This document shows positions 1 to 60,892 of a stretch of DNA of 60,892 bases, piece after piece. The notes beneath the pieces were generated by a model, which was given only the letters and a program-made list of their open reading frames with translations, had not been told where the DNA came from and did no database searches. How positions within the stretch are numbered: position 1 is the stretch's first letter; each line of letters begins with the position of its first letter. Source of the stretch: a virus; IMG/VR virus record IMGVR_UViG_3300005529_000040, positions 1 to 60,892 of that record; one strand, given 5' to 3'. The translations under genes and the position numbers were made by a program.

Positions 1-80
1 TGCCAAAAATGGCACTGGCGGCTCTGTATGTTCCAGATAACACTGAGCTTTCGGGCGTATCGTAAATATTCGGGAATATG

Positions 81-120
81 CTGGCTGTCCAGGCGCTCTA
101 ACCAGCTGAGCTAACCGCCC
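81..120 (-). other. tRNA 5'-half-like sequence; candidate phage attachment site (attP)
   Basis: On the minus strand from base 120 the sequence has an acceptor-like GGGCGGT, then TA, a D-arm with stem GCTC/GAGC and loop AGCTGGTTA, and the start of an anticodon stem (CCTGG). After that it stops resembling a tRNA. No TTCRA T-loop follows, although a weak 4-bp T-stem-like pairing and a partial acceptor complement can be drawn near bases 17-35. A short dyad, CTGGCTGTCCAG, sits at 81-92 where an anticodon loop would be. It lies just beyond the integrase operon, as attP sites usually do. It is unusual in carrying the 5' rather than the 3' half of a tRNA. A decayed tRNA gene is the alternative. Confidence 0.5.
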
Positions 121-147
121 AATGACTTACGGACTTTTGTGACCAGT

Positions 148-393
148 TTAGTGACCAAACGCGCGCTGGACAGCTTCGTTCATCAGCCGCTTGATGTTAT
201 CGATCTGGTCGCAGACCGAATCCGGATACTTAACAACAAAATGTGCTGTGTCGTTCGGGTCGTACGTGATGCTTTGAGGCAACGCTACCGAATACACGTC
301 AACCATCATCTGGATAAACGGGCGCTGAATCGCCTCAAGCTGGGCGCGCAGCGTTTTGCCTCCGTTGCGACTACCGCTGATCATGATCGCCAT
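148..393 (-). CDS. Small protein coupled to integrase, unknown function
   Basis: A protein of 81 aa. The ATG shares one base with the integrase stop (TGATG), and GAGGTGA lies just upstream, so this start is preferred over a longer frame reaching back into int. No recognised domain. The sequence is mixed alpha-type, with a C-terminal stretch rich in charged residues and no membrane segment. As the last gene of the xis-to-int operon, it is expected to be made together with the integrase. It could be an accessory of recombination, but nothing in the sequence proves that. Confidence 0.6.
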   Translation of the reverse strand: MAIMISGSRNGGKTLRAQLEAIQRPFIQMMVDVYSVALPQSITYDPNDTAHFVVKYPDSVCDQIDNIKRLMNEAVQRAFGH

Positions 394-1535
394 CAGTTCA
401 CCTCGCTTGGACGTTGAAACACCGTCTGCGCAGTCTCGCGCTGGGCGTCCTTCATCAAGTGGGTGTACACGTCCATTGTAACGCGCGCGCTCGAATGACT
501 GAGCCACTCCTGAGTATCTTTTACGCTCTTCGTCTTGTGATACACGATCGAGCCCGAGGTATGCCGCAACAGGTGCAGCCCGTCCGCGCGTGGTCCTAGG
601 TCGAGCTTGAGCCGGTCGCGCAGGACTGTCTGCAGCGTCGTCCGCAGATCGTCGGGGTTCGCCGGCCGACCGCTCGAGGACGCGAAGATGTAATCGGCAG
701 GTCGGGTCCGTGGGGACATCTGTTTGTGCAGCTCAAGGGCTCGGGTGAGCTCGGCAGTCATGGGGCGCGGCCGAACGCTCGCGACGGTTTTGGTCACATC
801 AGCGTGGCCCCGGTAGATCTTGCGCCGGACGTAAAACACACCCTCTGCAAAGTCGACGTCTTCCCACTTGAGGCCCAGGGCCTCGCCCATCCGTATACCG
901 GTGAAGAGCAGCACGCCATAGAACGCGCGCGAGCGTATGTACTCGGGCTTCGCGAGCTCGTCCCACAGCTGCCATGCTTGCTGCACAGACAGGGAGGGCT
1001 TCTCGTGGCGCTCGACCTGGGGAGCCATGCTTTTCTTTACGGGAGACTTGGGGATGAGCTCGAGCTCGTCAGCAGCGTAGGCGAACATCGTCGACAGAAT
1101 AGCGTGGATGGTACGGCGCGTCTTGTCGCTGAGCTCTTTTTGCTTTAGCCGGGCGTGGAAATCTGAAATATGAGCAGGCCGGACCTCGGCCAGTTTCATG
1201 TGATCAAAGTAGGGCCGGATGTGTTTGCTGACGAAACTGCCCTGGGTGATCTGCGTGCTGCCGCGCCAGTGTTCGTCGACGTAGCTCTTCCATTCCTTTT
1301 CCATGTAGCTAGCGAACGTACGTTCGGACGCTGGGACCGCGGCGTTGGTGTCAGGGCGGAACGCGCGCGAGAGTTCAGCTTGAGCTTGAACGTAGGTGCC
1401 GTGGACGGTTAGAGCGTGACGCTTGCGACCGACGTGACCGAAGCGCTCGCAGCCTTCGCAGCGCCACTTGATCAGGTAGACCTTGCCGCGCTCGCGTTCT
1501 TCGATCGTGCCGGTTCCTTGTTCGCGACGTTTCAT
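393..1535 (-). CDS. int: Tyrosine recombinase (phage integrase)
   Basis: A 380-aa site-specific recombinase for insertion into and excision from the host chromosome. The N-terminal 50 residues carry a CxxC...H cluster (CEGCERFGH), probably a small arm-binding domain. A core-binding helical domain follows, then the catalytic domain with all landmarks: the first Arg in TGIRMGE (about residue 212), HLLRH at 321-325, WLSH, and the nucleophile Tyr in MDVYTH at about 357. Length is normal for the family and it appears intact. It overlaps its upstream neighbour by ATGA and the downstream gene by one base, so translation is coupled. The tRNA-like half site lies about 270 bp beyond its stop, which suits an attP position. 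Confidence 0.95.
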   Translation of the reverse strand: MKRREQGTGTIEERERGKVYLIKWRCEGCERFGHVGRKRHALTVHGTYVQAQAELSRAFRPDTNAAVPASERTFASYMEKEWKSYVDEHWRGSTQITQGSFVSKHIRPYFDHMKLAEVRPAHISDFHARLKQKELSDKTRRTIHAILSTMFAYAADELELIPKSPVKKSMAPQVERHEKPSLSVQQAWQLWDELAKPEYIRSRAFYGVLLFTGIRMGEALGLKWEDVDFAEGVFYVRRKIYRGHADVTKTVASVRPRPMTAELTRALELHKQMSPRTRPADYIFASSSGRPANPDDLRTTLQTVLRDRLKLDLGPRADGLHLLRHTSGSIVYHKTKSVKDTQEWLSHSSARVTMDVYTHLMKDAQRETAQTVFQRPSEVN

Positions 1536-1774
1536 GGATGCTCCTCCACGTATTTTTTGATAGTTCCTATCTGCGCCAAGAAAAGCACCACCTTGCTACA
1601 TGGCGCAGTGTTCAACTTTATCCAGCCGTTTGGCAAGCGGCCGTCCGGCCATTCGTGTCGAGTGTGAGCAGCGCCATGACCAAGTCGCAATGCTTCAACG
1701 TAAACATTCGTTGGCTGAGCGTGCAAAACTTCATTAAAGAAAGGAACGTCATACCAAATGTCGCGCTGGATCAT
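1532..1774 (-). CDS. Hypothetical protein between xis-like gene and integrase
   Basis: An 80-aa protein ending in an ATGA overlap with the integrase start. A GAGGAAGAAG ribosome-binding site precedes the chosen ATG. An upstream in-frame ATG would give 109 aa but would run into the preceding gene. No family recognised and no membrane segment. Position in a tightly coupled operon suggests a role in integration control or lysogeny, by inference only. Confidence 0.6.
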   Translation of the reverse strand: MIQRDIWYDVPFFNEVLHAQPTNVYVEALRLGHGAAHTRHEWPDGRLPNGWIKLNTAPCSKVVLFLAQIGTIKKYVEEHP

Positions 1775-1784
1775 CTCTTCTTCC

Positions 1785-1952
1785 TCATTGGGAATCCTTC
1801 GCCGAAAACGATGAGTGCTTGACCAAAAGCTCGAGATCAACAGGCCCAATGCCCGAGCCAAACGCCACTGGGTTCTGAACTCCTGCCTCTTTGACTCTCA
1901 AGTAGTTAGCCAGAAAGATGTCTGACCAAACGCGTTTGAATTCTTCGTTCAT
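1785..1952 (-). CDS. Small hypothetical protein (55 aa) in integrase operon
   Basis: Frame read directly from the sequence: starts MNEEFKRVWSDIFLANYL and ends FSAKDSQ. It has a very strong ribosome-binding site (GGAGGAAGAAGAG) and its ATG overlaps the stop of the HTH gene (ATGA). Short, acidic to neutral, no known domain. The same GAGGAAGAAGAG string also precedes the next gene, which may reflect local duplication of the leader. Confidence 0.6.
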   Translation of the reverse strand: MNEEFKRVWSDIFLANYLRVKEAGVQNPVAFGSGIGPVDLELLVKHSSFSAKDSQ

Positions 1953-2209
1953 CTCTTCTTCCTCCAGTCGATTTCGTGTTGCTCGATCCAGGCCAGGATC
2001 GCTTTGCGCCGGAAGCGTATGCGCGGCTTTGAGCCGGTCCCGAACGGAATGTGGGGGAGCTGACGGTAGTTCAGATACACCCAGTTCGGGTGAACACCCA
2101 ACAGCTCGGCGACTTCTTTCGCGTCGAGCAGGCAGTCTGCACAGTCAGAGGGAGCGGCGGCTTCGGGCAAGCGATCGTGCTCGGCGAGTGTGATCGGTCC
2201 GCGATTCAT
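1949..2209 (-). CDS. Helix-turn-helix protein, excisionase/MerR-like
   Basis: An 86-aa DNA-binding protein of the HTH_17/excisionase type. Residues about 28-80 (LLDAKEVAELLGVHPNWVY, then a wing with KPRIRFRRKAILAWIEQH) match the winged helix of small excisionases and MerR-like regulators. It is the first gene of the leftward operon ending in int, so it probably directs excision or regulates int. Its ATG lies only about 3 bases after the likely transcription start, so the mRNA may be leaderless; no ribosome-binding site is seen. Confidence 0.75.
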   Translation of the reverse strand: MNRGPITLAEHDRLPEAAAPSDCADCLLDAKEVAELLGVHPNWVYLNYRQLPHIPFGTGSKPRIRFRRKAILAWIEQHEIDWRKKR

Positions 2210-2218
2210 GAGGCCCCG

Positions 2219-2246
2219 AATATATCATGCGAGCGCCAGATTTCAA
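2219..2246 (-). promoter_or_regulatory. Predicted promoter for the excisionase-integrase operon
   Basis: On the minus strand there is TTGAAA, a 16-bp spacer and TATATT. The ATG of the HTH gene follows 9 bases after the -10 box, so the transcript would start almost on the start codon. Confidence 0.5.
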
Positions 2247-2303
2247 AGAACTTTATTCGGAAAATCATTTCCATTTGCTGTGCAGAATGTTGCGTAATTA
2301 CAG

Positions 2304-2319
2304 CTGTGCCAGACTGACA
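2304..2319 (+). promoter_or_regulatory. Copy of the TGTGCCAGA-YTGACA promoter box
   Basis: CTGTGCCAGACTGACA differs by one base from the box overlapping the -35 of the promoters at 7100, 8716 and 54862. Here no good -10 follows at normal spacing, so it may be an operator without its own promoter, or a decayed promoter. Confidence 0.4.
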
Positions 2320-2378
2320 AATTACTGAGATTTAATCGCGCGGAGTTTGGCAGCGCAAGTGCTCTAATTCGTCGCATT

Positions 2379-2636
2379 ATGACACTCACTCAAGAAGTCA
2401 TTTCCGAAGCATTTCTGCAGTCAGCTAACAGCGAGGACATCGCGATCCCTGAACTGCTCAACGACAACCCTCAATTCAACAATGCGGTTACCGCGGCAAT
2501 GCTGTTGCACGTACTTGCCGGACCCAAAAGAGCGCTCGCATCCGCAATTGCTCTTGGATTCGACGCCGGCGTGAAAGCGCAAGAACTGAGCAGCAACCTC
2601 GACAAAGAAGACGTTCCACAGACCACTAGCAACTGA
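2379..2636 (+). CDS. Hypothetical protein
   Basis: An 85-aa, mostly helical protein with an acidic start and an alanine-rich middle (NNAVTAAMLLHVLAGPKRAL). No known family. No clear ribosome-binding site before the ATG. It is the first gene of the rightward small-gene cluster, and a strong AGGGAGGA site for the next frame begins at its stop. Confidence 0.55.
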   Translation: MTLTQEVISEAFLQSANSEDIAIPELLNDNPQFNNAVTAAMLLHVLAGPKRALASAIALGFDAGVKAQELSSNLDKEDVPQTTSN

Positions 2637-2649
2637 AGGGAGGATCATC

Positions 2650-2865
2650 TTGGGCCGCAATAGTCACCTCTCGTCAATTGACGAATCACAAAAACCCTGG
2701 ACACGTAAAATCACTGACAGGGAATGGAACCGAATTTTTGGGAGTTCGTCCGATGGAAGAGCCAGTTCTAAGCGCCGGCAGCGAAGCGCATCTGTGCAAG
2801 CAGTGTCAGGCACCAATAAACGAAACGTGCCAGTGCCCGGTGTGCCGAGTGCTGACCGGGATTGA
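2650..2865 (+). CDS. Doubtful small ORF with TTG start
   Basis: A TTG start 6 bases after AAGGGAGGA would give 71 aa. The second half is low-complexity Arg/Ser and overlaps, in another frame, the better-looking zinc protein at 2753. The first 40 codons may be real and the rest read-through, or an indel may have split one gene in two. Confidence 0.3.
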   Translation: MGRNSHLSSIDESQKPWTRKITDREWNRIFGSSSDGRASSKRRQRSASVQAVSGTNKRNVPVPGVPSADRD

Positions 2866-2911
2866 GGGATTGAGCGCAGGGACCGGATCTTTTGTCATCT
2901 CTGTGCAGTGA
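2753..2911 (+). CDS. Small zinc-ribbon protein
   Basis: A 52-aa protein from an ATG preceded by GGGAG. It carries CKQCQ and CQCPVC pairs (residues about 15-32) that form a one-domain zinc ribbon. No catalytic part. Such proteins often contact nucleic acid or a larger partner, but its role here is unknown. It overlaps the doubtful frame starting at 2650. Confidence 0.5.
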   Translation: MEEPVLSAGSEAHLCKQCQAPINETCQCPVCRVLTGIEGLSAGTGSFVISVQ

Positions 2912-3022
2912 TGTATTCGGTTGTAATCAACAGCTCATTTCTGTCGAACGCTCACAACGAGTGGAGACGTAACCAGGACGATCGACGCAAGAACATGGGT
3001 CTGTGAAAGGAAAAAGGAGAAC

Positions 3023-3208
3023 ATGCAAATGAACGAAGCCAAGCAAGTCATCAATTTCTTGCTCGATAGCGGTGTCGAGAAAGACAAGCAGATCGTCGCA
3101 CTTCGGCAGCAGCTTGAGAACGCGCAGGCGGAAATCAAACGGCTTGAAGCGCGTCTCGACGTTCCGGTGCCAAAACCAGTCGAACAATCACCCAAAATGG
3201 ATTCTTAG
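3023..3208 (+). CDS. Small coiled-coil protein
   Basis: A 61-aa protein with AAAGGAGA just before the ATG. Residues 5-45 (LLDSGVEKDKQIVALRQQ and onward) have clear heptads, so a short parallel coiled coil is likely. It has a proline-rich tail. Function unknown. Confidence 0.6.
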   Translation: MQMNEAKQVINFLLDSGVEKDKQIVALRQQLENAQAEIKRLEARLDVPVPKPVEQSPKMDS

Positions 3209-3251
3209 CTCGTCTGGGCGTCCATCAACTTCTTCGAAGGGGAAAATTTCA

Positions 3252-3458
3252 ATGGCAGTGCTGTGTGTGGAAGTAGACCGCGCGGAGGCTGGGGTACGAC
3301 CGGCCGATTTTGGGGATGTCATTCGTGAGTGCCTGCGAATGGCGGACTCTGGGATGTGGGATCGCAAGTTAGAACTGCCGAACGGCCGGCGCTGGACCGT
3401 ACGGCGAATCGTCAACGCGTACGGGCTCGAGCGGCTCGTTAATTACAGGGGAGAGTGA
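3252..3458 (+). CDS. Hypothetical protein
   Basis: A 68-aa protein from the ATG after AAGGGGAAAATTTCA. A longer frame reaching back to 3072 overlaps the coiled-coil gene and has shadow-like composition, so it is rejected. Contains two helices and a basic hairpin (ELPNGRRWTVRRIV). No family recognised. Confidence 0.55.
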   Translation: MAVLCVEVDRAEAGVRPADFGDVIRECLRMADSGMWDRKLELPNGRRWTVRRIVNAYGLERLVNYRGE

Positions 3459-3460
3459 GC

Positions 3461-3619
3461 ATGGCACGAACCACAACGCAAAACGGCCGTCCGCTCAAGA
3501 ACAACACGAAGAAACAGTTCGGAGCTCGTGAAGCGTGGCAGGCGCGCAAGCGCACTGGCCGGAAACAGCTCTGGGATCCCGAAACACAGTCTTGGCGCCG
3601 GGAGGAGCCTATACCATGA
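3461..3619 (+). CDS. Small basic hypothetical protein (52 aa)
   Basis: Read directly: starts MARTTTQNGRPLKNNTKKQF, strongly basic (many Arg/Lys), and ends REEPIP with its TGA overlapping the ATG of the membrane protein gene (ATGA). A GGGGAG ribosome-binding site is present. Probably a nucleic-acid-contacting small protein; function unknown. Confidence 0.55.
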   Translation: MARTTTQNGRPLKNNTKKQFGAREAWQARKRTGRKQLWDPETQSWRREEPIP

Positions 3620-4095
3620 ACACCCTCCTCATTCTCGCTCTCACCGTCGCCGTTATCTCGCGAATCGTTACCCAGGAGGCGATCTTCGCCGAGGTCCAGG
3701 CTTGGGCGCGCGCGAAGCAAACGTCACCTTTTGTGGTACGAAAAGTGACATACCCGCTGCAATGTCAGTTCTGCTTCAGCGTCTGGGTTGCGATCGCGAT
3801 CGTGTTGTTTCTGGACTGGCCGTTTCCGTGGACATATCTGTTCATCCGGATCGCCACCGCGGTTGGCCTGGCGAACGCAATGCTGATCTCGTACGAATAC
3901 GTGGCAGTACAGATCACTCGGTTGCGTCTGGGAAACAAGCTCCGGACCCTGACTTTCGATCGTCGCGAGCTGGAGTTCAATGAGCTCAAGGCCGATCTTG
4001 AGATCATTCGCTTACAAAGACAGCGGGCGTTGGCGCGAGAGCGTGAGGCCCGGCGCACCACGTTCATTCCGACGGACAACGAGTTTCTCGCATGA
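3616..4095 (+). CDS. Membrane protein of the DUF1360 type
   Basis: A 159-aa protein. The start is the ATG overlapping the previous stop. It has an N-terminal hydrophobic segment, then QCQFCFSVWVAIAIVLFL (about residues 50-67), which carries the Cys-x2-Cys-x-x-Trp signature of DUF1360-like phage and bacterial membrane proteins, a further hydrophobic stretch, and a long charged, helical C-terminus with coiled-coil character. It should sit in the inner membrane with the tail in the cytoplasm. DUF1360 has no proven function; a role in superinfection exclusion is possible by inference. Confidence 0.65.
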   Translation: MNTLLILALTVAVISRIVTQEAIFAEVQAWARAKQTSPFVVRKVTYPLQCQFCFSVWVAIAIVLFLDWPFPWTYLFIRIATAVGLANAMLISYEYVAVQITRLRLGNKLRTLTFDRRELEFNELKADLEIIRLQRQRALAREREARRTTFIPTDNEFLA

Positions 4096-4334
4096 AGCTT
4101 CAGTGCCGGTGGTCAGCGCCGATCGACATAGACGGACTAAACGACACGGACAAGATCCGCATTCGACAGATCGGTCTGCGCCGGTGGATGGACGAAGTCA
4201 GCCGGCCCCAGCGATCAGGTCGGGGCGGAACCAAGAAATGCGAGGTCTGCGGGAAACGTTTCGCGATCGAACGATCGACTGCAAAATACTGCAGCGAGAA
4301 ATGCCGACAGCGTGCGAGCCGATTGTCACGCTAA
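4092..4334 (+). CDS. Small zinc-finger protein
   Basis: An 80-aa protein overlapping the previous gene by ATGA. The C-terminal half has CEVCGKRF, then KYCSEKCRQRASR, the C-x2-C...C-x3-C pattern of CGNR/MYM-type fingers. The basic tail suggests DNA or RNA contact. It shares the operon with the membrane protein; the role is unknown. Confidence 0.65.
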   Translation: MKLQCRWSAPIDIDGLNDTDKIRIRQIGLRRWMDEVSRPQRSGRGGTKKCEVCGKRFAIERSTAKYCSEKCRQRASRLSR

Positions 4335-4388
4335 GGCATATACAGTCAATTGAAAATAAAGGACTTAAAAATTGGATTTGCTGGTTCT

Positions 4389-4418
4389 GGTAGGGTTGGA
4401 TGGGTAAATCGCCCTACC
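4389..4418 (+). other. Leader hairpin GGTAGGG/CCCTACC
   Basis: A 7-bp perfect stem with a 16-base loop ahead of the next gene. No T-run follows, so it is not a standard terminator. It may be a leader structure or chance. Confidence 0.25.
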
Positions 4419-4453
4419 TCCTACAAGTTATTGAAAACAAAGGGAGACGAAAA

Positions 4454-4618
4454 ATGACCGTTGCAGAGATCGTAAAACACATCGAAGAGGTCGCCGAGAA
4501 CAAAGCGGGCCAGGCCTCGTCCCGCTCGGAAAGTATCGCGGCTCAGCAGATGCTCGCGACCTGGGAAATCGCTCTCCAGCTGGCAAAGTTGAACGAAAGA
4601 GCCCGAGAGGGAAACTAA
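4454..4618 (+). CDS. Hypothetical helical protein
   Basis: A 54-aa protein starting at the ATG after AAAGGGAGA. Two amphipathic helices (EIVKHIEEVAENK and ESIAAQQMLATWEIALQLAK). Its TAA overlaps the next ATG. No family recognised. Confidence 0.55.
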   Translation: MTVAEIVKHIEEVAENKAGQASSRSESIAAQQMLATWEIALQLAKLNERAREGN

Positions 4619-4794
4619 TGAAACGTAGACGCAGAACACCGATAAAGAAATGCCATAAATGCGACGAACGGTATTTCATGCGCTTCCGACCAAACGGCGG
4701 CAAGTTTGCTAAAAATCTCTGTTGCCCTTCGTGCGGGTTCCCGACAGGTCCACAGGATAAAGGGGCGCCACCCCTATTACCTTCGTACTCTTGA
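4618..4794 (+). CDS. Small zinc-ribbon protein (58 aa)
   Basis: Read directly: a basic N-terminus MKRRRRTPIKKCHKC, then LCCPSCG, giving two CxxC knuckles about 25 residues apart, and a proline-rich tail. Typical of short phage zinc ribbons. GAGAGGGAAA provides the ribosome-binding site and the start overlaps the preceding stop. Confidence 0.6.
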   Translation: MKRRRRTPIKKCHKCDERYFMRFRPNGGKFAKNLCCPSCGFPTGPQDKGAPPLLPSYS

Positions 4795-4825
4795 TCAAAC
4801 GCTTGCTCAGGCGCAGGCTTGGCTC

Positions 4826-5332
4826 ATGAACCGAACTTTCGCTCTCGTCCTCTGCGTAGCCTTGGCTGGTTGCGCTGGCACCTCGAGTCCGCCTAACACG
4901 CCGCCGGTTACGACGAACCTGACCAAGGCGCCCTGGACCATCACCTTGGCCGGCGGGGACGGCAGCGTCATTACGGCCTCCCTTCAGTCTGCACAGACAT
5001 GCTCTGCCGTCACCGGGCCAGCGTGCTTTATGGCCGCGCAGCTGAACGCCAACGACCCGGGCAATCCTGGGGCAGCCCAGGCTCTCGAGGTGGGTGTGCC
5101 GGTTAACCCCGTCCCGAATGGCAAGGGCGGTGGGTACGGCATGGCGTTCGACTTCCAGTATCAGGTCAGCACGGACAATCATGGCCTGTGGTATCTCGAC
5201 GGCCAGGGGAGCTTCCAGAAGGACGGGACGATCGCCGGCACCTGGACCTGCGATTCACAGACCCCGGCATGTGGCCCGGTCGCGTACCCTACAGCCGGCC
5301 TGAGCGGGACGTTTACGGCAGTCCAGCAATAG
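4826..5332 (+). CDS. Predicted lipoprotein
   Basis: A 168-aa exported protein with a lipoprotein signal (MNRTFALVLCVALAGCAG): a short basic start, a hydrophobic core and lipobox LAGC with Cys 16 as the lipidation site. The mature part is rich in Gly, Thr, Ser and Pro and has two probable disulfide pairs, consistent with a beta-sandwich. It would be anchored on the periplasmic side of a membrane. Prophage lipoproteins often block superinfecting phages or alter the lysogen surface. That is inference; no family is recognised. It is the last gene of this cluster. Confidence 0.65.
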   Translation: MNRTFALVLCVALAGCAGTSSPPNTPPVTTNLTKAPWTITLAGGDGSVITASLQSAQTCSAVTGPACFMAAQLNANDPGNPGAAQALEVGVPVNPVPNGKGGGYGMAFDFQYQVSTDNHGLWYLDGQGSFQKDGTIAGTWTCDSQTPACGPVAYPTAGLSGTFTAVQQ

Positions 5333-5356
5333 GCTACCCCCACCCTCTACTGTAGA

Positions 5357-5493
5357 AAATGGACTAAAAGCCCGTAAGCCACGCCAAACAAACCTTTTCG
5401 GCTTAGTCCATATGAAAAATCATAGGATATATATGGACTAGCATATATAAAAAATTGGTCCATCAGACCCTCATTCGAAGTCCAATGGACCAA
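5357..5493. repeat. AT-rich region with TGGACTA / TTGGTCCA repeats; possible replication origin
   Basis: TGGACTA at 5360 and 5434, inverted TAGTCCA at 5404, TTGGTCCA at 5455, AGTCCA at 5479 and TGGACCAA at 5486. The first pair can also form a hairpin (ATGGACTAA with TTAGTCCAT). The stretch is strongly AT-rich (ATATATGG, GCATATATAA, TATATATG). It lies directly downstream of the RepA-like helicase gene, between convergent genes. Iterons beside a helicase suggest an origin. A terminator or intergenic spacer role is the alternative, but no T-tailed GC hairpin is seen. Confidence 0.45.
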
Positions 5494-5553
5494 TATTAAG
5501 TATATATGTAATGTGTTAGTTACAGAGGGATAGTCTCACTCCCCCGGTATACT

Positions 5554-6531
5554 CTATGCGTCGGCCCCTTCGTCCGGCCGAACCTTCCGGTAAGGACCAC
5601 GTTCAACCGGCTGCCGAAGCTGCTTTGTTTGGACTGCTCGAGTAAGCAGATTATAAAGGGTCGACTTGCTGTGAACCCCGATCGCTATCCCGATATCCTT
5701 CGCGTCGAAGTTCTTGTCGAACGGGGCCGCGGCCAGCCACTCGTCGAACTTCTGCCGTGCAGACTTGACGGGCGCCTTCCGGACCAACAGACCGTCCTTG
5801 AACCCCAGCTCAAAGAAGTCGTTCTTGCCGTTCCTTCGAAGAATGGAGATCGTCCTGGCATCGCCGGTCGACTCGGGATCCTTTTCTTCGATCACTACGA
5901 CCGTGGAAGAATACCCAGCCCAGGAGACTGAGCCAGCTATTCTTTGGCGCGGGTTCAGGAACCGTTCCCCTTCTCGCGTCTTCGAGACGTGCGCCGTCCC
6001 GATGATCGTCACTCCGCGCTGTTCGCAGAACTCGCCCAGGCCACGCATGAACTGTGCGGTGACTTTTAGATCGTTCACTTTCCCTTCCGGCGTCTTGGTC
6101 TGAATACCCTCAATCACGAACATCTTGATTTTCGGGTTCTTGTCCAGATAGGAAGCCAGGTCCGCGCGCAGCCCGTTCTGAAACGTGCTCGAGGGCGGGG
6201 CATAGAAGTTGAATTTTGACGCGTCGATGTTCATTCGAGCGCAGGTGTCGTTGAAATCGAGCTGGCCGCGGTCGTATGAAATCCACATGAACGGCGGCAG
6301 TTCTTCCTTGTAGCCCAGGACAGAACGGCCCTTCATCCAACCATCGAACCATTGGAGAAGCAGGGTTGTTTTGCCGGCGCCAGACGCACCACCGACAAGG
6401 TGAACACGGCCGTGAGGAAACATCTGCGGCGCCTTCTCTTGTGCAGACTGAGTTTCTGGTTCGTCGTCAAATGGGTTAGGGTCACGATCGTCCGGCGGAA
6501 GGGACGATGTTTCGAATACGTCTTCGGACAT
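5554..6531 (-). CDS. RepA-like hexameric helicase / RecA-fold ATPase
   Basis: A 325-aa ATPase. Acidic, disordered first 35 residues. Walker A GGASGAGKT ends at residue 55, the Walker B strand is KMFVIEGIQTK, followed by a GTAHVSKTR sensor-like strand, as in RepA/DnaB-type helicases (AAA_25). The C-terminus (KDIGIAIGVHSKSTLYNLL) resembles a helix-turn-helix. It probably unwinds DNA at the phage fork, working with the primase and polymerase encoded to the right. It is oddly alone on the minus strand among rightward genes. CAGGAGAT precedes its ATG. An anti-repressor-type ATPase is less likely. Confidence 0.75.
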   Translation of the reverse strand: MSEDVFETSSLPPDDRDPNPFDDEPETQSAQEKAPQMFPHGRVHLVGGASGAGKTTLLLQWFDGWMKGRSVLGYKEELPPFMWISYDRGQLDFNDTCARMNIDASKFNFYAPPSSTFQNGLRADLASYLDKNPKIKMFVIEGIQTKTPEGKVNDLKVTAQFMRGLGEFCEQRGVTIIGTAHVSKTREGERFLNPRQRIAGSVSWAGYSSTVVVIEEKDPESTGDARTISILRRNGKNDFFELGFKDGLLVRKAPVKSARQKFDEWLAAAPFDKNFDAKDIGIAIGVHSKSTLYNLLTRAVQTKQLRQPVERGPYRKVRPDEGADA

Positions 6532-6640
6532 ACGGAATCTCCTGAAAAAGTGTGGTACAGCTCAGGGGTTCAGTAGGGTGAATTCGGTCGGTAGGTTGTG
6601 TTGTTCGCTTCGGTCAGCGCTGCTAATTATAACAAAAATT

Positions 6641-6729
6641 CTTGGACCACGAATCGGCGGAAGATAGGACCGCTGAGGGCGAGGTCACACGGAGGATACA
6701 AATGGAGACGTTTCAATCCGTGGTCCAAG
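6641..6729. repeat. Inverted repeat CTTGGACCACG / CGTGGTCCAAG upstream of helicase gene
   Basis: A perfect 11-bp inverted pair 67 bases apart, each containing TTGGACCA, the same core as the repeats downstream of the helicase gene. It sits in the 250-bp space between the leftward helicase and the rightward HNH gene, so it could be a regulator or initiator binding pair. A short unassigned frame (METFQSVVQVQ, 16 codons) with a good ribosome-binding site lies between the arms. Confidence 0.5.
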
Positions 6730-6782
6730 TTCAAAGCATACCAAAAACATGACTATTACGATTTGGGTATTATCGGGTCACA

Positions 6783-7127
6783 ATGGCACGTTCTTATGTT
6801 CGAAGATATTTGAAGGGGCGATCCACGACTGATCGCGCGCGCCAACTTCGTCAACAAATCCTTGGCTTCTTTGGGAAGAAATGTAAACGATGTGGCTTTG
6901 AAGATGAAAGAGCTTTACAGATCGATCATGTCAACGGAGGCGGTCACCAAGAACATAGAAAAATCTCACGAGCCGGTAGTGGGTACACATTTTATCTCCA
7001 TGTGCTTGCGAACTTGAACAACTATCAGATTCTCTGTGCTAACTGTAATTGGATAAAGCGTTCCGAAAGAGACGAAGTCTTTCGAAAAATCAAAAACAAC
7101 TGTGCCAGATTGACAAAATCCACGTAA
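6783..7127 (+). CDS. HNH endonuclease (homing type)
   Basis: A 114-aa nuclease. Basic N-terminus, then CKRCGFED with ALQIDHVNGGG (the His-containing metal-binding hairpin) and LCANCNWIKR closing a treble-clef with two CxxC pairs. A free-standing HNH gene in a phage replication region is typical of homing endonucleases that spread by cutting phages lacking them. No ribosome-binding site is evident. A promoter box starts inside its last codons. Confidence 0.8.
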   Translation: MARSYVRRYLKGRSTTDRARQLRQQILGFFGKKCKRCGFEDERALQIDHVNGGGHQEHRKISRAGSGYTFYLHVLANLNNYQILCANCNWIKRSERDEVFRKIKNNCARLTKST

Positions 7128-7138
7128 TTTCGTACAAT
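7100..7138 (+). promoter_or_regulatory. Predicted early promoter with TGTGCCAGAT upstream box
   Basis: CTGTGCCAGATTGACA at 7100-7115 contains the -35 TTGACA. A 17-bp spacer and TACAAT at 7133-7138 follow. The same box-plus-promoter layout occurs at 8716 and, reversed, at 54862. Confidence 0.75.
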
Positions 7139-7172
7139 GTGTTCACGTTTGCATTGTTAGGTTGATTCGCTG

Positions 7173-7207
7173 AAACAGCGCTAGCTCCTCCGTGCTGGCG
7201 CTGTTTT
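7173..7207 (+). terminator. Terminator-like hairpin in the leader of the nuclease gene (possible attenuator)
   Basis: A 13-bp stem (AAACAGCGCTAGC with GCTGGCGCTGTTT, one G-U pair), an 8-base loop containing CCTCC, and a T-run at 7204-7207. It lies about 30 bases after the predicted transcription start and 16 bases before the GTG start. It would end most transcripts unless antitermination or a leader switch operates. The CCTCC loop could pair with ribosome-binding sites. Confidence 0.6.
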
Positions 7208-7222
7208 CCGTTCAGGATCTAT

Positions 7223-8209
7223 GTGAATCTCGATCTCGACGCAATCATTTCCGAAATTGTGGCAAGTGGGGTAAGTCCCGTCGCGGCCGAAGCGGGCGCC
7301 AACCTCGTGGACTCGTGGATCAGCGAAAAAGGCTCTCAGGACATGACACGCCGCGTCATCGCGGTTGAGCTTGGGTTCATGCTCTGGCTTGATGACCTGA
7401 CGGTCGCGATCGGCGTGCAGGATGCTGTGTTCCACGAAGCTCTCGGACATCTCGGCGGCGAATGGAAGAGCGCCAAGGAACCCAAGAAAGACGCCCGAGG
7501 CCGCGAGACATCCTGGTGGAACGAGGACGTATGGCGACGTGAGCTAAGTTCAGGTCCGCAGGTCGGCCTGTACGCCCTGGCGCTCCAGCGCGCGACATAC
7601 ATCGAACGAAAAACCGGCCGCAAGTTTGTCTTCGATGAACCGAACCCGCGCATTCTTATCCGCGCCGCCGTCAAAGCGAACCCCGTACGTTTTTGGCCAT
7701 CCGACCCCACGGATCCCGAGACGCCTGAGATCTTCAGCTTCGACCAGGCTGCTCTTGACTCAATCGCAAACGGCATCCGTGCTAAAGCTGCACAGATCAG
7801 ATGTGCGCGGCGCGCTGGCTTGGTGCCCTGGCAACTGCCCGGGGATCATTGCTTCTCGTTCGGGCGCACTTGCCAGTTCTACGACAAATATTGCAAAACT
7901 CGTGTTCATCCGATCGTTCTGGATGCGAATGACAAAATCATCGCCAAGTTCGATGCGAATGATCCCGCGGCGCAGGCTGCGCTTCCGTATATCGATCCGG
8001 ACAAGTTGTCGAATCCGGACCTCGTAATCATTTCAGCGTCTCAGTACAAAACTGCGAGCTCGTGCCTCGAGAAATATCGCATTCAAAACGGCTCCCTTGT
8101 CGAGGAGACGAAGGAAGAGTCGTTGGCTTTGGACACAGGAACGGCGATGCACGCCGGCCTCGCAGAATTCTATCGACAGGTGAAAACATGGCAGGAAAAG
8201 ACAGCGTAG
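7223..8209 (+). CDS. PD-(D/E)XK (RecB/Cas4-like) nuclease with permuted motif order
   Basis: A 328-aa predicted DNA nuclease from a GTG start. Core motifs appear early: VQDAV (acidic metal ligand), GEWKSAK (the E-x-K, about residues 78-84), then QVGLYALA (QxxxY). Next comes a Cys cluster CFSFGRTCQFYDKYC (about 213-227), like the Fe-S ligands of Cas4/AddB-type nucleases. The last 65 residues (SASQYKTASSCLEKYRI, then GTAMHAGLAEFYRQ) look like the segment that normally begins this fold. So the N-terminal module seems to be at the C-terminus. Probable role: end processing in phage recombination with the Sak4-like ATPase nearby. Fusion to a truncated second copy is the alternative. Confidence 0.7.
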   Translation: MNLDLDAIISEIVASGVSPVAAEAGANLVDSWISEKGSQDMTRRVIAVELGFMLWLDDLTVAIGVQDAVFHEALGHLGGEWKSAKEPKKDARGRETSWWNEDVWRRELSSGPQVGLYALALQRATYIERKTGRKFVFDEPNPRILIRAAVKANPVRFWPSDPTDPETPEIFSFDQAALDSIANGIRAKAAQIRCARRAGLVPWQLPGDHCFSFGRTCQFYDKYCKTRVHPIVLDANDKIIAKFDANDPAAQAALPYIDPDKLSNPDLVIISASQYKTASSCLEKYRIQNGSLVEETKEESLALDTGTAMHAGLAEFYRQVKTWQEKTA

Positions 8210-8715
8210 AGAAATTAGTTCGTCTGTGCAACGCAAAACTCTTGCAACAGGAAATAAGTGCGACTTCGGTGGTGTTGAATGATCTTGCTTTCGCAAAAGC
8301 CCCTGGCGGAAAAGATCATCACCACAACTACGAAGGCGGGTTGGCAGAACACACGCTCGAAGTCGCTGCACTGGCAATGCGCTTTGCAAGCGGGTTCTAC
8401 GAAGAGCATTACGCCCTTATTGCTGCCATCTTCCACGACTACGGCAAGATCTATGACTACGCATTCGACCAAGAAAACAAAATCGTCAGCACGCCGTTCC
8501 AGAAGGACGTCGGACATCTCGTTTGGAGCTGGGAACAGTTTCGGGAGATCGCACGAGATAAAGGACTGTTTCCTCAGGCGATCGACAAAATTAGTCACGC
8601 TATTCTCGCGCACCACGGCCGGCGTGAGTGGGGATCGCCGGTTGAACCGATGACACCTCTGGCCTGGGCTCTGCACAGTGCAGACATGCTTTCGTCGCGC
8701 GGCTTCAAATTGTAG
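8188..8715 (+). CDS. HD-domain phosphohydrolase, YhaM-like
   Basis: A 175-aa protein. The ATG chosen overlaps the nuclease gene by 22 bases and follows AGGTGAAA. The HD signature is complete: EGGLAEHTLEV (first His), IFHDYGK (His-Asp), HAILAHHG, and HSADMLSS (last Asp). The order and spacing resemble YhaM-type 3'-5' exonucleases without the OB domain, so RNA or ssDNA ends, or nucleotides, are possible substrates. Two divalent metals would be bound. Ends just before the second TGTGCCAGAT promoter. Confidence 0.75.
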   Translation: MAGKDSVEKLVRLCNAKLLQQEISATSVVLNDLAFAKAPGGKDHHHNYEGGLAEHTLEVAALAMRFASGFYEEHYALIAAIFHDYGKIYDYAFDQENKIVSTPFQKDVGHLVWSWEQFREIARDKGLFPQAIDKISHAILAHHGRREWGSPVEPMTPLAWALHSADMLSSRGFKL

Positions 8716-8755
8716 CTGTGCCAGATTGACAAATTGCCAGTAATTACTGTATAAT
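8716..8755 (+). promoter_or_regulatory. Predicted promoter for the recombination and replication genes
   Basis: Box CTGTGCCAGATTGACA (with the -35), an 18-bp spacer and TATAAT at 8750-8755. The spacer AATTGCCAGTAATTACTG shares AATTGCCAGTAATT with the late promoter at 54824-54862. Confidence 0.8.
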
Positions 8756-8780
8756 TACCTCATCATCAAGAAAGGTTCCT

Positions 8781-9776
8781 GTGGCAACTGACGCGATCTC
8801 TCCTTCTGTGCAGAATCAGCCTGTTGGCAAAGTTTCAGCGGCTCCGACGCCTGCAAAGCCTTCTGTTCCGCCTGCCTCGTCTCCTGGCACGACGCCGGCC
8901 GCAACCACCTCTCTTGCGGCCGGCGTCAATGCGGTGGTCGGTCAAAAGGTCATCGTGCCGAAGGGTATTCGAGCGTTCAACACGCAAGACTTGAAAAAAG
9001 AAGTTTCGTTCTTCCGCGGCATGTTGTACGGCGAGACTGACAGCCGCAAGACGACAACGGCCGCGGACTTTGGTGGACCGGAGAGAACGTTCATCATCGG
9101 GACTCGCGCCGCCGAGCAATTGCTCCCGCTGCAAGAAAGAAGTTTCCACGTTGCATTGATCGATGATGGTCCGGCGTTGAGCTGGGCGCTTCAATATCCC
9201 GATCAAGCGGCGCGCGCGTTTGGCTTCCCCGAGTTTGCGGATATGTTGGCTGCGCCTGACGCCGAGCCTGTCTTGATGGTCGACGACATGACCGAGGGCG
9301 CGAACTTTTTGGTCGACGACAACTCCACGCGAGATGACGGATCGGACGTAAAGGACGGCCGGCAGATCTATAAAGCCGTGAACGACAATCTACGTGAGAT
9401 CATGTCGAGCCTGAAGCGTCGCCGGATGCATCTGGTGCTGACTGCTCTTGCCAAGAAGTTCGAAACGCCTCTCGCTAACGAGGAAGCGATTGGACCGGAC
9501 ATGCCAACCGGCGCGCGGTCGATCATCACCGCGGATCTTGAGCACGTCCTGTTCATGAAGAAGTCGACGCATAAATTCATCACGCGGCCGATGTACATCA
9601 ACTACAAAAAGAAAGACGAAAAGGGCAAGGACCAGCTGTACAAGCGTGAGATTTTTGCCAAGAACAAGCTGCCGAAGGAACTCGCCCTACGTCAGCCGCC
9701 GGTTCTGAATCTCTCCGGCGAAGAAGACATGGACCTGCGCGCTTACTGGAACAAAGTCAAGCCGCCAAAAAAGTGA
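8781..9776 (+). CDS. RecA-like ATPase, Sak4-type (phage nucleotide-binding protein)
   Basis: A 331-aa protein from a GTG 6 bases after AAAGG. The first 55 residues are a disordered Pro/Ala/Thr-rich linker. The ATPase core has P-loop MLYGETDSRKTTTA (about residues 78-91), a Walker B-like EPVLMVDDM, and LVLTALAKKFET. This arrangement fits the AAA_24 / Sak4 single-strand-annealing partners found in many phages, which help recombine or repair ends. The P-loop has Arg where a Gly normally precedes the Lys. A nuclease and an HD hydrolase lie upstream. Confidence 0.7.
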   Translation: MATDAISPSVQNQPVGKVSAAPTPAKPSVPPASSPGTTPAATTSLAAGVNAVVGQKVIVPKGIRAFNTQDLKKEVSFFRGMLYGETDSRKTTTAADFGGPERTFIIGTRAAEQLLPLQERSFHVALIDDGPALSWALQYPDQAARAFGFPEFADMLAAPDAEPVLMVDDMTEGANFLVDDNSTRDDGSDVKDGRQIYKAVNDNLREIMSSLKRRRMHLVLTALAKKFETPLANEEAIGPDMPTGARSIITADLEHVLFMKKSTHKFITRPMYINYKKKDEKGKDQLYKREIFAKNKLPKELALRQPPVLNLSGEEDMDLRAYWNKVKPPKK

Positions 9777-9778
9777 CC

Positions 9779-9868
9779 ATGATGGTTTGGTTGGCCTGCG
9801 CTGCACTTGCGGTTGCGTTACGAATCGGTGTTGCTCTCTGGATGGGTCGCAATGGAAAACATCAATAG
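9779..9868 (+). CDS. Possible 29-aa membrane peptide
   Basis: ATGATG start 2 bases after the preceding stop. The peptide begins MMVWLACAALAVALRIGVAL and is almost entirely one hydrophobic helix. No clear ribosome-binding site, but the stop lies within the next gene's start region, as in coupled genes. Uncertain. Confidence 0.3.
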   Translation: MMVWLACAALAVALRIGVALWMGRNGKHQ

Positions 9869-10136
9869 TCTTTTAGATTTTACCGGCCAGCAGTTCAAGG
9901 AAGTCACGCAGGCTTTTTCCGATCGAACTGCCGCCGGGGACAAAATTCTGGAAGCAACGTTCCAGGCGTTAGCCGTTCTGCCAGAGTTTAACGAACGTTT
10001 CTACGACATCGCCGCACGCACCGGGCTTGATGTCACCAGTCCGATTGTGCAGCAAAGCATTCGCGCAATGGCGATCTCGTTCTTTTTGTACGGCGAGGCT
10101 CTCGGTCGTATCGAAGCCCCGCGAGTAGTGAATTAG
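9852..10136 (+). CDS. Hypothetical helical protein
   Basis: A 94-aa protein. The ATG follows GGATGGG; an upstream TTG would add 15 residues. Several amphipathic helices (SLLDFTGQQFKEVTQAFSD onward), no Cys, no membrane segment. No family recognised. Lies between the Sak4-like ATPase and the next recombination-region gene, so it may be a partner of these. Confidence 0.55.
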   Translation: MENINSLLDFTGQQFKEVTQAFSDRTAAGDKILEATFQALAVLPEFNERFYDIAARTGLDVTSPIVQQSIRAMAISFFLYGEALGRIEAPRVVN

Positions 10137-10168
10137 TTTTTCAAGTGGTAAATCTTTGAGGAGATGAA

Positions 10169-10804
10169 ATGGAAGAGCTAGCAACAGGCACGTTCGCTGA
10201 AGAGGCATTGCCGGTCGCTGACGAGCAGATCGTCACTGACGATGATGTCTTTGCAACATCTGAGCTGGAAGTTCCTCCAGCAATTCCGGACGCACATCGC
10301 GGCACCATTGAAGGTGTCGAGCTGAAGCGTTACGAAAACGAAAAACAGACGGTCTCGATCGTCGTCAACTTGCGCTCGCAAGATGTTCCGACGCTGGATT
10401 CGAGCCTGGAAATTTTCCTTCCCAAAGGGTTCGTGGAGAACATCCATGTCGACGCGTCGTCCTTGCCGGAAGAGGAAGGCAACAAACAGCAGAGCTCGTT
10501 CCGCATCGGCGTGGCGAACTCTGATGGCACTGCCACTCTTCAGGAGCTGCGCGCTCTGGCGAAAGAACAGGGCCGCACTGCAGGCCAGGTCGGGATCACC
10601 AAGAAGGCCGAGACGATCGAAGAGTTCGTCGACAATCACAGCAAGCTGCTGACCGGGCTGGAAGTGATCTTCCTGCGCCGGCCGGATGGCGGCGACGATC
10701 CGCGGTTCAAGAACCGGCTGCGCGTGAAGTCAGTCGTCAGCATTTCTCAGCTGAACAATCCGAAAGCCTTCAAGAAATATCAGAAGGCCTGGGAACAACA
10801 GTAA
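10169..10804 (+). CDS. Hypothetical recombination-region protein
   Basis: A 211-aa protein with GAGGAGATGAA before the ATG. Acidic N-terminal 45 residues, then a beta-rich part (HRGTIEGVELKRYENEK, TVSIVVNLRSQDV) that could be an OB-like barrel, and a helical basic C-terminus. In this position phages often encode a single-strand DNA-binding or DUF669/DUF2815-like protein. That would fit next to Sak4, but no diagnostic motif was seen. Confidence 0.6.
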   Translation: MEELATGTFAEEALPVADEQIVTDDDVFATSELEVPPAIPDAHRGTIEGVELKRYENEKQTVSIVVNLRSQDVPTLDSSLEIFLPKGFVENIHVDASSLPEEEGNKQQSSFRIGVANSDGTATLQELRALAKEQGRTAGQVGITKKAETIEEFVDNHSKLLTGLEVIFLRRPDGGDDPRFKNRLRVKSVVSISQLNNPKAFKKYQKAWEQQ

Positions 10805-10873
10805 GTTTGATCTGCCCCAACGCGAACGCGGGCCGCAGCGCGTAATCTGCGGCGTTATTTCCTACAACAAAAT

Positions 10874-11053
10874 ATGAAGCATCAAGATCCATTGCCAGCG
10901 GGCGCTATTGGGCGTAACCGAGCCGGTATCCCAGTATTCAGCCGAGCGACGAAAGTTGTCGACGCTGATTGCTACAACGGCCTGAACGAAGACGGCAAGC
11001 CGACGTTCGTGCGCTGCAAAACGATCGTTGCAATGACGGCATTCAACCGATGA
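10874..11053 (+). CDS. Small hypothetical protein (59 aa)
   Basis: Read directly: starts MKHQDPLPAGAIGRNRAG, ends with VRCKTIVAMTAFNR. Its TGA overlaps the helicase ATG (ATGA), which supports both starts. Two Cys only; no family recognised. Weak ribosome-binding site. Confidence 0.5.
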   Translation: MKHQDPLPAGAIGRNRAGIPVFSRATKVVDADCYNGLNEDGKPTFVRCKTIVAMTAFNR

Positions 11054-12576
11054 CCACGACAGCCCTCAAAGAGATTTCGTGGACTCCGTTTCAACAAGCA
11101 ATTTTTGACTTCGTTGAAAATGGAGAAGGCTCGGCCGTTGTTGAGGCCGTTGCTGGAAGCGGCAAGACGACCACGATCGTTGAAGCCGCGCGGCGTCTAC
11201 CTTTCGGCACTGAGGGCGCCTTCGTCGCATTCAACCGTGTTATCGCCGACGAGTTGAAACGCCGGTTACCGGCAAGCGTGCCTGCCATGACGCTGAACGC
11301 TCTGGGCAACCGCGCGTGGAAAGCGTTCATTGGCAAATATCCCGAGGTCGACGGCTACAAGATCTCAGCGCTGGTGCGTGACATGACCAGCAACAACGAT
11401 CGCGATTTCGTAGGCGACGTAAAGAAACTCATCGACCTGGCAAAAGGCATTGGCTTGGTCCCAGGGAATCTCGTCCGAACATCATGGGGTGAAGCACGCG
11501 GTCTGGTTCCTGACTCCGACCAAACCTGGCAAGATCTCATGGACGAGCATGATATCTCGTTCAAGTTTCCTGGGCAGGAAAAGGACGCACTGTCGCTGGC
11601 CCGTCGGGTCCTTCTCGAGTCGATTCGGGTTTCTCGAGACAAGATCGATTTCAACGACCAGCTGTATTTGCCAGTTGTGTTCCGCGCGCCGTTCAAGAAG
11701 TATGACCTGCTCTTCGTTGACGAAGCTCAGGACGTGAACGCGATTCAGCTCGAGATGATTGAGCGCAGTCTGCACAAGCAGGGACGATTGATCGCCGTCG
11801 GGGATCCGCACCAAGCGATCTATGGTTTCCTCGGCGCAGGAACTGACTCGCTCGAAATCATTCGAGAAAAATTCAACGCTGCGATGATGCCGTTGCACGT
11901 CAGTTTTCGTTGCCCGCGCAAGGTCGTGCAGAAAGCGCGGACGTACGTGTCCCATATTCAACACAAGGACGATGCCCCAGAAGGCGACGTCAAAGTGTGG
12001 GGCTCAGCGTGGAGCAGCGACGACTTTCAGCCGACGGATGTCATCCTGTGCAGAAATAACGCGCCGCTGATCTCAATGGCTTTCAAGCTCATTCGAGACG
12101 GGGTCGGGGTGAAAGTGTTGGGACGTGACATCGGCCGCGGACTGATCGCGCTGGTGAACAAGCTGAAGGCTACGGATACGAATGATCTCCGGCGAAAGCT
12201 GTTGGACCATTTGGACAAGGAAAGCAAGAAGCTGCGCGACAAGCCTGATCAGATCGCCAGGCTCGAGGATCGCGTCGCAACGTTGATGATCTTTATCAAC
12301 GCCCAGGACAATCTGTCGTCTGTGCAGAATGTCATCGCGTCGATCGAGAAGCTGTTTTCGACGGATGACGCAAACGAAAACAAGCAACTGTTGACTTTGT
12401 CAACGGTGCATAAAGCCAAGGGTGGCGAGTGGCCGCGGGTGTTCATTTTGAACCCAGGCCTGATGCCGGCTGGCTGGGTTGAGCCAGGCACCTGGCAGTA
12501 CGACCAAGAGATTCATCTGCAGTATGTAGCTGTGACCCGAGCGCAAAAAGAATTGATCTACATCGAAATGGAGTAG
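11050..12576 (+). CDS. UvrD/PcrA-type superfamily 1 DNA helicase
   Basis: A 508-aa ATP-driven helicase. Motif I AVAGSGKTTT (about residues 30-39), motif II FVDEAQD (about 221-227), motif III VGDPHQAIYGF, motif IV VSFRCPRKV, motif V TVHKAKGGEWPRVF and motif VI YVAVTRAQKELIY are all present, so it should be active. It is shorter than host UvrD (about 720 aa), with reduced 1B/2B domains as in many phage versions. Likely role: 3'-5' unwinding in replication or recombination, distinct from the RepA-like replicative helicase. A longer frame upstream is rejected because the ATGA overlap with the preceding small gene sets the start. Confidence 0.9.
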   Translation: MTTTALKEISWTPFQQAIFDFVENGEGSAVVEAVAGSGKTTTIVEAARRLPFGTEGAFVAFNRVIADELKRRLPASVPAMTLNALGNRAWKAFIGKYPEVDGYKISALVRDMTSNNDRDFVGDVKKLIDLAKGIGLVPGNLVRTSWGEARGLVPDSDQTWQDLMDEHDISFKFPGQEKDALSLARRVLLESIRVSRDKIDFNDQLYLPVVFRAPFKKYDLLFVDEAQDVNAIQLEMIERSLHKQGRLIAVGDPHQAIYGFLGAGTDSLEIIREKFNAAMMPLHVSFRCPRKVVQKARTYVSHIQHKDDAPEGDVKVWGSAWSSDDFQPTDVILCRNNAPLISMAFKLIRDGVGVKVLGRDIGRGLIALVNKLKATDTNDLRRKLLDHLDKESKKLRDKPDQIARLEDRVATLMIFINAQDNLSSVQNVIASIEKLFSTDDANENKQLLTLSTVHKAKGGEWPRVFILNPGLMPAGWVEPGTWQYDQEIHLQYVAVTRAQKELIYIEME

Positions 12577-12578
12577 TT

Positions 12579-12890
12579 ATGAGTCTTGATTTTAGTGAGT
12601 GTCCTCTCTGCACGGTGTGCTATCCGTACCGGCTGAGCAACGGCCTGATTGTCAGTGTCGATATCACGCAGATCGACGAGGAGTATTTCCAAGTTACTTG
12701 GCTTGGAGACGATTCCGAAAGCCGCGGCGCGGATTTTTATGGAAAGGGTGCTGAGCAACGCGCCCAAGACTATGCCGAGTTCGTACAGGATACGTTCGCG
12801 CGAAATTTGCCGATCGCGATCAACCAGGCCGACGGGCATGCAGACGAAATTGAACTACTGAATCCCCCGGGACCGAAAGGAATGTTCTGA
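12579..12890 (+). CDS. Hypothetical protein
   Basis: A 103-aa acidic protein starting 2 bases after the helicase stop. Two early Cys (CPLCTVC), then a beta-rich middle. Proline-rich C-terminus. The stop and the next ATG overlap (TGATG). No family recognised. Confidence 0.6.
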   Translation: MSLDFSECPLCTVCYPYRLSNGLIVSVDITQIDEEYFQVTWLGDDSESRGADFYGKGAEQRAQDYAEFVQDTFARNLPIAINQADGHADEIELLNPPGPKGMF

Positions 12891-13261
12891 TGCACGGCTG
12901 GATCGGGGTGGATCTGGATGGCACACTCGCCGAGTACACGCATTGGAAAGGTGCTGAACATGTCGGTGCGCCTATACCGCGTATGGTCGAAAGAGTCAAA
13001 CAGTGGCTCGCAGAAGGAAAAGAAGTTCGAATCTTCACAGCGCGTGTTTGGCCTCTTGGAACTCTCTGGGCAGAAGTAGAGACATCCGAATATAAAAAGC
13101 GCACGGCCGAAGCAATCGTTGCAAAACACGCCATTGAACGCTGGTGTCAAGAGCAATTTGGTCGCGTATTGGAAATCACTTGTATCAAAGATTTTGGCAT
13201 GATCGAGCTTTGGGATGACCGAGCAATCGGCGTCATCAAGAACACCGGCGTTACGCGATGA
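12890..13261 (+). CDS. HAD-like phosphatase
   Basis: A 123-aa minimal HAD-fold hydrolase. Motif I is GVDLDGTLAEY (nucleophile Asp 8, acid/base Asp 10), motif II FTARVW with the Thr, and the acidic motif IV IELWDDRAIG. No large cap domain, so it should act on a small or accessible phosphate ester, perhaps a nucleotide or a DNA 3'/5' end. Found in many phages beside nucleotide enzymes. Coupled on both sides. Confidence 0.75.
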   Translation: MHGWIGVDLDGTLAEYTHWKGAEHVGAPIPRMVERVKQWLAEGKEVRIFTARVWPLGTLWAEVETSEYKKRTAEAIVAKHAIERWCQEQFGRVLEITCIKDFGMIELWDDRAIGVIKNTGVTR

Positions 13262-14304
13262 TCGATAAGCCGTCACAATGCTTCGCCTCCGGTTGTCCGC
13301 TCGCGGTTCTGTGCAGGCATTGTGAAAAACCGTTGGAGGAACACGTTGAAAAGAAGTGCGCTGACGGTAAGTCGTTTGAATCGCTTGGACGAGGATTTGT
13401 TCTTGGAACTGGAGACCCTGCTAAGGCAAAGTATGCATTCGTTCTCGAAGCTCCAGGTCGCGAAGAACTCTCATTCAAGATCCAGGCAGTCCCTGGAAGA
13501 TCTTTTTTCTCGGATCCGGCAGAGGTCGAGCGCGAGATTTCGACGCGCAGGCGCGACTATCCGGACGTCCCCGTCGAGTATCTGACGCGTGGGGCGCCGG
13601 TAGTCGGACAGAGCGGTGCAGCGTTGTTTGGTTGGATCTTGCCCAAGGCAGGCATCAAGCGTGATGAAAACGTCTATCTCGACAACACGATTCGGTGCCT
13701 CCCTCCGAAAAACGCACAGGGAGCGTACTACCCAACTGGAGAAGTTAAAAAGGGAGCTGAGCGTTGCTGTCGGCAATGGGACCGAATCGAAGCCTACCGG
13801 CCTGACGTTCTCGTCTTTGGACTTCATCCTGCAGGAATACTACGAGAGATTACACCCCTTCCTCTCGCAGTCCGAGATGCTGAAAAAGTTCGAGACTTCA
13901 CGAATGCGGGACGCCGCGTACTCGCCCTATTGGGAGGAAAAGCTACTCAGGCGTTTGCTCGATACGGAAGCAACATCAGCAAATGGAGAGGACATTACAT
14001 TACGTTGGCTGCAGACTGGGCGAAGACATACAAGCAGCTCTTCGAGTACGTCGCGAAGCGTAACGCCAGAAAGCGTAAAGCCGTGAGCGAAGAGACTGAC
14101 ATCTGGGGTGTGCCTCAAAGTGTGGTCGATCGTGCTCGGGAAAAGAACACGCGGCCGGACGAGCTGAATCCGGTCGCGTGTAAGAGTTTCAAACGTTACC
14201 AGGGCAAGCGTGCGCCGAAATGCGGTTGCGCGCCGTGCTGGGACAAATACGAGGAGCTTCACAATGTCCAAAACACAACAGCCGTTTCCGAAGAAACTCG
14301 CTGA
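13258..14304 (+). CDS. Uracil-DNA glycosylase superfamily protein
   Basis: A 348-aa protein. N-terminal Cys cluster (CFASGCPLAVLCRHC) resembles Fe-S or zinc ligands. The UDG core has FVLEAPGREE (the GEAPG-like water-activating motif), VVGQSGAALFGWIL, YLDNTIRCLPP, and LALLGGKATQAF, in the order of family 4/5 enzymes. The final His-containing motif is less typical (KWRGHYITL). A C-terminal extension has more Cys (KCGCAPC). It would remove uracil from DNA or act on another modified base. Longer than typical family 4 enzymes (about 200-230 aa). Confidence 0.7.
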   Translation: MIDKPSQCFASGCPLAVLCRHCEKPLEEHVEKKCADGKSFESLGRGFVLGTGDPAKAKYAFVLEAPGREELSFKIQAVPGRSFFSDPAEVEREISTRRRDYPDVPVEYLTRGAPVVGQSGAALFGWILPKAGIKRDENVYLDNTIRCLPPKNAQGAYYPTGEVKKGAERCCRQWDRIEAYRPDVLVFGLHPAGILREITPLPLAVRDAEKVRDFTNAGRRVLALLGGKATQAFARYGSNISKWRGHYITLAADWAKTYKQLFEYVAKRNARKRKAVSEETDIWGVPQSVVDRAREKNTRPDELNPVACKSFKRYQGKRAPKCGCAPCWDKYEELHNVQNTTAVSEETR

Positions 14305-14545
14305 CATCAAGGACGCCAACGGCACGTCTCTGCAGTCGTATGCAGAGAGCGTCATGGAAAAGTCGGATACCGCCGGCTTGCTTACGTTCATGGTGTTTCT
14401 GTCGCCCGACGGCAATCTGTTCACCACGATCTCGAACATCGCGGTGCATGAGCAGCCGGATCTCCTGCACCGCATAGCTGCACAGATGCGAAAGCCGGCG
14501 AAGAGCCGTACGACCTTGACGCCGAGCACGGAGCCGCAGGCATGA
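14264..14545 (+). CDS. Hypothetical protein
   Basis: A 93-aa protein that begins inside the end of the glycosylase gene, with GAGGAG 7 bases before its ATG. Helical start, then a short beta pair (FMVFLSPDGNLFTTI). Ends in an ATGA overlap with the MazG-like gene. No family recognised. Confidence 0.6.
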   Translation: MSKTQQPFPKKLADIKDANGTSLQSYAESVMEKSDTAGLLTFMVFLSPDGNLFTTISNIAVHEQPDLLHRIAAQMRKPAKSRTTLTPSTEPQA

Positions 14546-14877
14546 ACATCAACGACATTGCTCAGGCTGCGTACGAAAATAGCCGGGCCCACGGCTTCCA
14601 CGAACAGCCGACGACGGTTGGCGATCGCTTGATGCTGATCGTGTCGGAGATCGCCGAAGCTCTCGAGGAGTATCGCAACAATCACCGGCCGAACGAGATC
14701 TATTTCAATCCCGAGAAGCCGGACAAGCCCGAGGGCGTGCCTGTCGAGCTAGCGGATGCTGTGATTCGCATCGCCGAATTCTCTGCGCTCTATGGAATCA
14801 ATCTCGGCGCGGCGATCGAGCAAAAGATGGCGTACAACCGCACACGGCCCTATAGGCATGGAGGGAAAAGACTCTAG
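14542..14877 (+). CDS. MazG-like nucleoside triphosphate pyrophosphohydrolase
   Basis: A 111-aa all-alpha NTP-PPase. Residues 31-43 (LIVSEIAEALEEY) and 73-80 (ELADAVIR) supply the ExxE and ExxD metal ligands of the family. It would split a (d)NTP into NMP and pyrophosphate, trimming unwanted nucleotides or lowering ppGpp-like signals. It sits in a run of nucleotide-acting genes. An HNH gene follows immediately. Confidence 0.8.
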   Translation: MNINDIAQAAYENSRAHGFHEQPTTVGDRLMLIVSEIAEALEEYRNNHRPNEIYFNPEKPDKPEGVPVELADAVIRIAEFSALYGINLGAAIEQKMAYNRTRPYRHGGKRL

Positions 14878-14879
14878 TC

Positions 14880-15257
14880 GTGGCTCTAACTCGCAAACAG
14901 ATTCAGCGCCGTTACTACGAGCGAAAGTTTCTTGGTAATTATGAAGCACGCCGTGACAAAAAGCTCCGAGAGACATACGGGATTACATTGGATGAATATA
15001 AAAAAATGCTTAGAGCTCAAGGAGGCGTATGTGCTCTGTGTCACCAGCCACCTATAAAAAGGGCTTTAGACGTAGATCATTGTCATATCACGAAGAAGGT
15101 TCGTGGGTTGCTGTGTCCTCAATGTAATAGATACATCATCGGAGTAATTGAAAAGCGTAAGGTAGATCCAAAACAAGTCGCAGATTATTTATTGGAAAAA
15201 CATTCGCCATGTACCGAGTTCTCACCTCTTGGCCGGAAGTCGTCCGAGACGCAATAG
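14880..15257 (+). CDS. HNH endonuclease, recombination endonuclease VII-like
   Basis: A 125-aa protein from GTG. Basic N-terminus, then CALCHQPP, LDVDHCHITKKVRGLLC and CNRYI: the Endonuclease_VII pattern with two zinc CxxC pairs and the DHCH active site. Its end overlaps the DNA polymerase start by about 50 bases in another frame. In position beside a polymerase gene it is most likely a homing nuclease; Holliday-junction cutting as in T4 gp49 is the alternative. Confidence 0.8.
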   Translation: MALTRKQIQRRYYERKFLGNYEARRDKKLRETYGITLDEYKKMLRAQGGVCALCHQPPIKRALDVDHCHITKKVRGLLCPQCNRYIIGVIEKRKVDPKQVADYLLEKHSPCTEFSPLGRKSSETQ

Positions 15258-17224
15258 CAATCCAGCAACTGTTCGGACGATCTCCAATTGGATTGGATTT
15301 AGAGTGGGACAAGAACGGCAAGCCAACGATTCTTGGTCTCTCCGACGGCCAGTTGAATATCTCCGTTCCTTGGGCAGAAGGTGTTCCTTATTTACAAGAG
15401 CTTATTCAACGTCATCCGCACACAATTTTTACTGGACATAACGTAGTCGGTGCAGATTTGCAGGTGTTGAAGGAAGAACACATAGTCATTCCTTTAGCAC
15501 AAGTGGAAGACACCATCATCCGACATTGGCTTTCGAACATGCACCTTTCCAAGAGCTCAGGCAAAGCGGCGCTCGAGGAAGATGCCGGCGAAAAACGCGG
15601 CCGCGGGTTCAATAACCTGTGGACGATGGCATCTCTATACACGGACCTGCCGCATTGGAAGGACTGTCGTGGTCCTTTTTGTGAAGGTCCGTGTCCAGAG
15701 CATGACCCACAAGGATACAACGGGCTTGACGCCGCGGCTCCTGTACAGTGTTTGCCTGCGCTCAAGCGCACGATGCAGTTGCGAGGAATCGAGCGGCTCT
15801 ATCCTCTGCACAGAGAGCTTGCCTGGGTGCTGGCTGATATGCGCGAGTATGGGGTGTATGTGGACACTCCTTACATAGATCAGCTACGCGCTGACCACGA
15901 ACGCGACAAAGAAGCTCTTGCTGTGCAGCTGCCGTTCAATCCTAAATCAAATCCCGAAGTCTTGAGGTTCTTCGATGAGACATACGGGCTGAAGCTTGAC
16001 GACAACCAGGAAGAGACGATACGAGACGCTGTCGAGGACGCCGGTGGCGAAGAGTTCGCGCCGGAAGAGCTGGCGCTCTTGCTCGAATACAAAGAGCTGG
16101 GGAATGGACCTGATCGCTGGTTCCAGCCGTACTACATCGGCAAGGATGGCTATCAGAAAGGCTTTCTCGACGAAAAAGGCTTCATCCACCCGCACCTGTC
16201 GTTTTTCACATCGTCCGCGCGCATGATGTGCAGCTCGCCGAACCTGCAGAACGTCGCGAAGCGGCGCAAGAGCCGGCGTAAATGTGAATGCGGACACATG
16301 AAAGCTGAGCACTCTGGCAAGTGCATGATCGTTGGGTGTACGTGTGAGAAGTTCCGCGGCGAGGCGATTGGCAAGAAGATTCGGCGCGCGTTCATTGCGC
16401 CGCCTGGCTGGTACATCGTGCGCGCTGATCTTTCGAACGCGGAGAACCGCGTTGTGCTGCACCTGAGCGGGTACGAGATTGGGAGAGATGTTGACTTGCA
16501 TGCATGGGTCCGTGACATTGCGGGTCTAACTGAGGATATGGAGTTCTGCAAGATCTTGGGCAATGCGCGAGAAGCGGCGAAATCGATTCAGCACGCTGGC
16601 AACATTTTGGAAGGTCTGCAGCTCAAGTATCCGCAAGAACTCCGTTCGCCTAAGATCAAAGCTGAGATCGCGGCTGGCGCGCGCGTTGTGTATCCAGAGT
16701 GGACATTCGAAGGGCGTGTGGTCACGTTTACGGGCGTCAACCTGGCGCGGCGTGCGTTTGGCGACGCGAGCTGGGCAAACCGGCGCGCGGCTCTCGACAT
16801 CGCGAACAAATATTTCGGGCGCTTCCCGGGTGTGCGGGCGTTCCAGCAGCGCGTGAGCAAACAGGCCGAGACAGAACACGCGGTGCGTCCGCCGAACGGA
16901 TACGTCACGTTGAGCTACGGACCACCGGACGATCGCATGAAGGCTGCGCAGGGCATTTTTCAACAGCAACCAGTCGCGCATATAACGAAGTTAGCTCTTT
17001 TGAATCTTCATCGGCGCTGGCGCGAAACAGGCAAGATTAGACCTGTTCTACAGGTGCATGACGAACTAATTGCCTACGTAAGAAACGATGTTGATCCTCA
17101 GACGGCAATGGGCTGGATTCAGCAAGACATGGAAGTCGTGAATACTGATGGTGATTTGAAAGGGCTGTTAATCCCCGCAGAACCTTCGTGGGGTCCGAAC
17201 TGGCGCGATCAAAATAAGAAATGA
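15209..17224 (+). CDS. Family A DNA polymerase with 3'-5' exonuclease and a zinc-ribbon insertion
   Basis: A 671-aa replicative polymerase. The exonuclease domain is intact: GLDLEWD (about residue 30), GHNVVGADL (about 75) and YNGLDAA (about 171). The polymerase domain has motif A VRADLSNAENR (about 406), motif B in an unusual form, AAKSIQHAGNILEG (about 454; most phage enzymes read like KxxxHGxNYG), and motif C QVHDEL (about 614). Before motif A there is an inserted Cys/His cluster, CECGHMKAEHSGKC to CTC (about 358-380), probably a zinc knuckle. No 5' nuclease domain. It works with the nearby Prim-Pol and helicases. The start overlaps the upstream HNH gene. Confidence 0.92.
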   Translation: MYRVLTSWPEVVRDAIAIQQLFGRSPIGLDLEWDKNGKPTILGLSDGQLNISVPWAEGVPYLQELIQRHPHTIFTGHNVVGADLQVLKEEHIVIPLAQVEDTIIRHWLSNMHLSKSSGKAALEEDAGEKRGRGFNNLWTMASLYTDLPHWKDCRGPFCEGPCPEHDPQGYNGLDAAAPVQCLPALKRTMQLRGIERLYPLHRELAWVLADMREYGVYVDTPYIDQLRADHERDKEALAVQLPFNPKSNPEVLRFFDETYGLKLDDNQEETIRDAVEDAGGEEFAPEELALLLEYKELGNGPDRWFQPYYIGKDGYQKGFLDEKGFIHPHLSFFTSSARMMCSSPNLQNVAKRRKSRRKCECGHMKAEHSGKCMIVGCTCEKFRGEAIGKKIRRAFIAPPGWYIVRADLSNAENRVVLHLSGYEIGRDVDLHAWVRDIAGLTEDMEFCKILGNAREAAKSIQHAGNILEGLQLKYPQELRSPKIKAEIAAGARVVYPEWTFEGRVVTFTGVNLARRAFGDASWANRRAALDIANKYFGRFPGVRAFQQRVSKQAETEHAVRPPNGYVTLSYGPPDDRMKAAQGIFQQQPVAHITKLALLNLHRRWRETGKIRPVLQVHDELIAYVRNDVDPQTAMGWIQQDMEVVNTDGDLKGLLIPAEPSWGPNWRDQNKK

Positions 17225-17661
17225 CTGCAGATCAAAAATACTATAAGCGACATCGCGCAAAGATTCGTGAGAAACAACGTGCTTACTATCAACGTACACG
17301 TCGTCAGAAGATTGCGTATCAGCGCGCATATTACAAGACGCATCAGGAGTGGATTCGTAAACGTACGCAACTGTGGTGGAAACGAACTAAAAAGGCACGC
17401 GCGAAAGTAAAACGTGCCTGGCGGCTCCGTCAGTACGGAATCACACTTAACCAACATACCTTGGCTCGAAAGAAACAAAACAATCGTTGTGCTATCTGCC
17501 TAAAGCGCTTGCCGAAGTATCCTGCAACAGATCATTCGCACAAGACGGGAAAGTTTCGTGCATTGCTCTGTCATAGTTGCAACCGCGGCTTGGGGTTCTT
17601 CCAAGAGCACATCCCAACCTTACGACGGGCCATTCGATACGTGAAAACTCATGCCCACTGA
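17221..17661 (+). CDS. HNH endonuclease, recombination endonuclease VII-like
   Basis: A 146-aa protein whose ATG overlaps the polymerase stop (ATGA). The first 80 residues are extremely basic and Tyr/Arg-rich, a probable DNA-binding arm. Then CAICLKRL, TDHSHKTGKFRALLC and CNRGLGFFQ complete an Endonuclease_VII fold. It is the second such gene flanking the polymerase, so the polymerase locus is bracketed by homing-type nucleases. Its end overlaps the primase start. Confidence 0.8.
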   Translation: MTADQKYYKRHRAKIREKQRAYYQRTRRQKIAYQRAYYKTHQEWIRKRTQLWWKRTKKARAKVKRAWRLRQYGITLNQHTLARKKQNNRCAICLKRLPKYPATDHSHKTGKFRALLCHSCNRGLGFFQEHIPTLRRAIRYVKTHAH

Positions 17662-18601
17662 CTTCTCCAAAATTCCGCAAGAGCTGCGTGATCTCCCGCG
17701 ATGGATCGGCTGGCGTTACGAAGAGCGCAACGGGCAGAAGACAAAGGTCCCGTACAACGCGCGCACCCTCGAGCTTGCCAGCTCCACGAACCCGGCGCAC
17801 TGGACCACGTTCTCACAGGTGCTCAAGAACGGAAAATATTTCCGCGGCCCGGGGTTGGTGATCGCGCCGCCATACATGGGGATCGATCTCGATCAGTGCC
17901 GCGACCCGAAGACTGGCGACGCCGAACCGTGGGCCTGGAACATCATCAACGAACTCAACTCGTACACCGAAGTGAGCCCGAGCGGACGTGGCTTTCACAT
18001 TTGGGTCAAAGCGACTATGCCGGTCCGTGGACGCAAGAAGAAAATGGCCAACACGTTCGTCCTGTCGGCCGAGGGGAAGTCGCCTGCTATTGAGGTCTAT
18101 CGTGACGGACGCTACTTCACAATGTCTGCACAGAGGCTTGAGGATCAGCCCGTACTATCCACTTGCGGCTCTTGTGAAGGCTCTGGGTTAATGGACAGCG
18201 GCGGCGTAACGATGTGGGACGCGCCTATTAACATACGATGTGAATGTACGTACGGTCCTTCGTGGAACGTCGAAGCGCGCGATCTGAGCGCCTGGCTCCT
18301 GGGGACGTTTGGAGAGATCACGGAGGCTGAGCTTGCCGAAGCGACCTACACGCCGGCAGATCCAGACGGCGACAACGACTCGACGGCGAGCGGTGAGGAA
18401 TTTCGCATCGCTTGTGCAGTCGTGCGCGACCTGGGCATCGGCGCCACCCGCGATCAGCTCTATGCAGAGTTCTTGAAACGTGCGAAACCCCGCGCGAAGC
18501 TAAAGCGCAAGGACTACGTCGTGAGGACAATTATCAACGCGCAGGCGGCCGTCAAGCTGCACAGAGGCGCTTACGTCGATCCGTACGGCGACTTGTTTTA
18601 A
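17651..18601 (+). CDS. Prim-Pol (archaeo-eukaryotic-type) primase
   Basis: A 316-aa protein. N-terminus LRDLPRWIGWRYEERNG is typical of phage/plasmid Prim-Pol. The catalytic motifs are MGIDLDQCRD (metal-binding DxD), VSPSGRGFHIWVK (SxSGxGxH) and IEVYRDGRYFTMS. A zinc-like cluster CGSCEGSG...CEC (about residues 172-197) and a C-terminal PriCT-like helical domain follow. It should make primers, and perhaps extend them, for the polymerase upstream. Unlike NrS-1-type proteins it lacks a fused helicase; helicases are separate genes here. Confidence 0.82.
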   Translation: MPTDFSKIPQELRDLPRWIGWRYEERNGQKTKVPYNARTLELASSTNPAHWTTFSQVLKNGKYFRGPGLVIAPPYMGIDLDQCRDPKTGDAEPWAWNIINELNSYTEVSPSGRGFHIWVKATMPVRGRKKKMANTFVLSAEGKSPAIEVYRDGRYFTMSAQRLEDQPVLSTCGSCEGSGLMDSGGVTMWDAPINIRCECTYGPSWNVEARDLSAWLLGTFGEITEAELAEATYTPADPDGDNDSTASGEEFRIACAVVRDLGIGATRDQLYAEFLKRAKPRAKLKRKDYVVRTIINAQAAVKLHRGAYVDPYGDLF

Positions 18602-18606
18602 TTCGG

Positions 18607-18628
18607 TACAATATGACAAGTTGGCACA
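18607..18628 (+). promoter_or_regulatory. Weak promoter with downstream TGGCACA box
   Basis: TTCGGTACAAT resembles the spacer/-10 region of the other promoters. No good -35 is present. TTGGCACA at 18621-18628 is the reverse of the TGTGCCA box and would sit at the transcription start, a repressor-like position. Confidence 0.35.
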
Positions 18629-18634
18629 ATTCCT

Positions 18635-19051
18635 ATGAAAGTTCAGGTCGACAAAGCGGTTCTCGCGGGATACCGGCGGCGCGCGCTGCGTCGGTTTCCC
18701 AACGAATACATGGAAACGATCTGGGGCAAGGTGTCAAAAGAGGCCATTCAGATTTGTGCGTTTTACCCGATCGACCATAAAGGGCAGCAAGAGTGGCTCG
18801 AATACGAGCCTGCGGACGTGGAAGATCAGAAAGAGCGCCAGGACGGACCGGATCATCCGAAGCTTCAGTATTTAGGCAGCATTCATTCTCATCCTGACGC
18901 AGATGGAGAACCGAGCGAAGCTGACTGGCAGAGTTCGCGACAAGACGGTGAGCGTGTCATGGGAATTTATCAAATCGTTCGCAATGGCGGACGCAAACGC
19001 GGCAAGGTTCGTTTCTATTCCGAACCTCTTCAAGAGTTAGAAATCACTTGA
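18635..19051 (+). CDS. JAMM/MPN-type metalloprotease (Prok-JAB)
   Basis: A 138-aa stand-alone JAB domain. Conserved zinc site: an upstream Glu in KEAIQICAF, then GSIHSHPDADGEPSEADW (about residues 81-98), giving H-x-H and S-x2-D. This is the fold of isopeptidases such as Rpn11 and of RadC-like and phage tail-assembly proteins. Here it is not with tail genes but in the early region with its own promoter-like sequence and a near-leaderless start. Possible roles are removal of ubiquitin-like conjugates used in host defence, or processing of a phage protein. Neither is shown. Confidence 0.75.
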   Translation: MKVQVDKAVLAGYRRRALRRFPNEYMETIWGKVSKEAIQICAFYPIDHKGQQEWLEYEPADVEDQKERQDGPDHPKLQYLGSIHSHPDADGEPSEADWQSSRQDGERVMGIYQIVRNGGRKRGKVRFYSEPLQELEIT

Positions 19052-19076
19052 AAAATCAGGCGAATTACCGTATAAT
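19048..19076 (+). promoter_or_regulatory. Predicted promoter with near-leaderless transcript
   Basis: TTGAAA, a 17-bp spacer, then TATAAT at 19071-19076, overlapping the end of the JAMM gene. The next ATG is 15 bases after the -10 box and lacks a ribosome-binding site. The spacer end GAATTACCG matches the style of the other promoters. Confidence 0.6.
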
Positions 19077-19090
19077 TACAAAATCAACCA

Positions 19091-19348
19091 ATGGCAAAAT
19101 TCAAGCTTAACGGAAAGCCTCTGTCAGAACAAATGTCCCAGCGCGGCCGTGTCATGGCCTTTGTGCAGAAACTTCCATACGGAATATTGACGTCGCGCGA
19201 GGAGCTCAGTCAGAAATTAAACATATCGAAGGAAAGCAGCGCATTTATGCGTCTTCCTCAAGACGTTCGCTTTCGTCTTCCAGATCGTCGGGCCGTGTAC
19301 GGAAACGCAAGAACCATACGTGATCTCAAGAAAGAGTTCTCCAAATGA
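19091..19348 (+). CDS. Hypothetical protein, possible winged helix
   Basis: An 85-aa basic protein. Residues 15-55 (GRVMAFVQKLPYGILTSREE, then LSQKLNISKESS) look like a small winged helix with a recognition helix. It may be a DNA-binding regulator, but the match is weak. First gene after a dedicated promoter; its TGA overlaps the phosphoesterase start by ATGA. Confidence 0.55.
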   Translation: MAKFKLNGKPLSEQMSQRGRVMAFVQKLPYGILTSREELSQKLNISKESSAFMRLPQDVRFRLPDRRAVYGNARTIRDLKKEFSK

Positions 19349-20436
19349 AAATTTCCGATGTAGTAAAAGAACAGCGTGACAAAAGCACTCCTCTTAGTGA
19401 TCGCGAAAAGTTTTTGACGAAAGAAAATACCTCTCTCAAAAATCAAATCTTGCGTTTGCAGGAAACCTCAGGCTTTCAGCAAATTCTCACTGAGAAAATT
19501 TTGAAGGCTGTAGAAGCCCTCTCTCCTCTTGAGCCGCGACCGTACAAAGTAGGCAAGAATGCTGAGGCTGAAATGGCCGCAGTTCTTCAGCTCAGTGATT
19601 GGCACATTGGTGAACAAATCAGCGCGCGAGAGACCGGCGGGTTCGGACTCTACAACTGGGCGATGGCGCAAGAGCGCGCAAATTACATCGTGACGAAATT
19701 CCTCAATTGGCTTGAATCACATCGCGCGAGTTTCAAGATTCCCAAAGTTTATATCTTCGGCCAGGCGGACTGGGTCAGTGGAGACATTCATAAGGAATTG
19801 CTCGTCACAAACGAGTTCCCATTGCCTGAACAGGCCGTGAGATCAGGGCAGCTCTTTGCACAAGTTATCGCGCGGATCGCGCCGCACGCTCCTGAACTAC
19901 ACGTCGTTGCGATTGAACCTGACAATCACGGCCGGTTGCAACCGAAGCCTCAGTTCAAGCAGAAGGCGCAGAACAACATGAGCTTCGTGACCTACGCAAT
20001 GGCAGAAGCTCTACTCAAAGAACATGGCAACATCAACTGGATCAACAATCATCGCATTCGTGAACTGGTCAACGTAGTCGGCCAGAAGTTCCTGGTGGAA
20101 CATGGCGACGTGATCAAGTCCTGGCAGGGTATTCCGTACATGGGCATGATGCGCCAGGCCGCGAAGGAAGCCAGCAAGCACATGCGCGCGATTCTCGAAC
20201 AACAGCGTCGGGAGCTGTCCCGTATGCATAACGAGTACGGATTCGACTACGTCGCGCTCGCCCATTTTCATGTTCCGAACGTGATCGACAATCAGATCCT
20301 CGTCAATGGTTCTCTGAGCGGCACAAGCGAGTTCGACGAAGGCGTCGGACGTTACGCGAAGCCCTCACAAGTCAGTTTCCTGGTTCATCCGAAGTACGGC
20401 TTCTTTGATTGGGTTCCGTGGTCAACGAAACGATAG
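19345..20436 (+). CDS. Calcineurin-like metallophosphoesterase
   Basis: A 363-aa protein. N-terminal 60 residues form a coiled coil. The metallophosphoesterase core has LSDWHIGE (D-x-H, about residue 91), a GQADWVSGD strand, PDNHGRLQ, VEHGD and LAHFHVP, so both metal sites look complete. This group is seen in phages as SbcD/Mre11-like nucleases without an SbcC partner. It may trim DNA ends, cut hairpins, or act on another phosphodiester. No SbcC-type ATPase is encoded nearby. Confidence 0.8.
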   Translation: MKISDVVKEQRDKSTPLSDREKFLTKENTSLKNQILRLQETSGFQQILTEKILKAVEALSPLEPRPYKVGKNAEAEMAAVLQLSDWHIGEQISARETGGFGLYNWAMAQERANYIVTKFLNWLESHRASFKIPKVYIFGQADWVSGDIHKELLVTNEFPLPEQAVRSGQLFAQVIARIAPHAPELHVVAIEPDNHGRLQPKPQFKQKAQNNMSFVTYAMAEALLKEHGNINWINNHRIRELVNVVGQKFLVEHGDVIKSWQGIPYMGMMRQAAKEASKHMRAILEQQRRELSRMHNEYGFDYVALAHFHVPNVIDNQILVNGSLSGTSEFDEGVGRYAKPSQVSFLVHPKYGFFDWVPWSTKR

Positions 20437-20849
20437 CGCTCTGCGGCCGCTGCAAGATTCGATCTAAACACCGTAAGCATTGGTGGTGTAAGGAATGCAG
20501 CCAGGCATACACGAAGGAATATAGACAGCGTCCTTCAGTTAAAGAACGCGTTCGTAAAGTGTGGAACGACTTTTATCAGCGTTTGAAGTTGGAGATTCTT
20601 CGGCACTATAGCAAGGCAGAAGTTCCCTTTTGTGCTTGCTGCAAAGAAACGACTCTAGGATTTTTGACCTTGGACCACATCAATCAGGATGGCGCTCAAC
20701 ATCGTCGTGCTCTTGGGCGTAGTGCTTATTTTATGTATCGCTGGATTCGCAAGCAAGGTTTTCCTGAAGGCTTTCAGGTTCTCTGTTTCAACTGTAACTG
20801 CGGCCGCGCGTTGAACAAAGGCGTGTGTCCTCATCAGGAGCAGTCATGA
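20409..20849 (+). CDS. HNH endonuclease with extra zinc knuckle
   Basis: A 146-aa protein (TTG start, or a GTG 9 bases later). N-terminal CGRCKIRSK...WWCKEC knuckle, then CACCKETTLGFLTLDHINQDG and CFNCNCGRA: a complete treble-clef HNH with the DH pair. Fourth homing-type HNH gene in the early region. It overlaps the phosphoesterase end and the next gene start. Confidence 0.78.
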   Translation: MGSVVNETIALCGRCKIRSKHRKHWWCKECSQAYTKEYRQRPSVKERVRKVWNDFYQRLKLEILRHYSKAEVPFCACCKETTLGFLTLDHINQDGAQHRRALGRSAYFMYRWIRKQGFPEGFQVLCFNCNCGRALNKGVCPHQEQS

Positions 20850-21097
20850 GTGCTCGTGTTTACGAAGTCACAATTGTGCGCGATCTCAAGCGCCCTTATA
20901 AGCCAGTCCACCTTGGAGGCTTCCTGCGCTGGATCATGCAGCATCCTGACGCCAGCCGACATGGGCTCGGACGTAAGACTCCGCGTCGCGGCTGGAAGCA
21001 ACACTTCGCGAAGTATCCGCAGCGTGGTCTGGCGTTTGCCCTCCGGCTACGCAATGCCATTCTTGCAGCACGAAAGGCGGCGCGTGAAAAAGCTTAA
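20846..21097 (+). CDS. Small basic hypothetical protein
   Basis: An 83-aa protein starting in an ATGA overlap with the HNH stop. Strongly basic, with VYEVTIVRDLKRPYKPVHLG and a long Arg/Lys/Ala helix at the end. Possible nucleic-acid binder. No family recognised. Confidence 0.55.
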   Translation: MSARVYEVTIVRDLKRPYKPVHLGGFLRWIMQHPDASRHGLGRKTPRRGWKQHFAKYPQRGLAFALRLRNAILAARKAAREKA

Positions 21098-21713
21098 CGG
21101 TCCGACAGTCTTCTTCGTTCGTCACGGAGAGACTGTCATGAACAAAGAAAATTTGCTGCGCGGTCATGACAACCCTTCGCTCGATCGGAATGGCATCGAG
21201 GAGGCAAAGAAGTCTGCACAGACGCTGAGCGCTTACCCGCTTTATCACATCTATGCGTCGGACCTGCAGCGCACGCGACAGACCGCACACATCATTGGAG
21301 TCAAGACGAATACTGCGGTCACTCATGTTGGTGCGCTGCGGCCGTGGGATTACGGCAAGTTGACCGGGAAGCCGGTGAACGCCGAGACGTTAGCGACGCT
21401 TCAACACTATCAGGATCATCCTGACGAGAAGGTCCCCGGCGGCGAAAGCTACAACTCTTTTCTCAAGCGCTATTTCGTGCCTGTGCAGGCTGCGCGTTCC
21501 TGGTCCCTGAAGCATCCAGACAAAGCGATTGTGCTTGTGACGCACTCGCGCAATTTGTATCCGCTTCGGCGTCTTCTCGGCGAGAAAGATGCGCCGATTC
21601 CAGTGCATGAGACGAAGGGCAGTTCTGCCGGCATGCCTGGCGAAGAGTCCCCTGGTTCAGTTTGGAAGGTTGAGTTCAGTCCGGATGGTCAATTCGATAT
21701 TTCAAAGGCGTAA
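21084..21713 (+). CDS. Histidine phosphatase (phosphoglycerate mutase-like)
   Basis: A 209-aa protein from a GTG that follows AAAGGCGG, overlapping the upstream gene by 14 bases. Motif VFFVRHGETVMN holds the catalytic His, DLQRTRQTA the second Arg, an acid region at GGESYNSF, and LVTHSRNLY the second His. Substrate unclear; small phosphate esters such as nucleotides, sugar phosphates or cobalamin intermediates are used by the family. Placed in a group of nucleotide-acting enzymes, so nucleotide dephosphorylation is a fair guess. Confidence 0.8.
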   Translation: MKKLNGPTVFFVRHGETVMNKENLLRGHDNPSLDRNGIEEAKKSAQTLSAYPLYHIYASDLQRTRQTAHIIGVKTNTAVTHVGALRPWDYGKLTGKPVNAETLATLQHYQDHPDEKVPGGESYNSFLKRYFVPVQAARSWSLKHPDKAIVLVTHSRNLYPLRRLLGEKDAPIPVHETKGSSAGMPGEESPGSVWKVEFSPDGQFDISKA

Positions 21714-21723
21714 AGGATAACCC

Positions 21724-22239
21724 ATGAAGAAAATTTACTTAGCCGGTCCGATTAGCGGTTTGACGTACGAAGGTGCTCAGGACTGGCGTGACTATTTCAG
21801 CAGCAAGATCAGCCCTGAGATTCAGTGCTATTCCCCTCTCCGAGGAAAGCAGTATTTGAAAATGCGGGGACCTCTCGAGGGATCGTACGACGAATTCCCT
21901 TTGTCAACTGACACCGGCATTACGACGCGTGATCGGTATGACTGCATGGGCGCCGATGTCGTCGTCTTCAATCTACTCGGAGCCGAGCGGATCTCGATCG
22001 GCACCATGATCGAGTTGGGCTGGGCAGACGCCGCGCGAAATCCCGCCATCTTGATCATGGAAAAAGAAGGGAATCCACACGAGCACCCGATGCTCCGTCA
22101 GACGACACACTTTCGCGTGAGCAGCCTTGATGACGCGATCGCCTTGGCAGAGATCATTCTGCTGCCTTCCTCGAATGCAATCAACAAGCGTGTGGAGAGC
22201 GTCAGTGCAACGGAATCTGGAACGCGAACTGTGGCTTAG
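21724..22239 (+). CDS. Nucleoside 2-deoxyribosyltransferase-like protein
   Basis: A 171-aa protein with AAAGGATAACCC before the ATG. KKIYLAGPISGL is the phosphate/sugar loop of this Rossmann-like family. The nucleophile region falls around DCMGADVVVFNLLGAE, with the conserved GTMIELGWA following, as in DUF4406/NDT proteins. It would move deoxyribose between bases or hydrolyse a nucleotide N-glycosidic bond. It fits the salvage/modification set here. Confidence 0.75.
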   Translation: MKKIYLAGPISGLTYEGAQDWRDYFSSKISPEIQCYSPLRGKQYLKMRGPLEGSYDEFPLSTDTGITTRDRYDCMGADVVVFNLLGAERISIGTMIELGWADAARNPAILIMEKEGNPHEHPMLRQTTHFRVSSLDDAIALAEIILLPSSNAINKRVESVSATESGTRTVA

Positions 22240-22477
22240 GGTCATCCGGTTCGCGCAAGAGGAAGCGGCCGGGCGACACACTTCGGGAACTCAGCAGAGA
22301 ACGACGATGCGCCGCGCGCGCCGCTGGCTGACGACCCGCAACAAAAATTTTGTTCTCGTCTGCAAAATGGCAGGCCTCAACGACGTGCAGATCAACACGA
22401 TCGTGAAAATGGCCTGCGAAGCTCAAGCTACGAGGCCGTTGCCTGAGGCAACTTGGCTACATCAAAAGGAAAATTAA
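22205..22477 (+). CDS. Hypothetical protein
   Basis: A 90-aa protein from a GTG 6 bases after GGAGAG, overlapping the previous gene by 35 bases. Basic and helical (ELWLRVIRFAQEE, RRARRWLTTRNKN). No family recognised. Confidence 0.5.
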   Translation: MQRNLERELWLRVIRFAQEEAAGRHTSGTQQRTTMRRARRWLTTRNKNFVLVCKMAGLNDVQINTIVKMACEAQATRPLPEATWLHQKEN

Positions 22478-22479
22478 AT

Positions 22480-22854
22480 ATGAGTGAAGTTCAGAACAAC
22501 CAGAAAGATGTACGTCTGTTGGGTCCAGGTGGTGCGCCAACGCGAGCGACAACACTTCCGACTGATCCAGCCGAAAGAAAAACTTATCCCATTGCAAGCG
22601 GTTTGATGGACTATTTCCCTGACGCACTCGTGGCAATCTCGCACATTTCGTTTCAGGGAGGTAAACAACACAACCCAGGGAAGCCTCTTTTCTGGGATCG
22701 CAGCAAATCCTCGGATGAGGCCGATACCATGCAGCGCCATTTCTTGCAGCGCGGAACTCTGGATACTGATGGTGTGCGCCACACCGCAAAGATGGCCTGG
22801 CGCGCGCTCGCGCTCTTGCAAAAAGAGCTTGAGGCTGAACAGCAAGCCCGTTAG
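22480..22854 (+). CDS. dATP/dGTP diphosphohydrolase N-terminal-domain protein (DUF5664-like)
   Basis: A 124-aa protein with AAAAGGAA before the ATG. The central part shows the family signature: YPIASGLMDYFPDALVAIS, then KQHNPGKPLFWDRSKS, DTMQRHFLQRG, DTDGVRHTAKMAWRALAL. This domain occurs in phage enzymes that remove purine dNTPs, sometimes linked to altered DNA bases. It probably acts with the MazG-like and deoxyribosyltransferase-like proteins on the dNTP pool. Its stop overlaps, tail to tail, the last gene of the leftward late operon. Confidence 0.75.
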   Translation: MSEVQNNQKDVRLLGPGGAPTRATTLPTDPAERKTYPIASGLMDYFPDALVAISHISFQGGKQHNPGKPLFWDRSKSSDEADTMQRHFLQRGTLDTDGVRHTAKMAWRALALLQKELEAEQQAR

Positions 22855-23147
22855 CTATTGTCGGATTTCGTGTCCTGGCCGCGGATCGCAGCGACCGCTG
22901 CGCGGAGCTGGTTGACTCCGTACGGTGACACTGCGAATGCGGCCAAAGCAAGAATGATCTGTGGTAGCCCCGACACCCAAGCAGAGATCTTAACCGGATC
23001 CTGCAATGACATGGCGTGACGAATACACCACCAAACTAATGCCATGCTCGAGACACTCAGCCACGCCGAAATGATTCTGCTGGACGACGGTGAGCCGTTC
23101 TCACTGAACGCTTGAAACACAAACTGTTTTGCTTCTGACCAGTTCAT
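22851..23147 (-). CDS. Putative holin (two membrane segments)
   Basis: A 98-aa protein from the second in-frame ATG; the first would add 18 residues and overlap the upstream gene. Two hydrophobic segments, ISAWLSVSSMALVWWCIRHA and GLPQIILALAAFAVSPYGV, and a short charged tail. Size and topology fit a class II holin in the lysis cassette, next to the Rz-like and peptidoglycan-acting genes. Last gene of the late operon. Identification is by context and topology only. Confidence 0.6.
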   Translation of the reverse strand: MNWSEAKQFVFQAFSENGSPSSSRIISAWLSVSSMALVWWCIRHAMSLQDPVKISAWVSGLPQIILALAAFAVSPYGVNQLRAAVAAIRGQDTKSDNS

Positions 23148-23178
23148 ACGAATTCCGGCCGCGGGATTTTGGTCGCTG

Positions 23179-23781
23179 TCATAAATGAGCGCCCAATGCA
23201 AGGCCTATTCCAACGCCCACTCCGACCTGCTTTATCGTTGATCCAATTTGATGCCAAAACCCAGGCTTCTTTTTCAATACAACAATCTCGCTGTCCTTCG
23301 CAGCCAACTGTGCATCCTTCTGTGCAGCTATTTGCTGTTCAGCGGAGTAGTCCGTTTGGCACTGCGCGAGTTTCGTCTGTGCTACTTTACCGTCCGCCAA
23401 ATCTTGAAACAGTGGCAGAACGTCTTCCTTTGGAAACGTAACGGAATCGTCAGTCTGCACAGTGACGGGGGTCGGCAGATTGGGAGTTACGGTTGGTAGC
23501 TGCTGAGCGGCTTGCTGTGTCGTCTTCACCTGTGCGATCGTCTTCTCGAGGGTGTCGATCTCTTTCTGAGCCTTTGCGTCGTTTGTGCTGATCTGCGTTT
23601 GCAAGTTTTCGATCGTACTCTGGGCAACATTTACCTGCGCTTCGGCGATCTTCACTTGCTGTGCAGCTTGCAGCCGCGCATCATGCTCAGCCAACCAGGA
23701 ATGAAACGCGATCATACCAACGGCAATCAGCACAAGATAGAAAAAGTGCGTCTTGGCGTAAGTTTCTAACCAGGAAATCAT
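23179..23781 (-). CDS. Rz-like inner-membrane spanin candidate
   Basis: A 200-aa protein. N-in single membrane segment at about residues 12-29 (HFFYLVLIAVGMIAFHSW), then a long periplasmic coiled coil rich in Ala/Gln (about 33-95), a Pro/Thr linker, a second coiled region, and a Gly-rich hydrophobic end. This is the plan of Rz-type spanins, which fuse inner and outer membranes at lysis. No separate Rz1 lipoprotein was recognised inside or after it, so the partner is unknown. Confidence 0.6.
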   Translation of the reverse strand: MISWLETYAKTHFFYLVLIAVGMIAFHSWLAEHDARLQAAQQVKIAEAQVNVAQSTIENLQTQISTNDAKAQKEIDTLEKTIAQVKTTQQAAQQLPTVTPNLPTPVTVQTDDSVTFPKEDVLPLFQDLADGKVAQTKLAQCQTDYSAEQQIAAQKDAQLAAKDSEIVVLKKKPGFWHQIGSTIKQVGVGVGIGLALGAHL

Positions 23782-24140
23782 TCAATCACCTCAAGCTCTC
23801 GATCAAGGCCGGCGTCAATGCTTTCGCGAATGTCGTGCGGCATGATAATGCATCCTTCGCTGGAGTGTTCTGGATCCGATGCGGATGCGCCGTGAATGCG
23901 AAAATCTCCGCGGCCACACATTTCATTGCTTGACGCCGGCGTGAGATTCATCGTGATCGGACCAAGCTTCGGGTGATGGTATGCGGGTCCGATCGCATAT
24001 TTGCCGCGTGGCAAGGGCCCAACATTCTTTTCGCACTGTCCGTTCGGATCGTTCTTGTGCGGAGGCTGCCCGGCCCAGCCGGTTGCGGTTAGCGCTCCGT
24101 CATGAAAGAGTTTTCCTGTTGACTGTTGAAAGGTGTACAT
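23778..24140 (-). CDS. DUF2778 / YkuD-like (Tlde1-family) peptidoglycan-acting protein
   Basis: A 120-aa protein (an ATG 8 codons upstream is possible). MYTFQQSTGKLFHDG at the start, NVGPLPRGKYAIGP, LTPASSNEMCGRGDFRIHG and SSEGCIIMPHDIRE give the complete DUF2778 pattern, including the His and Cys (HG...GC) of L,D-transpeptidase folds. Tlde1 relatives cut or exchange peptidoglycan cross-links. Located between spanin and structural genes, it may be this phage's lysis enzyme in place of a lysozyme or amidase. A second, truncated copy lies near 59,500. Confidence 0.8.
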   Translation of the reverse strand: MYTFQQSTGKLFHDGALTATGWAGQPPHKNDPNGQCEKNVGPLPRGKYAIGPAYHHPKLGPITMNLTPASSNEMCGRGDFRIHGASASDPEHSSEGCIIMPHDIRESIDAGLDRELEVIE

Positions 24141-24153
24141 GAGACCACCTGAT

Positions 24154-24573
24154 TTACATCGCAAAGCTGATTGATAAACCCGTTCCGCCCGCCAACGTGC
24201 CGCTTACCCAGCCCGCGGTGAGATATTTCACGGATGCTGGGAATCCGATCGGCGACGTAGTTTCTCCAGCGCCGGGCGTGAAAATGGCACCAACTGTTCC
24301 GGACGTAATTGTCAGCGTTCCGATTACGTAAAAATTGACCCCGTCCAGCGACCCGTAAATATTGATTTTAATGCTGGTTGCTGTGCCTCCTCCGAGGTCT
24401 ACTTGAAAAGCGGAATAGGTTGGCAGCTGCCCACGCGCGACGGTGGGGACGATCGAATAAACCTTTGCGTTCGCCGGCGCCGTGGTGCCGCTCACGTCGT
24501 TTCCGCCACCCGCCGTAGTAATGTTTTGCAGGATAAAGGCCTGGGACCCACGTTCGTACGCCACTGCTGCCAT
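24154..24573 (-). CDS. Probable minor virion protein, beta-rich
   Basis: A 139-aa protein rich in Gly, Thr and Ser with alternating hydrophobics, predicted beta sandwich (AFQVDLGGGTATSIKINIYG, then DGVNFYVIGTLTI). Similar short jelly-roll-like proteins occur among phage tail and fibre genes. Location next to the fibre gene supports a structural or receptor-related role. No named family. Confidence 0.55.
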   Translation of the reverse strand: MAAVAYERGSQAFILQNITTAGGGNDVSGTTAPANAKVYSIVPTVARGQLPTYSAFQVDLGGGTATSIKINIYGSLDGVNFYVIGTLTITSGTVGAIFTPGAGETTSPIGFPASVKYLTAGWVSGTLAGGTGLSISFAM

Positions 24574-24581
24574 AATTGCTC

Positions 24582-24896
24582 CTATTTAATTTTAGCGCGT
24601 TTTCTCGGCTCCGTTTTACTCTGGTTCAGGTTGAAAGAAATCTCCTGGAGCAAGACTGTCTGCTGCTGCAGATTTTCAGTCTGCACAGACTGGGCGTCAA
24701 CGAGCTGCCCTTGCGCCGACACGATTGACTCAAGCGACTGCTGCATGTGGGCCATGTGATTGTGCAGAAGTGTATTGGCCCATTTACTGATCTTCTTTTG
24801 AACCCACGCGAAGGCTGCGAGAAGAGCGCTGGTAAAGCCTATGATTGGGGACCAGGGCTTTAAGAAATCGCTGATGTGATGAAGAGTGATCTGCAT
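24582..24896 (-). CDS. Membrane protein with coiled coil
   Basis: A 104-aa protein. One hydrophobic segment at about residues 17-33 (PIIGFTSALLAAFAWVQ), then a Gln/Ser-rich coiled coil and a basic tail. Could be a holin-like or antiholin-like partner of the lysis set. Position between the structural and lysis genes; function not shown. Confidence 0.5.
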   Translation of the reverse strand: MQITLHHISDFLKPWSPIIGFTSALLAAFAWVQKKISKWANTLLHNHMAHMQQSLESIVSAQGQLVDAQSVQTENLQQQTVLLQEISFNLNQSKTEPRKRAKIK

Positions 24897-24899
24897 AAA

Positions 24900-25967
24900 C
24901 TATGGCTCGAAAAAGAACGCAGGAACAGCTGCCGCAGCCGCGGAAGTCTGGGTCAGGGTGGTGAGCGCGCCCAGGGTTGCTGGCATGCTTCCCCCGGCAA
25001 TGTGATTTGCGGCAGACGCAACCCTCGGAGTGATTTGCTGAATGATATTTGCGTTAGATGTTCCGCTGTCGAAATAATTAGCTTCCGGTCCAGCAAACGC
25101 CCAGTATGCAATAGCTCCGCTTGGGTCATCAGTGCCGACAGCAAGATAGTAGGTCCCTGGGTTCAATTGCAAAGCTGGGATCGTGAAGTTACGAGAGGCA
25201 GTTCCGTTCGGGATGGTCAGAACTGTTTGCCAAACACGATTCTTGTTCGAGTCGTATATGCCGATATACAGGTTGCCATTCCCAGCAACAGAGTTTTGTC
25301 CGTTCAGTGAAATGTGTCCAAAGGAAACAGTAGGCACAGCTAGGAAAAATTCCCACACCACGACGTTGTTCTGTCCGTTTGTCTGGCCTCCTAAGCTTCC
25401 TTGCGGAGCTGCGTGGAGGTCTAAAATGCCAGGGCCGATCATGTGCGGCGCGGTTCCGATCGAAGCGCTTGAACTGAAAGAGATGTTGCCTGCGCCATCG
25501 TCAGTGATCGTAATTCCCGAGCCTCCGACCTGATTCAGTTTTGACTGAGAGCCGTTGTTTGTTCCATTCGTCTGCAGTAGAAGCGTAGAAATTCCGCTGA
25601 CGCCCGGCGGCACTGGAGGAGGATTTAGTTGGGACGCTGTGTCAAGATTCAGCGATGCGCCCACGATTGAATAATTCGCCTGGCTGGTGATCCGACCTTG
25701 ATTCCAATACTCGACGGTATAATAAGTCGACGGCGGGTTACTCGTTCCGCCTGGATCGATGTTGTCGTTGCCCCAAATCGGCGTCGAAATATTTCCGCTT
25801 GAGTCCGGCGCGACGTCGATCTGAGTTTCGACGATGATCGTAGTTCCGATCACGCGTGGGACGAAGCCGGAAAAGTTTCGAAGACGAAAACGAACGAAAG
25901 CGTTGCCTTGCAGGTTAGCCCCTGTTGCGTCTTCGAACTTACACGTTACTGTACAAGGCGAAGGCAT
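24900..25967 (-). CDS. Tail fibre / receptor-binding protein
   Basis: A 355-aa protein. N-terminal beta domain (about 1-110), then a fibre-type linker LLLQTNGTNNGSQSKLNQVG with GSGITITDDGAGNISF, a motif common in phage fibre shafts, and a C-terminal beta-sandwich (about 190-310) that may bind the receptor. Ala-rich end. No chaperone or tail-assembly gene recognised next to it. Confidence 0.65.
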   Translation of the reverse strand: MPSPCTVTCKFEDATGANLQGNAFVRFRLRNFSGFVPRVIGTTIIVETQIDVAPDSSGNISTPIWGNDNIDPGGTSNPPSTYYTVEYWNQGRITSQANYSIVGASLNLDTASQLNPPPVPPGVSGISTLLLQTNGTNNGSQSKLNQVGGSGITITDDGAGNISFSSSASIGTAPHMIGPGILDLHAAPQGSLGGQTNGQNNVVVWEFFLAVPTVSFGHISLNGQNSVAGNGNLYIGIYDSNKNRVWQTVLTIPNGTASRNFTIPALQLNPGTYYLAVGTDDPSGAIAYWAFAGPEANYFDSGTSNANIIQQITPRVASAANHIAGGSMPATLGALTTLTQTSAAAAAVPAFFFEP

Positions 25968-25977
25968 ATAATTATCA

Positions 25978-28900
25978 CTATTTTACCCTTCCTGCTTTGA
26001 CAGCATCAGCGAGAGGTCCGCCAAACGAGAACGACGTGTCCCCATCTTCAGGGGAGCCCAGATCTAATTCGCTTTGGGCCGGCGGGCGCCGGTAGTCGGT
26101 GAATCCTTCGAGGCCGCGCTGGGCTTTGCCGATTCTTGCTGCATTCCGTCTAAGACTTCGAGCAAGAGCTTCTTGGTCCGCTCCTTTGATGGCTTCGCCG
26201 GCGGGCTTTGGCGTGACGTTTTTGAGTCTTTTGTCGAGCTCATTGAGATCCACTCCTAATTCAGACAGCTTGCCACGAACTTCGGGATCTGTCCTCATGA
26301 TATCAGCAAAGTCATTGCTGTACGCCTTCATCTTGTCCGGCGTCAACCGTTCCAACATGTCTGTCGGACGATAATACGTTCCTCCCGAGCTTTTCCATCC
26401 AGACATCTCCGCGAGCGTTTTCGTAAACGTCCAGATCGCGGCTTGAGCTTCCGCAGGTTCCCATCCCAACTTCTGTGCAGCTTGACGGGTACGCAACGCG
26501 AGCGCGTGATAGAACTGCGGCTTGGCCATCTGCTTTTCATTCACACCAGCGAAGTTACCCATCCACGAATCAAGCGTGACATTGCCAAACGTGTTGCTCA
26601 GGTTCTTTCCAAAGTTCCCTACCTTGAAATTCCTATTGCGATCTTCCAAAATGTCCTGGTCGTTTAGCGCGCGCACTAAGTTCGGCAGCTTCGAAGGCTG
26701 ATTCGTCAACGGACGAATGTCTCCGTTTCGCATCGCTTTTTGAATCTCACTAATCGTTGTCGGCCGGCCGGCGTCGTGCCAATCCTTCCAGAAGGTCAGA
26801 GCTTCACGTAGGTTCAATGGGACACCCTGTTGCGGTGACGTTGCAGCAACGACATTCGCCCAACGATCAGCGTCTTCTGGCTGAAAGTAATCCGGTGCAA
26901 GCTTTCGCATCGCATCGAACGCGTCGATCGAACGCTGATACCATGTTTTGCCAACTGCGCCCTTGCGCGCCGCAGCTTCGAAATCGTGGACCTCAGGCAG
27001 CTTACGAAGAATTTGAGCGAACTGATTCCCCAGGCGTTTCGATGTAGCCTGTTCCCGTTCTTTATCTGTCAACAAGCTCAGCGGATCACCATTTGGAACC
27101 TTGCTCGCTTCCTCTCCAGGGAATGCCGCACCAGTAGTCTGCACAGAAGAGGACTCGGCCGGGCGTAGGTGCTGAATGCCGAGTTCTTTGGCGGCGTTTG
27201 AGAGGCTGTTCTGCATCGGGCCGTTCAAAACGCCGGCGTTCAAACGATATTGACCATCAGGCATCACCGTGACGTGCGCGCCCCCGGCCGGGGTTTCTTC
27301 AGGAGCAAAAGATTTGCCATGAAACGTGAGTTTTCCTGTTTTGTCGATCAGGAAATTGTTTCCAGGGCGATTGATCTCTTCTTCGCTGGCGACACCATTT
27401 CCAGCATGTCCGCCTTGCTGCATCAACTCTTGTTTGATTTCTTGTGATCGACGGAGAAAGTCGCTGGTGCTCGCATCCGGACCAAGCTCAGTTCGAGCGC
27501 GTTTCTGCGCTTCAGCATCGTGCTGTAGATTTCCCCAGGGGGAAGCGACATCGGTTCCTGTCTGTGCTGGCGCTTCGGCTGCAGCTCCTCCCAAACCTTT
27601 ACGCTGAACCGAGGCGCGCGCGAGACCAGCTTCGGCCGCTAACTTGCCGGCAGGAAGTTCTGCAGCTTTGTTTGGTGCCCCGACGAGCTGAGTCTGTTGT
27701 CCATCGAAAAAGAAGTTGATGCCAGTCCCTGGTGCTGTGTATCCATCGTAGCCAGCATCTCGAATCGCGAGTTCTTTTGCGTTGGTTGCGGCGTACTGAG
27801 CGATCGTGTCGTTTCCTGTTTTGTTGAATGCGTCCTGGTAAACACTCTGGGCCGCATCATTCCATTTCGGATCTGTGATGTCAGCCAGCGCAAAATTTCC
27901 GCGAACCTCATGCGAATACTTACGCCCAGCGATCGCGGGCTCTGGACGTGTGCCGGCGGAATACGCATAGAACCCTGCCGGCGCATCTTGTCCAACGCCA
28001 AATTGAGTCCCAACATTCAGCCGAGCGCCCTCTTGTCCAACCGGCATGCCTGTCTCTTTTTGAGCAATACCCCGACGACGGCCATCGATGTAGTCCAACT
28101 TTTCGTTCGATAGGTGGTAACCGACGAACGGCTTCTTCGCAGGAGTGGCCGCGGCGAGAGCTTGTGCTCGAAAGTCGACTGAGAAAGGAGAGTGGACGGG
28201 TTCACCTGAACCTCCGGTCGGCAGCTCTTCACCACGACCCAAGTGATAAATGGCTTTCTGGTTCATCTGCTGTCCCATCTGCGCAGCAGCTTGTTTGTTC
28301 GGTGTAGTCGCCGTGATGTCGAGATAGTGCAGACCTGTCGGGTCGGCCCAGGTGCCAACCTGGAGATTCGGATTTCGAGCGAGCAGATCGCGATGTTGCG
28401 CGACAAAATCGTTGTACTGCTCTGGGGTGAACGGTTTGGTGGAAACGACGGTGTGTTCAGGAGCGACGCTCACCGCCCAGTTGTTACTCCCAGTCAAATT
28501 TTTGCCGGTGCGAGGATCGAAGGTAGATCCGCCTGCCGTTAGATGAGACTCGAGTGCGGCTTGACCGACAGCAGGATGCTCTCCGGCGAGACGGGCCTGA
28601 GGCTCATGAGCAGCGTACGCTATCGCAGTCTGTGCAGCGTCAGCGCCGGCGCCAGTAATCGCTCCTGCGTAATCACCTTGACGTAGTTGCTCTTCATACT
28701 TGGTTGGCTGAAAGCTGCTCAATGTTGAAACAGCACCCTTCGTTGCAGCGCGGCCCAGGTCCTTCAAACCAGCTTTCGTTCCGTACGTATGTTTGGCTGC
28801 ACCAAAGGCATCCTTCAAAACATCTGCCTGAGATCTGTTCTCGTCTTCAGACGTGGGAACGTACGTGTCGTCGCCTTGCCCAGGAAAGAGAGCGTTGTGA

Positions 28901-29073
28901 ATCACCTGAGGAATGGAAGGCACTCGTTCTTGCAGAGCTTCAAAGGCACGAGGAATGGCAGTCTCAGTCGGCTCGTTCCCGGGAGTCAATCCGATCGGAA
29001 TCGGAGGCGCAGCAGGCTGCTCTGGATCATCCCACGATCCGCCGGCACCACTAAGTTGTTTCTGCGGAGGCAT
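25978..29073 (-). CDS. Large multi-domain virion (ejection) protein
   Basis: A 1031-aa protein. Disordered Pro-rich start; helical part to about 190. A middle module (about 315-475: PFVGYHLSNEKLDYIDGRRR, PAGFYAYSAG, then EVRGNFALADITD and IRDAGYDGYTAPGT) resembles ADP-ribosyltransferase-like/MuF C-terminal folds. Near 690-900, KGAVGKTWYQRSIDAFDAM and VVAATSPQQGVPLNLREAL match a domain seen in phage internal proteins (DUF7178-like). In a T7-type virion this place in the operon holds proteins injected with the DNA. The transferase idea is weakly supported. Starts by TAATG overlap with the upstream gene. Confidence 0.6.
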   Translation of the reverse strand: MPPQKQLSGAGGSWDDPEQPAAPPIPIGLTPGNEPTETAIPRAFEALQERVPSIPQVIHNALFPGQGDDTYVPTSEDENRSQADVLKDAFGAAKHTYGTKAGLKDLGRAATKGAVSTLSSFQPTKYEEQLRQGDYAGAITGAGADAAQTAIAYAAHEPQARLAGEHPAVGQAALESHLTAGGSTFDPRTGKNLTGSNNWAVSVAPEHTVVSTKPFTPEQYNDFVAQHRDLLARNPNLQVGTWADPTGLHYLDITATTPNKQAAAQMGQQMNQKAIYHLGRGEELPTGGSGEPVHSPFSVDFRAQALAAATPAKKPFVGYHLSNEKLDYIDGRRRGIAQKETGMPVGQEGARLNVGTQFGVGQDAPAGFYAYSAGTRPEPAIAGRKYSHEVRGNFALADITDPKWNDAAQSVYQDAFNKTGNDTIAQYAATNAKELAIRDAGYDGYTAPGTGINFFFDGQQTQLVGAPNKAAELPAGKLAAEAGLARASVQRKGLGGAAAEAPAQTGTDVASPWGNLQHDAEAQKRARTELGPDASTSDFLRRSQEIKQELMQQGGHAGNGVASEEEINRPGNNFLIDKTGKLTFHGKSFAPEETPAGGAHVTVMPDGQYRLNAGVLNGPMQNSLSNAAKELGIQHLRPAESSSVQTTGAAFPGEEASKVPNGDPLSLLTDKEREQATSKRLGNQFAQILRKLPEVHDFEAAARKGAVGKTWYQRSIDAFDAMRKLAPDYFQPEDADRWANVVAATSPQQGVPLNLREALTFWKDWHDAGRPTTISEIQKAMRNGDIRPLTNQPSKLPNLVRALNDQDILEDRNRNFKVGNFGKNLSNTFGNVTLDSWMGNFAGVNEKQMAKPQFYHALALRTRQAAQKLGWEPAEAQAAIWTFTKTLAEMSGWKSSGGTYYRPTDMLERLTPDKMKAYSNDFADIMRTDPEVRGKLSELGVDLNELDKRLKNVTPKPAGEAIKGADQEALARSLRRNAARIGKAQRGLEGFTDYRRPPAQSELDLGSPEDGDTSFSFGGPLADAVKAGRVK

Positions 29074-30815
29074 TATTTACTCGACTCTCTCTTGACTGTT
29101 TTTTCAAACAACTTTCCTTGCTTCGGAATTCGCCCTTTTGGAAAATCTTCCTTCCGGCTGGGGCTCAGAAGTTCCTGTTCTGGAGCAGCCGGTTTGATTT
29201 CAGACGGCCGCACAAACTGAGGCGGTGTCTGTAGCGAAGGCTGATATGGAATGACCGGCGGTGGGCCACTGGGTTGGCCAATTGGCTCAACGTTTGAACC
29301 CAAAGGAATCGCAGTCGGTCCGCCAGGACCAACACGCTGCACAGAAGGACCACCGGCGGGCAGGAGGCCAGCAATAGGACGTGCGCCGGAGCCAACCGCA
29401 CGGTTGGGAGTGGCGCCACTTTGCGCCAACTTTTCAAATCCAGACTGAAGTGCGTCCCCGATGTTCACATTTGCGACGGCAGACTGACTCGCGCCGGCAA
29501 GCCCAGAAACGTTTCCACGAATGATGTCCCAGGCATGCATCGCTTTTTGTATGTACGGAACTCGTCGCTGGAGTTCCGCCATATTCATCCGAGCCTGGAG
29601 CTGATCACGTACTGAACTGAGTGCAGCGTAGCGTCGTTCGTATTCACGAATCCCGCCTTCTCCACGCTGCGAAAGCGTGTCAGAAATTTTGTTCCCGAGC
29701 TCTTGGTCCAAAGCTTTGAGCGAAGCCAAACGACGCTGCGTCGCGGCGCTCGCGGCACGATCAGAAGGTGTCATGCTTTCGAAATCACGCAATGCGGAGT
29801 TCACGGTGCGAGCAAGCTGATCGGTCTCAGCAAGTGACAGAACTCCCTGCTGAGCTTTCGCAGCCAGAGCCCGGTCCGCTACAGTGCCAGCCGTCTTTGA
29901 TAAGAAGTTCAGTCCATTCGAGGCGTCAGCACCCACTTGCATGCTGACGGGAACGGCTGCGTTACGGGCAATCTGCGGGGCACGCTCAGTGTTGTACATC
30001 TGCGAGAGGTGGTCATTGATGCCTTGGACTGTCGCGCGCACACGCATATCGGGGCGGAGCATTCCGCCCTTCGCGTCATTCAAATTGAGCTTCTGACCGA
30101 TCTCGTTTAGGTCACCGGCCGCTGCATAAAGATTCGCGCGGAACCCTGGATCACTGCCTACGGGCGCCGCCGCCCTAAAGATGTGTTCAACGCCGTCAAC
30201 CGCTGCCGGATGTAAAGATGCAGCTTCAGGAATGACTGAAGCCTGGGGAGTGCGTGTGGCGGCTGAATAAGCTGCTTTTACACCGCGAGCCGCAGTAGAA
30301 AGCGCTTTCGGCGCGACTGCTGCCCCGGCTGCTGTGCCAGCACTTTCGGGAGCAACCGAAAGAATATCGTCTTCCATATTGCTGCGCTCATCAGGCGAGG
30401 CGTTTGCGAATTTTTTCCAGTAAGAGACAGCGTTCAAAACAGGCTGCACAGCCAGACGATCGATAACTCGGCCCGTCGGCCCAATTTTGGTTTCGAAGCC
30501 TTTGCCGAACTGCTGACTTTCTTCTGGAGTCTCAGGATCTGCCGCAGCGTGGTAAATCTGTTTTCCCGCGGTGATCGGATTCAACATTGATCCCGCTGCA
30601 CTGAGTTCGCGTTTGAACGTGTCGTTTGAAGCAGCATCACCTCCGGTGTAGCGATCAAACGCACTCGGCTCTTGCTGTGCAGCTGCCGCATGAATCGGAG
30701 TGGTCGCCGGCGTAGGTGGGGCAGACTGCTGCTGCATCATGAACGAATCAGGAGTCAATGAAGAGCCCTGTTTCGCCATGAACTCGTCTGGCGTTAATTG
30801 CGAACCATTTGCCAT
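29073..30815 (-). CDS. Large virion protein, probable ejection/internal core protein
   Basis: A 580-aa protein. The first 60 residues carry two repeats of the type LTPDEFMAKQGSS / LTPDSFMMQQQS. A long helical, Ala-rich body (about 130-430) follows, then a Pro/Gly-rich tail. No enzyme motif. Size, helicity and location among tail and ejection genes match T7 gp15/gp16-like internal proteins, but there is no direct sequence match. Confidence 0.55.
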   Translation of the reverse strand: MANGSQLTPDEFMAKQGSSLTPDSFMMQQQSAPPTPATTPIHAAAAQQEPSAFDRYTGGDAASNDTFKRELSAAGSMLNPITAGKQIYHAAADPETPEESQQFGKGFETKIGPTGRVIDRLAVQPVLNAVSYWKKFANASPDERSNMEDDILSVAPESAGTAAGAAVAPKALSTAARGVKAAYSAATRTPQASVIPEAASLHPAAVDGVEHIFRAAAPVGSDPGFRANLYAAAGDLNEIGQKLNLNDAKGGMLRPDMRVRATVQGINDHLSQMYNTERAPQIARNAAVPVSMQVGADASNGLNFLSKTAGTVADRALAAKAQQGVLSLAETDQLARTVNSALRDFESMTPSDRAASAATQRRLASLKALDQELGNKISDTLSQRGEGGIREYERRYAALSSVRDQLQARMNMAELQRRVPYIQKAMHAWDIIRGNVSGLAGASQSAVANVNIGDALQSGFEKLAQSGATPNRAVGSGARPIAGLLPAGGPSVQRVGPGGPTAIPLGSNVEPIGQPSGPPPVIPYQPSLQTPPQFVRPSEIKPAAPEQELLSPSRKEDFPKGRIPKQGKLFEKTVKRESSK

Positions 30816-30827
30816 CTTGACACAGCC

Positions 30828-32537
30828 TTACTTATTGATCTGGTAGCCAGCGTCTGTGAATTCTCTCGTCGCTTGCTGCACAGAAATGCCTTTAGCAGCG
30901 GCGTACTGGCGAACGTGCTCAGTCGTAGCTGTTTTGGGAGCGCCGCCGGAGGTGTTGCCAGAACTCGATGTTTTGCCTTTGATCTTTGGAATGCCTTTTT
31001 CAAGGTTATTGACCATGTTGTCAAAGGCGTCAAGTTGGGTGATCATCATGTCTCGATTGCCACTTCGCATGCTCGGTAACGTAGCCAGAATCGCACCGCG
31101 CAATTTGTCTGACGCAGCACCCATTCCAGCAATATTACGAAGAGACATAGCACGTTCTTGCAGTTGCGCCATCCAGGTCACAAATCTTTGCTGATCAGGA
31201 GTAAGCCGATCAGTCCCGATTATCGTGTCAACCTCGTTTTGAAAAATTGATGGATCATCAGTCGCACGCGCCGCCATTGTGAATTTGGCAATGGTGTCCG
31301 CACTAAGAGGAGTTTCCAGCTGACCAATTGCAGTCCGCATGTTTCTAGACGCAACACGGATGTCATTCATTTGAGCTTCGGCGCTGATTGCCTTCGCACC
31401 GGCTCCCGCAGGCGCAGCGCCCTGAGCAATTGCGTTGCCGGCGGTCATCCATGAAAGATTGCCTTCAGGATCTATAGACTGCACAGGACGAAGCATGGCG
31501 TACATCTGCGCGCGTGCGACTGACGGTCCAACGGCCGCGACCTGGTGAATCTTGTTGCCAATGCGATCAAGGGCCCACATTCCGTCTTGTCCAAGATCTT
31601 TGATCGTGATGCCCTTCGCCTGGAGCACTTTGCCGATCTGTTGATATTGCTGAGCGCTGACCTTCTGGCCAGACATCGTCGGATCACCAGCGACCGCAGC
31701 CACCCACGGATCGACTTCGAACCGGCCAAGCAGCATGTCGCGCACTTTGTCGGTTTGGGCATCATTCAAACCCATCTTTGACATTTGCAAGCGGAATTTG
31801 GACCCGAGCTCGGGATCAGCTAAGATCTCGGGCTCGGTTAAGGAACGAAACCCACTCGAGGGATCGTTCGGATTGTTGAGCGTGTACCCGTACCGGCGCA
31901 TGTCGCCCATCATCTTGCTCTGTGCAGTATCAGCTTTCTGTTGATTGATTTCGTTCGCTTGTTCTTTCGTGCCGATCATTGCAGCGCGCCAGGCGGCTTC
32001 GTTTCCAAGCTGCATACGGCGCATTGCCAGCTCGCGATCGAGAGGCGTGCCGAAATTCTGTTCGTAAGCATCGCTGGCATGACTAAGAAAGCGACTCAGC
32101 GCTCCGAGTTTGGCTTCGGGAGTGAGCGGCCCGGTGTAAGGTTGCCCAGGCTTCGGCTGCGCGGCGGTCATCCCTGTCACGCGAGACAGTATGCTCAAGA
32201 ACTTATTTTTCGGTCCCTGCGGAGCGAGAGACGGGAAAGAGCCGTCACTTTCAGACTGCACAGGAGGGAGGGACGATGACGCGTCTGTCTTGATCTCAGG
32301 AGGCGTGGGATCTTGATCACCGCTGGGAATCTGGCTTGTTGCCGGGGGTCCGACTTTGGGCGCATTGAGGGCCGGAATTGGACCGATTGTGCTGGAGCTC
32401 AGCCCTTGGCTCCCAGAGCTTCCTCCATCGTCGGCAGCTCCAGTGTTGGGAGCATCGACATCAACATCTTCTTGCGAACCGCGGGTCAGTTGGCCGCGCA
32501 GCGCATTGAACTTTGCTAAGAGTGGATTTTGCGCCAC
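30828..32537 (-). CDS. Large virion protein, probable ejection protein
   Basis: A 569-aa protein from a GTG after AAGGGAAG. Disordered acidic/Ser/Pro-rich first 110 residues, then a helical body. Its ends share short EF-like helices (TREFTDAGYQI) with repeats at the start of the next gene's product (LTPDEFM). No recognised enzyme domain. One of three large internal-type proteins in a row. Confidence 0.55.
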   Translation of the reverse strand: MAQNPLLAKFNALRGQLTRGSQEDVDVDAPNTGAADDGGSSGSQGLSSSTIGPIPALNAPKVGPPATSQIPSGDQDPTPPEIKTDASSSLPPVQSESDGSFPSLAPQGPKNKFLSILSRVTGMTAAQPKPGQPYTGPLTPEAKLGALSRFLSHASDAYEQNFGTPLDRELAMRRMQLGNEAAWRAAMIGTKEQANEINQQKADTAQSKMMGDMRRYGYTLNNPNDPSSGFRSLTEPEILADPELGSKFRLQMSKMGLNDAQTDKVRDMLLGRFEVDPWVAAVAGDPTMSGQKVSAQQYQQIGKVLQAKGITIKDLGQDGMWALDRIGNKIHQVAAVGPSVARAQMYAMLRPVQSIDPEGNLSWMTAGNAIAQGAAPAGAGAKAISAEAQMNDIRVASRNMRTAIGQLETPLSADTIAKFTMAARATDDPSIFQNEVDTIIGTDRLTPDQQRFVTWMAQLQERAMSLRNIAGMGAASDKLRGAILATLPSMRSGNRDMMITQLDAFDNMVNNLEKGIPKIKGKTSSSGNTSGGAPKTATTEHVRQYAAAKGISVQQATREFTDAGYQINK

Positions 32538-32553
32538 CTGAACACTTCCCTTC

Positions 32554-33108
32554 TTATACGGCAGCGATTGCGCCTATTTTTGCGGCAGTACCGATACCCT
32601 TCATTACGTTGCCAAAACCAGAAGTTGCGCCCATTGCAGTTTCAGCCTGTCCGCCTTTCATCTGTTCGTCGATAGCCGGTAGCGGGCTGTAGAGCTGCTG
32701 CTGTTCCTGGTTGTATTTCACTCCTTGAAGGCCCAGGCCAAGCTGGTTATTCACTTGCTGCCCGTATGCATTCGTTGTGGCTTCGCCGGCGTTGCGGTTC
32801 GCGCTGTTGATCAGTGATGCAGACATGCCACTTGGAGCAACGCCCATGCCACGCGCCGCCAACCCCTTCTGTGCAGCTGCCACGGTGTCGCCATAGGCCT
32901 TCCCGATTTGCTCTTTTTCTTGCCCGAATTGCTCTTTGAGATACGGATTCAATCCACCATTGGACGGCAGCGCGAAAAGTTTGTTCGCAGCTGCATCTCC
33001 AGCTCCGCGATAGCTGTTCTGCAGTCCTGTGTAAGATTTGGCCAAATTGCCGGCGGTATTCGTTGCGCTTTTTACAGCATCGAGCCCTGGCGAAGAGAAA
33101 AAGCCCAT
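32554..33108 (-). CDS. Internal virion protein candidate (gp14-like by position)
   Basis: A 184-aa protein from the ATG after CCAGGACG; a start 6 codons earlier is possible. Gly/Ala/Gln-rich with amphipathic helices and a hydrophobic Gly/Ala C-terminus (GTAAKIGAIAAV). T7 gp14 and P22-type ejection proteins share this composition and size. The location just upstream of the large ejection proteins agrees. By position, not by family match. Confidence 0.5.
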   Translation of the reverse strand: MGFFSSPGLDAVKSATNTAGNLAKSYTGLQNSYRGAGDAAANKLFALPSNGGLNPYLKEQFGQEKEQIGKAYGDTVAAAQKGLAARGMGVAPSGMSASLINSANRNAGEATTNAYGQQVNNQLGLGLQGVKYNQEQQQLYSPLPAIDEQMKGGQAETAMGATSGFGNVMKGIGTAAKIGAIAAV

Positions 33109-33153
33109 AAGACACGTCCTGGTCAATATTTTACAGGAATTTATCGGGGTGGA

Positions 33154-34608
33154 TTACGCTAATTGCTCGACAGCGTATCCCAAGCTATATTGCATGCTGG
33201 TGGCGCCACTACTAGCATAGCCTGCCGATGTGACAGTTACGTTCGATCCATTTGTGTGGATTACAATTGAAAAAGGTGTCGTGACCGCCGTCGTGTTGGT
33301 GGTGGATGTTGCGACCAGAACCGCGGTTCTCGCGATTCCGCCGGCATCGGTCCAACTCAGCGTCAGCGATGGCATTGTGCTGCTGGTCGTAGCGGCACGA
33401 TTGATCGACTGGACCCCAGAGACACGGAAGACACTTCCAGCGGTCGGGGATGTGATAAGTGTCTTTGCTGCACCTGCGTTGTAATTGGCAGTGAGAGCTG
33501 TCTGCGAATCGGTGGCATAGACCGGAGTCACCCCGATTCCCACAGTCGCCTTGTTGTTGTACGTCGTAACTTTTGCGAGGAGTGTTAAGTTGCCGCTGTC
33601 ATTGATGGAAGCAACTGCTGTGTCTGTAGCAGTAACTCGTTTGGCAAATTCCAAGCGCCAGCCGGTTCCGTCCCCTACATAAATTCTCCCCACAACAGGA
33701 GATCCGAAATTGCCCGCCATCTGGAAATTCGTGCCGCCGTTTGCTGCGAGGCCAGTGTTGCCGGTAAAAATTAGGGCACCAGTCATCGACATGTGCCCAT
33801 CAGCATTGACCGTAAACTGTCCGTCGAGAGAGCTTGTTCCCTGCCCATTGGCGAAAATAGTAATGCCGCCGGCGTCGGTTGCGGTGCTTCCTGTTTTGCA
33901 CTTGATGGCACCTCGAGAGGTTGAACCGTCCCCTTGGAAAATAATCTGACCACCCGCACTATTTCCTGAACTGGCGTTGCTAAAAACAATTAGGTCTTCG
34001 CCCATTCCATTGCCGCTGCCTGATATATTTAGCCGCGCGTTTCCTGTAGCATCGCCAATTGCTAGCGTATACGTGCCTGTCAAAGAAAGGGAGGGATTTG
34101 TGTTCAAAACAACGCTCCCTGAGCCGGTCACGCCGTTTGACAAATCCGAGGCTGCAAGCTGGCCGACGGTGATAGCAGCGCCAGCGGACAACTGCTTCAA
34201 CACTTGAGACGCACCGCCAGTTGCGGATAGATCAGCGTTCGTTCCTCCACGAGCCAGCGCAAGCTGCCCTGTCGTGATCTTGGACGCATCCAGGTTCGGG
34301 ATATCCGCAGCAACCAACGATCGAAAAGTTGGAGCCGCAGCTACGCCTGTCGTGGGTCCCGCAAGAATTTGATTTGCAGACTGCGATAGAAGAGAAGGCG
34401 CCAGTGTTCCCGAAGTCGTAATTGGAGATCCTGGCACAACCGCGTTAAAAATAACGCCATCTCCAGTCATCGCAACAGAAGAAACACCTCCCCCGCCGCC
34501 GCCCGTAAGGTTCACGGTCGCGACACCGTTAGCTACAGAAACCGACGAAACTCCTGAAGGGAAATCGAGTTCGTTGATTCCGTTTAGGTTGAGTTTGAGC
34601 GTCGCCAT
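33154..34608 (-). CDS. Tail fibre protein
   Basis: A 484-aa protein. A short N-terminal domain, then shaft repeats with FRSLVAADIPNLDASKITTG and LARGGTNADLS, a motif family found in many phage tail fibres. Beta-rich middle with TGNTGLAANGGTNF. The last 110 residues (SVFRVSGVQSINRAATTSS onward, to SSGATSMQYSLGYAVEQ) form a beta-sandwich head also found alone in the neighbouring gene. It probably attaches to the tail and contacts the cell surface. Confidence 0.75.
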   Translation of the reverse strand: MATLKLNLNGINELDFPSGVSSVSVANGVATVNLTGGGGGGVSSVAMTGDGVIFNAVVPGSPITTSGTLAPSLLSQSANQILAGPTTGVAAAPTFRSLVAADIPNLDASKITTGQLALARGGTNADLSATGGASQVLKQLSAGAAITVGQLAASDLSNGVTGSGSVVLNTNPSLSLTGTYTLAIGDATGNARLNISGSGNGMGEDLIVFSNASSGNSAGGQIIFQGDGSTSRGAIKCKTGSTATDAGGITIFANGQGTSSLDGQFTVNADGHMSMTGALIFTGNTGLAANGGTNFQMAGNFGSPVVGRIYVGDGTGWRLEFAKRVTATDTAVASINDSGNLTLLAKVTTYNNKATVGIGVTPVYATDSQTALTANYNAGAAKTLITSPTAGSVFRVSGVQSINRAATTSSTMPSLTLSWTDAGGIARTAVLVATSTTNTTAVTTPFSIVIHTNGSNVTVTSAGYASSGATSMQYSLGYAVEQLA

Positions 34609-34609
34609 A

Positions 34610-35089
34610 CTACTGAACTTGTTCGAGCACTAAATGCAACGCGTATTGCATCGGCGTCGCACCGGAGGTCGCATAACCAGACGTCGCATACTGAATGTTC
34701 GTTCCAGTTTTTGCGCTGATCACGGTCGATGCCTGAGCAAACGTCGTCAGCAAGTTGCCGCCACTCGTCGCCGTGATATCCAACGACTGTGCAGTGTTGT
34801 TGTCTGGATCAGTCCAGGTCAACGTGATCTTCGGCAAAGTAGACGAGCTCGTTGCAACCTGACTCACAATGATGTACGCCATGACCCGATAGCGGCCTGA
34901 TGCGGTCAAGGCCAGCAACGTCGTAGCCGCAATGTTCGCCCCTTGCGCAGTGAGATCGACCTTAGCAACCTCCGCGAGAGAAGCCGGCACGTTTCCAGAA
35001 ACGTTTCCGCTTCCGTCTTGCTGCCAGGCTACGTTGACGTGCAGCGCGTCTGGAGCTGCTGGGGTTGAATTAGATAAATTGACCGCCAC
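34610..35089 (-). CDS. Virion protein sharing the fibre C-terminal domain
   Basis: A 159-aa protein from a GTG placed 9 bases after GGGAGGAC. An earlier ATG overlaps the upstream gene and lacks a ribosome-binding site. The C-terminal 110 residues (LLALTASGRYRVMAYIIVSQ onward, ending YATSGATPMQYALHLVLEQ) match the head domain of the adjacent fibre protein in order and in several identical positions. So it is a one-domain paralogue, perhaps an accessory tip or decoration protein. Confidence 0.65.
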   Translation of the reverse strand: MAVNLSNSTPAAPDALHVNVAWQQDGSGNVSGNVPASLAEVAKVDLTAQGANIAATTLLALTASGRYRVMAYIIVSQVATSSSTLPKITLTWTDPDNNTAQSLDITATSGGNLLTTFAQASTVISAKTGTNIQYATSGYATSGATPMQYALHLVLEQVQ

Positions 35090-35111
35090 AAAAATGTCCT
35101 CCCTTTTAAGT

Positions 35112-36188
35112 TTACACACCATTAACCAAGATCTTTTTCGTCACGTTCACGCTGACTTCGTAGTCATAGCTCACTGGAAAGTTGTTCACCTGCACGCTGA
35201 CGTTTCGCGCAGGCTGCACAGAACGATTCACGTTGAACGCCGCCACTCGGGACTCGAGATTGGACTGGGCGTTCACGAACACATCGAAGTCGTCGCTGAT
35301 CGGGATGCCGTTGAGTTTGACGGTGCTCCAGAGCGTCATGGGTACGAGCGTGCCGGTGGCATCCAGCACGAAGAGCTGGCCGAGCGCGGGCGCGGTGGGC
35401 GACACCGGCGTGGTCTGCAGATTCGTGGCGTCGATCACGCCAGGGTCCGCCGGGTCCACATCGATCGACGCACCCCCACCCACTACCATCTGTGCAGACA
35501 GATTTTCCCCACTCCCGATCTGATCGAAGGTTACGGCGGTCGTGGTTGACGGTGTGCTTGAGCCAGAGCCAGCGTTTCCTATTGAGGCAGTTCCGCCGGC
35601 CGTTCCTGCGCCGCCGACGCGCCCCAGAGAAGTCTTGAACGCCGATTGCAAGCCATAATTTCCAAATCTCGCAAGCGAACGGGTTTTCGACGTAGTGTAT
35701 TTGTCCTGCACAGTCGTTGGGATCGTGTTTGTGTCGTTCGAGTCAATCGAAGTGTGTGCGACAACGCCACTCTCAGGGCCTCGCGCCGACTGCGGATTCG
35801 AAGGCGTTCCGGCTGTGGTTCGAATTCGGTAGCTGACTGTTTTAGAATTGCCATCCGTCGAATCAAAATAGCTCGACTGGGCGGCGTTCGTGATGGGAAT
35901 CACCTCCAGGTCGTCGGTGAAGGTGCCGCTCGCAGATTTGAGGATTTCGTAACCGTCGGGGCTTCCGAGCGCGGTGTCGGACGGAGTCTGCACAGGAGAC
36001 CACGTGAGCTTGAGCCCGCCGCGCGCGCTCGTCACGCTGAAGTTGTACGGCGTCGGCGCCGGCAGGGAGTTTTTCACGGCCGTGCCGAGCTTCGCTTTCC
36101 AGTTTTGAAGTGTTCCAGCTAGATCCTGCGGGTTGATTGTCGGTAAGGAACGTCTCCGCGGAGCTGAGAACGGGAGGTGCTTGCTCAT
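35112..36188 (-). CDS. Fibronectin type III-containing tail protein
   Basis: A 358-aa protein. Residues about 45-145 (PTPYNFSVTSARGGLKLTWS, then DGYEILKSASGTF and VSYRIRTTAG) form an FN3-like beta sandwich. A Gly/Ser-rich linker and a C-terminal beta domain follow. FN3 domains are common on phage tails and aid surface attachment. Coupled to the nozzle gene by a TAATG overlap. Confidence 0.65.
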   Translation of the reverse strand: MSKHLPFSAPRRRSLPTINPQDLAGTLQNWKAKLGTAVKNSLPAPTPYNFSVTSARGGLKLTWSPVQTPSDTALGSPDGYEILKSASGTFTDDLEVIPITNAAQSSYFDSTDGNSKTVSYRIRTTAGTPSNPQSARGPESGVVAHTSIDSNDTNTIPTTVQDKYTTSKTRSLARFGNYGLQSAFKTSLGRVGGAGTAGGTASIGNAGSGSSTPSTTTAVTFDQIGSGENLSAQMVVGGGASIDVDPADPGVIDATNLQTTPVSPTAPALGQLFVLDATGTLVPMTLWSTVKLNGIPISDDFDVFVNAQSNLESRVAAFNVNRSVQPARNVSVQVNNFPVSYDYEVSVNVTKKILVNGV

Positions 36189-39100
36189 TACACACCTCCA
36201 ACTTGATCACTGGGCAACAAACCAGGAGCGACATCAGCCGCGAGTTTGATTCCTCTGATAACGCCGGGGTTAGCGCTTGAGCGCGCCTGAATCTGAATAA
36301 GTAGGCGCTGACACACGGCACCACCTTCGCTGAAACCTCGATACCGATTGGCTCCCTTGGCCGGTTTTAGATAAAGCGGTTTGCCTGTTCCTGGGTTATC
36401 AACATCGATCGGATCCAGCCAGTACGTGATCGAAACGTCCTTAGCAAACGCTGCGGAATCGAACTCGAGCTCAAGATATCGGAACACATGCGCGTGCTCT
36501 GGATCGCCGAAGTCGATCAACGCTGTTTGGAACGTCGCCTGCGGATACGTTCCAGTTGTGTCGAACGTTCCAGTCTGATCGTCCACAACATAGACATAGC
36601 CGTCAGGCGCGCCTCCGATTAGAACCTGTTCACCTGGGCTGACTTCGAACATCGCCAGCGATGAAAAACCTCGCTGTAGCTGGAACCATCGTTGTGTAGT
36701 GAAGTCATAAACGAACGTGACATACGTAGTGTCTTTTTGTGGGAACGAAACAACCCACCAAGCTCGAATGTTGAAGAAATAAAATTCGCTTACGAATTCG
36801 TCCAAACGGGCAGGATCTCCAAGAGCGAATTTCTTTCGCATTGGCTTGCCAATTTCGGCAAGTTGTGACGTCGTGTCCATGATTTCGGTAATCCGTGTGG
36901 CATACACGCTCGAGGGATAAAGCATTCCGCGTCGATCGTAAGACATGAACGCTAATCCGTACGGAGTCGACTTCGAAGCAAAACGCCCTGCGCCACCTAG
37001 CGAGAACGCAACATGCTGCGCGATCGCGAAGTCATCAACGCTTTCGCCGTACAACGGATAACATTGCGTCTCACTGAACATATAGAGCGCGTCCATGTGC
37101 GACGTCAGAGCCCGAATGTGACGTGACTGGTCGGGATAACTGACCTCGTTCACCATGTCTGAGATTGTGTGCGCGTTCGCTCCAGGTACACACTGTGTAG
37201 GGTCGCCGTTGTTTCCGCTTGTCACTTCCTCGTTCGCAGTGAAGTTAAAGAAGAACGGCTGCGATTCACGCCGGCGCCATTGCCGTGTCTTGTGTACAGA
37301 GAGCAATTTGCTCGAAGGAGGCTGATCGTTTCGGACCGGCCGGTAGATAGGCAGATACGAATTTGTCGGATCGTCAATAAACGGAGACGAATCCCCGAAA
37401 GGAGTAGCAGATAGATCTTGCGTAACTGGAACCGACCCCAGATACTGACCAACTTTGCTTCCGTCCGTTTCGCTGGCGTAGACGTGCCAGTGTGTCGCGC
37501 GCGCATCGCAAATTACGGCACGGCCATTCGAAATACTTGCAGCAGCATTCGTCTGAAGCAGCAATGTGTTTCCTGGCGATGTCGCGGTGCCAGCATGAGT
37601 CTCAGCAACCCCACTCGTGTTAGTTAAAGTCAACGATCCGCTATCACTTGCTGTGCAGACGAAGGTTCCATTGTTGTTGCCATTGACGAATCCAGTAATG
37701 ACAAACACCTGCCCTACGAAAGCATTGCTTGCTCCCCCGGGGATCGTCCCGAGATATTTTGTCGTCACACCACCCACGTTATTCTGCACAGAGGCGAGAG
37801 AGAAGGTTTGTCCGCCGCCGACACCAGCGATCGTGCCAATGAGCGTTCCGTTGATGTACAGAACCTTTCCCACCATCTGGTTTTGTAGATCTGGGGAGGT
37901 AGGCCCTGGACTATCGGTGGACGCTGACCCTGTCACGTTTTTGCTTGCGGTGGAAGATGTGAACAATCCTGGTTGCTGATATACGTTGACTTTTGCTCCA
38001 GAAATTGAGCCGGTGATCTCGCTGTAGTCCGGCGAAGACGAACTTTCCGTCGCGCGGCCGGTGGTCTCGTCTGCGTTTGTGAACCAATAGTATTTCCCTA
38101 GGTTCGCGTTGATCTGGCCGGGGTTCGATCCAGTTCCAGGGATAGGCGTACTTCCGTTGACGAGAAACACGAGCTGTTGTTCGTGCTCCCACTGGCGATA
38201 GTTGATCTCGATGTTGTACGTGTCCGCGGACGGGAAATTTACGGTGAACGTGTCATTCCAGTTACCGCTTTTGTTGGTGCCGCCTCCGCGGTTGGGGATC
38301 GGGTAGCCCATGACTGCTGTGCGCGTCTGCCAGATGTTCTGCGAGGTGGTGCCACCCTGGAGCACCGGAGTGGCGCCAGTCGCCTGGCCGTTGTCGATCC
38401 CAAAAAACGCTCCATCGTCGTGCTGAAAAGCGATCGTGTACGTTCCTGGTTTCGAAATCTTGATGGAGAACACAACCGACATGCTGTAGTTTTCGGTGGC
38501 TCCGGCGAAAGGTGTCGTATAGCTGGCGATCGACCCGTCAGGATTGAGCGTTGCCCATTTCATCGGTTGAACGTTCGGGTCCGGACTGCCAGTCAGTTGT
38601 GGAGGGTTGAACATCGCACTATTGTTCGTCGCATGCAAGCCGCCCCCAGGGGCTGCAGTCGGAAAGTTCAAGTTGAAGTCTCCGTGGTGCGACGTATCAA
38701 AAGTGCTTAACAAATAAGCAGTCACAGGATCGGTATCGCCAGTTGGGTTGTCACCAAAGAACACAGTTGGAGACCCGGGGATGACGTTGATCGCAGGAAT
38801 GTTCATCGGGATGTCGAACCCAACGATCACCCAAGAGGTGCCATCGAAAAGCCAGTTGGACGCGCCGTCCGCAAGATAAAAACTGTTTTGCTGAGTAACA
38901 CATTGCGGTGCATCAGCCAACGTGCCAACTGCAGCGACGAGCGTCCACGTTCCTGAAACGTTCTGATAAAAATTGCAAGTCTTGGTCCCGACTATAGAGT
39001 TTGTGCGCGCGGCCGCGAACCAGAAATATTTATCCGTGCCGTCAGGCTGAGCCTGCACAAACTGATACAGGCCAACGACCGGGCCCGAGAGCGCCTGGTT

Positions 39101-39277
39101 AATGTATTTCGGCTCAACTAGCTCTCTGTGCAGCTGGCCGTCGTCGGTAGGAATGAAACTTTGGACTTTGCGAGCTGTGGCTGGATTTTGTGCGTTCTGT
39201 CCGGAGTAGCTGTCTTCGCCGGTTATCAGATTCCACTTGCCGTCTTGTGTACGGCCGGATGTCGGTTTGCGTGCCAT
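36188..39277 (-). CDS. Tail nozzle protein (T7 gp12-like) with PA14-like insertion
   Basis: A 1029-aa protein. The N-terminus (LVEPKYINQALSGPVVGLYQ) and C-terminal half (ALTSHMDALYMFSETQCYPL, PYGLAFMSYDRRGMLYPSS) resemble the beta-propeller nozzle of podoviral tails. It is larger than T7 gp12 (about 794 aa). Extra mass is a PA14-like beta module at about 255-385 (YSMSVVFSIKISKPGTYTIA, FFGIDNGQATG, INYRQWEHEQQLVFLVNGST), which often binds sugars. It would form the distal tail channel and also contact the cell envelope. Followed downstream in operon order by fibre genes. Confidence 0.75.
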   Translation of the reverse strand: MARKPTSGRTQDGKWNLITGEDSYSGQNAQNPATARKVQSFIPTDDGQLHRELVEPKYINQALSGPVVGLYQFVQAQPDGTDKYFWFAAARTNSIVGTKTCNFYQNVSGTWTLVAAVGTLADAPQCVTQQNSFYLADGASNWLFDGTSWVIVGFDIPMNIPAINVIPGSPTVFFGDNPTGDTDPVTAYLLSTFDTSHHGDFNLNFPTAAPGGGLHATNNSAMFNPPQLTGSPDPNVQPMKWATLNPDGSIASYTTPFAGATENYSMSVVFSIKISKPGTYTIAFQHDDGAFFGIDNGQATGATPVLQGGTTSQNIWQTRTAVMGYPIPNRGGGTNKSGNWNDTFTVNFPSADTYNIEINYRQWEHEQQLVFLVNGSTPIPGTGSNPGQINANLGKYYWFTNADETTGRATESSSSPDYSEITGSISGAKVNVYQQPGLFTSSTASKNVTGSASTDSPGPTSPDLQNQMVGKVLYINGTLIGTIAGVGGGQTFSLASVQNNVGGVTTKYLGTIPGGASNAFVGQVFVITGFVNGNNNGTFVCTASDSGSLTLTNTSGVAETHAGTATSPGNTLLLQTNAAASISNGRAVICDARATHWHVYASETDGSKVGQYLGSVPVTQDLSATPFGDSSPFIDDPTNSYLPIYRPVRNDQPPSSKLLSVHKTRQWRRRESQPFFFNFTANEEVTSGNNGDPTQCVPGANAHTISDMVNEVSYPDQSRHIRALTSHMDALYMFSETQCYPLYGESVDDFAIAQHVAFSLGGAGRFASKSTPYGLAFMSYDRRGMLYPSSVYATRITEIMDTTSQLAEIGKPMRKKFALGDPARLDEFVSEFYFFNIRAWWVVSFPQKDTTYVTFVYDFTTQRWFQLQRGFSSLAMFEVSPGEQVLIGGAPDGYVYVVDDQTGTFDTTGTYPQATFQTALIDFGDPEHAHVFRYLELEFDSAAFAKDVSITYWLDPIDVDNPGTGKPLYLKPAKGANRYRGFSEGGAVCQRLLIQIQARSSANPGVIRGIKLAADVAPGLLPSDQVGGV

Positions 39278-39332
39278 GTTTTAGCCTTCTCACCGCGGTT
39301 GCGTCTTGCTGCTTTGCTCGCGGGTAGCTTTC

Positions 39333-40049
39333 TTACCCCAAGAAATCTTGTACAAACTCCGGATCGGCCTGGTTGCGCGGGGCGGCGCTCGCGGCAACAG
39401 TCAATAGGTCATCACGCCATTCTTGCTTCCACGCTTCGAACTGCGCTTGGTCCTGCATGCCCAGCATGGCTTTTTTCACTGCGTAGTCAGCAATCTTTTT
39501 TGAGTATGGAAGTAGAATGTCATCAACCGGGTCGCCCGCTTCAAAGTCTGGCAACGAGCGCGTATACCAAATCGTCATTTCGAAGTTCGCTTCAGGGAAC
39601 TGCGCCAGTTCGAAGCGATTCGTGCCAAGAATCGTGTAGAAATATTCAACGCTGGGAGTCAGTGTCGGATCGACGCTGGCTGACCTTCGAGCAGATCTAA
39701 AATCATCGTCGGTGATACTTCGATAAATAAACACCGTCTGCTCATATCCTTTGGTCGTGACTTCAATGAACTTAATCTCACGAAGATCGTCCGGCAATAA
39801 ATACGAACGGCTGCTGGTCTGCAACGTTCCAATGGCTGCGCCGCTTAGATCTCGAGGAAAATAATTGGTGGCAGTACTGTCTGTATTTTGAGTGGATTGA
39901 GAAAAATACTCGTCCGCTTCTGTTTTTAACACAGCCCAGATTTCGTCTTTGGCCTCGTTGAGGTAACTCATCAACGTAGCGTCGCGGACGCCATTCGAGA
40001 GTCCAGCTAGACGATCGTTGGCTAAATCGATAAGATCCTGACCGACCAT
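39333..40049 (-). CDS. Head-tail adaptor (T7 gp11-like tail tube protein A)
   Basis: A 238-aa protein. ATLMSYLNEAKDEIWAVLKT near the start and SYLLPDDLREIKFIEV match the adaptor/gatekeeper family of T7-like tails. It would form the ring between the portal and the nozzle. Size is close to T7 gp11 (196 aa). The gene lies directly before the nozzle gene in the operon, as in podoviruses. Confidence 0.78.
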   Translation of the reverse strand: MVGQDLIDLANDRLAGLSNGVRDATLMSYLNEAKDEIWAVLKTEADEYFSQSTQNTDSTATNYFPRDLSGAAIGTLQTSSRSYLLPDDLREIKFIEVTTKGYEQTVFIYRSITDDDFRSARRSASVDPTLTPSVEYFYTILGTNRFELAQFPEANFEMTIWYTRSLPDFEAGDPVDDILLPYSKKIADYAVKKAMLGMQDQAQFEAWKQEWRDDLLTVAASAAPRNQADPEFVQDFLG

Positions 40050-40070
40050 AACAAAATTATAGGCAATTTC

Positions 40071-40661
40071 TCAGAAGTCGGTCAGCTTGATCAAAGGTTC
40101 TGAGTCCGGAGTAGTCTTTTTTCCGTGAAGCATTTGTCGCAGGTCGCGATTTCCATGAAGCAGGTCGGTTTCGCGGCGTCTCCACAAAAAGTGAACTTGA
40201 TCCGCGATTTCCTGATTCATGGCATGACGCTTGTTGCCCAGGATACGCTCTGCTTCGGCTTCAGCGTTCTCTTCTTTTCGCTCAAGCTCGTCAGCAAACC
40301 GCGCGTAGCCGCCATATCGACTGATATCGCGTCGACAGAGTTCGTTGTAAATTTCGGGCGACAGAAATTTCGTGAAGACGATCACGCGCCGGCCCTTACG
40401 AGCACTGGCGAGCTCCTCACTGATCTGTTTCCAGAGATCCAACACCTTCTGCTTCTGTGCAGCTGACATCTCTTTTGGCGATTTCTGCACAAGAGCTTTG
40501 ATGCGTGCCTTACGCCTACGCAGGAACTGTATTTCGCTGTCAGGAATGAACGCTTTGCGATCAATTACCCACTGTCCGATGGCCTCGCCCCAACGAACAT
40601 CGAGCAGGCTATCCATCAACTGAAGCGAGCGCACAAATCCCTGCGGAGGCGTTTTAGGCAT
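40071..40661 (-). CDS. Hypothetical helical protein
   Basis: A 196-aa protein, highly charged and helical (LRRRKARIKALVQKSPKEMS, then KEENAEAEAERILGNKR). No known family. Between the zinc-finger protein and the tail adaptor, so possibly head completion or assembly. Confidence 0.55.
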   Translation of the reverse strand: MPKTPPQGFVRSLQLMDSLLDVRWGEAIGQWVIDRKAFIPDSEIQFLRRRKARIKALVQKSPKEMSAAQKQKVLDLWKQISEELASARKGRRVIVFTKFLSPEIYNELCRRDISRYGGYARFADELERKEENAEAEAERILGNKRHAMNQEIADQVHFLWRRRETDLLHGNRDLRQMLHGKKTTPDSEPLIKLTDF

Positions 40662-40663
40662 GC

Positions 40664-41230
40664 TTATACTCCGTCTGGCGAATCGGTCCCGGCTTCACCG
40701 TCGACGTCTGAACCGTCGGAAGCATCGAGACTATCTTGTTCGTTCTCGTCAAGATCATCGTTTTCATCGTGAAGCTCTGGGTGATCATTCTTGTGCTTCG
40801 CGATGTGACGAGCCAGCCGGCCGAGAGTTTTCTGATCAGTAAAGCAGATGGGACAAGTTGTCGGTCCGACAACAGGCCTCGCATCTCCTTCACTCAATTC
40901 ACGAACGCCGATTTTGATTAGATACGGCGCAATCGGGCCAGTCAGTTTGTCATTGCCGACAATGACGGCCGACCCGCGAATCAGGGCGTTTGCCACGGTT
41001 GGGCCCACAGTGCGAGTGAAGGACTTGCCTTCCTTCTTCTGCCGGAACTTGAATTCTTGTCCGTCGAACATAACAGAGACATACGGACCCTGGTTGTCGT
41101 TTTTCCACACACGATTGCTTTTGAGGGCTTTGAGAATCTCTTTGCCTTCAATTTCTCCATCTGGGGTGGCGACGCGATCGTTGGGTTCAACTAAGCGGAG
41201 AGTTACTTGGGTGGTTTCTATTTGAGCCAT
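40664..41230 (-). CDS. C2H2 zinc-finger-containing protein with acidic tail
   Basis: A 188-aa protein. Beta-rich N-terminal two thirds, then TCPICFTDQKTLGRLARHIAKH (about residues 127-148), a classical C-x2-C...H-x3-H finger, and a 35-residue Asp/Glu-rich tail. Located just downstream of the capsid gene and its terminator. Function unknown; a regulator or assembly factor is possible. Confidence 0.6.
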   Translation of the reverse strand: MAQIETTQVTLRLVEPNDRVATPDGEIEGKEILKALKSNRVWKNDNQGPYVSVMFDGQEFKFRQKKEGKSFTRTVGPTVANALIRGSAVIVGNDKLTGPIAPYLIKIGVRELSEGDARPVVGPTTCPICFTDQKTLGRLARHIAKHKNDHPELHDENDDLDENEQDSLDASDGSDVDGEAGTDSPDGV

Positions 41231-41349
41231 ACGCTTTTCCTTAATACGACAGGCGCTGCCGTGAGGCTACGCTGCGTGGGCTGTGAGCAATGACCTGGCT
41301 GCACAGGAAGAGGCTCATGTATTCGTCGAAATTGGCAGCAAGAAAATCG

Positions 41350-41388
41350 TACCAAAAACAAAAGGCGCCCGTTTTAGCGAGCGCCTTC
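41350..41388 (-). terminator. Rho-independent terminator after the capsid gene
   Basis: On the minus strand the stem is AAGGCGC with GCGCCTT and a 12-base loop, followed by the T-rich TTTTGTTTTTGG. It lies 20 bases past the capsid stop, in the largest gap of the late operon, and would favour capsid, scaffold and portal mRNA over the tail genes. Confidence 0.75.
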
Positions 41389-41407
41389 AGTTGGATAGAG
41401 CTACGGC

Positions 41408-42706
41408 TTAGTCAGCGTAAACGCCGCTCGAAACCGTCGCAGTGATACCGTCGAATCGGACGTGAGCATCGCCTTTGTCCGAGAAGAAATTCTCGTACAC
41501 GCGATACCGGGCTTCGTAGTTGTCCTTGTTCTGCACACGGAACAACACGGTGCCGTCGTCGTCCGCCCATTCTCCCTCGACTTCGGGGACCCAGAACAGG
41601 TGCGACTTGTTCACGCCGAACAGGGTGCCGTAAGGCAGATCCTTGTCCACTTTCACCGGGGTTCCGTTGAAGGTGTACTCGGCTTTGAACGCGCCGGCCT
41701 GAGTTCCGCCGTCGAAGTTCTTGGGTTCGCCACTGCCCATATACCGACGATCGCTCTCGGTCAGCTTGATGATCTCTCGCCGAACCGATACGTGCGCCAG
41801 ATACTGGTCAATGACTTCGCCAGATCGTTCCTCGGTGTCGTCCGTGCCGCGCTGCAACACATCCGGCAGAACTGGTCCGACGTTCGACACGATGTTCGAA
41901 CGGAAGAACGAGTTCGCTGCCTGGCTACGATCAAGCCCGAAGATGCTCGATACGAAGGTCGTCGAATCGACGATTCCAAGCAGACCCATCGGCTCCAGGT
42001 TGAACGAAGATTCGTTCGATCCCAGAGAGTTGGTGCCCAGGGTGACGATGTCGCCAGCCACCAGGTTTGAGCTGGTGTTCGTGTCCAACTGAATGTTGGG
42101 CTCAGCGACGGCCGTCACGGTTCCGACGACGCGGAAGGTGACTCCCGTTACGTCGGTGATTGCAACTACAGCGCCGACCTTCACGAAACGGGTCACGTTC
42201 GTGGTGCCAGTCACGCCGCCAGGGTTAGCAAGCTGAATGTTGCTTCCCGCAGTGACCGACCCGGTCGTTACGACAGTGGCAAGAATGCCGGACCCGAAGC
42301 CAGCCAGCATACGGTTCCGCTGGCGAGCCAAATCGTCGACGAGCCCCTTTTGTTCGGAGTCCATCGCGCGGGCAAAGCTACCCTTGTCACTACGGGACGC
42401 CTTCATGACCTGCGCGGTCAATTCAATACGTCCCTGGATGAACCTCATTGGAATCTTGAGGTTCGCATAGCCCTGCTTGCCAGCAATAGGCAAGCCGCCG
42501 CCTTCCGCCGTCGCTTTGACGCCGGAGTTACGGCTCTTACGCAGAGCCAGGACGACCTGACGGCCTTCCCACTCATACTGCTCGATGTCACCCTTGGTGA
42601 AGAGATCAAGCAGGCGTGTCTTCTCGTTCAATTGATTTCGGATCGGTCCAGCGTAGACGTCTTTCAACGCCGCATCAAAACCCGAAACGGTAGTATCCTG
42701 AGCCAC
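41408..42706 (-). CDS. Major capsid protein
   Basis: A 432-aa protein from a GTG after AGGGAGAA. Start region DAALKDVYAGPIRNQLNEKT, then GRQVVLALRKSRNSGVKATAEGGG and IPMRFIQGRIELTAQVMKAS, as in HK97-fold capsids of podoviruses. A beta-rich insertion (about 150-230) is a possible I-domain. Gene order scaffold - capsid - terminator - tail adaptor supports the call. Confidence 0.85.
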   Translation of the reverse strand: MAQDTTVSGFDAALKDVYAGPIRNQLNEKTRLLDLFTKGDIEQYEWEGRQVVLALRKSRNSGVKATAEGGGLPIAGKQGYANLKIPMRFIQGRIELTAQVMKASRSDKGSFARAMDSEQKGLVDDLARQRNRMLAGFGSGILATVVTTGSVTAGSNIQLANPGGVTGTTNVTRFVKVGAVVAITDVTGVTFRVVGTVTAVAEPNIQLDTNTSSNLVAGDIVTLGTNSLGSNESSFNLEPMGLLGIVDSTTFVSSIFGLDRSQAANSFFRSNIVSNVGPVLPDVLQRGTDDTEERSGEVIDQYLAHVSVRREIIKLTESDRRYMGSGEPKNFDGGTQAGAFKAEYTFNGTPVKVDKDLPYGTLFGVNKSHLFWVPEVEGEWADDDGTVLFRVQNKDNYEARYRVYENFFSDKGDAHVRFDGITATVSSGVYAD

Positions 42707-42784
42707 AAAAATTCTCCCTTGTTTCGTGTTTCGACCCGACAGTTACCCATCGATGTCGTTTACTGCTCCGACCCGTCCGGCAAG

Positions 42785-43774
42785 TTAAGCAGCAGAGGTG
42801 CCAGCGAAGTGCTTACTTGCCACTTCCCAGGCTTCGTCGTGTTTAGAGCCGATATAGTCTTTCCGGCCCCCAGCGTCCTTACGGACGTTGTCACGCTGCT
42901 GATCTTTTCCTTTTCCGGCCGCGCCGGTGTTGGGCAAGTTTTTATTGCGCTGCAACTGCTTGCCCTTGTTCAGCGCCGTGTTGCTCGGTTGCTGAGAAGT
43001 TGCCTGGCCCGTCCAGCCGAGATTTTTCTTCACGGCTTCGTAGCCTTCTTTCAGCACCGCCTGGGTAACGGTTCCACCCGCCCAGAATTTCTGGACGCGT
43101 TCGTCGTTACTGTTGATCCACGCTGTAATCAGCGTTTCAACAATGCCAGCCTTGGTGCCTTCAGCGTCATCGCTGATTTTGTCGGCAGCAAGGAACTGCA
43201 CCACGCTGTTCTTACCGTCTGCGATTACGGACTGACGGCGCATCTCTTGTGCAGCTTCAGCGCCCTGAGTCGTCGAATTTTTGAATTCTTCGAACTCTTT
43301 CTTGAGCGCTTGCAGGTCCTCCTTCGGAACAAATCCGAGTCTTGGAGCATGCTTTTGAAGCCACTTTAGAGCCGCTTTGTCCTCTTTCGACAGCTCGGCA
43401 TCGTCGTCCGATGAGGTGGCGCCTTTTCCCTGATCGCCATTCTGCACAGACGACTTGTTTGCCTTTTCAAACTCAGACAGTTTCTGACGAGAAGAAATCA
43501 ACTCTTCGAAAAGCTGAGATGCGATCTTGGGATCCTTCACGCCATAGCGTTCCAGTTCCTTTTCCCAAGCAGATAACTGCGCGATTCGAGTGCCAGCTTC
43601 GTTGTACGCGCGAATGGCCTCTTCACGCGTCTTGTACTGCTGACGATCGTTTACGACCAAGAAAGGCTGATCGCCCTGGTCGTCGCTTTTGCCGCCGGAG
43701 TTCCCAGCGTCGTCATTGGTTTCTTCGACATCGACCTCACCTTGAGTACCAAGGCTTTCGTCGTCGTACGGCAT
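42785..43774 (-). CDS. Capsid scaffolding protein
   Basis: A 329-aa acidic protein directly before the capsid gene. Asp/Glu/Gly-rich N-terminus, long helices with heptads (EEAIRAYNEAGTRIAQLSAW, EEFKNSTTQGAEAAQEMRRQ), and a basic, Gln/Asn-rich C-terminus (about 270-320) suited to binding the capsid inner face. It would guide procapsid assembly and then leave or be degraded. Call by composition and order. Confidence 0.7.
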   Translation of the reverse strand: MPYDDESLGTQGEVDVEETNDDAGNSGGKSDDQGDQPFLVVNDRQQYKTREEAIRAYNEAGTRIAQLSAWEKELERYGVKDPKIASQLFEELISSRQKLSEFEKANKSSVQNGDQGKGATSSDDDAELSKEDKAALKWLQKHAPRLGFVPKEDLQALKKEFEEFKNSTTQGAEAAQEMRRQSVIADGKNSVVQFLAADKISDDAEGTKAGIVETLITAWINSNDERVQKFWAGGTVTQAVLKEGYEAVKKNLGWTGQATSQQPSNTALNKGKQLQRNKNLPNTGAAGKGKDQQRDNVRKDAGGRKDYIGSKHDEAWEVASKHFAGTSAA

Positions 43775-43853
43775 TTGTTACTTCGCTTTCTGTAGGGAGT
43801 AGCCCTACGCTGGATTTGCCGGCTTAAACATTGTCGGCAGAGTTCCAAAACTC

Positions 43854-44261
43854 TTAGTACGTGTGCTTCGCAGCTTTCGTCGACGTCTTTGCGTTCGAAA
43901 CGACGGTGGCGTGCGCCGCACTGTTAAGCGTCGAACCGGCTGTCGCGAGTTGCGCGATGCCTTTTACAAAATGTTCGACGCAGTCAAAAAAGTCATTGCC
44001 GCCGAATGTGCTCGCAGCATTGATTGCCGCCACGTAGTTCGTATTCGCAGGAAACAGGCTCTTTGCCTGTCGAACCGCATTCTTGGCCGCGGTAATTGCG
44101 TTGTTGATCACCGCAGAACTAGCAGTCACGCTCGTGGTGGCTTGGTCCGCTAGGTATTGGAGGAACTGTTTTGTGAATTCCTGGGCATCGGGCCCGCTGA
44201 ACGATGCGCGGGCTTTCAAGAACGCCTGGTAATTCGCGTCGGTATCTGGAACAAAAGCCAT
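43854..44261 (-). CDS. Hypothetical virion-region protein
   Basis: A 135-aa Ala/Asn/Thr-rich helical protein, no Cys signature, no membrane segment. Starts right after the preceding gene. Head or assembly role by position only. Confidence 0.5.
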   Translation of the reverse strand: MAFVPDTDANYQAFLKARASFSGPDAQEFTKQFLQYLADQATTSVTASSAVINNAITAAKNAVRQAKSLFPANTNYVAAINAASTFGGNDFFDCVEHFVKGIAQLATAGSTLNSAAHATVVSNAKTSTKAAKHTY

Positions 44262-44270
44262 ATGTCCCCC

Positions 44271-44747
44271 TTAGTCCTGCTCGCTGATCTGCCCAAGCAA
44301 CGTTGCTTCAGGCGCCCACGTGTAGCCGCGCGCAAACACGACATAGACAACGAGGTCGGTCGGCTGCACAGGAGACGTGCCGTTCAGGATCTGGGTGATA
44401 TCCAAGCGAAGGAAATCGCCCTTGTTGACCGGAACCGGGTTCGAGCTCAGCGCACCGTAGTTGTCGGCCAGAATCGGCGTGTTGGCCGTTCCCAACTGCT
44501 TCGCGTGTGAGAAGTTGATCTTGGTCGCGCCAGAGAAGATTGACGTGCCGTTCTTCTTCAAGTCCGCAATGACGTCCTGCGTCGGAGCGCCGGATCCATC
44601 GGTGCCCATTACGCCGAACGCTGCAAAGACGGCCTTGATGAACCCGTTCGCAGGAGCGACGATGTTATCGATGTCGTTTGCGACCGCGGCCGCGCCAGCC
44701 TTGCGAAGCTCGAAAATCAGTTCCTGTTCATTCTTGATCTTAATCAT
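44271..44747 (-). CDS. Hypothetical virion-region protein, possible head decoration
   Basis: A 158-aa protein from an ATG after AAGGGAAACC; a longer upstream frame crosses the 125-bp spacer and is rejected. Mixed alpha/beta. Beta-rich end (LRLDITQILNG, DLVVYVVFARGYTW) is consistent with a capsid surface protein. No family recognised. Confidence 0.5.
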   Translation of the reverse strand: MIKIKNEQELIFELRKAGAAAVANDIDNIVAPANGFIKAVFAAFGVMGTDGSGAPTQDVIADLKKNGTSIFSGATKINFSHAKQLGTANTPILADNYGALSSNPVPVNKGDFLRLDITQILNGTSPVQPTDLVVYVVFARGYTWAPEATLLGQISEQD

Positions 44748-44872
44748 GTGGTTTCCCTTATAGTTTGCCCCGGCTTTTACTTCCGCCGGATACTCACGAG
44801 ATAATGCTACCAATTTCCGCGAAACTCCGTTTGCGAGTCCAAAACGCCGATGTTTTGCCAAAATGACACACC

Positions 44873-45214
44873 TTAGGGCTGGAACCATCCAGTGAGAACT
44901 GTGATGTTGTGAATCGTGACCTCAAGCATCCCGTAAGTGGTCCAAAGAGGAACAAGCGCCGCAAGGCAGACCGAGCCTTTCTTCGAGATCGGCGAGAAAA
45001 TCAAATAGAGGCCCAAACTGCACAGGACATACAAGCAAATGTATAAAAGTTTGAGGGTGATCAGGCGCCCGGTCAGAAGGTGATAAAACAGATCGCGCGC
45101 AAATGGGTTGGCTTCGAGCATTCCCCGCGACATGCCCACGACGGATGTAATGAGATCCAAAAGATTCGCGATTAGGAGAAACGCGTATGCCAGAAAAATC
45201 GGGCGCTTTGTCAT
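44873..45214 (-). CDS. Membrane protein, DUF5658-like
   Basis: A 113-aa protein with three hydrophobic segments (about 7-25, 50-72, 82-98). The signature NLLDLITSVVGMSRGMLEAN is typical of DUF5658 proteins. Inner membrane. Unusual in a head-gene region; it may be a late moron gene with a host-membrane effect. Confidence 0.6.
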   Translation of the reverse strand: MTKRPIFLAYAFLLIANLLDLITSVVGMSRGMLEANPFARDLFYHLLTGRLITLKLLYICLYVLCSLGLYLIFSPISKKGSVCLAALVPLWTTYGMLEVTIHNITVLTGWFQP

Positions 45215-45240
45215 GAATGTGATTTTAACGGAAGGGAAAA

Positions 45241-45597
45241 CTAGCGTTTTACGCTGGACAGACCTGATCTCATTCCGAGAGTGCTCGCTAACGTCGGAGC
45301 ATCGTTGTTCTGTGCAGCTAGCCTTTGCGCTACATCTAGCCCTGGGGCAGGCGCTACTGGAAGTTCGTGAGATTGGTTTTCGTCATACTGACGAAGCACA
45401 TTTTGTGCAGGTCCGCCTGCGGCGTTGTCCAATTCATACGCACCTTGCGAAAGCGCAAATGGATCCCAATTAACCGATCGAGCGCTATTCAGGAAGTCGC
45501 CCGCTGGACCAACTACACGATTCAGCTTCGCGGCGAGAGGAGAGGACAAAACCTTGTCGTACGCATTGCGCGCAACGTTCTGTAAACCGCCAGCCAT
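45241..45597 (-). CDS. Hypothetical protein
   Basis: A 118-aa protein, helical start then Pro/Ala/Gln-rich. No family recognised. Could be a small internal virion protein. Confidence 0.45.
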   Translation of the reverse strand: MAGGLQNVARNAYDKVLSSPLAAKLNRVVGPAGDFLNSARSVNWDPFALSQGAYELDNAAGGPAQNVLRQYDENQSHELPVAPAPGLDVAQRLAAQNNDAPTLASTLGMRSGLSSVKR

Positions 45598-45601
45598 ATG
45601 C

Positions 45602-45793
45602 TTAGTGACGCACGGCGTCGAAGCCGTGTTGAGGCTTTTCGCCCTTCATCGAATGTCCTTCGGCCGCGGCTTTGTTGAACTTTTTGGTGCCGTATTTCTT
45701 TCGGCCGATGGACGCGGCAAGCGCCCCAGGATTGGTGACACCTGGCTTGTGTGCCAGTTCACTTTTTAACGCAGAGAACCCAACGTACGCCAT
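45602..45793 (-). CDS. Small basic virion-region protein
   Basis: A 63-aa protein from the ATG after GGAAACTAAC. The middle, GALAASIGRKKYGTKKFNK, resembles a short conserved phage motif in small proteins near portal genes. Basic. Function unknown. Confidence 0.55.
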   Translation of the reverse strand: MAYVGFSALKSELAHKPGVTNPGALAASIGRKKYGTKKFNKAAAEGHSMKGEKPQHGFDAVRH

Positions 45794-45794
45794 G

Positions 45795-46025
45795 TTAGTT
45801 TCCGCTGCGGTCCTTGTTCCCTGCGTAGAGCGGTTTCGCAACGCTCGCGGAAGGACTCTTCGGTCCCAGACCGTTCTTGTTGGAGCTCGTGCGAGTGTGA
45901 TCCGCACTTACCGGCCGGCCATAAGCCCACGGCGAGCTGCCAGGATTGCCCTTTTTGTTCTGATGAGATCCCTGGCGAAAATTTTTCTTGCCGGGATACT
46001 GCATCTCATTCTTCGGTTCAGCCAT
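45795..46025 (-). CDS. Hypothetical disordered protein
   Basis: A 76-aa Asn/Gly/Ser/Lys-rich protein predicted to be largely unstructured. Stop lies 1 base before the next start. No family recognised. Confidence 0.45.
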   Translation of the reverse strand: MAEPKNEMQYPGKKNFRQGSHQNKKGNPGSSPWAYGRPVSADHTRTSSNKNGLGPKSPSASVAKPLYAGNKDRSGN

Positions 46026-46031
46026 GACTCT

Positions 46032-46334
46032 TTACTCCTTGTTCTTACGCAACGTTTTCAAATACTGCTCGACAGATTTAAGTCTATCGGATTTGTCGTT
46101 CGACTGTTTTAATGCGCCGTCCGTCGGCTCGTACCAATCGGAACAATAGCGATCGATCGGAAGAGGAATCTTGTCGGAACCCGCAGGCTTGTTCAAGCCT
46201 GCCCAAGCGATAAAATTCTTGTTGCCACAGAGTCCTTTCTTGGCGTCTTTCAGATACTCGCAGTTCGCGCACATGGATCCGCCGCGAGGGACTTCCATCG
46301 CAGCTTTGTGGTCTGGAGGGAGATTAGGCTGCAA
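46032..46334 (-). CDS. Small four-cysteine protein next to portal
   Basis: A 100-aa protein. CANCEYLKDAKKGLCGNKNF, then PIDRYCSDWYEP gives four Cys in a pattern seen in small phage proteins likened to high-potential iron-sulfur proteins; zinc binding is equally likely. Its start overlaps the portal stop. Confidence 0.6.
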   Translation of the reverse strand: MQPNLPPDHKAAMEVPRGGSMCANCEYLKDAKKGLCGNKNFIAWAGLNKPAGSDKIPLPIDRYCSDWYEPTDGALKQSNDKSDRLKSVEQYLKTLRKNKE

Positions 46335-48693
46335 GTGATCCTCCCGGCTGCGCCGCGGGCCCGCCTGGGATATGGATCGCGTCAGGGCTGCCTTCCGGTT
46401 TAATCACGTTGCTGCCGGCGGCGATGTCCTGTGTCTGTGCAGACGTGCCGAGCCTCGGATCAGGAACTTCGGATCCATCAGGAGTGGCGCCAGGTACGCT
46501 AGAGGCATTGTTCGACTGAGCTCCCGCCTGAGCACCGATCTGCGCCTGTCCGCTGGAAAGCTCCTCGTCTTCCGGAGTATCAGGCAATCCCATGCCGGCC
46601 AAAGCCATTTGTCGAGCCACAATATCCGTGACGGTATTTGCAATGTGCTCGTACCAGACCTGTTGGCGCTCTTCCGGCAGCTCGCGGAACTCATCCGTCT
46701 TCGCAAAGTCGGTGTGCATCATGAGATGCACTTTTGAGTTGTCGACCATCGGCCGGACTTGCGGCATGAACGATATATCTTCGAGGAACTGATCCTGTTC
46801 CTTCGCGGCGTCCTCAATGTCGATGTTCTTCGAACCCAAGAGATCCATTTCGCCGTACGCTTTGAGAATGTTGAAGCGCGTTTCTTCGTCTGCCGCAGGA
46901 TTGACCACGCCAAGCTGCACAAGCTGGGCGATGGTCGCGCGTTCGGTGGCGTTCGACTTCGGGAACATCCCGTTGTAGTCGATGATCAAGTTCACTGCTC
47001 CCTGGAGATCGGCCTTCGTAAACTTGGAGACCTGCCATTTGCGATTCTTGCCGGCAATCACGCGAATTCTCTCTTCATCCCAATTCTCGCGAGCAATCTC
47101 AAGCGCGAACAGCTCAAAATTGCGCCAGCCTTTTGCATATTCGCTCATCAGCGGCGACATGGACTTCTGCGCGCGCTCGCCGAGGTAAGCCAGTGCCGAA
47201 GCTGCGGTCACTCCTGGGGGAGTATCGCCGCCTTGCAAGAAGAATGTTCCGCCGACGCGCTCGATCGAGTCATCGATCTTGGCGATCAGCATGATCAAAG
47301 GTTGCAAGTTACTCAGCTCAGCAGGAATACGCTCGGGTTTGGCAAACTGTCCGCCGGCGCCCGCGGGAATCGCGTTGTACTTGACTTCCTGTCCAGGCTC
47401 GCCGGTGATGATGTCCGTTCCGGACCCTTTCGGAATCAGCCAGATCGGATTGCCCATTCTCTGTGCAGTCAGACGCAAGTTCGCTTCGACTGTGTTGCGG
47501 AAAATTTGCAAGGGAATGAGATCGTCCAAGCGCGTTTTGCGCCAGAACCGGCCGGGAACTTTGTCGAATCCGAAATGGACGAGCGGAAGGAAATATTGTC
47601 CCTTCTTAATTCCTGCTCCGTATTTCGTAGTGAGTGGTCCAGCCTCTACCACAGCCTGAGAATTGGCTCCAAGGCGTACAGCACGAAGTCCCTGAGGAAA
47701 TTTTTTGCTCGGTAGTTCATAGAATTCATAAGCGGTCACCTTTGGGTTTTTGGGCGCAGCCGGTCCGCCGCCGATGAAGCCTCCGGAAGCGCTAAAACTC
47801 GACGTGACGTGCGCCAGGACATCGAGATAATACTGCGAGAGATCATTTCCCCAATCGGCTTGGATAACCTTGGCGAATTCTGGCCAACGCTCTTTGGCAT
47901 AGTCCAGATCGTACCGACGCTGGCGCACAAACCGACGCTGGTTCTTCATGTCGGTGATGCGATGGTCCAAACGAATCTCAAAGGGTGAGCAGACATCAGC
48001 TTGAATCGCGCCGATCGGATACTGATCTCCAAGGGGCGCACCTTTTTCGTCTGTCGCTGGCTCGATGTCTTGGTGAAAGTCGCCTTGCTCTGCACAGACT
48101 GGACAGCTTCCCTCGGACTCGGCGAGCTCCTCTGGCTTCATGACGTTCCCGCAATGTGTGCAGGATTGGAACTGAACGAACGTCGTGCCAAAGTCGTCGG
48201 ACATGTTGTAGTGCGGAAGGAGAAATACATTCCCGGTTGCAATCAGCCAGCCAGCGAGATCCGTCTCCTTGTCATCGATCTGCGCTTCGGTGTAAATGAC
48301 TTCTCGAAGGCGATCGCCAACTTTGGCTGTGGCTTCGTCAGCCGGATCTTTGGTCGCAGGCTGATAGACGATCGGCACGCGATGCCCTTGGACAAGCTGC
48401 GCCACGATGTCGTTGTACTTTTCCTGAATCTTGTTGGTCTGGGCGCGTGGGAACCAGGCAGGCAATGCACGAGGTCGCCAGCGACCTCTTTCGTAAATTA
48501 CCCATTGTTGCCCGGCCAGGAACAAGATGTTTCTAAACCACTCCCTCTCGAAGAGGGACCTTTGAAAGCGATCAATCGAGAGTGCGCGATCAATGCGAGC
48601 ACTGATTGCCTGGACGTCTTCGTAAGGATCTTTCCCTTGTTCAGCGTCTTCGTCTAATTGTTCATCATCAGGATTGTCGACGTATTCGGCCAT
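46324..48693 (-). CDS. Portal protein with internal zinc ribbon
   Basis: A 789-aa dodecamer-type portal. Clip and wing features include FEREWFRNILFLAGQQWVIY and RAQTNKIQEKYNDIVAQLVQ near the start, ATGNVFLLPHYN, and a long helical stem/crown. It is much larger than T7 gp8 (536 aa) and close in size to P22-type portals. Unusual insertion at about 178-205: CTHCGNVM...CPVC, a zinc ribbon. C-terminal 100 residues are Gln/Ala/Pro-rich. GAAGG before the ATG and a TATAAT-like box about 30 bases upstream. Confidence 0.85.
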   Translation of the reverse strand: MAEYVDNPDDEQLDEDAEQGKDPYEDVQAISARIDRALSIDRFQRSLFEREWFRNILFLAGQQWVIYERGRWRPRALPAWFPRAQTNKIQEKYNDIVAQLVQGHRVPIVYQPATKDPADEATAKVGDRLREVIYTEAQIDDKETDLAGWLIATGNVFLLPHYNMSDDFGTTFVQFQSCTHCGNVMKPEELAESEGSCPVCAEQGDFHQDIEPATDEKGAPLGDQYPIGAIQADVCSPFEIRLDHRITDMKNQRRFVRQRRYDLDYAKERWPEFAKVIQADWGNDLSQYYLDVLAHVTSSFSASGGFIGGGPAAPKNPKVTAYEFYELPSKKFPQGLRAVRLGANSQAVVEAGPLTTKYGAGIKKGQYFLPLVHFGFDKVPGRFWRKTRLDDLIPLQIFRNTVEANLRLTAQRMGNPIWLIPKGSGTDIITGEPGQEVKYNAIPAGAGGQFAKPERIPAELSNLQPLIMLIAKIDDSIERVGGTFFLQGGDTPPGVTAASALAYLGERAQKSMSPLMSEYAKGWRNFELFALEIARENWDEERIRVIAGKNRKWQVSKFTKADLQGAVNLIIDYNGMFPKSNATERATIAQLVQLGVVNPAADEETRFNILKAYGEMDLLGSKNIDIEDAAKEQDQFLEDISFMPQVRPMVDNSKVHLMMHTDFAKTDEFRELPEERQQVWYEHIANTVTDIVARQMALAGMGLPDTPEDEELSSGQAQIGAQAGAQSNNASSVPGATPDGSEVPDPRLGTSAQTQDIAAGSNVIKPEGSPDAIHIPGGPAAQPGGSLAA

Positions 48694-48735
48694 TCGGCGG
48701 CGCCTTCAAAAAGAAAAACTTCATGATAATTATAG

Positions 48736-49170
48736 TTATTTCTGTGCAGAAGCATTTTTGAGCTCTTCGAGCATTTGATCGCTCGCTTCCTTCAGCTCGT
48801 CAGTGAGCTCAAGCCCAGCATCGTCATAGAGGGTGTTCATGGTCTCACCGTACAGCTCGCCGAGCTCTTTCTCGCGCTCTTTCCAACGTTCCTCGGCCTT
48901 TTTCTCGCGCTCGGACGCTTCCTTCCGCCCGATCGACGTGACTTCCGGCAGGCCAGTGCTGGTCATGAAAGCGTCAAGCTGATGGTCCGCACGTTCCTGG
49001 GCTTCCTCGAATTTCTTGCGATAGAATTCGATCTCGCTGTAGGCTTTGTCGGCACGCTCTTTCTGCACAGCAAGACGCTCCTCGAGCGCGACAAGCTTCT
49101 GTGCAGCTAACTGTTCCTGCAAAGCCATTTCCTGAGCGGTTAAGATGGTGTAGCCGAAAAGTTTCCTCAT
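48736..49170 (-). CDS. Coiled-coil protein
   Basis: A 144-aa protein from the ATG after AAAGGAAATTCA, which overlaps the upstream stop (ATGA). Nearly all heptad-repeat helix (EMALQEQLAAQKLVALEERL onward). Between portal and terminase; might be an assembly or packaging aid. Confidence 0.55.
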   Translation of the reverse strand: MRKLFGYTILTAQEMALQEQLAAQKLVALEERLAVQKERADKAYSEIEFYRKKFEEAQERADHQLDAFMTSTGLPEVTSIGRKEASEREKKAEERWKEREKELGELYGETMNTLYDDAGLELTDELKEASDQMLEELKNASAQK

Positions 49171-49328
49171 TGAATTTCCTTTCCACAAAAAACACAGCTG
49201 GTTGTCCACGTGGGTTCGGGTTTGGTCCACCAATAGATTGCTCCGATGACGTGAGGCAGTCCGTAATTCGGATGCTGGCCATCACGACCGCCGGCTCTGC
49301 ACAGATCAGGAGTTTTGCGTTCTGCCAT
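49167..49328 (-). CDS. Small CxxC protein (53 aa) after terminase
   Basis: Read directly: starts MAERKTPDLCRAGGRDGQ and ends SCVFCGKEIQ. Its ATG shares a base with the terminase stop (TAATG) and its TGA overlaps the next ATG. Coupled on both sides, so very likely real. One CxxC pair plus an earlier Cys; possible zinc or redox role. Confidence 0.6.
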   Translation of the reverse strand: MAERKTPDLCRAGGRDGQHPNYGLPHVIGAIYWWTKPEPTWTTSCVFCGKEIQ

Positions 49329-50959
49329 TAGTATTCTGACTTTCCGGCGTATTCGTGCCTGAGGCTGTCGTCACTGATGGGCATCTCATTGATTTCGTCG
49401 AGATCGGCTTCGCGAAGAGCGGCGCCGCCGCTGCGTCGATACTGACGTTCGTGAATGCGTTTGTCGAGGGCCCGCATTTCGCGCGCGCTCAGGGGATCCT
49501 TTTCAGCCATCTGTTGATACTTCTCATCGATCGGATCCGGTTTGATTTTGTTAGCTGACGGACGGGTCATGGCCAGATAGCGAAACGCATCGCAGGTATC
49601 CCAGCGCGCAGTGTTCGATTTGTACGGCGTGTCGACTTTGTCCGGATCCCATTTGTAAGTGTCGTGCTCGCGGATGAACTGTTCGAATGTGTTGAACACG
49701 AACGCCTTTGGAGCGCCGAGGAAACGGAACTTCTGGAACTGTTCGTTCGGCTGCGTCTCGCTATACCAATCGGGCAAGTGCCGGCCCTTCTGGACGTGCA
49801 GATATCCGTTAGCTTGCAGAATGCCTGGCACAACTTCCTTGCGTGCGATCTGGCAATGGATGCCGTAGTCCTGGGCGAGTTCGACCATCGCAACTTTGTT
49901 CTCCCAGTCCATGACGAACGTGGTGCGCGCATCGTCCCAAGGCAGATGAGTCTTGATCCAATTCGCAATTTCGCTTACGCGGCCGGTGCGTTTGGTGAGC
50001 CCCTGAACGACGATGATGTTGTTGTCGTCGTCAATATAGCCAGGCACCACGGCCCAGGGAGAATCTCCTCCCACGTCGATCGAGACCACCAGAGGCCAGT
50101 GCTTCGGAATGTCAAACGGTTCGATAATGTGAACGGACCGGAACTGCTTGTCGCGCAGTCCGCCGTCGAACGACTTGTAAATCTTGCCGTGGAAGTCGTC
50201 GAACGAACAGTAGACGTAGCGCTCGACCCACTCCTTGTCCCAAGCCGCGATGTTCGCGTCGAAGAACGCGTCCTCGATGAACCCGCCGTTCGAGACGCGA
50301 TTTTCTTCTGAGTTCATGGCGACGCCGAGGAAATCCCCTGAGCGGAACGCCTGATAAAACTTCCCATTGAGCGGGAGCGCTTTTCCTTCCTTGTCCCGGG
50401 GCCACGGCTTGAACCGAGTAAAGAACATTTCCCAGATCCAGTCATGTCCGTTCGGGTTCGCAGCGACGAAACCAAATTTCTTGGGGGCGCGAATGAGACG
50501 AAGACGAGACGTCATCGCGTTCCAGTGATCGATCGTGCATTCTTCAGCCTGGTCGATGAAAAACCACCCCAGGTTGGCGCCCAGACGACGCGTTTTTGTC
50601 ATTGCTTTCGCGTCATGCAAGTGTCGGAACATGATGATCGAGCCGTTACGCAGCAGGACCGTCCGATTGCGCTTGTTGAAACTCTTGATCCACGACGGCG
50701 GGCACAATTCGAAGAACGTGATCATCGTGGACTCTTCAAGATCTGTGCCGTGATAGCGCAAAATCATCCCGACGTTGCCAGGAATACGCGCTGAAAGAAT
50801 CAGGCCTTTGATAACGCCAGCGTGCGTCTTGCCGCAGGCGAATCCACCATCCAAAGCAGAGAACCGTTCGGGCGCAAAGATGAATTCGCGTTGGGACGCG
50901 AGGAATTCACCAAAACGAGACGAAAGCTCGTGCTTTTGAATCGGCGTGGAGTTGAACAC
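49328..50959 (-). CDS. terL: Terminase large subunit
   Basis: A 543-aa packaging motor. ATPase: LDGGFACGKTHAG (Walker A, about residues 37-49) and GWFFIDQAEE (Walker B with catalytic Glu, about 130-139). Nuclease: VSIDVGGDSPWAVV (about 290), VMDWENK, and a late Asp-rich segment, the RNase H-like metal ligands. It joins the portal to pump DNA and cuts concatemers. Start is GTG with a GGAG immediately upstream, so the exact start is not certain. Confidence 0.9.
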   Translation of the reverse strand: MFNSTPIQKHELSSRFGEFLASQREFIFAPERFSALDGGFACGKTHAGVIKGLILSARIPGNVGMILRYHGTDLEESTMITFFELCPPSWIKSFNKRNRTVLLRNGSIIMFRHLHDAKAMTKTRRLGANLGWFFIDQAEECTIDHWNAMTSRLRLIRAPKKFGFVAANPNGHDWIWEMFFTRFKPWPRDKEGKALPLNGKFYQAFRSGDFLGVAMNSEENRVSNGGFIEDAFFDANIAAWDKEWVERYVYCSFDDFHGKIYKSFDGGLRDKQFRSVHIIEPFDIPKHWPLVVSIDVGGDSPWAVVPGYIDDDNNIIVVQGLTKRTGRVSEIANWIKTHLPWDDARTTFVMDWENKVAMVELAQDYGIHCQIARKEVVPGILQANGYLHVQKGRHLPDWYSETQPNEQFQKFRFLGAPKAFVFNTFEQFIREHDTYKWDPDKVDTPYKSNTARWDTCDAFRYLAMTRPSANKIKPDPIDEKYQQMAEKDPLSAREMRALDKRIHERQYRRSGGAALREADLDEINEMPISDDSLRHEYAGKSEY

Positions 50960-50993
50960 GCTCCAATTTTATTTGAATTTTGCGAACTCGGTT

Positions 50994-51254
50994 TTAGTGC
51001 CGGACGCTTCCGAACCCACCATGACTGTGCAGCAAGCTATTCGCCGGCGTCGGTTGCGTCGGAAACTTCGGCAAGGGAGACAACTGAGGTCCCAAGCTCG
51101 ATTTCGGCATGCTGGCGTTCATTCTGGGCATCGATTCGCCGCCGTGCGAGGGCATTCTGAGCTTCGGAGGCGCAATCGCGTTGCCTGATTTGGCTGCGCG
51201 CGGTAGCAGCGAGTTGATTGAAGTCCGCGGATGAAGTGCGTCGTTTCCGAACAT
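50994..51254 (-). CDS. Hypothetical disordered protein
   Basis: An 86-aa Pro/Ser/Met-rich protein. Composition is low complexity. An alternative frame over the same stretch gives a more helical protein, but it has no usable start codon. Kept at moderate confidence. Confidence 0.4.
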   Translation of the reverse strand: MFGNDALHPRTSINSLLPRAAKSGNAIAPPKLRMPSHGGESMPRMNASMPKSSLGPQLSPLPKFPTQPTPANSLLHSHGGFGSVRH

Positions 51255-51263
51255 AGGAATATT

Positions 51264-51491
51264 TTACGACATTCGACGAACGCCGTTTAATCCTGAGGCG
51301 TTTCCGGCCTTAGCCCCAGGATTTCCGCGGAGTCCCACGGTAGGAGGTGAACCGTTGCCGGACCGCGCCTTCTGTGCGCGTAACATTTGCACGAGATCGC
51401 GCACAGCAAAACCACTTGGCAAGCCCTGGCCGCTATGAGGATATCCACCCATGCCTTCGGTGGCTTCCATGAAGTAATCAGGAGCCGACAT
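51264..51491 (-). CDS. Hypothetical Gly-rich protein
   Basis: A 75-aa protein with a helical middle (FAVRDLVQMLRAQKARSG) and Gly/Asn-rich end. Start overlaps the upstream stop (TAATG). No family recognised. Confidence 0.5.
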   Translation of the reverse strand: MSAPDYFMEATEGMGGYPHSGQGLPSGFAVRDLVQMLRAQKARSGNGSPPTVGLRGNPGAKAGNASGLNGVRRMS

Positions 51492-51664
51492 TACAGCTTT
51501 GCTTTCAAAGCTGCCAGCTTCGCCTCGGCCAGCTTTATCGCATGCTCGACGCCGAAGAGTTTCTCTTCGAGCAGATCGAACAGGTTGTACTGAAAATGAT
51601 ACTCAGCGTAGCTGGTTGCGATTCCACCCAGCACCAAAAGGACGATTGCGCCAATGATCGACAT
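51491..51664 (-). CDS. Small membrane protein (57 aa)
   Basis: Read directly: an N-terminal membrane helix MSIIGAIVLLVLGGIATSYA followed by a Leu/Glu/Lys helix ending LAEAKLAALKAKL. GAGGAAATAAC precedes the ATG and its TAA overlaps the next ATG. Single-pass, tail in the cytoplasm. Confidence 0.6.
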   Translation of the reverse strand: MSIIGAIVLLVLGGIATSYAEYHFQYNLFDLLEEKLFGVEHAIKLAEAKLAALKAKL

Positions 51665-51665
51665 G

Positions 51666-51947
51666 TTATTTCCTCACTTGAGAAAGTCCACTGCTGCCTA
51701 ACGGTTTCATCCACTCTTGCAACGTCGCGTCCGGAATCCGGTGCTCGCCCTTAATTGGCGGGTGCGGACTGGTCACGCGCGTCAATGGGTTCAAATCGTA
51801 CGGAGGCTTCGTCTGCACAGGAGCTGGAGCGTTCTGGGCTTGGATGTTCTGCTTGATCGCTTTCGAAGACTCGAGAGCTTCATCGCCGATGCCTGCGACA
51901 CCTTTGACCTGGTTGACGTAATTCCGGATCGAATCGAGCGCGCTCAT
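51666..51947 (-). CDS. Hypothetical protein
   Basis: A 93-aa protein: helical first half (SIRNYVNQVKGVAGIGDE), Pro-rich second half. Starts 2 bases after the upstream stop. No family recognised. Confidence 0.5.
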   Translation of the reverse strand: MSALDSIRNYVNQVKGVAGIGDEALESSKAIKQNIQAQNAPAPVQTKPPYDLNPLTRVTSPHPPIKGEHRIPDATLQEWMKPLGSSGLSQVRK

Positions 51948-51949
51948 TG

Positions 51950-52288
51950 CTACCTCACCGAGTCGCCGGTATACCCGAGCGGCGGTGCGCCGATCCCGCC
52001 TCCACCGATGTCTGGGGATTTACCCAAAGGGGTGGCAGTATGGCGCGCGCGTAGCGCCGTTATCAATGACGCGATCCCGTCGCCGACTTTGGGTTGCTGC
52101 ACGCCACTGAAGCCAGGACCTTGCGCGGCAACCGGCTGGCCTGTGGCTTGCGCTGGAGAAAGTTGCTGCGGTGCATAGGCGTCGGCCGCGGTGCCGGCCA
52201 TCTGTAGGCCCTTTTGCACGGTCGGGTTGCTGGCGACTGAGCCAATTTTGCTTGCGACGTTTTCGAGTCCTGATAAGAAGGCGCCCAT
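51950..52288 (-). CDS. Hypothetical protein
   Basis: A 112-aa Ala/Gly/Pro/Gln-rich protein with an amphipathic start (FLSGLENVASKIGSVAS). Similar composition to internal virion proteins. No family recognised. Confidence 0.45.
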   Translation of the reverse strand: MGAFLSGLENVASKIGSVASNPTVQKGLQMAGTAADAYAPQQLSPAQATGQPVAAQGPGFSGVQQPKVGDGIASLITALRARHTATPLGKSPDIGGGGIGAPPLGYTGDSVR

Positions 52289-52300
52289 AATGAGACAATT

Positions 52301-52978
52301 CTACTCTTTTTCGTCTTCGTCGGAATCTTCGTCCTGTTCAAGGAGCTTCATGTTGTCGGTGAACTCACCGGCTGGGGTTTCGCCTACGACATTGTCGCCC
52401 AGACCCATGTTGTCCAGGCCTTGCTTGAGATTCACGATCGGCAGCTCGGTGGGTTTGTTGTTCTCGGAGACGTTCTTCGAGCCAAAGCCGAATGCTGTCG
52501 CGAGGATCTTGGCGGCAAGAGCTTTTTCGCGAGGGCTTCCGTTGTAATAGTCGTTCCACAGGGAAGCGACGAAACGTTTCTTGGCATCGTCGTCCAGGCC
52601 GATGCGGTTGAGCATTCGCTGAACGGCCGCTTGGATCGCAGGGTGCGAACGCCAATAATGCGCGAGCGTCGCCTGGTCCAGGGCAGACTTGCCTTTGGCG
52701 ATTTCGGCCGCGGCGCCTTGGTAGTTGAACGTGTGCTTGTACACGATGTCGGCGATGTGATCAGCAACCGCATCGTCTTCGACGTTGTACTCGTCTGTGA
52801 TTTTCTTCAGCTGCACAGGAGAGATGCGCGGATAGGCTTCGACCAGGGGCATTGTGGGCCGGGCGCGCTTCTTTCCTGTCGGGGCGGGCTGTTCGGGCTC
52901 ATCGAGCACGCGAGCGTTCTTCTGGGCCTCGCGGTAGTGCTTGTTGTATTCGCGCTTCGCGTCACCTTGTAAAGGCAT
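52301..52978 (-). CDS. Putative terminase small subunit
   Basis: A 225-aa protein. Basic start, then a helical domain (AVADHIADIVYKHTFNYQGA, GKSALDQATLAHYWRSHPAI) that could be an HTH DNA-recognition region, a second helical part for oligomerisation, and a very acidic C-terminal tail. It lies a few small genes upstream of the large terminase, the usual order. No decisive signature. Confidence 0.5.
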   Translation of the reverse strand: MPLQGDAKREYNKHYREAQKNARVLDEPEQPAPTGKKRARPTMPLVEAYPRISPVQLKKITDEYNVEDDAVADHIADIVYKHTFNYQGAAAEIAKGKSALDQATLAHYWRSHPAIQAAVQRMLNRIGLDDDAKKRFVASLWNDYYNGSPREKALAAKILATAFGFGSKNVSENNKPTELPIVNLKQGLDNMGLGDNVVGETPAGEFTDNMKLLEQDEDSDEDEKE

Positions 52979-53363
52979 AGTCCCTTATCAGGAGGCCGCA
53001 TCGACATTCACGTACGTCTTTGTCGAAATGCGGAAGGAAATCGTGTTTGGGGCACGAAGCAACGCTGTTGTTGAGCTCGACTACTTCGTCAAAGTTCGTC
53101 TGCATCCAGACGCAGAAGTCAAGAGGGTACGGCATTTCTATTGTCGGCTTGTTCGTGTCGGCATAGACGCGCGGCTTGCGATTGTTCGCATTGCCGTCTG
53201 GTTTGCGCTTGTCAAAGGCTGGGGCAGGCGCTTGTGAAACCGGATTGAGCGTTGTTCCGAACATTTGCTCGATTTTAGCAAGACAGTCGATCCGATGTTT
53301 GTCCACGAACTTGAACGGACAGTCACACTCTGGAAGGCGGGTATCAGTCTCCGGTGATTTCAT
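52962..53363 (-). CDS. Cysteine-rich hypothetical protein
   Basis: A 133-aa protein. The first in-frame ATG lies far upstream in Ser/Arg low complexity that shadows another gene, so the internal ATG is used. CDCPFK...HRIDC and CPKHDFLPHFDKDVRECRC look like zinc ligands. Overlaps both neighbours slightly. Confidence 0.5.
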   Translation of the reverse strand: MKSPETDTRLPECDCPFKFVDKHRIDCLAKIEQMFGTTLNPVSQAPAPAFDKRKPDGNANNRKPRVYADTNKPTIEMPYPLDFCVWMQTNFDEVVELNNSVASCPKHDFLPHFDKDVRECRCGLLIRDYAFTR

Positions 53364-53514
53364 CGCGCTCTTGCTCGAGGACGAGGATCTCGAGCTCGAT
53401 CGTCGAGATGTCCTCGCCTTCGGCGTATGCCTTCTGGAAATCAGATTTGAGCAAGCGTATCTGGTCGTCGATGACGGCGACACGTTCGCGCTGCGCTTTA
53501 GTCAGTCTCGCCAT
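53344..53514 (-). CDS. Small coiled-coil protein (56 aa)
   Basis: Read directly: starts MARLTKAQRERVAVIDDQ and continues as one charged helix to EITGD. Overlaps the downstream gene by 20 bases and the upstream one by 17. Typical helical-hairpin small protein. Confidence 0.55.
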   Translation of the reverse strand: MARLTKAQRERVAVIDDQIRLLKSDFQKAYAEGEDISTIELEILVLEQERDEITGD

Positions 53515-53809
53515 TGGTAGCCCCTGAAGCTGTTGGCTGCGTCTCAGTCTGTGCAGCTACTTGTTCGTTGGCTGCTTTCGCTTCGGCAGTGGTCGGGCTC
53601 GCCTCTGGAGTCGGATTCTCCAAGACAGCTGACGCGAGGTACTCAGTGTCGTGATCTTCAAGAGCTTCGCAAAACAGCTTCGCGTACTCTTCGGCTTCGG
53701 TGCGCGTGCCCTTGAAGTCCAGGTTGAAGCGTTGGACGCCTTGAGTAAGTTGAACGGTATGGCTCCAGGTCGGATCACCTGAGCCGGATTGGATGATGCT
53801 GACTTTCAT
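53498..53809 (-). CDS. Hypothetical protein
   Basis: A 103-aa protein: a beta-alpha N-terminal half (HTVQLTQGVQRFNLDFKG, then AEEYAKLFCEALED) and a disordered Ala/Thr/Glu tail. Start overlaps the upstream stop by ATGA. No family recognised. Confidence 0.55.
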   Translation of the reverse strand: MKVSIIQSGSGDPTWSHTVQLTQGVQRFNLDFKGTRTEAEEYAKLFCEALEDHDTEYLASAVLENPTPEASPTTAEAKAANEQVAAQTETQPTASGATNGETD

Positions 53810-54060
53810 TGTTGTTCTCCTATAAAACGGTCGAATGTTTCGAGCACGATTTTGCGTACGTGCTCGCGCCCCAGACGTTTGAATTCTTCTTGAGCAATGT
53901 GTTCAACCATGTGTCGCACGTACTCCAGATAGTGCTTCCACACAGCATCGATCAGGGAGTGTGTTTTTGGTTCCGGCCGGCCTGAGATCTCGCGAAACGC
54001 TTTGACTGCTTCTTCAGCAGCCTGCTTGAACGTTTGCAGCGCCTCGTCAGGAATGTTCAT
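53806..54060 (-). CDS. Hypothetical helical protein
   Basis: An 84-aa helical protein (EALQTFKQAAEEAVKAFREI, EEFKRLGREHVRKIVLETF). Coupled by ATGA on both sides. No family recognised. Confidence 0.55.
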   Translation of the reverse strand: MNIPDEALQTFKQAAEEAVKAFREISGRPEPKTHSLIDAVWKHYLEYVRHMVEHIAQEEFKRLGREHVRKIVLETFDRFIGEQQ

Positions 54061-54386
54061 TTGGGCTCCACCTTCTTGACATGGACGTTTTCACAGTCAA
54101 CGTGGCGCGTGATCACGTAGCTGCAGCCCGGGCCTTCGAGCTGGACCGTAAAGCCGGAGCAGACGAGTTTCTCGCCGATGGGACCTCGGCACTCGGTTGT
54201 CGGCGTCAGGTCGATCGCCTTGACGTGGCATTGCGCGGGATCCTTAAGCTGCACAGAGGTGATGCAGGCCCGCGGAATGACGCGCTCGAGCACGGTCACG
54301 GCTTGTGGGAGCGGGGCGCCGACTGGCTCCTGGGCGCCGGCGAGGGACGTCAGAATGATCAGGGCGAGGATGAGGGCTCGGATCAT
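54057..54386 (-). CDS. Exported protein with signal peptide
   Basis: A 109-aa protein. Signal peptide MIRALILALIILTSLAGA with cleavage likely after Ala-Gly-Ala. Mature part has six Cys, probably disulfides in the periplasm. GGGATGGGG precedes the ATG, which overlaps the upstream stop. Made early in the late operon; may alter the envelope or block superinfection. No family recognised. Confidence 0.6.
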   Translation of the reverse strand: MIRALILALIILTSLAGAQEPVGAPLPQAVTVLERVIPRACITSVQLKDPAQCHVKAIDLTPTTECRGPIGEKLVCSGFTVQLEGPGCSYVITRHVDCENVHVKKVEPK

Positions 54387-54481
54387 GATCCCCATCCCAA
54401 GGTGATAACGAATGCGATGAATGCGAACGCTAATGCGACGCCTTCGATCGCCTCTTTCAGGTTTGGACCGATTTCGATCAT
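54383..54481 (-). CDS. Small membrane peptide (32 aa)
   Basis: Read directly: MIEIGPNLKEAIEGVALAFA followed by FIAFVITLGWGS, a single membrane helix. ATGA overlaps at both ends with its neighbours, which supports translation. Function unknown. Confidence 0.5.
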   Translation of the reverse strand: MIEIGPNLKEAIEGVALAFAFIAFVITLGWGS

Positions 54482-54738
54482 ACGAGCGGACGCTCCCCGA
54501 TGTTGCCGCCGGCGCTCTGCGCAGACTCGGGTAGCAAGTCGTTCTCATGTGTCTTTGGTGCGAACGTGAGGGAGAGCTCAACGCCGTCGTCGGCAATGGT
54601 GTTGGCGAACTCAGCTAACCATGCCGTCGGGCGCTCGGCGCGCGCAAGGATCCGGAGGAGGGTTTCCTCGTGGTTCGATTCGGAGACTAAACCGATGACG
54701 ATTTTGCCATCAGAATGCAATCTTGATGTCACCTTCAT
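54478..54738 (-). CDS. Hypothetical protein, first gene of the late operon
   Basis: An 86-aa protein from the ATG after AAAGGAATTTCTCC; a start 13 codons earlier lacks a site. Beta-alpha pattern (VTSRLHSDGKIVIGLVSES). It follows the late promoter with a leader of about 80 bases. No family recognised. Confidence 0.55.
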   Translation of the reverse strand: MKVTSRLHSDGKIVIGLVSESNHEETLLRILARAERPTAWLAEFANTIADDGVELSLTFAPKTHENDLLPESAQSAGGNIGERPLV

Positions 54739-54823
54739 GGAGAAATTCCTTTGGGAAGTTTGAGACGGCGGGTCCATACCCGACCCAGGGCATGTCCCGC
54801 CTGGTCTTTACTTGATTGTGTGA

Positions 54824-54862
54824 ATTATACCGAATTACTGGCAATTTGTCAATCTGGCACAG
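54824..54862 (-). promoter_or_regulatory. Late operon promoter with TGTGCCAGAT upstream box
   Basis: On the minus strand CTGTGCCAGATTGACA, a 17-bp spacer and TATAAT, the best promoter in the window. Identical over 30 bases to the promoter at 8716 apart from the last spacer bases. A CTGCACAG octamer abuts it at 54865. Confidence 0.85.
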
Positions 54863-54872
54863 GTCTGCACAG

Positions 54873-55497
54873 ACAGGAGACCAAATGGGCGCATATGTTG
54901 TTGAAAACAGGCGCTTAGGCCCGAGACCCTCAAAATTCCATTTTTGCGCTACAGTGAGCATCCGGCAAATTTCACCTTACCGGGGTCTTCCGGCCCTCCC
55001 CGGTATGGTCTCGAGCTCTAAGTGATTGATAGCTTCGCCGACTGATCGCCCCAAAACCGGGCCCTAAACAGTGGTCATTTCGTGGTCACTGAATACCACA
55101 TAAGCTATTGATAACACAAGCGGTTAGTTAGGCACGCTATCTAACAACCGGACTGGCGACCGACCGACTGGTCGGTGAGTGTGTCAAATTTGACACGTTC
55201 AAAATCTGAACACAATCCATCCAGCGGCGAGGTTACTGTGTCACTTCTGACACACTTTCACGGAATTGCCAGATATCTTAGGCAATTATGGGTGTTTGAC
55301 CGTGTTTTGCCCAGCATATTAGCGTATTAGATTGTCGGGAGGTGTCACACGCTAAAATGGAAAGTATTTTCCCTGTGCATAGGAATTAACTTTCCGTGTT
55401 CCCATCGGTCGCAGTCCTAAGCGCTTGCGCTGCAACAGTGTCACTTTGGCAAATTGCTTGCAATTACCCAGAGCAAGCGCACGGAGGCGCGAATACA
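54873..55497. other. Intergenic control region between late operon and right-end operon
   Basis: About 600 bases without a convincing gene. It holds a stem TACCGGGG/CCCCGGTA at 54985-55012 with a 12-base loop, a GTGGTCATTTCGTGGTCAC direct repeat near 55070-55095, two operator-like palindromes (listed separately), and a TTGACC around 55295 that could be a weak rightward -35. A GTG-started extension of the next gene would cover 55396 onward but lacks a ribosome-binding site. Confidence 0.5.
55180..55254. promoter_or_regulatory. Two palindromic operator-like sites TGTGTCA-N4-TGACAC
   Basis: TGTGTCA-AATT-TGACACG at 55180-55197 (inner 16 bases a perfect palindrome) and TGTGTCA-CTTC-TGACACA at 55237-55254. 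Same arms, same 4-base gap, centres 57 bases apart. Typical of a dimeric repressor or partition-type protein. The arms resemble the TGTGCCA...TGACA halves of the promoter boxes. Confidence 0.65.
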
Positions 55498-55821
55498 ATG
55501 GCAGCAGGAATCCCACAAAGGTTACTCAACAATCGTTATCGATATCGCTTGCAGAAGATTCGGCGTGAGCTAATCGCTGCTGGCGTCCCAACTCTGTACA
55601 AGCGTTATCAGTTGTTCCCAGACACAACAGGACGCAAGGACGAGAACGGATTCAACATTCGCTTTCGCACGTTACGCGCGTCCAACGGCGAAACCGCAGG
55701 CTTACTCTGCGTCACGATTCTAATTGCCGAAGGCAAGGACGAGAACTACGGTGGCGGGAATTGGGACAGTGACAAAGGCATCGCACGCATAAAAGAACTG
55801 TTCGCTTCGGAGGTGCGCTAA
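55498..55821 (+). CDS. Hypothetical protein
   Basis: A 107-aa basic protein from the ATG about 11 bases after GGAGG. Helical start (LLNNRYRYRLQKIRRELIAA), then a beta-rich part with GLLCVTILIAEGKDENYGGG. Overlaps the next gene by one base. First gene of the right-end operon. No family recognised. Confidence 0.55.
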   Translation: MAAGIPQRLLNNRYRYRLQKIRRELIAAGVPTLYKRYQLFPDTTGRKDENGFNIRFRTLRASNGETAGLLCVTILIAEGKDENYGGGNWDSDKGIARIKELFASEVR

Positions 55822-56360
55822 TGTCCAAGCTCACGCACGACTTTCGCCCGAAGCGAATCCGGCCCGATCTTTGCGAAACGTGTGGCGGAATGAAGATCAC
55901 CGCCGAGCACGGCTATGACATGAAAGCCGAGGTCGCCAAGCAAACACTCGATCACCTCATTCGCATACAAGACGCGCTCGACGCGCTCGACGACACATCG
56001 TGCATCACGCGCGCCGATTTCGTCGAAGCCAACAAGCGCGACGTTCAGCACTTGTACGCCGCAGCATGGGAAGACGCGCGAAAGCTCGTCCGTGAGCATG
56101 GTAGCTTGCGCTCAGCGGCACAATACATCGCAAAACGCATCGACGCGTTACGTACGCCTGACTTCACTGTGCAGAATGAAGGCACCATATACCTGCTCAC
56201 GCCGCACACGGATGCGGCTCGTGAATGGGTGCAGGAACACATTGAAACCGACGACTGGTCAATAGGGCCGCAACACTTTGGAGACAGCATCGCGGTCGAC
56301 CACCGCTACATCGCGGATATCGTTCGCGGGATTCAAGCGGACGGATTGGAGGTGCGGTAA
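55821..56360 (+). CDS. Hypothetical protein with CxxCGGM zinc module
   Basis: A 179-aa protein. N-terminal module HDFRPK...CETCGGMKITAEHGYDM (residues about 6-33), also found in the gene at 59236. The rest is helical then alpha/beta (TIYLLTPHTDAAREWVQEHI). Stop and next ATG overlap (TAATG). Module probably binds zinc; the role is unknown. Confidence 0.6.
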   Translation: MSKLTHDFRPKRIRPDLCETCGGMKITAEHGYDMKAEVAKQTLDHLIRIQDALDALDDTSCITRADFVEANKRDVQHLYAAAWEDARKLVREHGSLRSAAQYIAKRIDALRTPDFTVQNEGTIYLLTPHTDAAREWVQEHIETDDWSIGPQHFGDSIAVDHRYIADIVRGIQADGLEVR

Positions 56361-56551
56361 TGTCAGCACAATTCAAGCGACTTACACTCACGTTAGTATG
56401 CAAAGCTGAAGATGTCGAGGAAATCGAGCAGTTGCTTGGCGAAGCCCTAGATGAGATACATCAGTCAGCGCCGATTTTTAGCGAGACATTTTCGTTAGGT
56501 AATGCACGTAAACCTTCGGATTACTTCTGGCTTGACGAATTGAAAGACTAA
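56360..56551 (+). CDS. Small hypothetical protein
   Basis: A 63-aa protein with ferredoxin-like beta-alpha-beta pattern (KRLTLTLVCKAEDVEEIEQL onward). Coupled to the previous gene. No family recognised. Confidence 0.5.
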   Translation: MSAQFKRLTLTLVCKAEDVEEIEQLLGEALDEIHQSAPIFSETFSLGNARKPSDYFWLDELKD

Positions 56552-56634
56552 CGCTTCGCATGCTGACCCGTTCAGCGGACGCGATACGCCCCTCACGCGT
56601 CGCGTCCAGTGCAACGGAACAAACGGAGGAAAAC

Positions 56635-56838
56635 ATGGCGCGCAACATAGAGTGCAGATGCACGGATCGATTCACATGCGGCTATTGTCTACGCAATAAG
56701 AAGCCGTATTTTTTCACACTGTCATCTGGTGCGGCCGTTTACGAGATACCAGTCCAACGGTCGACCACCGAGGCCGCACAGGAAGAACCGACGGAGGAAC
56801 AAGATGCACGCAGGTTACGACGCGCATTACATTCGTGA
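56635..56838 (+). CDS. Small zinc-binding protein
   Basis: A 67-aa protein after AACGGAGGAAAAC. CRCTDRFTCGYC gives C-x-C...C-x2-C. C-terminal half is Glu/Arg-rich and overlaps the next start. No family recognised. Confidence 0.5.
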   Translation: MARNIECRCTDRFTCGYCLRNKKPYFFTLSSGAAVYEIPVQRSTTEAAQEEPTEEQDARRLRRALHS

Positions 56839-57016
56839 ATTACGTCGCATTATGGTTACGCCGCAATTCGGCATTGTGGAATTGAACGGCGGACACGGTT
56901 CTTACTGGCGCACGATTGAGATCGTAACGCCACAGGGACATTACATCGAACACAACGAACTGTACAGCACAGGAGAAAGAGCATTCTCCGCAGCATGGAG
57001 GCTTGCCAATGTCTAA
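56804..57016 (+). CDS. Hypothetical protein
   Basis: A 70-aa protein with GGAGGAACAAG before the ATG. Beta-rich (IVELNGGHGSYWRTIEIVTP) with a final helix (GERAFSAAWRLANV). Overlaps both neighbours. No family recognised. Confidence 0.55.
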   Translation: MHAGYDAHYIRELRRIMVTPQFGIVELNGGHGSYWRTIEIVTPQGHYIEHNELYSTGERAFSAAWRLANV

Positions 57017-57149
57017 TTACGCAGAGATCGAAGAACTCACGCGCCGGATCGCGGCTGAACTCGGCGCGCCGTGGAAATTCGCGCCAAACGCTGAACCATA
57101 CCCCACGCCTGACGAATTCTGCAAGCTGAACGAGGACGACAATGCTTAA
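57009..57149 (+). CDS. Small hypothetical protein (46 aa)
   Basis: Read directly: starts MSNYAEIEELTRRIAAEL; acidic. GGAGGCTTGCCA precedes the ATG. Overlaps the previous stop and next start by 8 bases each. No family recognised. Confidence 0.5.
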   Translation: MSNYAEIEELTRRIAAELGAPWKFAPNAEPYPTPDEFCKLNEDDNA

Positions 57150-57486
57150 CTCAATCTCTGACGTTGGCAAGCGCTGCCCGTCGTGCTCTGGCTTAATTGG
57201 CTACATGCACGACGAAGGCTGCCCGAATGACGTGCCAATCCTGATGAACATGTCAGACGTGTACGACACGATGCGTTACAGCAGCGTGGACGAACATTTC
57301 CTCCGCAGCCAAAGGTTCCTGGCACGCCGCGAGGCATCGCGTCAACGTCCGCTCGAAGACCAGTTCGTCGGCATGCTCAGTCCGTCAGACCTCGAGCTGT
57401 TGGCCGACATGCGTATCAGTTTATCCCCCACGCCAGAACGTCCAGCGGCACAGCTGAGAAAGGAGGACGATTCCCATGTGCTTTGA
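57142..57486 (+). CDS. Hypothetical protein with N-terminal zinc knuckle
   Basis: A 114-aa protein. RCPSCSGLIGYMHDEGC near the start may bind zinc; the remainder is helical and charged. GAACGAGGACGAC precedes the ATG. No family recognised. Confidence 0.5.
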   Translation: MLNSISDVGKRCPSCSGLIGYMHDEGCPNDVPILMNMSDVYDTMRYSSVDEHFLRSQRFLARREASRQRPLEDQFVGMLSPSDLELLADMRISLSPTPERPAAQLRKEDDSHVL

Positions 57487-57610
57487 TCCTGACTACAACA
57501 AGCGCGTCGACGAGAAGCGCGCGGACGACGAAGAGACCGACAAGAACGTGACCCGTAACGTTCGCCCGGTCGAAACGCCGGCCACTGACCGCGACCTGGT
57601 TGCTGCCTAA
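57476..57610 (+). CDS. Small charged protein (44 aa)
   Basis: Read directly: starts MCFDPDYNKRVDEKRADD; highly charged, probably unstructured. AAAGGAGGACG is a strong ribosome-binding site. Overlaps the previous gene by 11 bases. Confidence 0.5.
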   Translation: MCFDPDYNKRVDEKRADDEETDKNVTRNVRPVETPATDRDLVAA

Positions 57611-57616
57611 CCGTTG

Positions 57617-57657
57617 CAGACCACACACGCGCGGAATCACTGTTCGCGTGTGGTCTG
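57617..57657 (+). other. Long hairpin before the ribbon-helix-helix gene
   Basis: CAGACCACACACGCG pairs with CGCGTGTGGTCTG (13 bp with a 2-base bulge, loop about 11). No T-run follows; the ribosome-binding site GGAAGGGAG of the next gene begins at its foot. May be a translation-control element or a weak terminator. Confidence 0.45.
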
Positions 57658-57679
57658 GAAGGGAGACGCAACACGCCCG

Positions 57680-57850
57680 ATGAAAACACAACTGACGCCT
57701 TTGTCGATCAGCGTCCTGCCCGAGACCGAGGACGCAACCAAGCTCATGGCTGCACGCGAAGGCAAAACGCTTTCCGCGTTCGTTCGTGAACTGCTCGAAG
57801 ACTTAACCGAAACCGGAGGAAGACACTCACATGGACCTAAACATGCTTGA
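57680..57850 (+). CDS. Ribbon-helix-helix (Arc/CopG-like) DNA-binding protein
   Basis: A 56-aa protein. PLSISVLPETEDATKLMAAR then EGKTLSAFVRELLEDL is the strand-helix-helix pattern of MetJ/Arc dimers. It may bind the palindromic operators in this region or regulate its own operon through the hairpin-bearing leader. Overlaps the next gene by 20 bases. Confidence 0.65.
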   Translation: MKTQLTPLSISVLPETEDATKLMAAREGKTLSAFVRELLEDLTETGGRHSHGPKHA

Positions 57851-58025
57851 GATACGCATCCCCCGCGAACTAACAGCACGTTTCGCTGTGGCCATTGCGT
57901 GGAACCACTCATGCGATACGCAAGCGACATTCACGTTGGGAGCGTTCCTGCGCTTCGACCGCTCACTGCCGTGCTGGCTGTTGCACAAGAGACCGATAGA
58001 CGCCTGGAAGCTGGGAGAGAAATAA
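57831..58025 (+). CDS. Small hypothetical protein
   Basis: A 64-aa protein with CCGGAGGAAGAC before the ATG. Short beta start (MLEIRIPRELTARFAVAIAW). No family recognised. Confidence 0.5.
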   Translation: MDLNMLEIRIPRELTARFAVAIAWNHSCDTQATFTLGAFLRFDRSLPCWLLHKRPIDAWKLGEK

Positions 58026-58028
58026 GTC

Positions 58029-59072
58029 ATGCTGACATTCACCATGAGCCGCACCGGAACGTTCGTTGCGAACTTCACATCTGCACAGAACCAGTGCGGT
58101 GGTGAGGGGCAACAGATCTACAACTACACGGTCGAGATCACCATCGGCGAGAGCCTGGACGATCACGGATTCGTGCTCGACAACTACAAAGTCCAAGAGT
58201 ATTTCGACCGCGAGTACAAACACGTCGAAGGTGCCCGTTCCTGCGAGCGCATCGCGCAAATCGCTGTCCACGACTTCCGCAACATGCTCGAGAACCGCGG
58301 ACGCGACGTTCACAGCATCCGCGTTACGATCGCGGGTTCGTCGTTCGCTGGCCTAACCGCGACCTGGACGAAAGAGCCGACAGGCGCTCTCGTGGCCGAG
58401 ATCAATCGATCCGGCGCTGTCATTCCCGTCGACAAAGATCCGAACAAAGTGCTCACCTGGCGTTCCGAAGAAGTCTTCCCTGATGACGCGATGCGGTACA
58501 AGTTCACAGGACGACCCGCGAACAACGTCGTCGCGCTGCAGAATGTTCCTGTTCCGCCGCCACCCCCAGCGCCCCAGGCTCCTGCTCTCACACAGGCACA
58601 TGAGTTCGTCTATAACTATCCACATCACAAGTTCCAGACCTGCCGCAAGTGTCACAAGAGCGATGTGTATTGTGGCTACTCAGGTGCGAAGTGTATCCCC
58701 GTCGCTGTGCCAGCTGCGCCTGCCTCGCCAGTCTGCGATTACTGCGGGCGGGCTGTTGAACCAGACACAGCAGAGGGAAATGGTACCAAGTGGTGGGTTC
58801 ACAGTGAAGCACCTAAGTTTTATGTCTGCTCTTCTTACGAAGACAAACCGTATGACGCGCACGCCACTGTCAACGGTTCTATGCACGTTCCCAACGCCAT
58901 TCTCTGCGATCACTGCCACCAGCCAGTCGAGTCCGACAACAATGTGGGACATTGGAACGAAGGCGCACAGTGGAAGCACGTCGGACGTTCGTACGTTTGC
59001 CGCAGCAACTTAGACCTATTCGCAACGGTCAACGGGCACGAAACCGTCTCCAAATCGCAGGTGCCAGCATGA
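58029..59072 (+). CDS. QueD/6-PTPS-like T-fold protein with C-terminal zinc ribbons
   Basis: A 347-aa protein. N-terminal 120 residues follow 6-pyruvoyl-tetrahydropterin synthase/QueD order: a strand with FVANFTSAQNQ, YNYTVEITIGESLDDHGFVL and DNYKVQEYFDREY, then EGARSCERIAQIAVHDF. The HGH zinc motif of active enzymes is replaced (YNYTVEI), so catalysis is doubtful. After a Pro-rich linker (PVPPPPPAPQAPA) come three Cys clusters (CRKCHKSDVYC, CDYCGRA, CDHCHQP). It might bind a pterin or deazapurine, or act on RNA/DNA; unproven. Confidence 0.5.
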   Translation: MLTFTMSRTGTFVANFTSAQNQCGGEGQQIYNYTVEITIGESLDDHGFVLDNYKVQEYFDREYKHVEGARSCERIAQIAVHDFRNMLENRGRDVHSIRVTIAGSSFAGLTATWTKEPTGALVAEINRSGAVIPVDKDPNKVLTWRSEEVFPDDAMRYKFTGRPANNVVALQNVPVPPPPPAPQAPALTQAHEFVYNYPHHKFQTCRKCHKSDVYCGYSGAKCIPVAVPAAPASPVCDYCGRAVEPDTAEGNGTKWWVHSEAPKFYVCSSYEDKPYDAHATVNGSMHVPNAILCDHCHQPVESDNNVGHWNEGAQWKHVGRSYVCRSNLDLFATVNGHETVSKSQVPA

Positions 59073-59167
59073 ACCGTTTGCGCGCCCTGCTCACACTCAT
59101 CGCTATCGTGCTCGGGCTCTGCCTGAGGCTCGACTTCGATCTGCACAGACGGATACACGGCCGCTAA
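59069..59167 (+). CDS. Small membrane peptide (32 aa)
   Basis: Read directly: MNRLRALLTLIAIVLGLCLR then basic residues. One membrane helix. ATGA overlap with the preceding gene. Function unknown. Confidence 0.5.
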   Translation: MNRLRALLTLIAIVLGLCLRLDFDLHRRIHGR

Positions 59168-59235
59168 AATTTCAGCATCCAAGTAGTCCTACTCCGGCGC
59201 CGGCACAGCGGCGTGGGGTGGAGGATTATAAAAAC

Positions 59236-59502
59236 ATGAAACACTCATTTGTTCCGAAATCATCTATTCCAACTATTTGCTCCTCTTGTGGCGGAATGCG
59301 TATAACAACTGATCACGGGTACGACATGATGAAAGAAGCGTCACGCGCTATCATGGACACTATACTTGATGTCCTGAAACTGGAATCCCCAGCGCGCATT
59401 CACCCGCGCTATCTACCAGAAGTTTGCGCATTACATTGCCAAAACAAACTACATTTGATAACCGCTAACCAAACAGTGATTAAGGTTACGCGAATACTGT
59501 AA
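59236..59502 (+). CDS. Hypothetical protein with CxxCGGM zinc module
   Basis: An 88-aa protein from the ATG about 11 bases after GGAGG. CSSCGGMRITTDHGYDMM repeats the module of the protein at 55821; the remainder is helical. Its end overlaps the remnant gene on the other strand. Confidence 0.6.
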   Translation: MKHSFVPKSSIPTICSSCGGMRITTDHGYDMMKEASRAIMDTILDVLKLESPARIHPRYLPEVCALHCQNKLHLITANQTVIKVTRIL

Positions 59503-59629
59503 GCTGACGATCCGCGCCGTTCGCAATCCGCTCACGTACATCGTGAGGCATGATAATGCATCCCTCTGAGCTTGTCTCGGGGTGCGTTGCTGATGCTCCA
59601 TGAATGCGGAAGTCTGCTCGGCCGGGCCG
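59486..59629 (-). pseudogene. Truncated second copy of the DUF2778 lysis-type gene
   Basis: On the minus strand an open frame reads ADFRIHGASATHPETSSEGC then IIMPHDVRERIANG and stops at TAA (59486-59488). This matches the C-terminal 40 residues of the protein at 23778 (DFRIHGASASDPEHSSEGC...IMPHDIRES) with many synonymous differences. Upstream of GRADF the similarity ends abruptly. No start codon or ribosome-binding site, so it is a fragment, not a gene. It lies on the strand opposite its neighbours. Confidence 0.8.
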
Positions 59630-59747
59630 CAGGACCGCCCTGCGCGCTCTCACTCTGTGCAGCGTGACATACCCACACTCACGCGTGCGCCTCGGAACGA
59701 ACCCGGCGCTGACCAGGCGTTCAAGATCGACCAGGACGAAGGGACGA

Positions 59748-60038
59748 ATGTCGACGCTGGCATCGGACTTCGATCACGCGACGCTCGACTACCTGCCGTT
59801 CACGTCGCTCGGTGACACAATAAAAAGCGACCAATTTGGCTCGGATGCATCTATACCCATGCAACCCAGCAACTCTGTTCTGATCGGATATCTCTGCTGT
59901 GCAGCGTCAGGCTCGAGTGGTCATCGACCACCAGTGTCCGAACCCACACACGTTTCCGACGGTGACACGATGATGATTGCATATTTGGCAACGTTCGTGC
60001 TGACAACGTTGATGTTCGTCCGCAGGAGGAAATTTTGA
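59748..60038 (+). CDS. Hypothetical protein with C-terminal membrane helix
   Basis: A 96-aa protein from an ATG after GAAGGGACG. Soluble N-terminal part, then MMIAYLATFVLTTLMFV followed by RRRKF, a tail-anchored layout. No family recognised. The 245 bases before it hold the lysis-gene remnant. Confidence 0.45.
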   Translation: MSTLASDFDHATLDYLPFTSLGDTIKSDQFGSDASIPMQPSNSVLIGYLCCAASGSSGHRPPVSEPTHVSDGDTMMIAYLATFVLTTLMFVRRRKF

Positions 60039-60139
60039 GCCAAGCGAAAGAACGCCGCGACTTACGTGCCTTGGAAATACGAAGGCCGCTGGCAACTCAA
60101 GTGCGTGGTGTTACCGCAATACTATCCGAGGCGGGTTAG
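60035..60139 (+). CDS. Small ORF with TTG start (34 aa)
   Basis: CAGGAGGAAATT precedes a TTG overlapping the previous stop (TTGA). Short basic peptide, starts (M)SQAKERRDLRALEIRR. Plausible because of the strong site; otherwise unsupported. Confidence 0.35.
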   Translation: MSQAKERRDLRALEIRRPLATQVRGVTAILSEAG

Positions 60140-60153
60140 CGGGGAGGTTCAAC

Positions 60154-60450
60154 GTGGAGAGTGAGACAGCGGTACAAAAGGTGCGCGAGTTACGCCAGAA
60201 ACTCAACAGACGCCTCGTGGAGGAATTCGGCCTATCTGAAGCCATCGAGCAGAACGGATCGGCGCAATACACGATGGAAGAAGCGAACGAATATTTTGAG
60301 AACCAACAGGCGATTAGCAATCTTCGGAGTTCGTATCGAGATGCCACGCCGAAACAACTTGAACCGCAGCCGTTTGATGTGTGCCCAAAATGCGGAGGGT
60401 ATCGCTACATTCATCCCTGCGGACAAATTGGCGGATTGTGCGTGAGGTGA
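60154..60450 (+). CDS. Hypothetical protein with C-terminal zinc ribbon
   Basis: A 98-aa protein from a GTG after GGGGAGG. Charged helical start; C-terminal CPKCGGYRYIHPCGQIGGLC gives four Cys. No family recognised. Confidence 0.55.
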   Translation: MESETAVQKVRELRQKLNRRLVEEFGLSEAIEQNGSAQYTMEEANEYFENQQAISNLRSSYRDATPKQLEPQPFDVCPKCGGYRYIHPCGQIGGLCVR

Positions 60451-60453
60451 CTG

Positions 60454-60651
60454 ATGTCGAAGAGTGAGCCGAGCGAAGCGGAAATTCGAGAAGCATTCAC
60501 AGAGTGGGTATCTATCGGGGGCAGGAAAGACTGGTACCCACTGTTGCAATTGGCAGGAGGGGATTATTACTCGCCGCACACAGATCATGCATGGAAATGC
60601 TTTCGCGAAGGATACTTGGCGCGGTCGCAGAGATCGCAGAGGAGACGATGA
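60454..60651 (+). CDS. Small hypothetical protein
   Basis: A 65-aa helical protein (SEAEIREAFTEWVSIGGRK) with aromatic-rich middle; a basic end. Coupled by ATGA to the last gene. No family recognised. Confidence 0.5.
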   Translation: MSKSEPSEAEIREAFTEWVSIGGRKDWYPLLQLAGGDYYSPHTDHAWKCFREGYLARSQRSQRRR

Positions 60652-60892
60652 TAAGCCAAGAAGAAAATGACCAAGCCATGCGATTTGTCGGGTACATTCT
60701 CGAATCACAAAGTCCTGAGCCGGGTGATCTCGATGGCGGGGAAATTCAAGAGTTGCTCACAAAATGCGGCTTCTTAAAAGAGACCGCAGTCACAGAACCA
60801 TGCGACCCAGAGAATTGCACGTGCGCGGAATTCGGGATGCCAACAACTTGCTATCGGTGGACAGATTTGGCGCGAAAAGCCAGAGATGTCGC
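60648..60892 (+). CDS. Hypothetical protein, open at the window end
   Basis: At least 81 residues, starting MISQEENDQAMRFVGYILES. CDPENCTCAEFGMPTTC is a Cys cluster seen at the end of many small phage proteins. No stop before the window ends. If the molecule is circular it continues in frame over base 1 and stops at 38-40, giving 94 aa. Confidence 0.55.
   Translation, partial: MISQEENDQAMRFVGYILESQSPEPGDLDGGEIQELLTKCGFLKETAVTEPCDPENCTCAEFGMPTTCYRWTDLARKARDV

Follow-up and report, generated by a model that had tools for sequence, protein, structure and literature searches.

The window analysed here is the whole stretch of phage DNA, 60,892 nucleotides in length. Three of its replication genes are central to the interpretation:

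15209..17224 (+), phage DNA polymerase (phrog_17, 3.5e-51), which adjoins the primase gene and would extend primers
17651..18601 (+), AEP (archaeo-eukaryotic) primase of 316 aa, the proposed reader of the octamer described below (phrog_13901, 8.6e-40)
5554..6531 (-), candidate DnaB-like/RecA-fold helicase (phrog_239, 1.4e-12)

Sak4-like and exonuclease genes are also present. The primase consists of a Prim-Pol domain (aa 1-168, with the motifs DLD, SGRGFH and EVY..RY), followed by a helical C-terminal part. It matches the NrS-1-type primase structures 6k9a, 6a9w and 7rr3 at about 1e-16, and the segments DLD, SGRGFH and EVYRDGRY align with this type of enzyme, so that DxD, SxH and the third motif are all present. 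The helical C-terminus matched no Pfam HBD model; an RxDYxxRT segment is alignable. The C-terminal helices reach a pLDDT of 70-86 within an otherwise poor predicted model (mean pLDDT 44), which was not used for fold search.

The second feature of the window is a non-palindromic octamer. The exact count over the whole window and both strands gives 65 copies, 30 as CTGTGCAG and 35 as CTGCACAG, in agreement with the by-eye count of the earlier note. Their starts span positions 981 to 59897, with the last base at 59904. The exact matches on the plus strand are:

2278..2285 (+), CTGTGCAG site
2901..2908 (+), CTGTGCAG site
8806..8813 (+), CTGTGCAG site
12046..12053 (+), CTGTGCAG site, same place in G003
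12320..12327 (+), CTGTGCAG site
13309..13316 (+), CTGTGCAG site
15921..15928 (+), CTGTGCAG site
21481..21488 (+), CTGTGCAG site, also in G003
23320..23327 (+), CTGTGCAG site
23659..23666 (+), CTGTGCAG site
26473..26480 (+), CTGTGCAG site
28630..28637 (+), CTGTGCAG site
30675..30682 (+), CTGTGCAG site
31920..31927 (+), CTGTGCAG site
32869..32876 (+), CTGTGCAG site
34787..34794 (+), CTGTGCAG site
35490..35497 (+), CTGTGCAG site
37651..37658 (+), CTGTGCAG site
39126..39133 (+), CTGTGCAG site
40455..40462 (+), CTGTGCAG site, also in G003
45310..45317 (+), CTGTGCAG site
46435..46442 (+), CTGTGCAG site
47461..47468 (+), CTGTGCAG site, also in G003
48742..48749 (+), CTGTGCAG site
49099..49106 (+), CTGTGCAG site
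51025..51032 (+), CTGTGCAG site
53549..53556 (+), CTGTGCAG site
56167..56174 (+), CTGTGCAG site
59655..59662 (+), CTGTGCAG site
59897..59904 (+), CTGTGCAG site

Those on the minus strand are:

981..988 (-), CTGTGCAG site
2137..2144 (-), CTGTGCAG site
4989..4996 (-), CTGTGCAG site
7788..7795 (-), CTGTGCAG site
8671..8678 (-), CTGTGCAG site
14478..14485 (-), CTGTGCAG site
15806..15813 (-), CTGTGCAG site, also in G003
18126..18133 (-), CTGTGCAG site
18557..18564 (-), CTGTGCAG site
21214..21221 (-), CTGTGCAG site
23455..23462 (-), CTGTGCAG site
24681..24688 (-), CTGTGCAG site
27139..27146 (-), CTGTGCAG site
29337..29344 (-), CTGTGCAG site
30444..30451 (-), CTGTGCAG site
30876..30883 (-), CTGTGCAG site
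31479..31486 (-), CTGTGCAG site, also in G003
32256..32263 (-), CTGTGCAG site
35214..35221 (-), CTGTGCAG site
35706..35713 (-), CTGTGCAG site
35988..35995 (-), CTGTGCAG site
37784..37791 (-), CTGTGCAG site
41299..41306 (-), CTGTGCAG site
43442..43449 (-), CTGTGCAG site
44364..44371 (-), CTGTGCAG site
45018..45025 (-), CTGTGCAG site
48090..48097 (-), CTGTGCAG site
49063..49070 (-), CTGTGCAG site
49297..49304 (-), CTGTGCAG site
51813..51820 (-), CTGTGCAG site
52811..52818 (-), CTGTGCAG site
54249..54256 (-), CTGTGCAG site
54865..54872 (-), CTGTGCAG site
58081..58088 (-), CTGTGCAG site
59141..59148 (-), CTGTGCAG site

The 65 copies stand against an expectation of 2.5 from an order-3 Markov model, or 1.4 when the motif is masked. 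A maximal-order test based on 6- and 7-mers is uninformative, since the component 7-mers are themselves enriched by the octamer. The symmetric relatives are as scarce as previously described (CTGCGCAG, 4 copies; CTGTACAG, 2 copies). Bias in codons, dipeptides or oligonucleotides, the refuting explanation named in the earlier note, might in principle have produced the octamer, and a single codon phase (NCT-GTG-CAG or NCT-GCA-CAG) is indeed common to 48 of the 58 genic copies, across both orientations. The copies thus use more than one phase, as had been claimed, but are not evenly mixed among them. Shuffling of synonymous codons nevertheless yields only 3.4±1.8 octamers where 58 are observed, with a maximum of 10 in 300 shuffles, which excludes codon or dipeptide bias as the source. 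Among the one-mismatch words, moreover, TTGTGCAG alone is strongly enriched, both in the window and in the sister phage G003, and the bias explanation is left with practically no probability.

TTGTGCAG differs by C>T at position 1, which the octamer therefore tolerates, and occurs 12 times in the window against 1.8 expected:

724..731 (+), TTGTGCAG variant, long same-strand gap
6439..6446 (+), TTGTGCAG variant, long same-strand gap
10045..10052 (+), TTGTGCAG variant, long same-strand gap
18412..18419 (+), TTGTGCAG variant, long same-strand gap
19161..19168 (+), TTGTGCAG variant, long same-strand gap
24760..24767 (+), TTGTGCAG variant, long same-strand gap
43247..43254 (+), TTGTGCAG variant, long same-strand gap
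45403..45410 (+), TTGTGCAG variant, the only one near a same-strand site (93 b)
11770..11777 (-), TTGTGCAG variant, long same-strand gap
39053..39060 (-), TTGTGCAG variant, long same-strand gap
40485..40492 (-), TTGTGCAG variant, same-strand site 814 b away
46915..46922 (-), TTGTGCAG variant, long same-strand gap

These variants fill gaps in a strand-specific manner. Their distance to the closest site on the same strand is 1600 b, compared with 728 b for random placement, a value reached by none of 20,000 random sets, and they are not far from sites on the opposite strand. The exact octamers alone are weakly regular on each strand (CV 0.72/0.68; p 0.04 and 0.015), and inclusion of the variants lowers the CV to 0.54/0.57 (p 1e-4). 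In G003, per-strand spacing is not significantly regular (CV 0.79/0.85, p 0.10/0.22), nor do the T variants of this phage fill gaps.

The sequence directly 5′ of the octamer is also biased. The eight nucleotides from -1 to -8 are 69% pyrimidine in both the window and G003, compared with 50±3% for control words, and this excess holds for octamers sense or antisense to the gene. This is the position at which a primer would be templated, and pyrimidines there would favour purine primers. The tract is not seen upstream of TGTGGGCA. It was rejected as a general component of AEP sites, being present only in the window, G003 and RHEph04.

No phage record close to the window at the DNA level was found, and the comparison relies on three sister phages. 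The octamer occurs 65 times in the window, 70 times in G003, 4 times in G001 and once in G002. The AEP primase is encoded by the window and G003, whereas G001 and G002 have neither an AEP nor a Toprim_2 match, despite sharing other replication genes; among four sisters, this is a 2:2 comparison only. Only 6 of the 32 alignable sites are occupied at the same place in G003 (5 times background) while copy numbers are alike, which indicates that density is kept and positions turn over. The genome-wide distribution would also suit another DNA-binding protein of the phage, acting in packaging, partition, nucleoid formation or modification. However, of the genes that the window and G003 share and that G001 and G002 lack, no enzyme other than the primase is both well conserved and full-length; a spanin-like lysis gene comes next. 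No methyltransferase was found among the genes searched, and such a protein is a very unlikely reader.

The association extends to other phages. Of 22 phages carrying the AEP primase family, whose hosts range from Paracoccus to Acinetobacter and Vibrio, 14 have a TGTG word as their top-ranked octamer by enrichment; none of 11 unselected controls does. Jasmine, a control set aside after the fact, carries the word CTGTGGG and encodes a domain resembling Prim-Pol (PF09250, E 0.0023, below the cut-off; phrog_10514); kept as a control, it makes the count 1/12. In the other 8 of the 22 the word is not top-ranked, among 22 further IMG/VR loci with an AEP it ranks first in only 2, and Carvaje and Samy have a polymerase and an AEP with no motif. 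In most of the other IMG/VR contigs where octamers cluster, the copies are in-gene repeats. Two contigs without a detected AEP, G029 with 17 copies over 75 kb and G014 with 10 over 45 kb, are mildly enriched; both were selected by the clustered-octamer pattern itself. In the motif-bearing AEP phages, per-strand spacing is even, with a CV of 0.23-0.5 compared with about 0.9 at random: 0.23/0.31 in VpKK5, 0.28/0.29 in ParaR3, 0.42/0.26 in RHEph04 and 0.38/0.40 in AbaW9. No replichore-like switch of site orientation was seen in any phage examined.

These observations do not support the first candidates of the earlier note, namely an uptake sequence, Chi, a modification or packaging signal, or a copied host signal, for none of which would strand-wise spacing be expected. 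In the case of an uptake sequence, the host would take up CTGTGCAG-bearing DNA and the phage would have acquired its uptake signal. The density of about 1 per kb, the non-palindromic core and the extended flank resemble uptake sequences, and the similar codon usage of the window and G003, the closest pair (RSCU r 0.89), could mean a shared host. Alternatively, a Chi-type recombination signal of the host could shield phage ends from a host nuclease, in keeping with a non-palindromic octamer on both strands and with the Sak4-like and exonuclease genes. Neither gives a reason for the strand-specific gap filling, and the TGTG class tracks the primase across very different, unrelated hosts. A dense-motif pattern gave at least 116 matches in GTDB, and among the matches listed those with many copies were nearly all tandem repeats; the 20 whole genomes checked were at background level. 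The octamer density did not exceed 0.11 per kb in any genome checked, that is, the matches listed from a two-copy pattern scan of GTDB and the 20 whole genomes. A host search in GTDB genomes with the capsid protein found no relative. An uptake signal is thus unlikely, and a Chi-type signal is highly improbable.

The suggestion of the earlier note that is supported is a phage-wide site for one of the phage's own proteins, and the cross-phage association of word and primase, together with the strand-wise spacing, points to the AEP primase as the putative reader. We propose, with a probability of roughly three in four, that the octamers are template-recognition (priming) sites of this NrS-1-like enzyme. 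Several observations speak against it: the spacing in G003, the AEP phages that lack a TGTG word, the missing pyrimidine tract at TGTGGGCA, and the C-terminus with its poor model and no HBD match. CTGTGCAG includes GTG, the core described for AEP primases (PMC8076596, PMC8718748). As the fork exposes single-stranded DNA, the helical C-terminal part of the primase would bind the GTG-containing CTGTGCAG. With the CT and the pyrimidine tract immediately 5′ of GTG as template, the Prim-Pol domain would then start a short primer rich in purines, and the phage DNA polymerase would extend it. The sites may be kept on each strand, every 1.6-2 kb and thus at an Okazaki-like spacing, because each strand acts as the template of the lagging strand at some stage of the life cycle.

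Lagging-strand priming in bacteria and phages is usually pictured as loosely placed and based on very short cores. We lean towards a wider proposal: phages that encode both an AEP primase and a DNA polymerase of their own would write a long, primase-specific GTG word at regular per-strand distances, so that Okazaki starts would be genetically fixed and primase specificity readable from the genome. If so, fixed and strand-wise even 8-nt starts would allow Okazaki start points to be predicted in dozens of phages and provide defined templates for AEP/PrimPol enzymes. Such a mechanism would also explain the strong whole-genome word in phages of Pseudomonas, Xanthomonas, Burkholderia, Acinetobacter and Vibrio. 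A literature search for the octamer sequences found no mention of them, and the open literature searched held no description of such a whole-genome word.

Among known systems, the DNA uptake sequences of Neisseria and Pasteurellaceae have a similar density and a non-palindromic core, but they are host-encoded, have no tie to a phage primase and are not expected to be spaced strand-wise. The pRN1 primase ORF904 is an AEP, like that of the window; it requires the template 5′-GTG-3′, makes the first dinucleotide opposite the two bases directly 5′ of it and synthesizes an 8-nt primer (PMC8076596). Its site has only three bases and belongs to a small archaeal plasmid, for which no genome-wide array is described in the literature searched. 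The NrS-1 polymerase, a phage AEP enzyme homologous to the Prim-Pol domain of the window's primase, recognizes the 8-nt site TTTGGTTA as well as GTGA/GTGG and initiates at the first base upstream (PMC8718748). The NrS-1 genome, however, has only two copies of TTTGGTTA (PMC7102993), compared with 65 of another word here, which speaks against the proposed priming sites. T7 gp4 is a DnaG-type primase whose short core (5′-GTC with flanks) is common by chance, with no over-represented octamer; like the octamers of the window, its candidate sites are strung along the whole genome, about 26 being candidate active sites, a number that clustering reduces to 14, at distances of 1-6 kb (PMC12839067).

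The octamer CTGTGCAG, which the earlier note had described as repeated across the whole phage, is confirmed by an exact count of 30 copies on the + strand and 35 on the - strand of the 60,892-base IMG/VR virus record. It is the top enriched octamer of the window (z 36), with an excess of 17-47x: 26x over the order-3 Markov expectation (2.5), 47x over the motif-masked one (1.4), and 17x for the genic copies under a synonymous-codon shuffle (58 vs 3.4±1.8). Both orientations are present as claimed, but the differing codon phases held up only in part, as 48 of the 58 genic copies, in either orientation, share one phase. Among the one-mismatch words, TTGTGCAG, carrying T for C at position 1, is prominent (12 vs 1.8 expected).

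The capsid protein of the window retrieved three long relatives. The genome G003 (capsid 83% identical) contains 70 copies of CTGTGCAG, 35/35 by strand; G001 (79%) contains 4 and G002 (76%) a single one. In codon-aligned DNA, 6 of 32 window sites (19%, background 3.8%) have an exact copy at the same place in G003, and the remaining sites are lost there or lie elsewhere. Such copy numbers, together with the few same-place sites, indicate that the density is maintained in one lineage pair, the window and G003, while the positions turn over.

The following features of the window were considered:
393-1535, tyrosine-type integrase, without homolog in G003, G001 or G002, from which the virus may be temperate
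4253, 29506, 34998 and 52571, four widely separated copies of the palindrome GAAACGTTTC, which may act as operators or regulator sites
13333-14304, gene conserved across the four relatives, matching the Uracil-DNA-glycosylase superfamily (PF03167, 1.1e-6)
15209-17224, phage DNA polymerase gene, adjoining the primase gene
17651-18601, archaeo-eukaryotic primase (AEP)
23179-23781, weak similarity to Rz-like spanins (E 0.002), which suggests a host with an outer membrane

Among the window genes with a homolog in G003 and none in G001 or G002, 17651-18601 is the one well conserved full-length enzyme (54-58% identical); the others are small, one being spanin-like. The gene matches phrog_13901/1829, phage AEP primases by profile (6e-43) and NrS-1-type primase structures (~1e-16) in an alignment that includes the motifs DLD, SGRGFH and EVY..RY; these matches identify its product as an AEP primase. 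The AEP family search of the window and its relatives gave matches in the window and G003 only; neither a custom AEP profile nor a Toprim_2 search found a match in G001 or G002. A 75 kb contig, G029 (IMGVR_UViG_3300037400_001189), has 17 copies of CTGTGCAG vs 3.9 expected, with no AEP detected.

Reading of the word by the primase would predict that other phages encoding this enzyme have words of their own. Among 22 AEP phages, several of them related and representing about five word types, 14 have a TGTG word at the top of the octamer ranking, vs 0 of 11 unselected controls. The word is TGTGGGCA in PaMx42, KL1, RcTitan, Paracoccus R3, Langgrundblatt2 and Acinetobacter W9, TGTGGGCA together with CTGTGGGC in phiAxp-1, TGTGG[TC]CA in VpKK5, TGTGGTCA in PAJD-1, CTGTGG in RHEph04, and TGTGGACA in the IMG/VR loci L208-L210. 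No word was found in Carvaje, MJing1 and Samy, and words were weak or absent in the Gram-positive phages phi105, PSA and T25, which lack a polymerase of the tested kind. Of a further 22 IMG/VR loci taken as a second set, only 2 had a TGTG octamer in first rank. The word class tracks the primase across unrelated hosts; it is often present and not universal. In Arthrobacter phage Jasmine (L229), whose Prim-Pol-like domain is fused to a RecA-fold helicase, CTGTGGG has 47 copies, and their spacing is even on just one of the strands (33 sites, CV 0.59). Thermus phage phiMa (L232) has another strong whole-genome word, CTCGAGGC, with 94 copies over the two strands in 50 kb.

This cross-phage evidence makes a host signal, a less probable source of the octamer, unnecessary. 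The density of CTGTGCAG in 20 whole genomes is 0.11 per kb or less, a search of GTDB for a capsid relative indicating the host found none, and the pattern scan gave no motif-dense genome among the matches listed.

The per-strand spacing of sites is even in VpKK5 (CV 0.23 and 0.31), ParaR3 (0.28 and 0.29), RHEph04 (0.42 and 0.26) and AbaW9 (0.38 and 0.40), where random placement gives ~0.9, and this evenness exceeds that of almost every control hexamer with a comparable count. In VpKK5, same-strand gaps span 1.3 to 4.3 kb, with no shorter gap. As a result of such spacing, neighbouring sites alternate in orientation (combined z -7). In the window the effect is weaker than in these four phages (CV 0.72, 0.68; p 0.04, 0.015), and in G003 it is non-significant. 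The TTGTGCAG variants of the window are placed where the same strand is without a canonical site: their distance averages 1600 b vs 728 expected, a value matched by 0 of 20,000 random sets. Relative to opposite-strand sites there is no distance effect; canonical sites and variants together reach CV 0.54/0.57 (p 1e-4). Such gap filling would be required of a start signal that acts per strand, and it is hard to account for by an uptake sequence, a Chi site or bias.

The 8 nt upstream of CTGTGCAG are pyrimidine rich in both the window (69%) and G003 (70%), for sites along or against the gene alike, vs a mean of 50% (sd 3%) for control hexamers; a coding effect is ruled out. Position -1 is T/C in both genomes, and position +1 is A in G003 and A/C in the window. 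In Rhizobium phage RHEph04 (L219), three pyrimidines precede CTGTGG in 87-97% of cases, as in the window.

The best explanation, to which a probability of roughly three in four is given, is that the phage's AEP primase uses the octamers as priming sites. For the pRN1 primase a GTG in the template is indispensable; the enzyme binds it with its helix bundle and places the first dinucleotide opposite the two bases directly 5' of GTG, producing a primer of 8 nt (PMC8076596). The NrS-1 polymerase uses TTTGGTTA and GTGA/GTGG, starting at the first base upstream (PMC8718748). Transferring this scheme to the window, we infer that GTG(CAG) of the octamer would be bound by the phage primase, and that the primer would begin opposite CT and continue along the pyrimidine tract, so that it would be purine rich. 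Primase recognition sites are already known as a kind; the open literature searched appears to contain no description of a long word maintained throughout a genome at even spacing on each strand.
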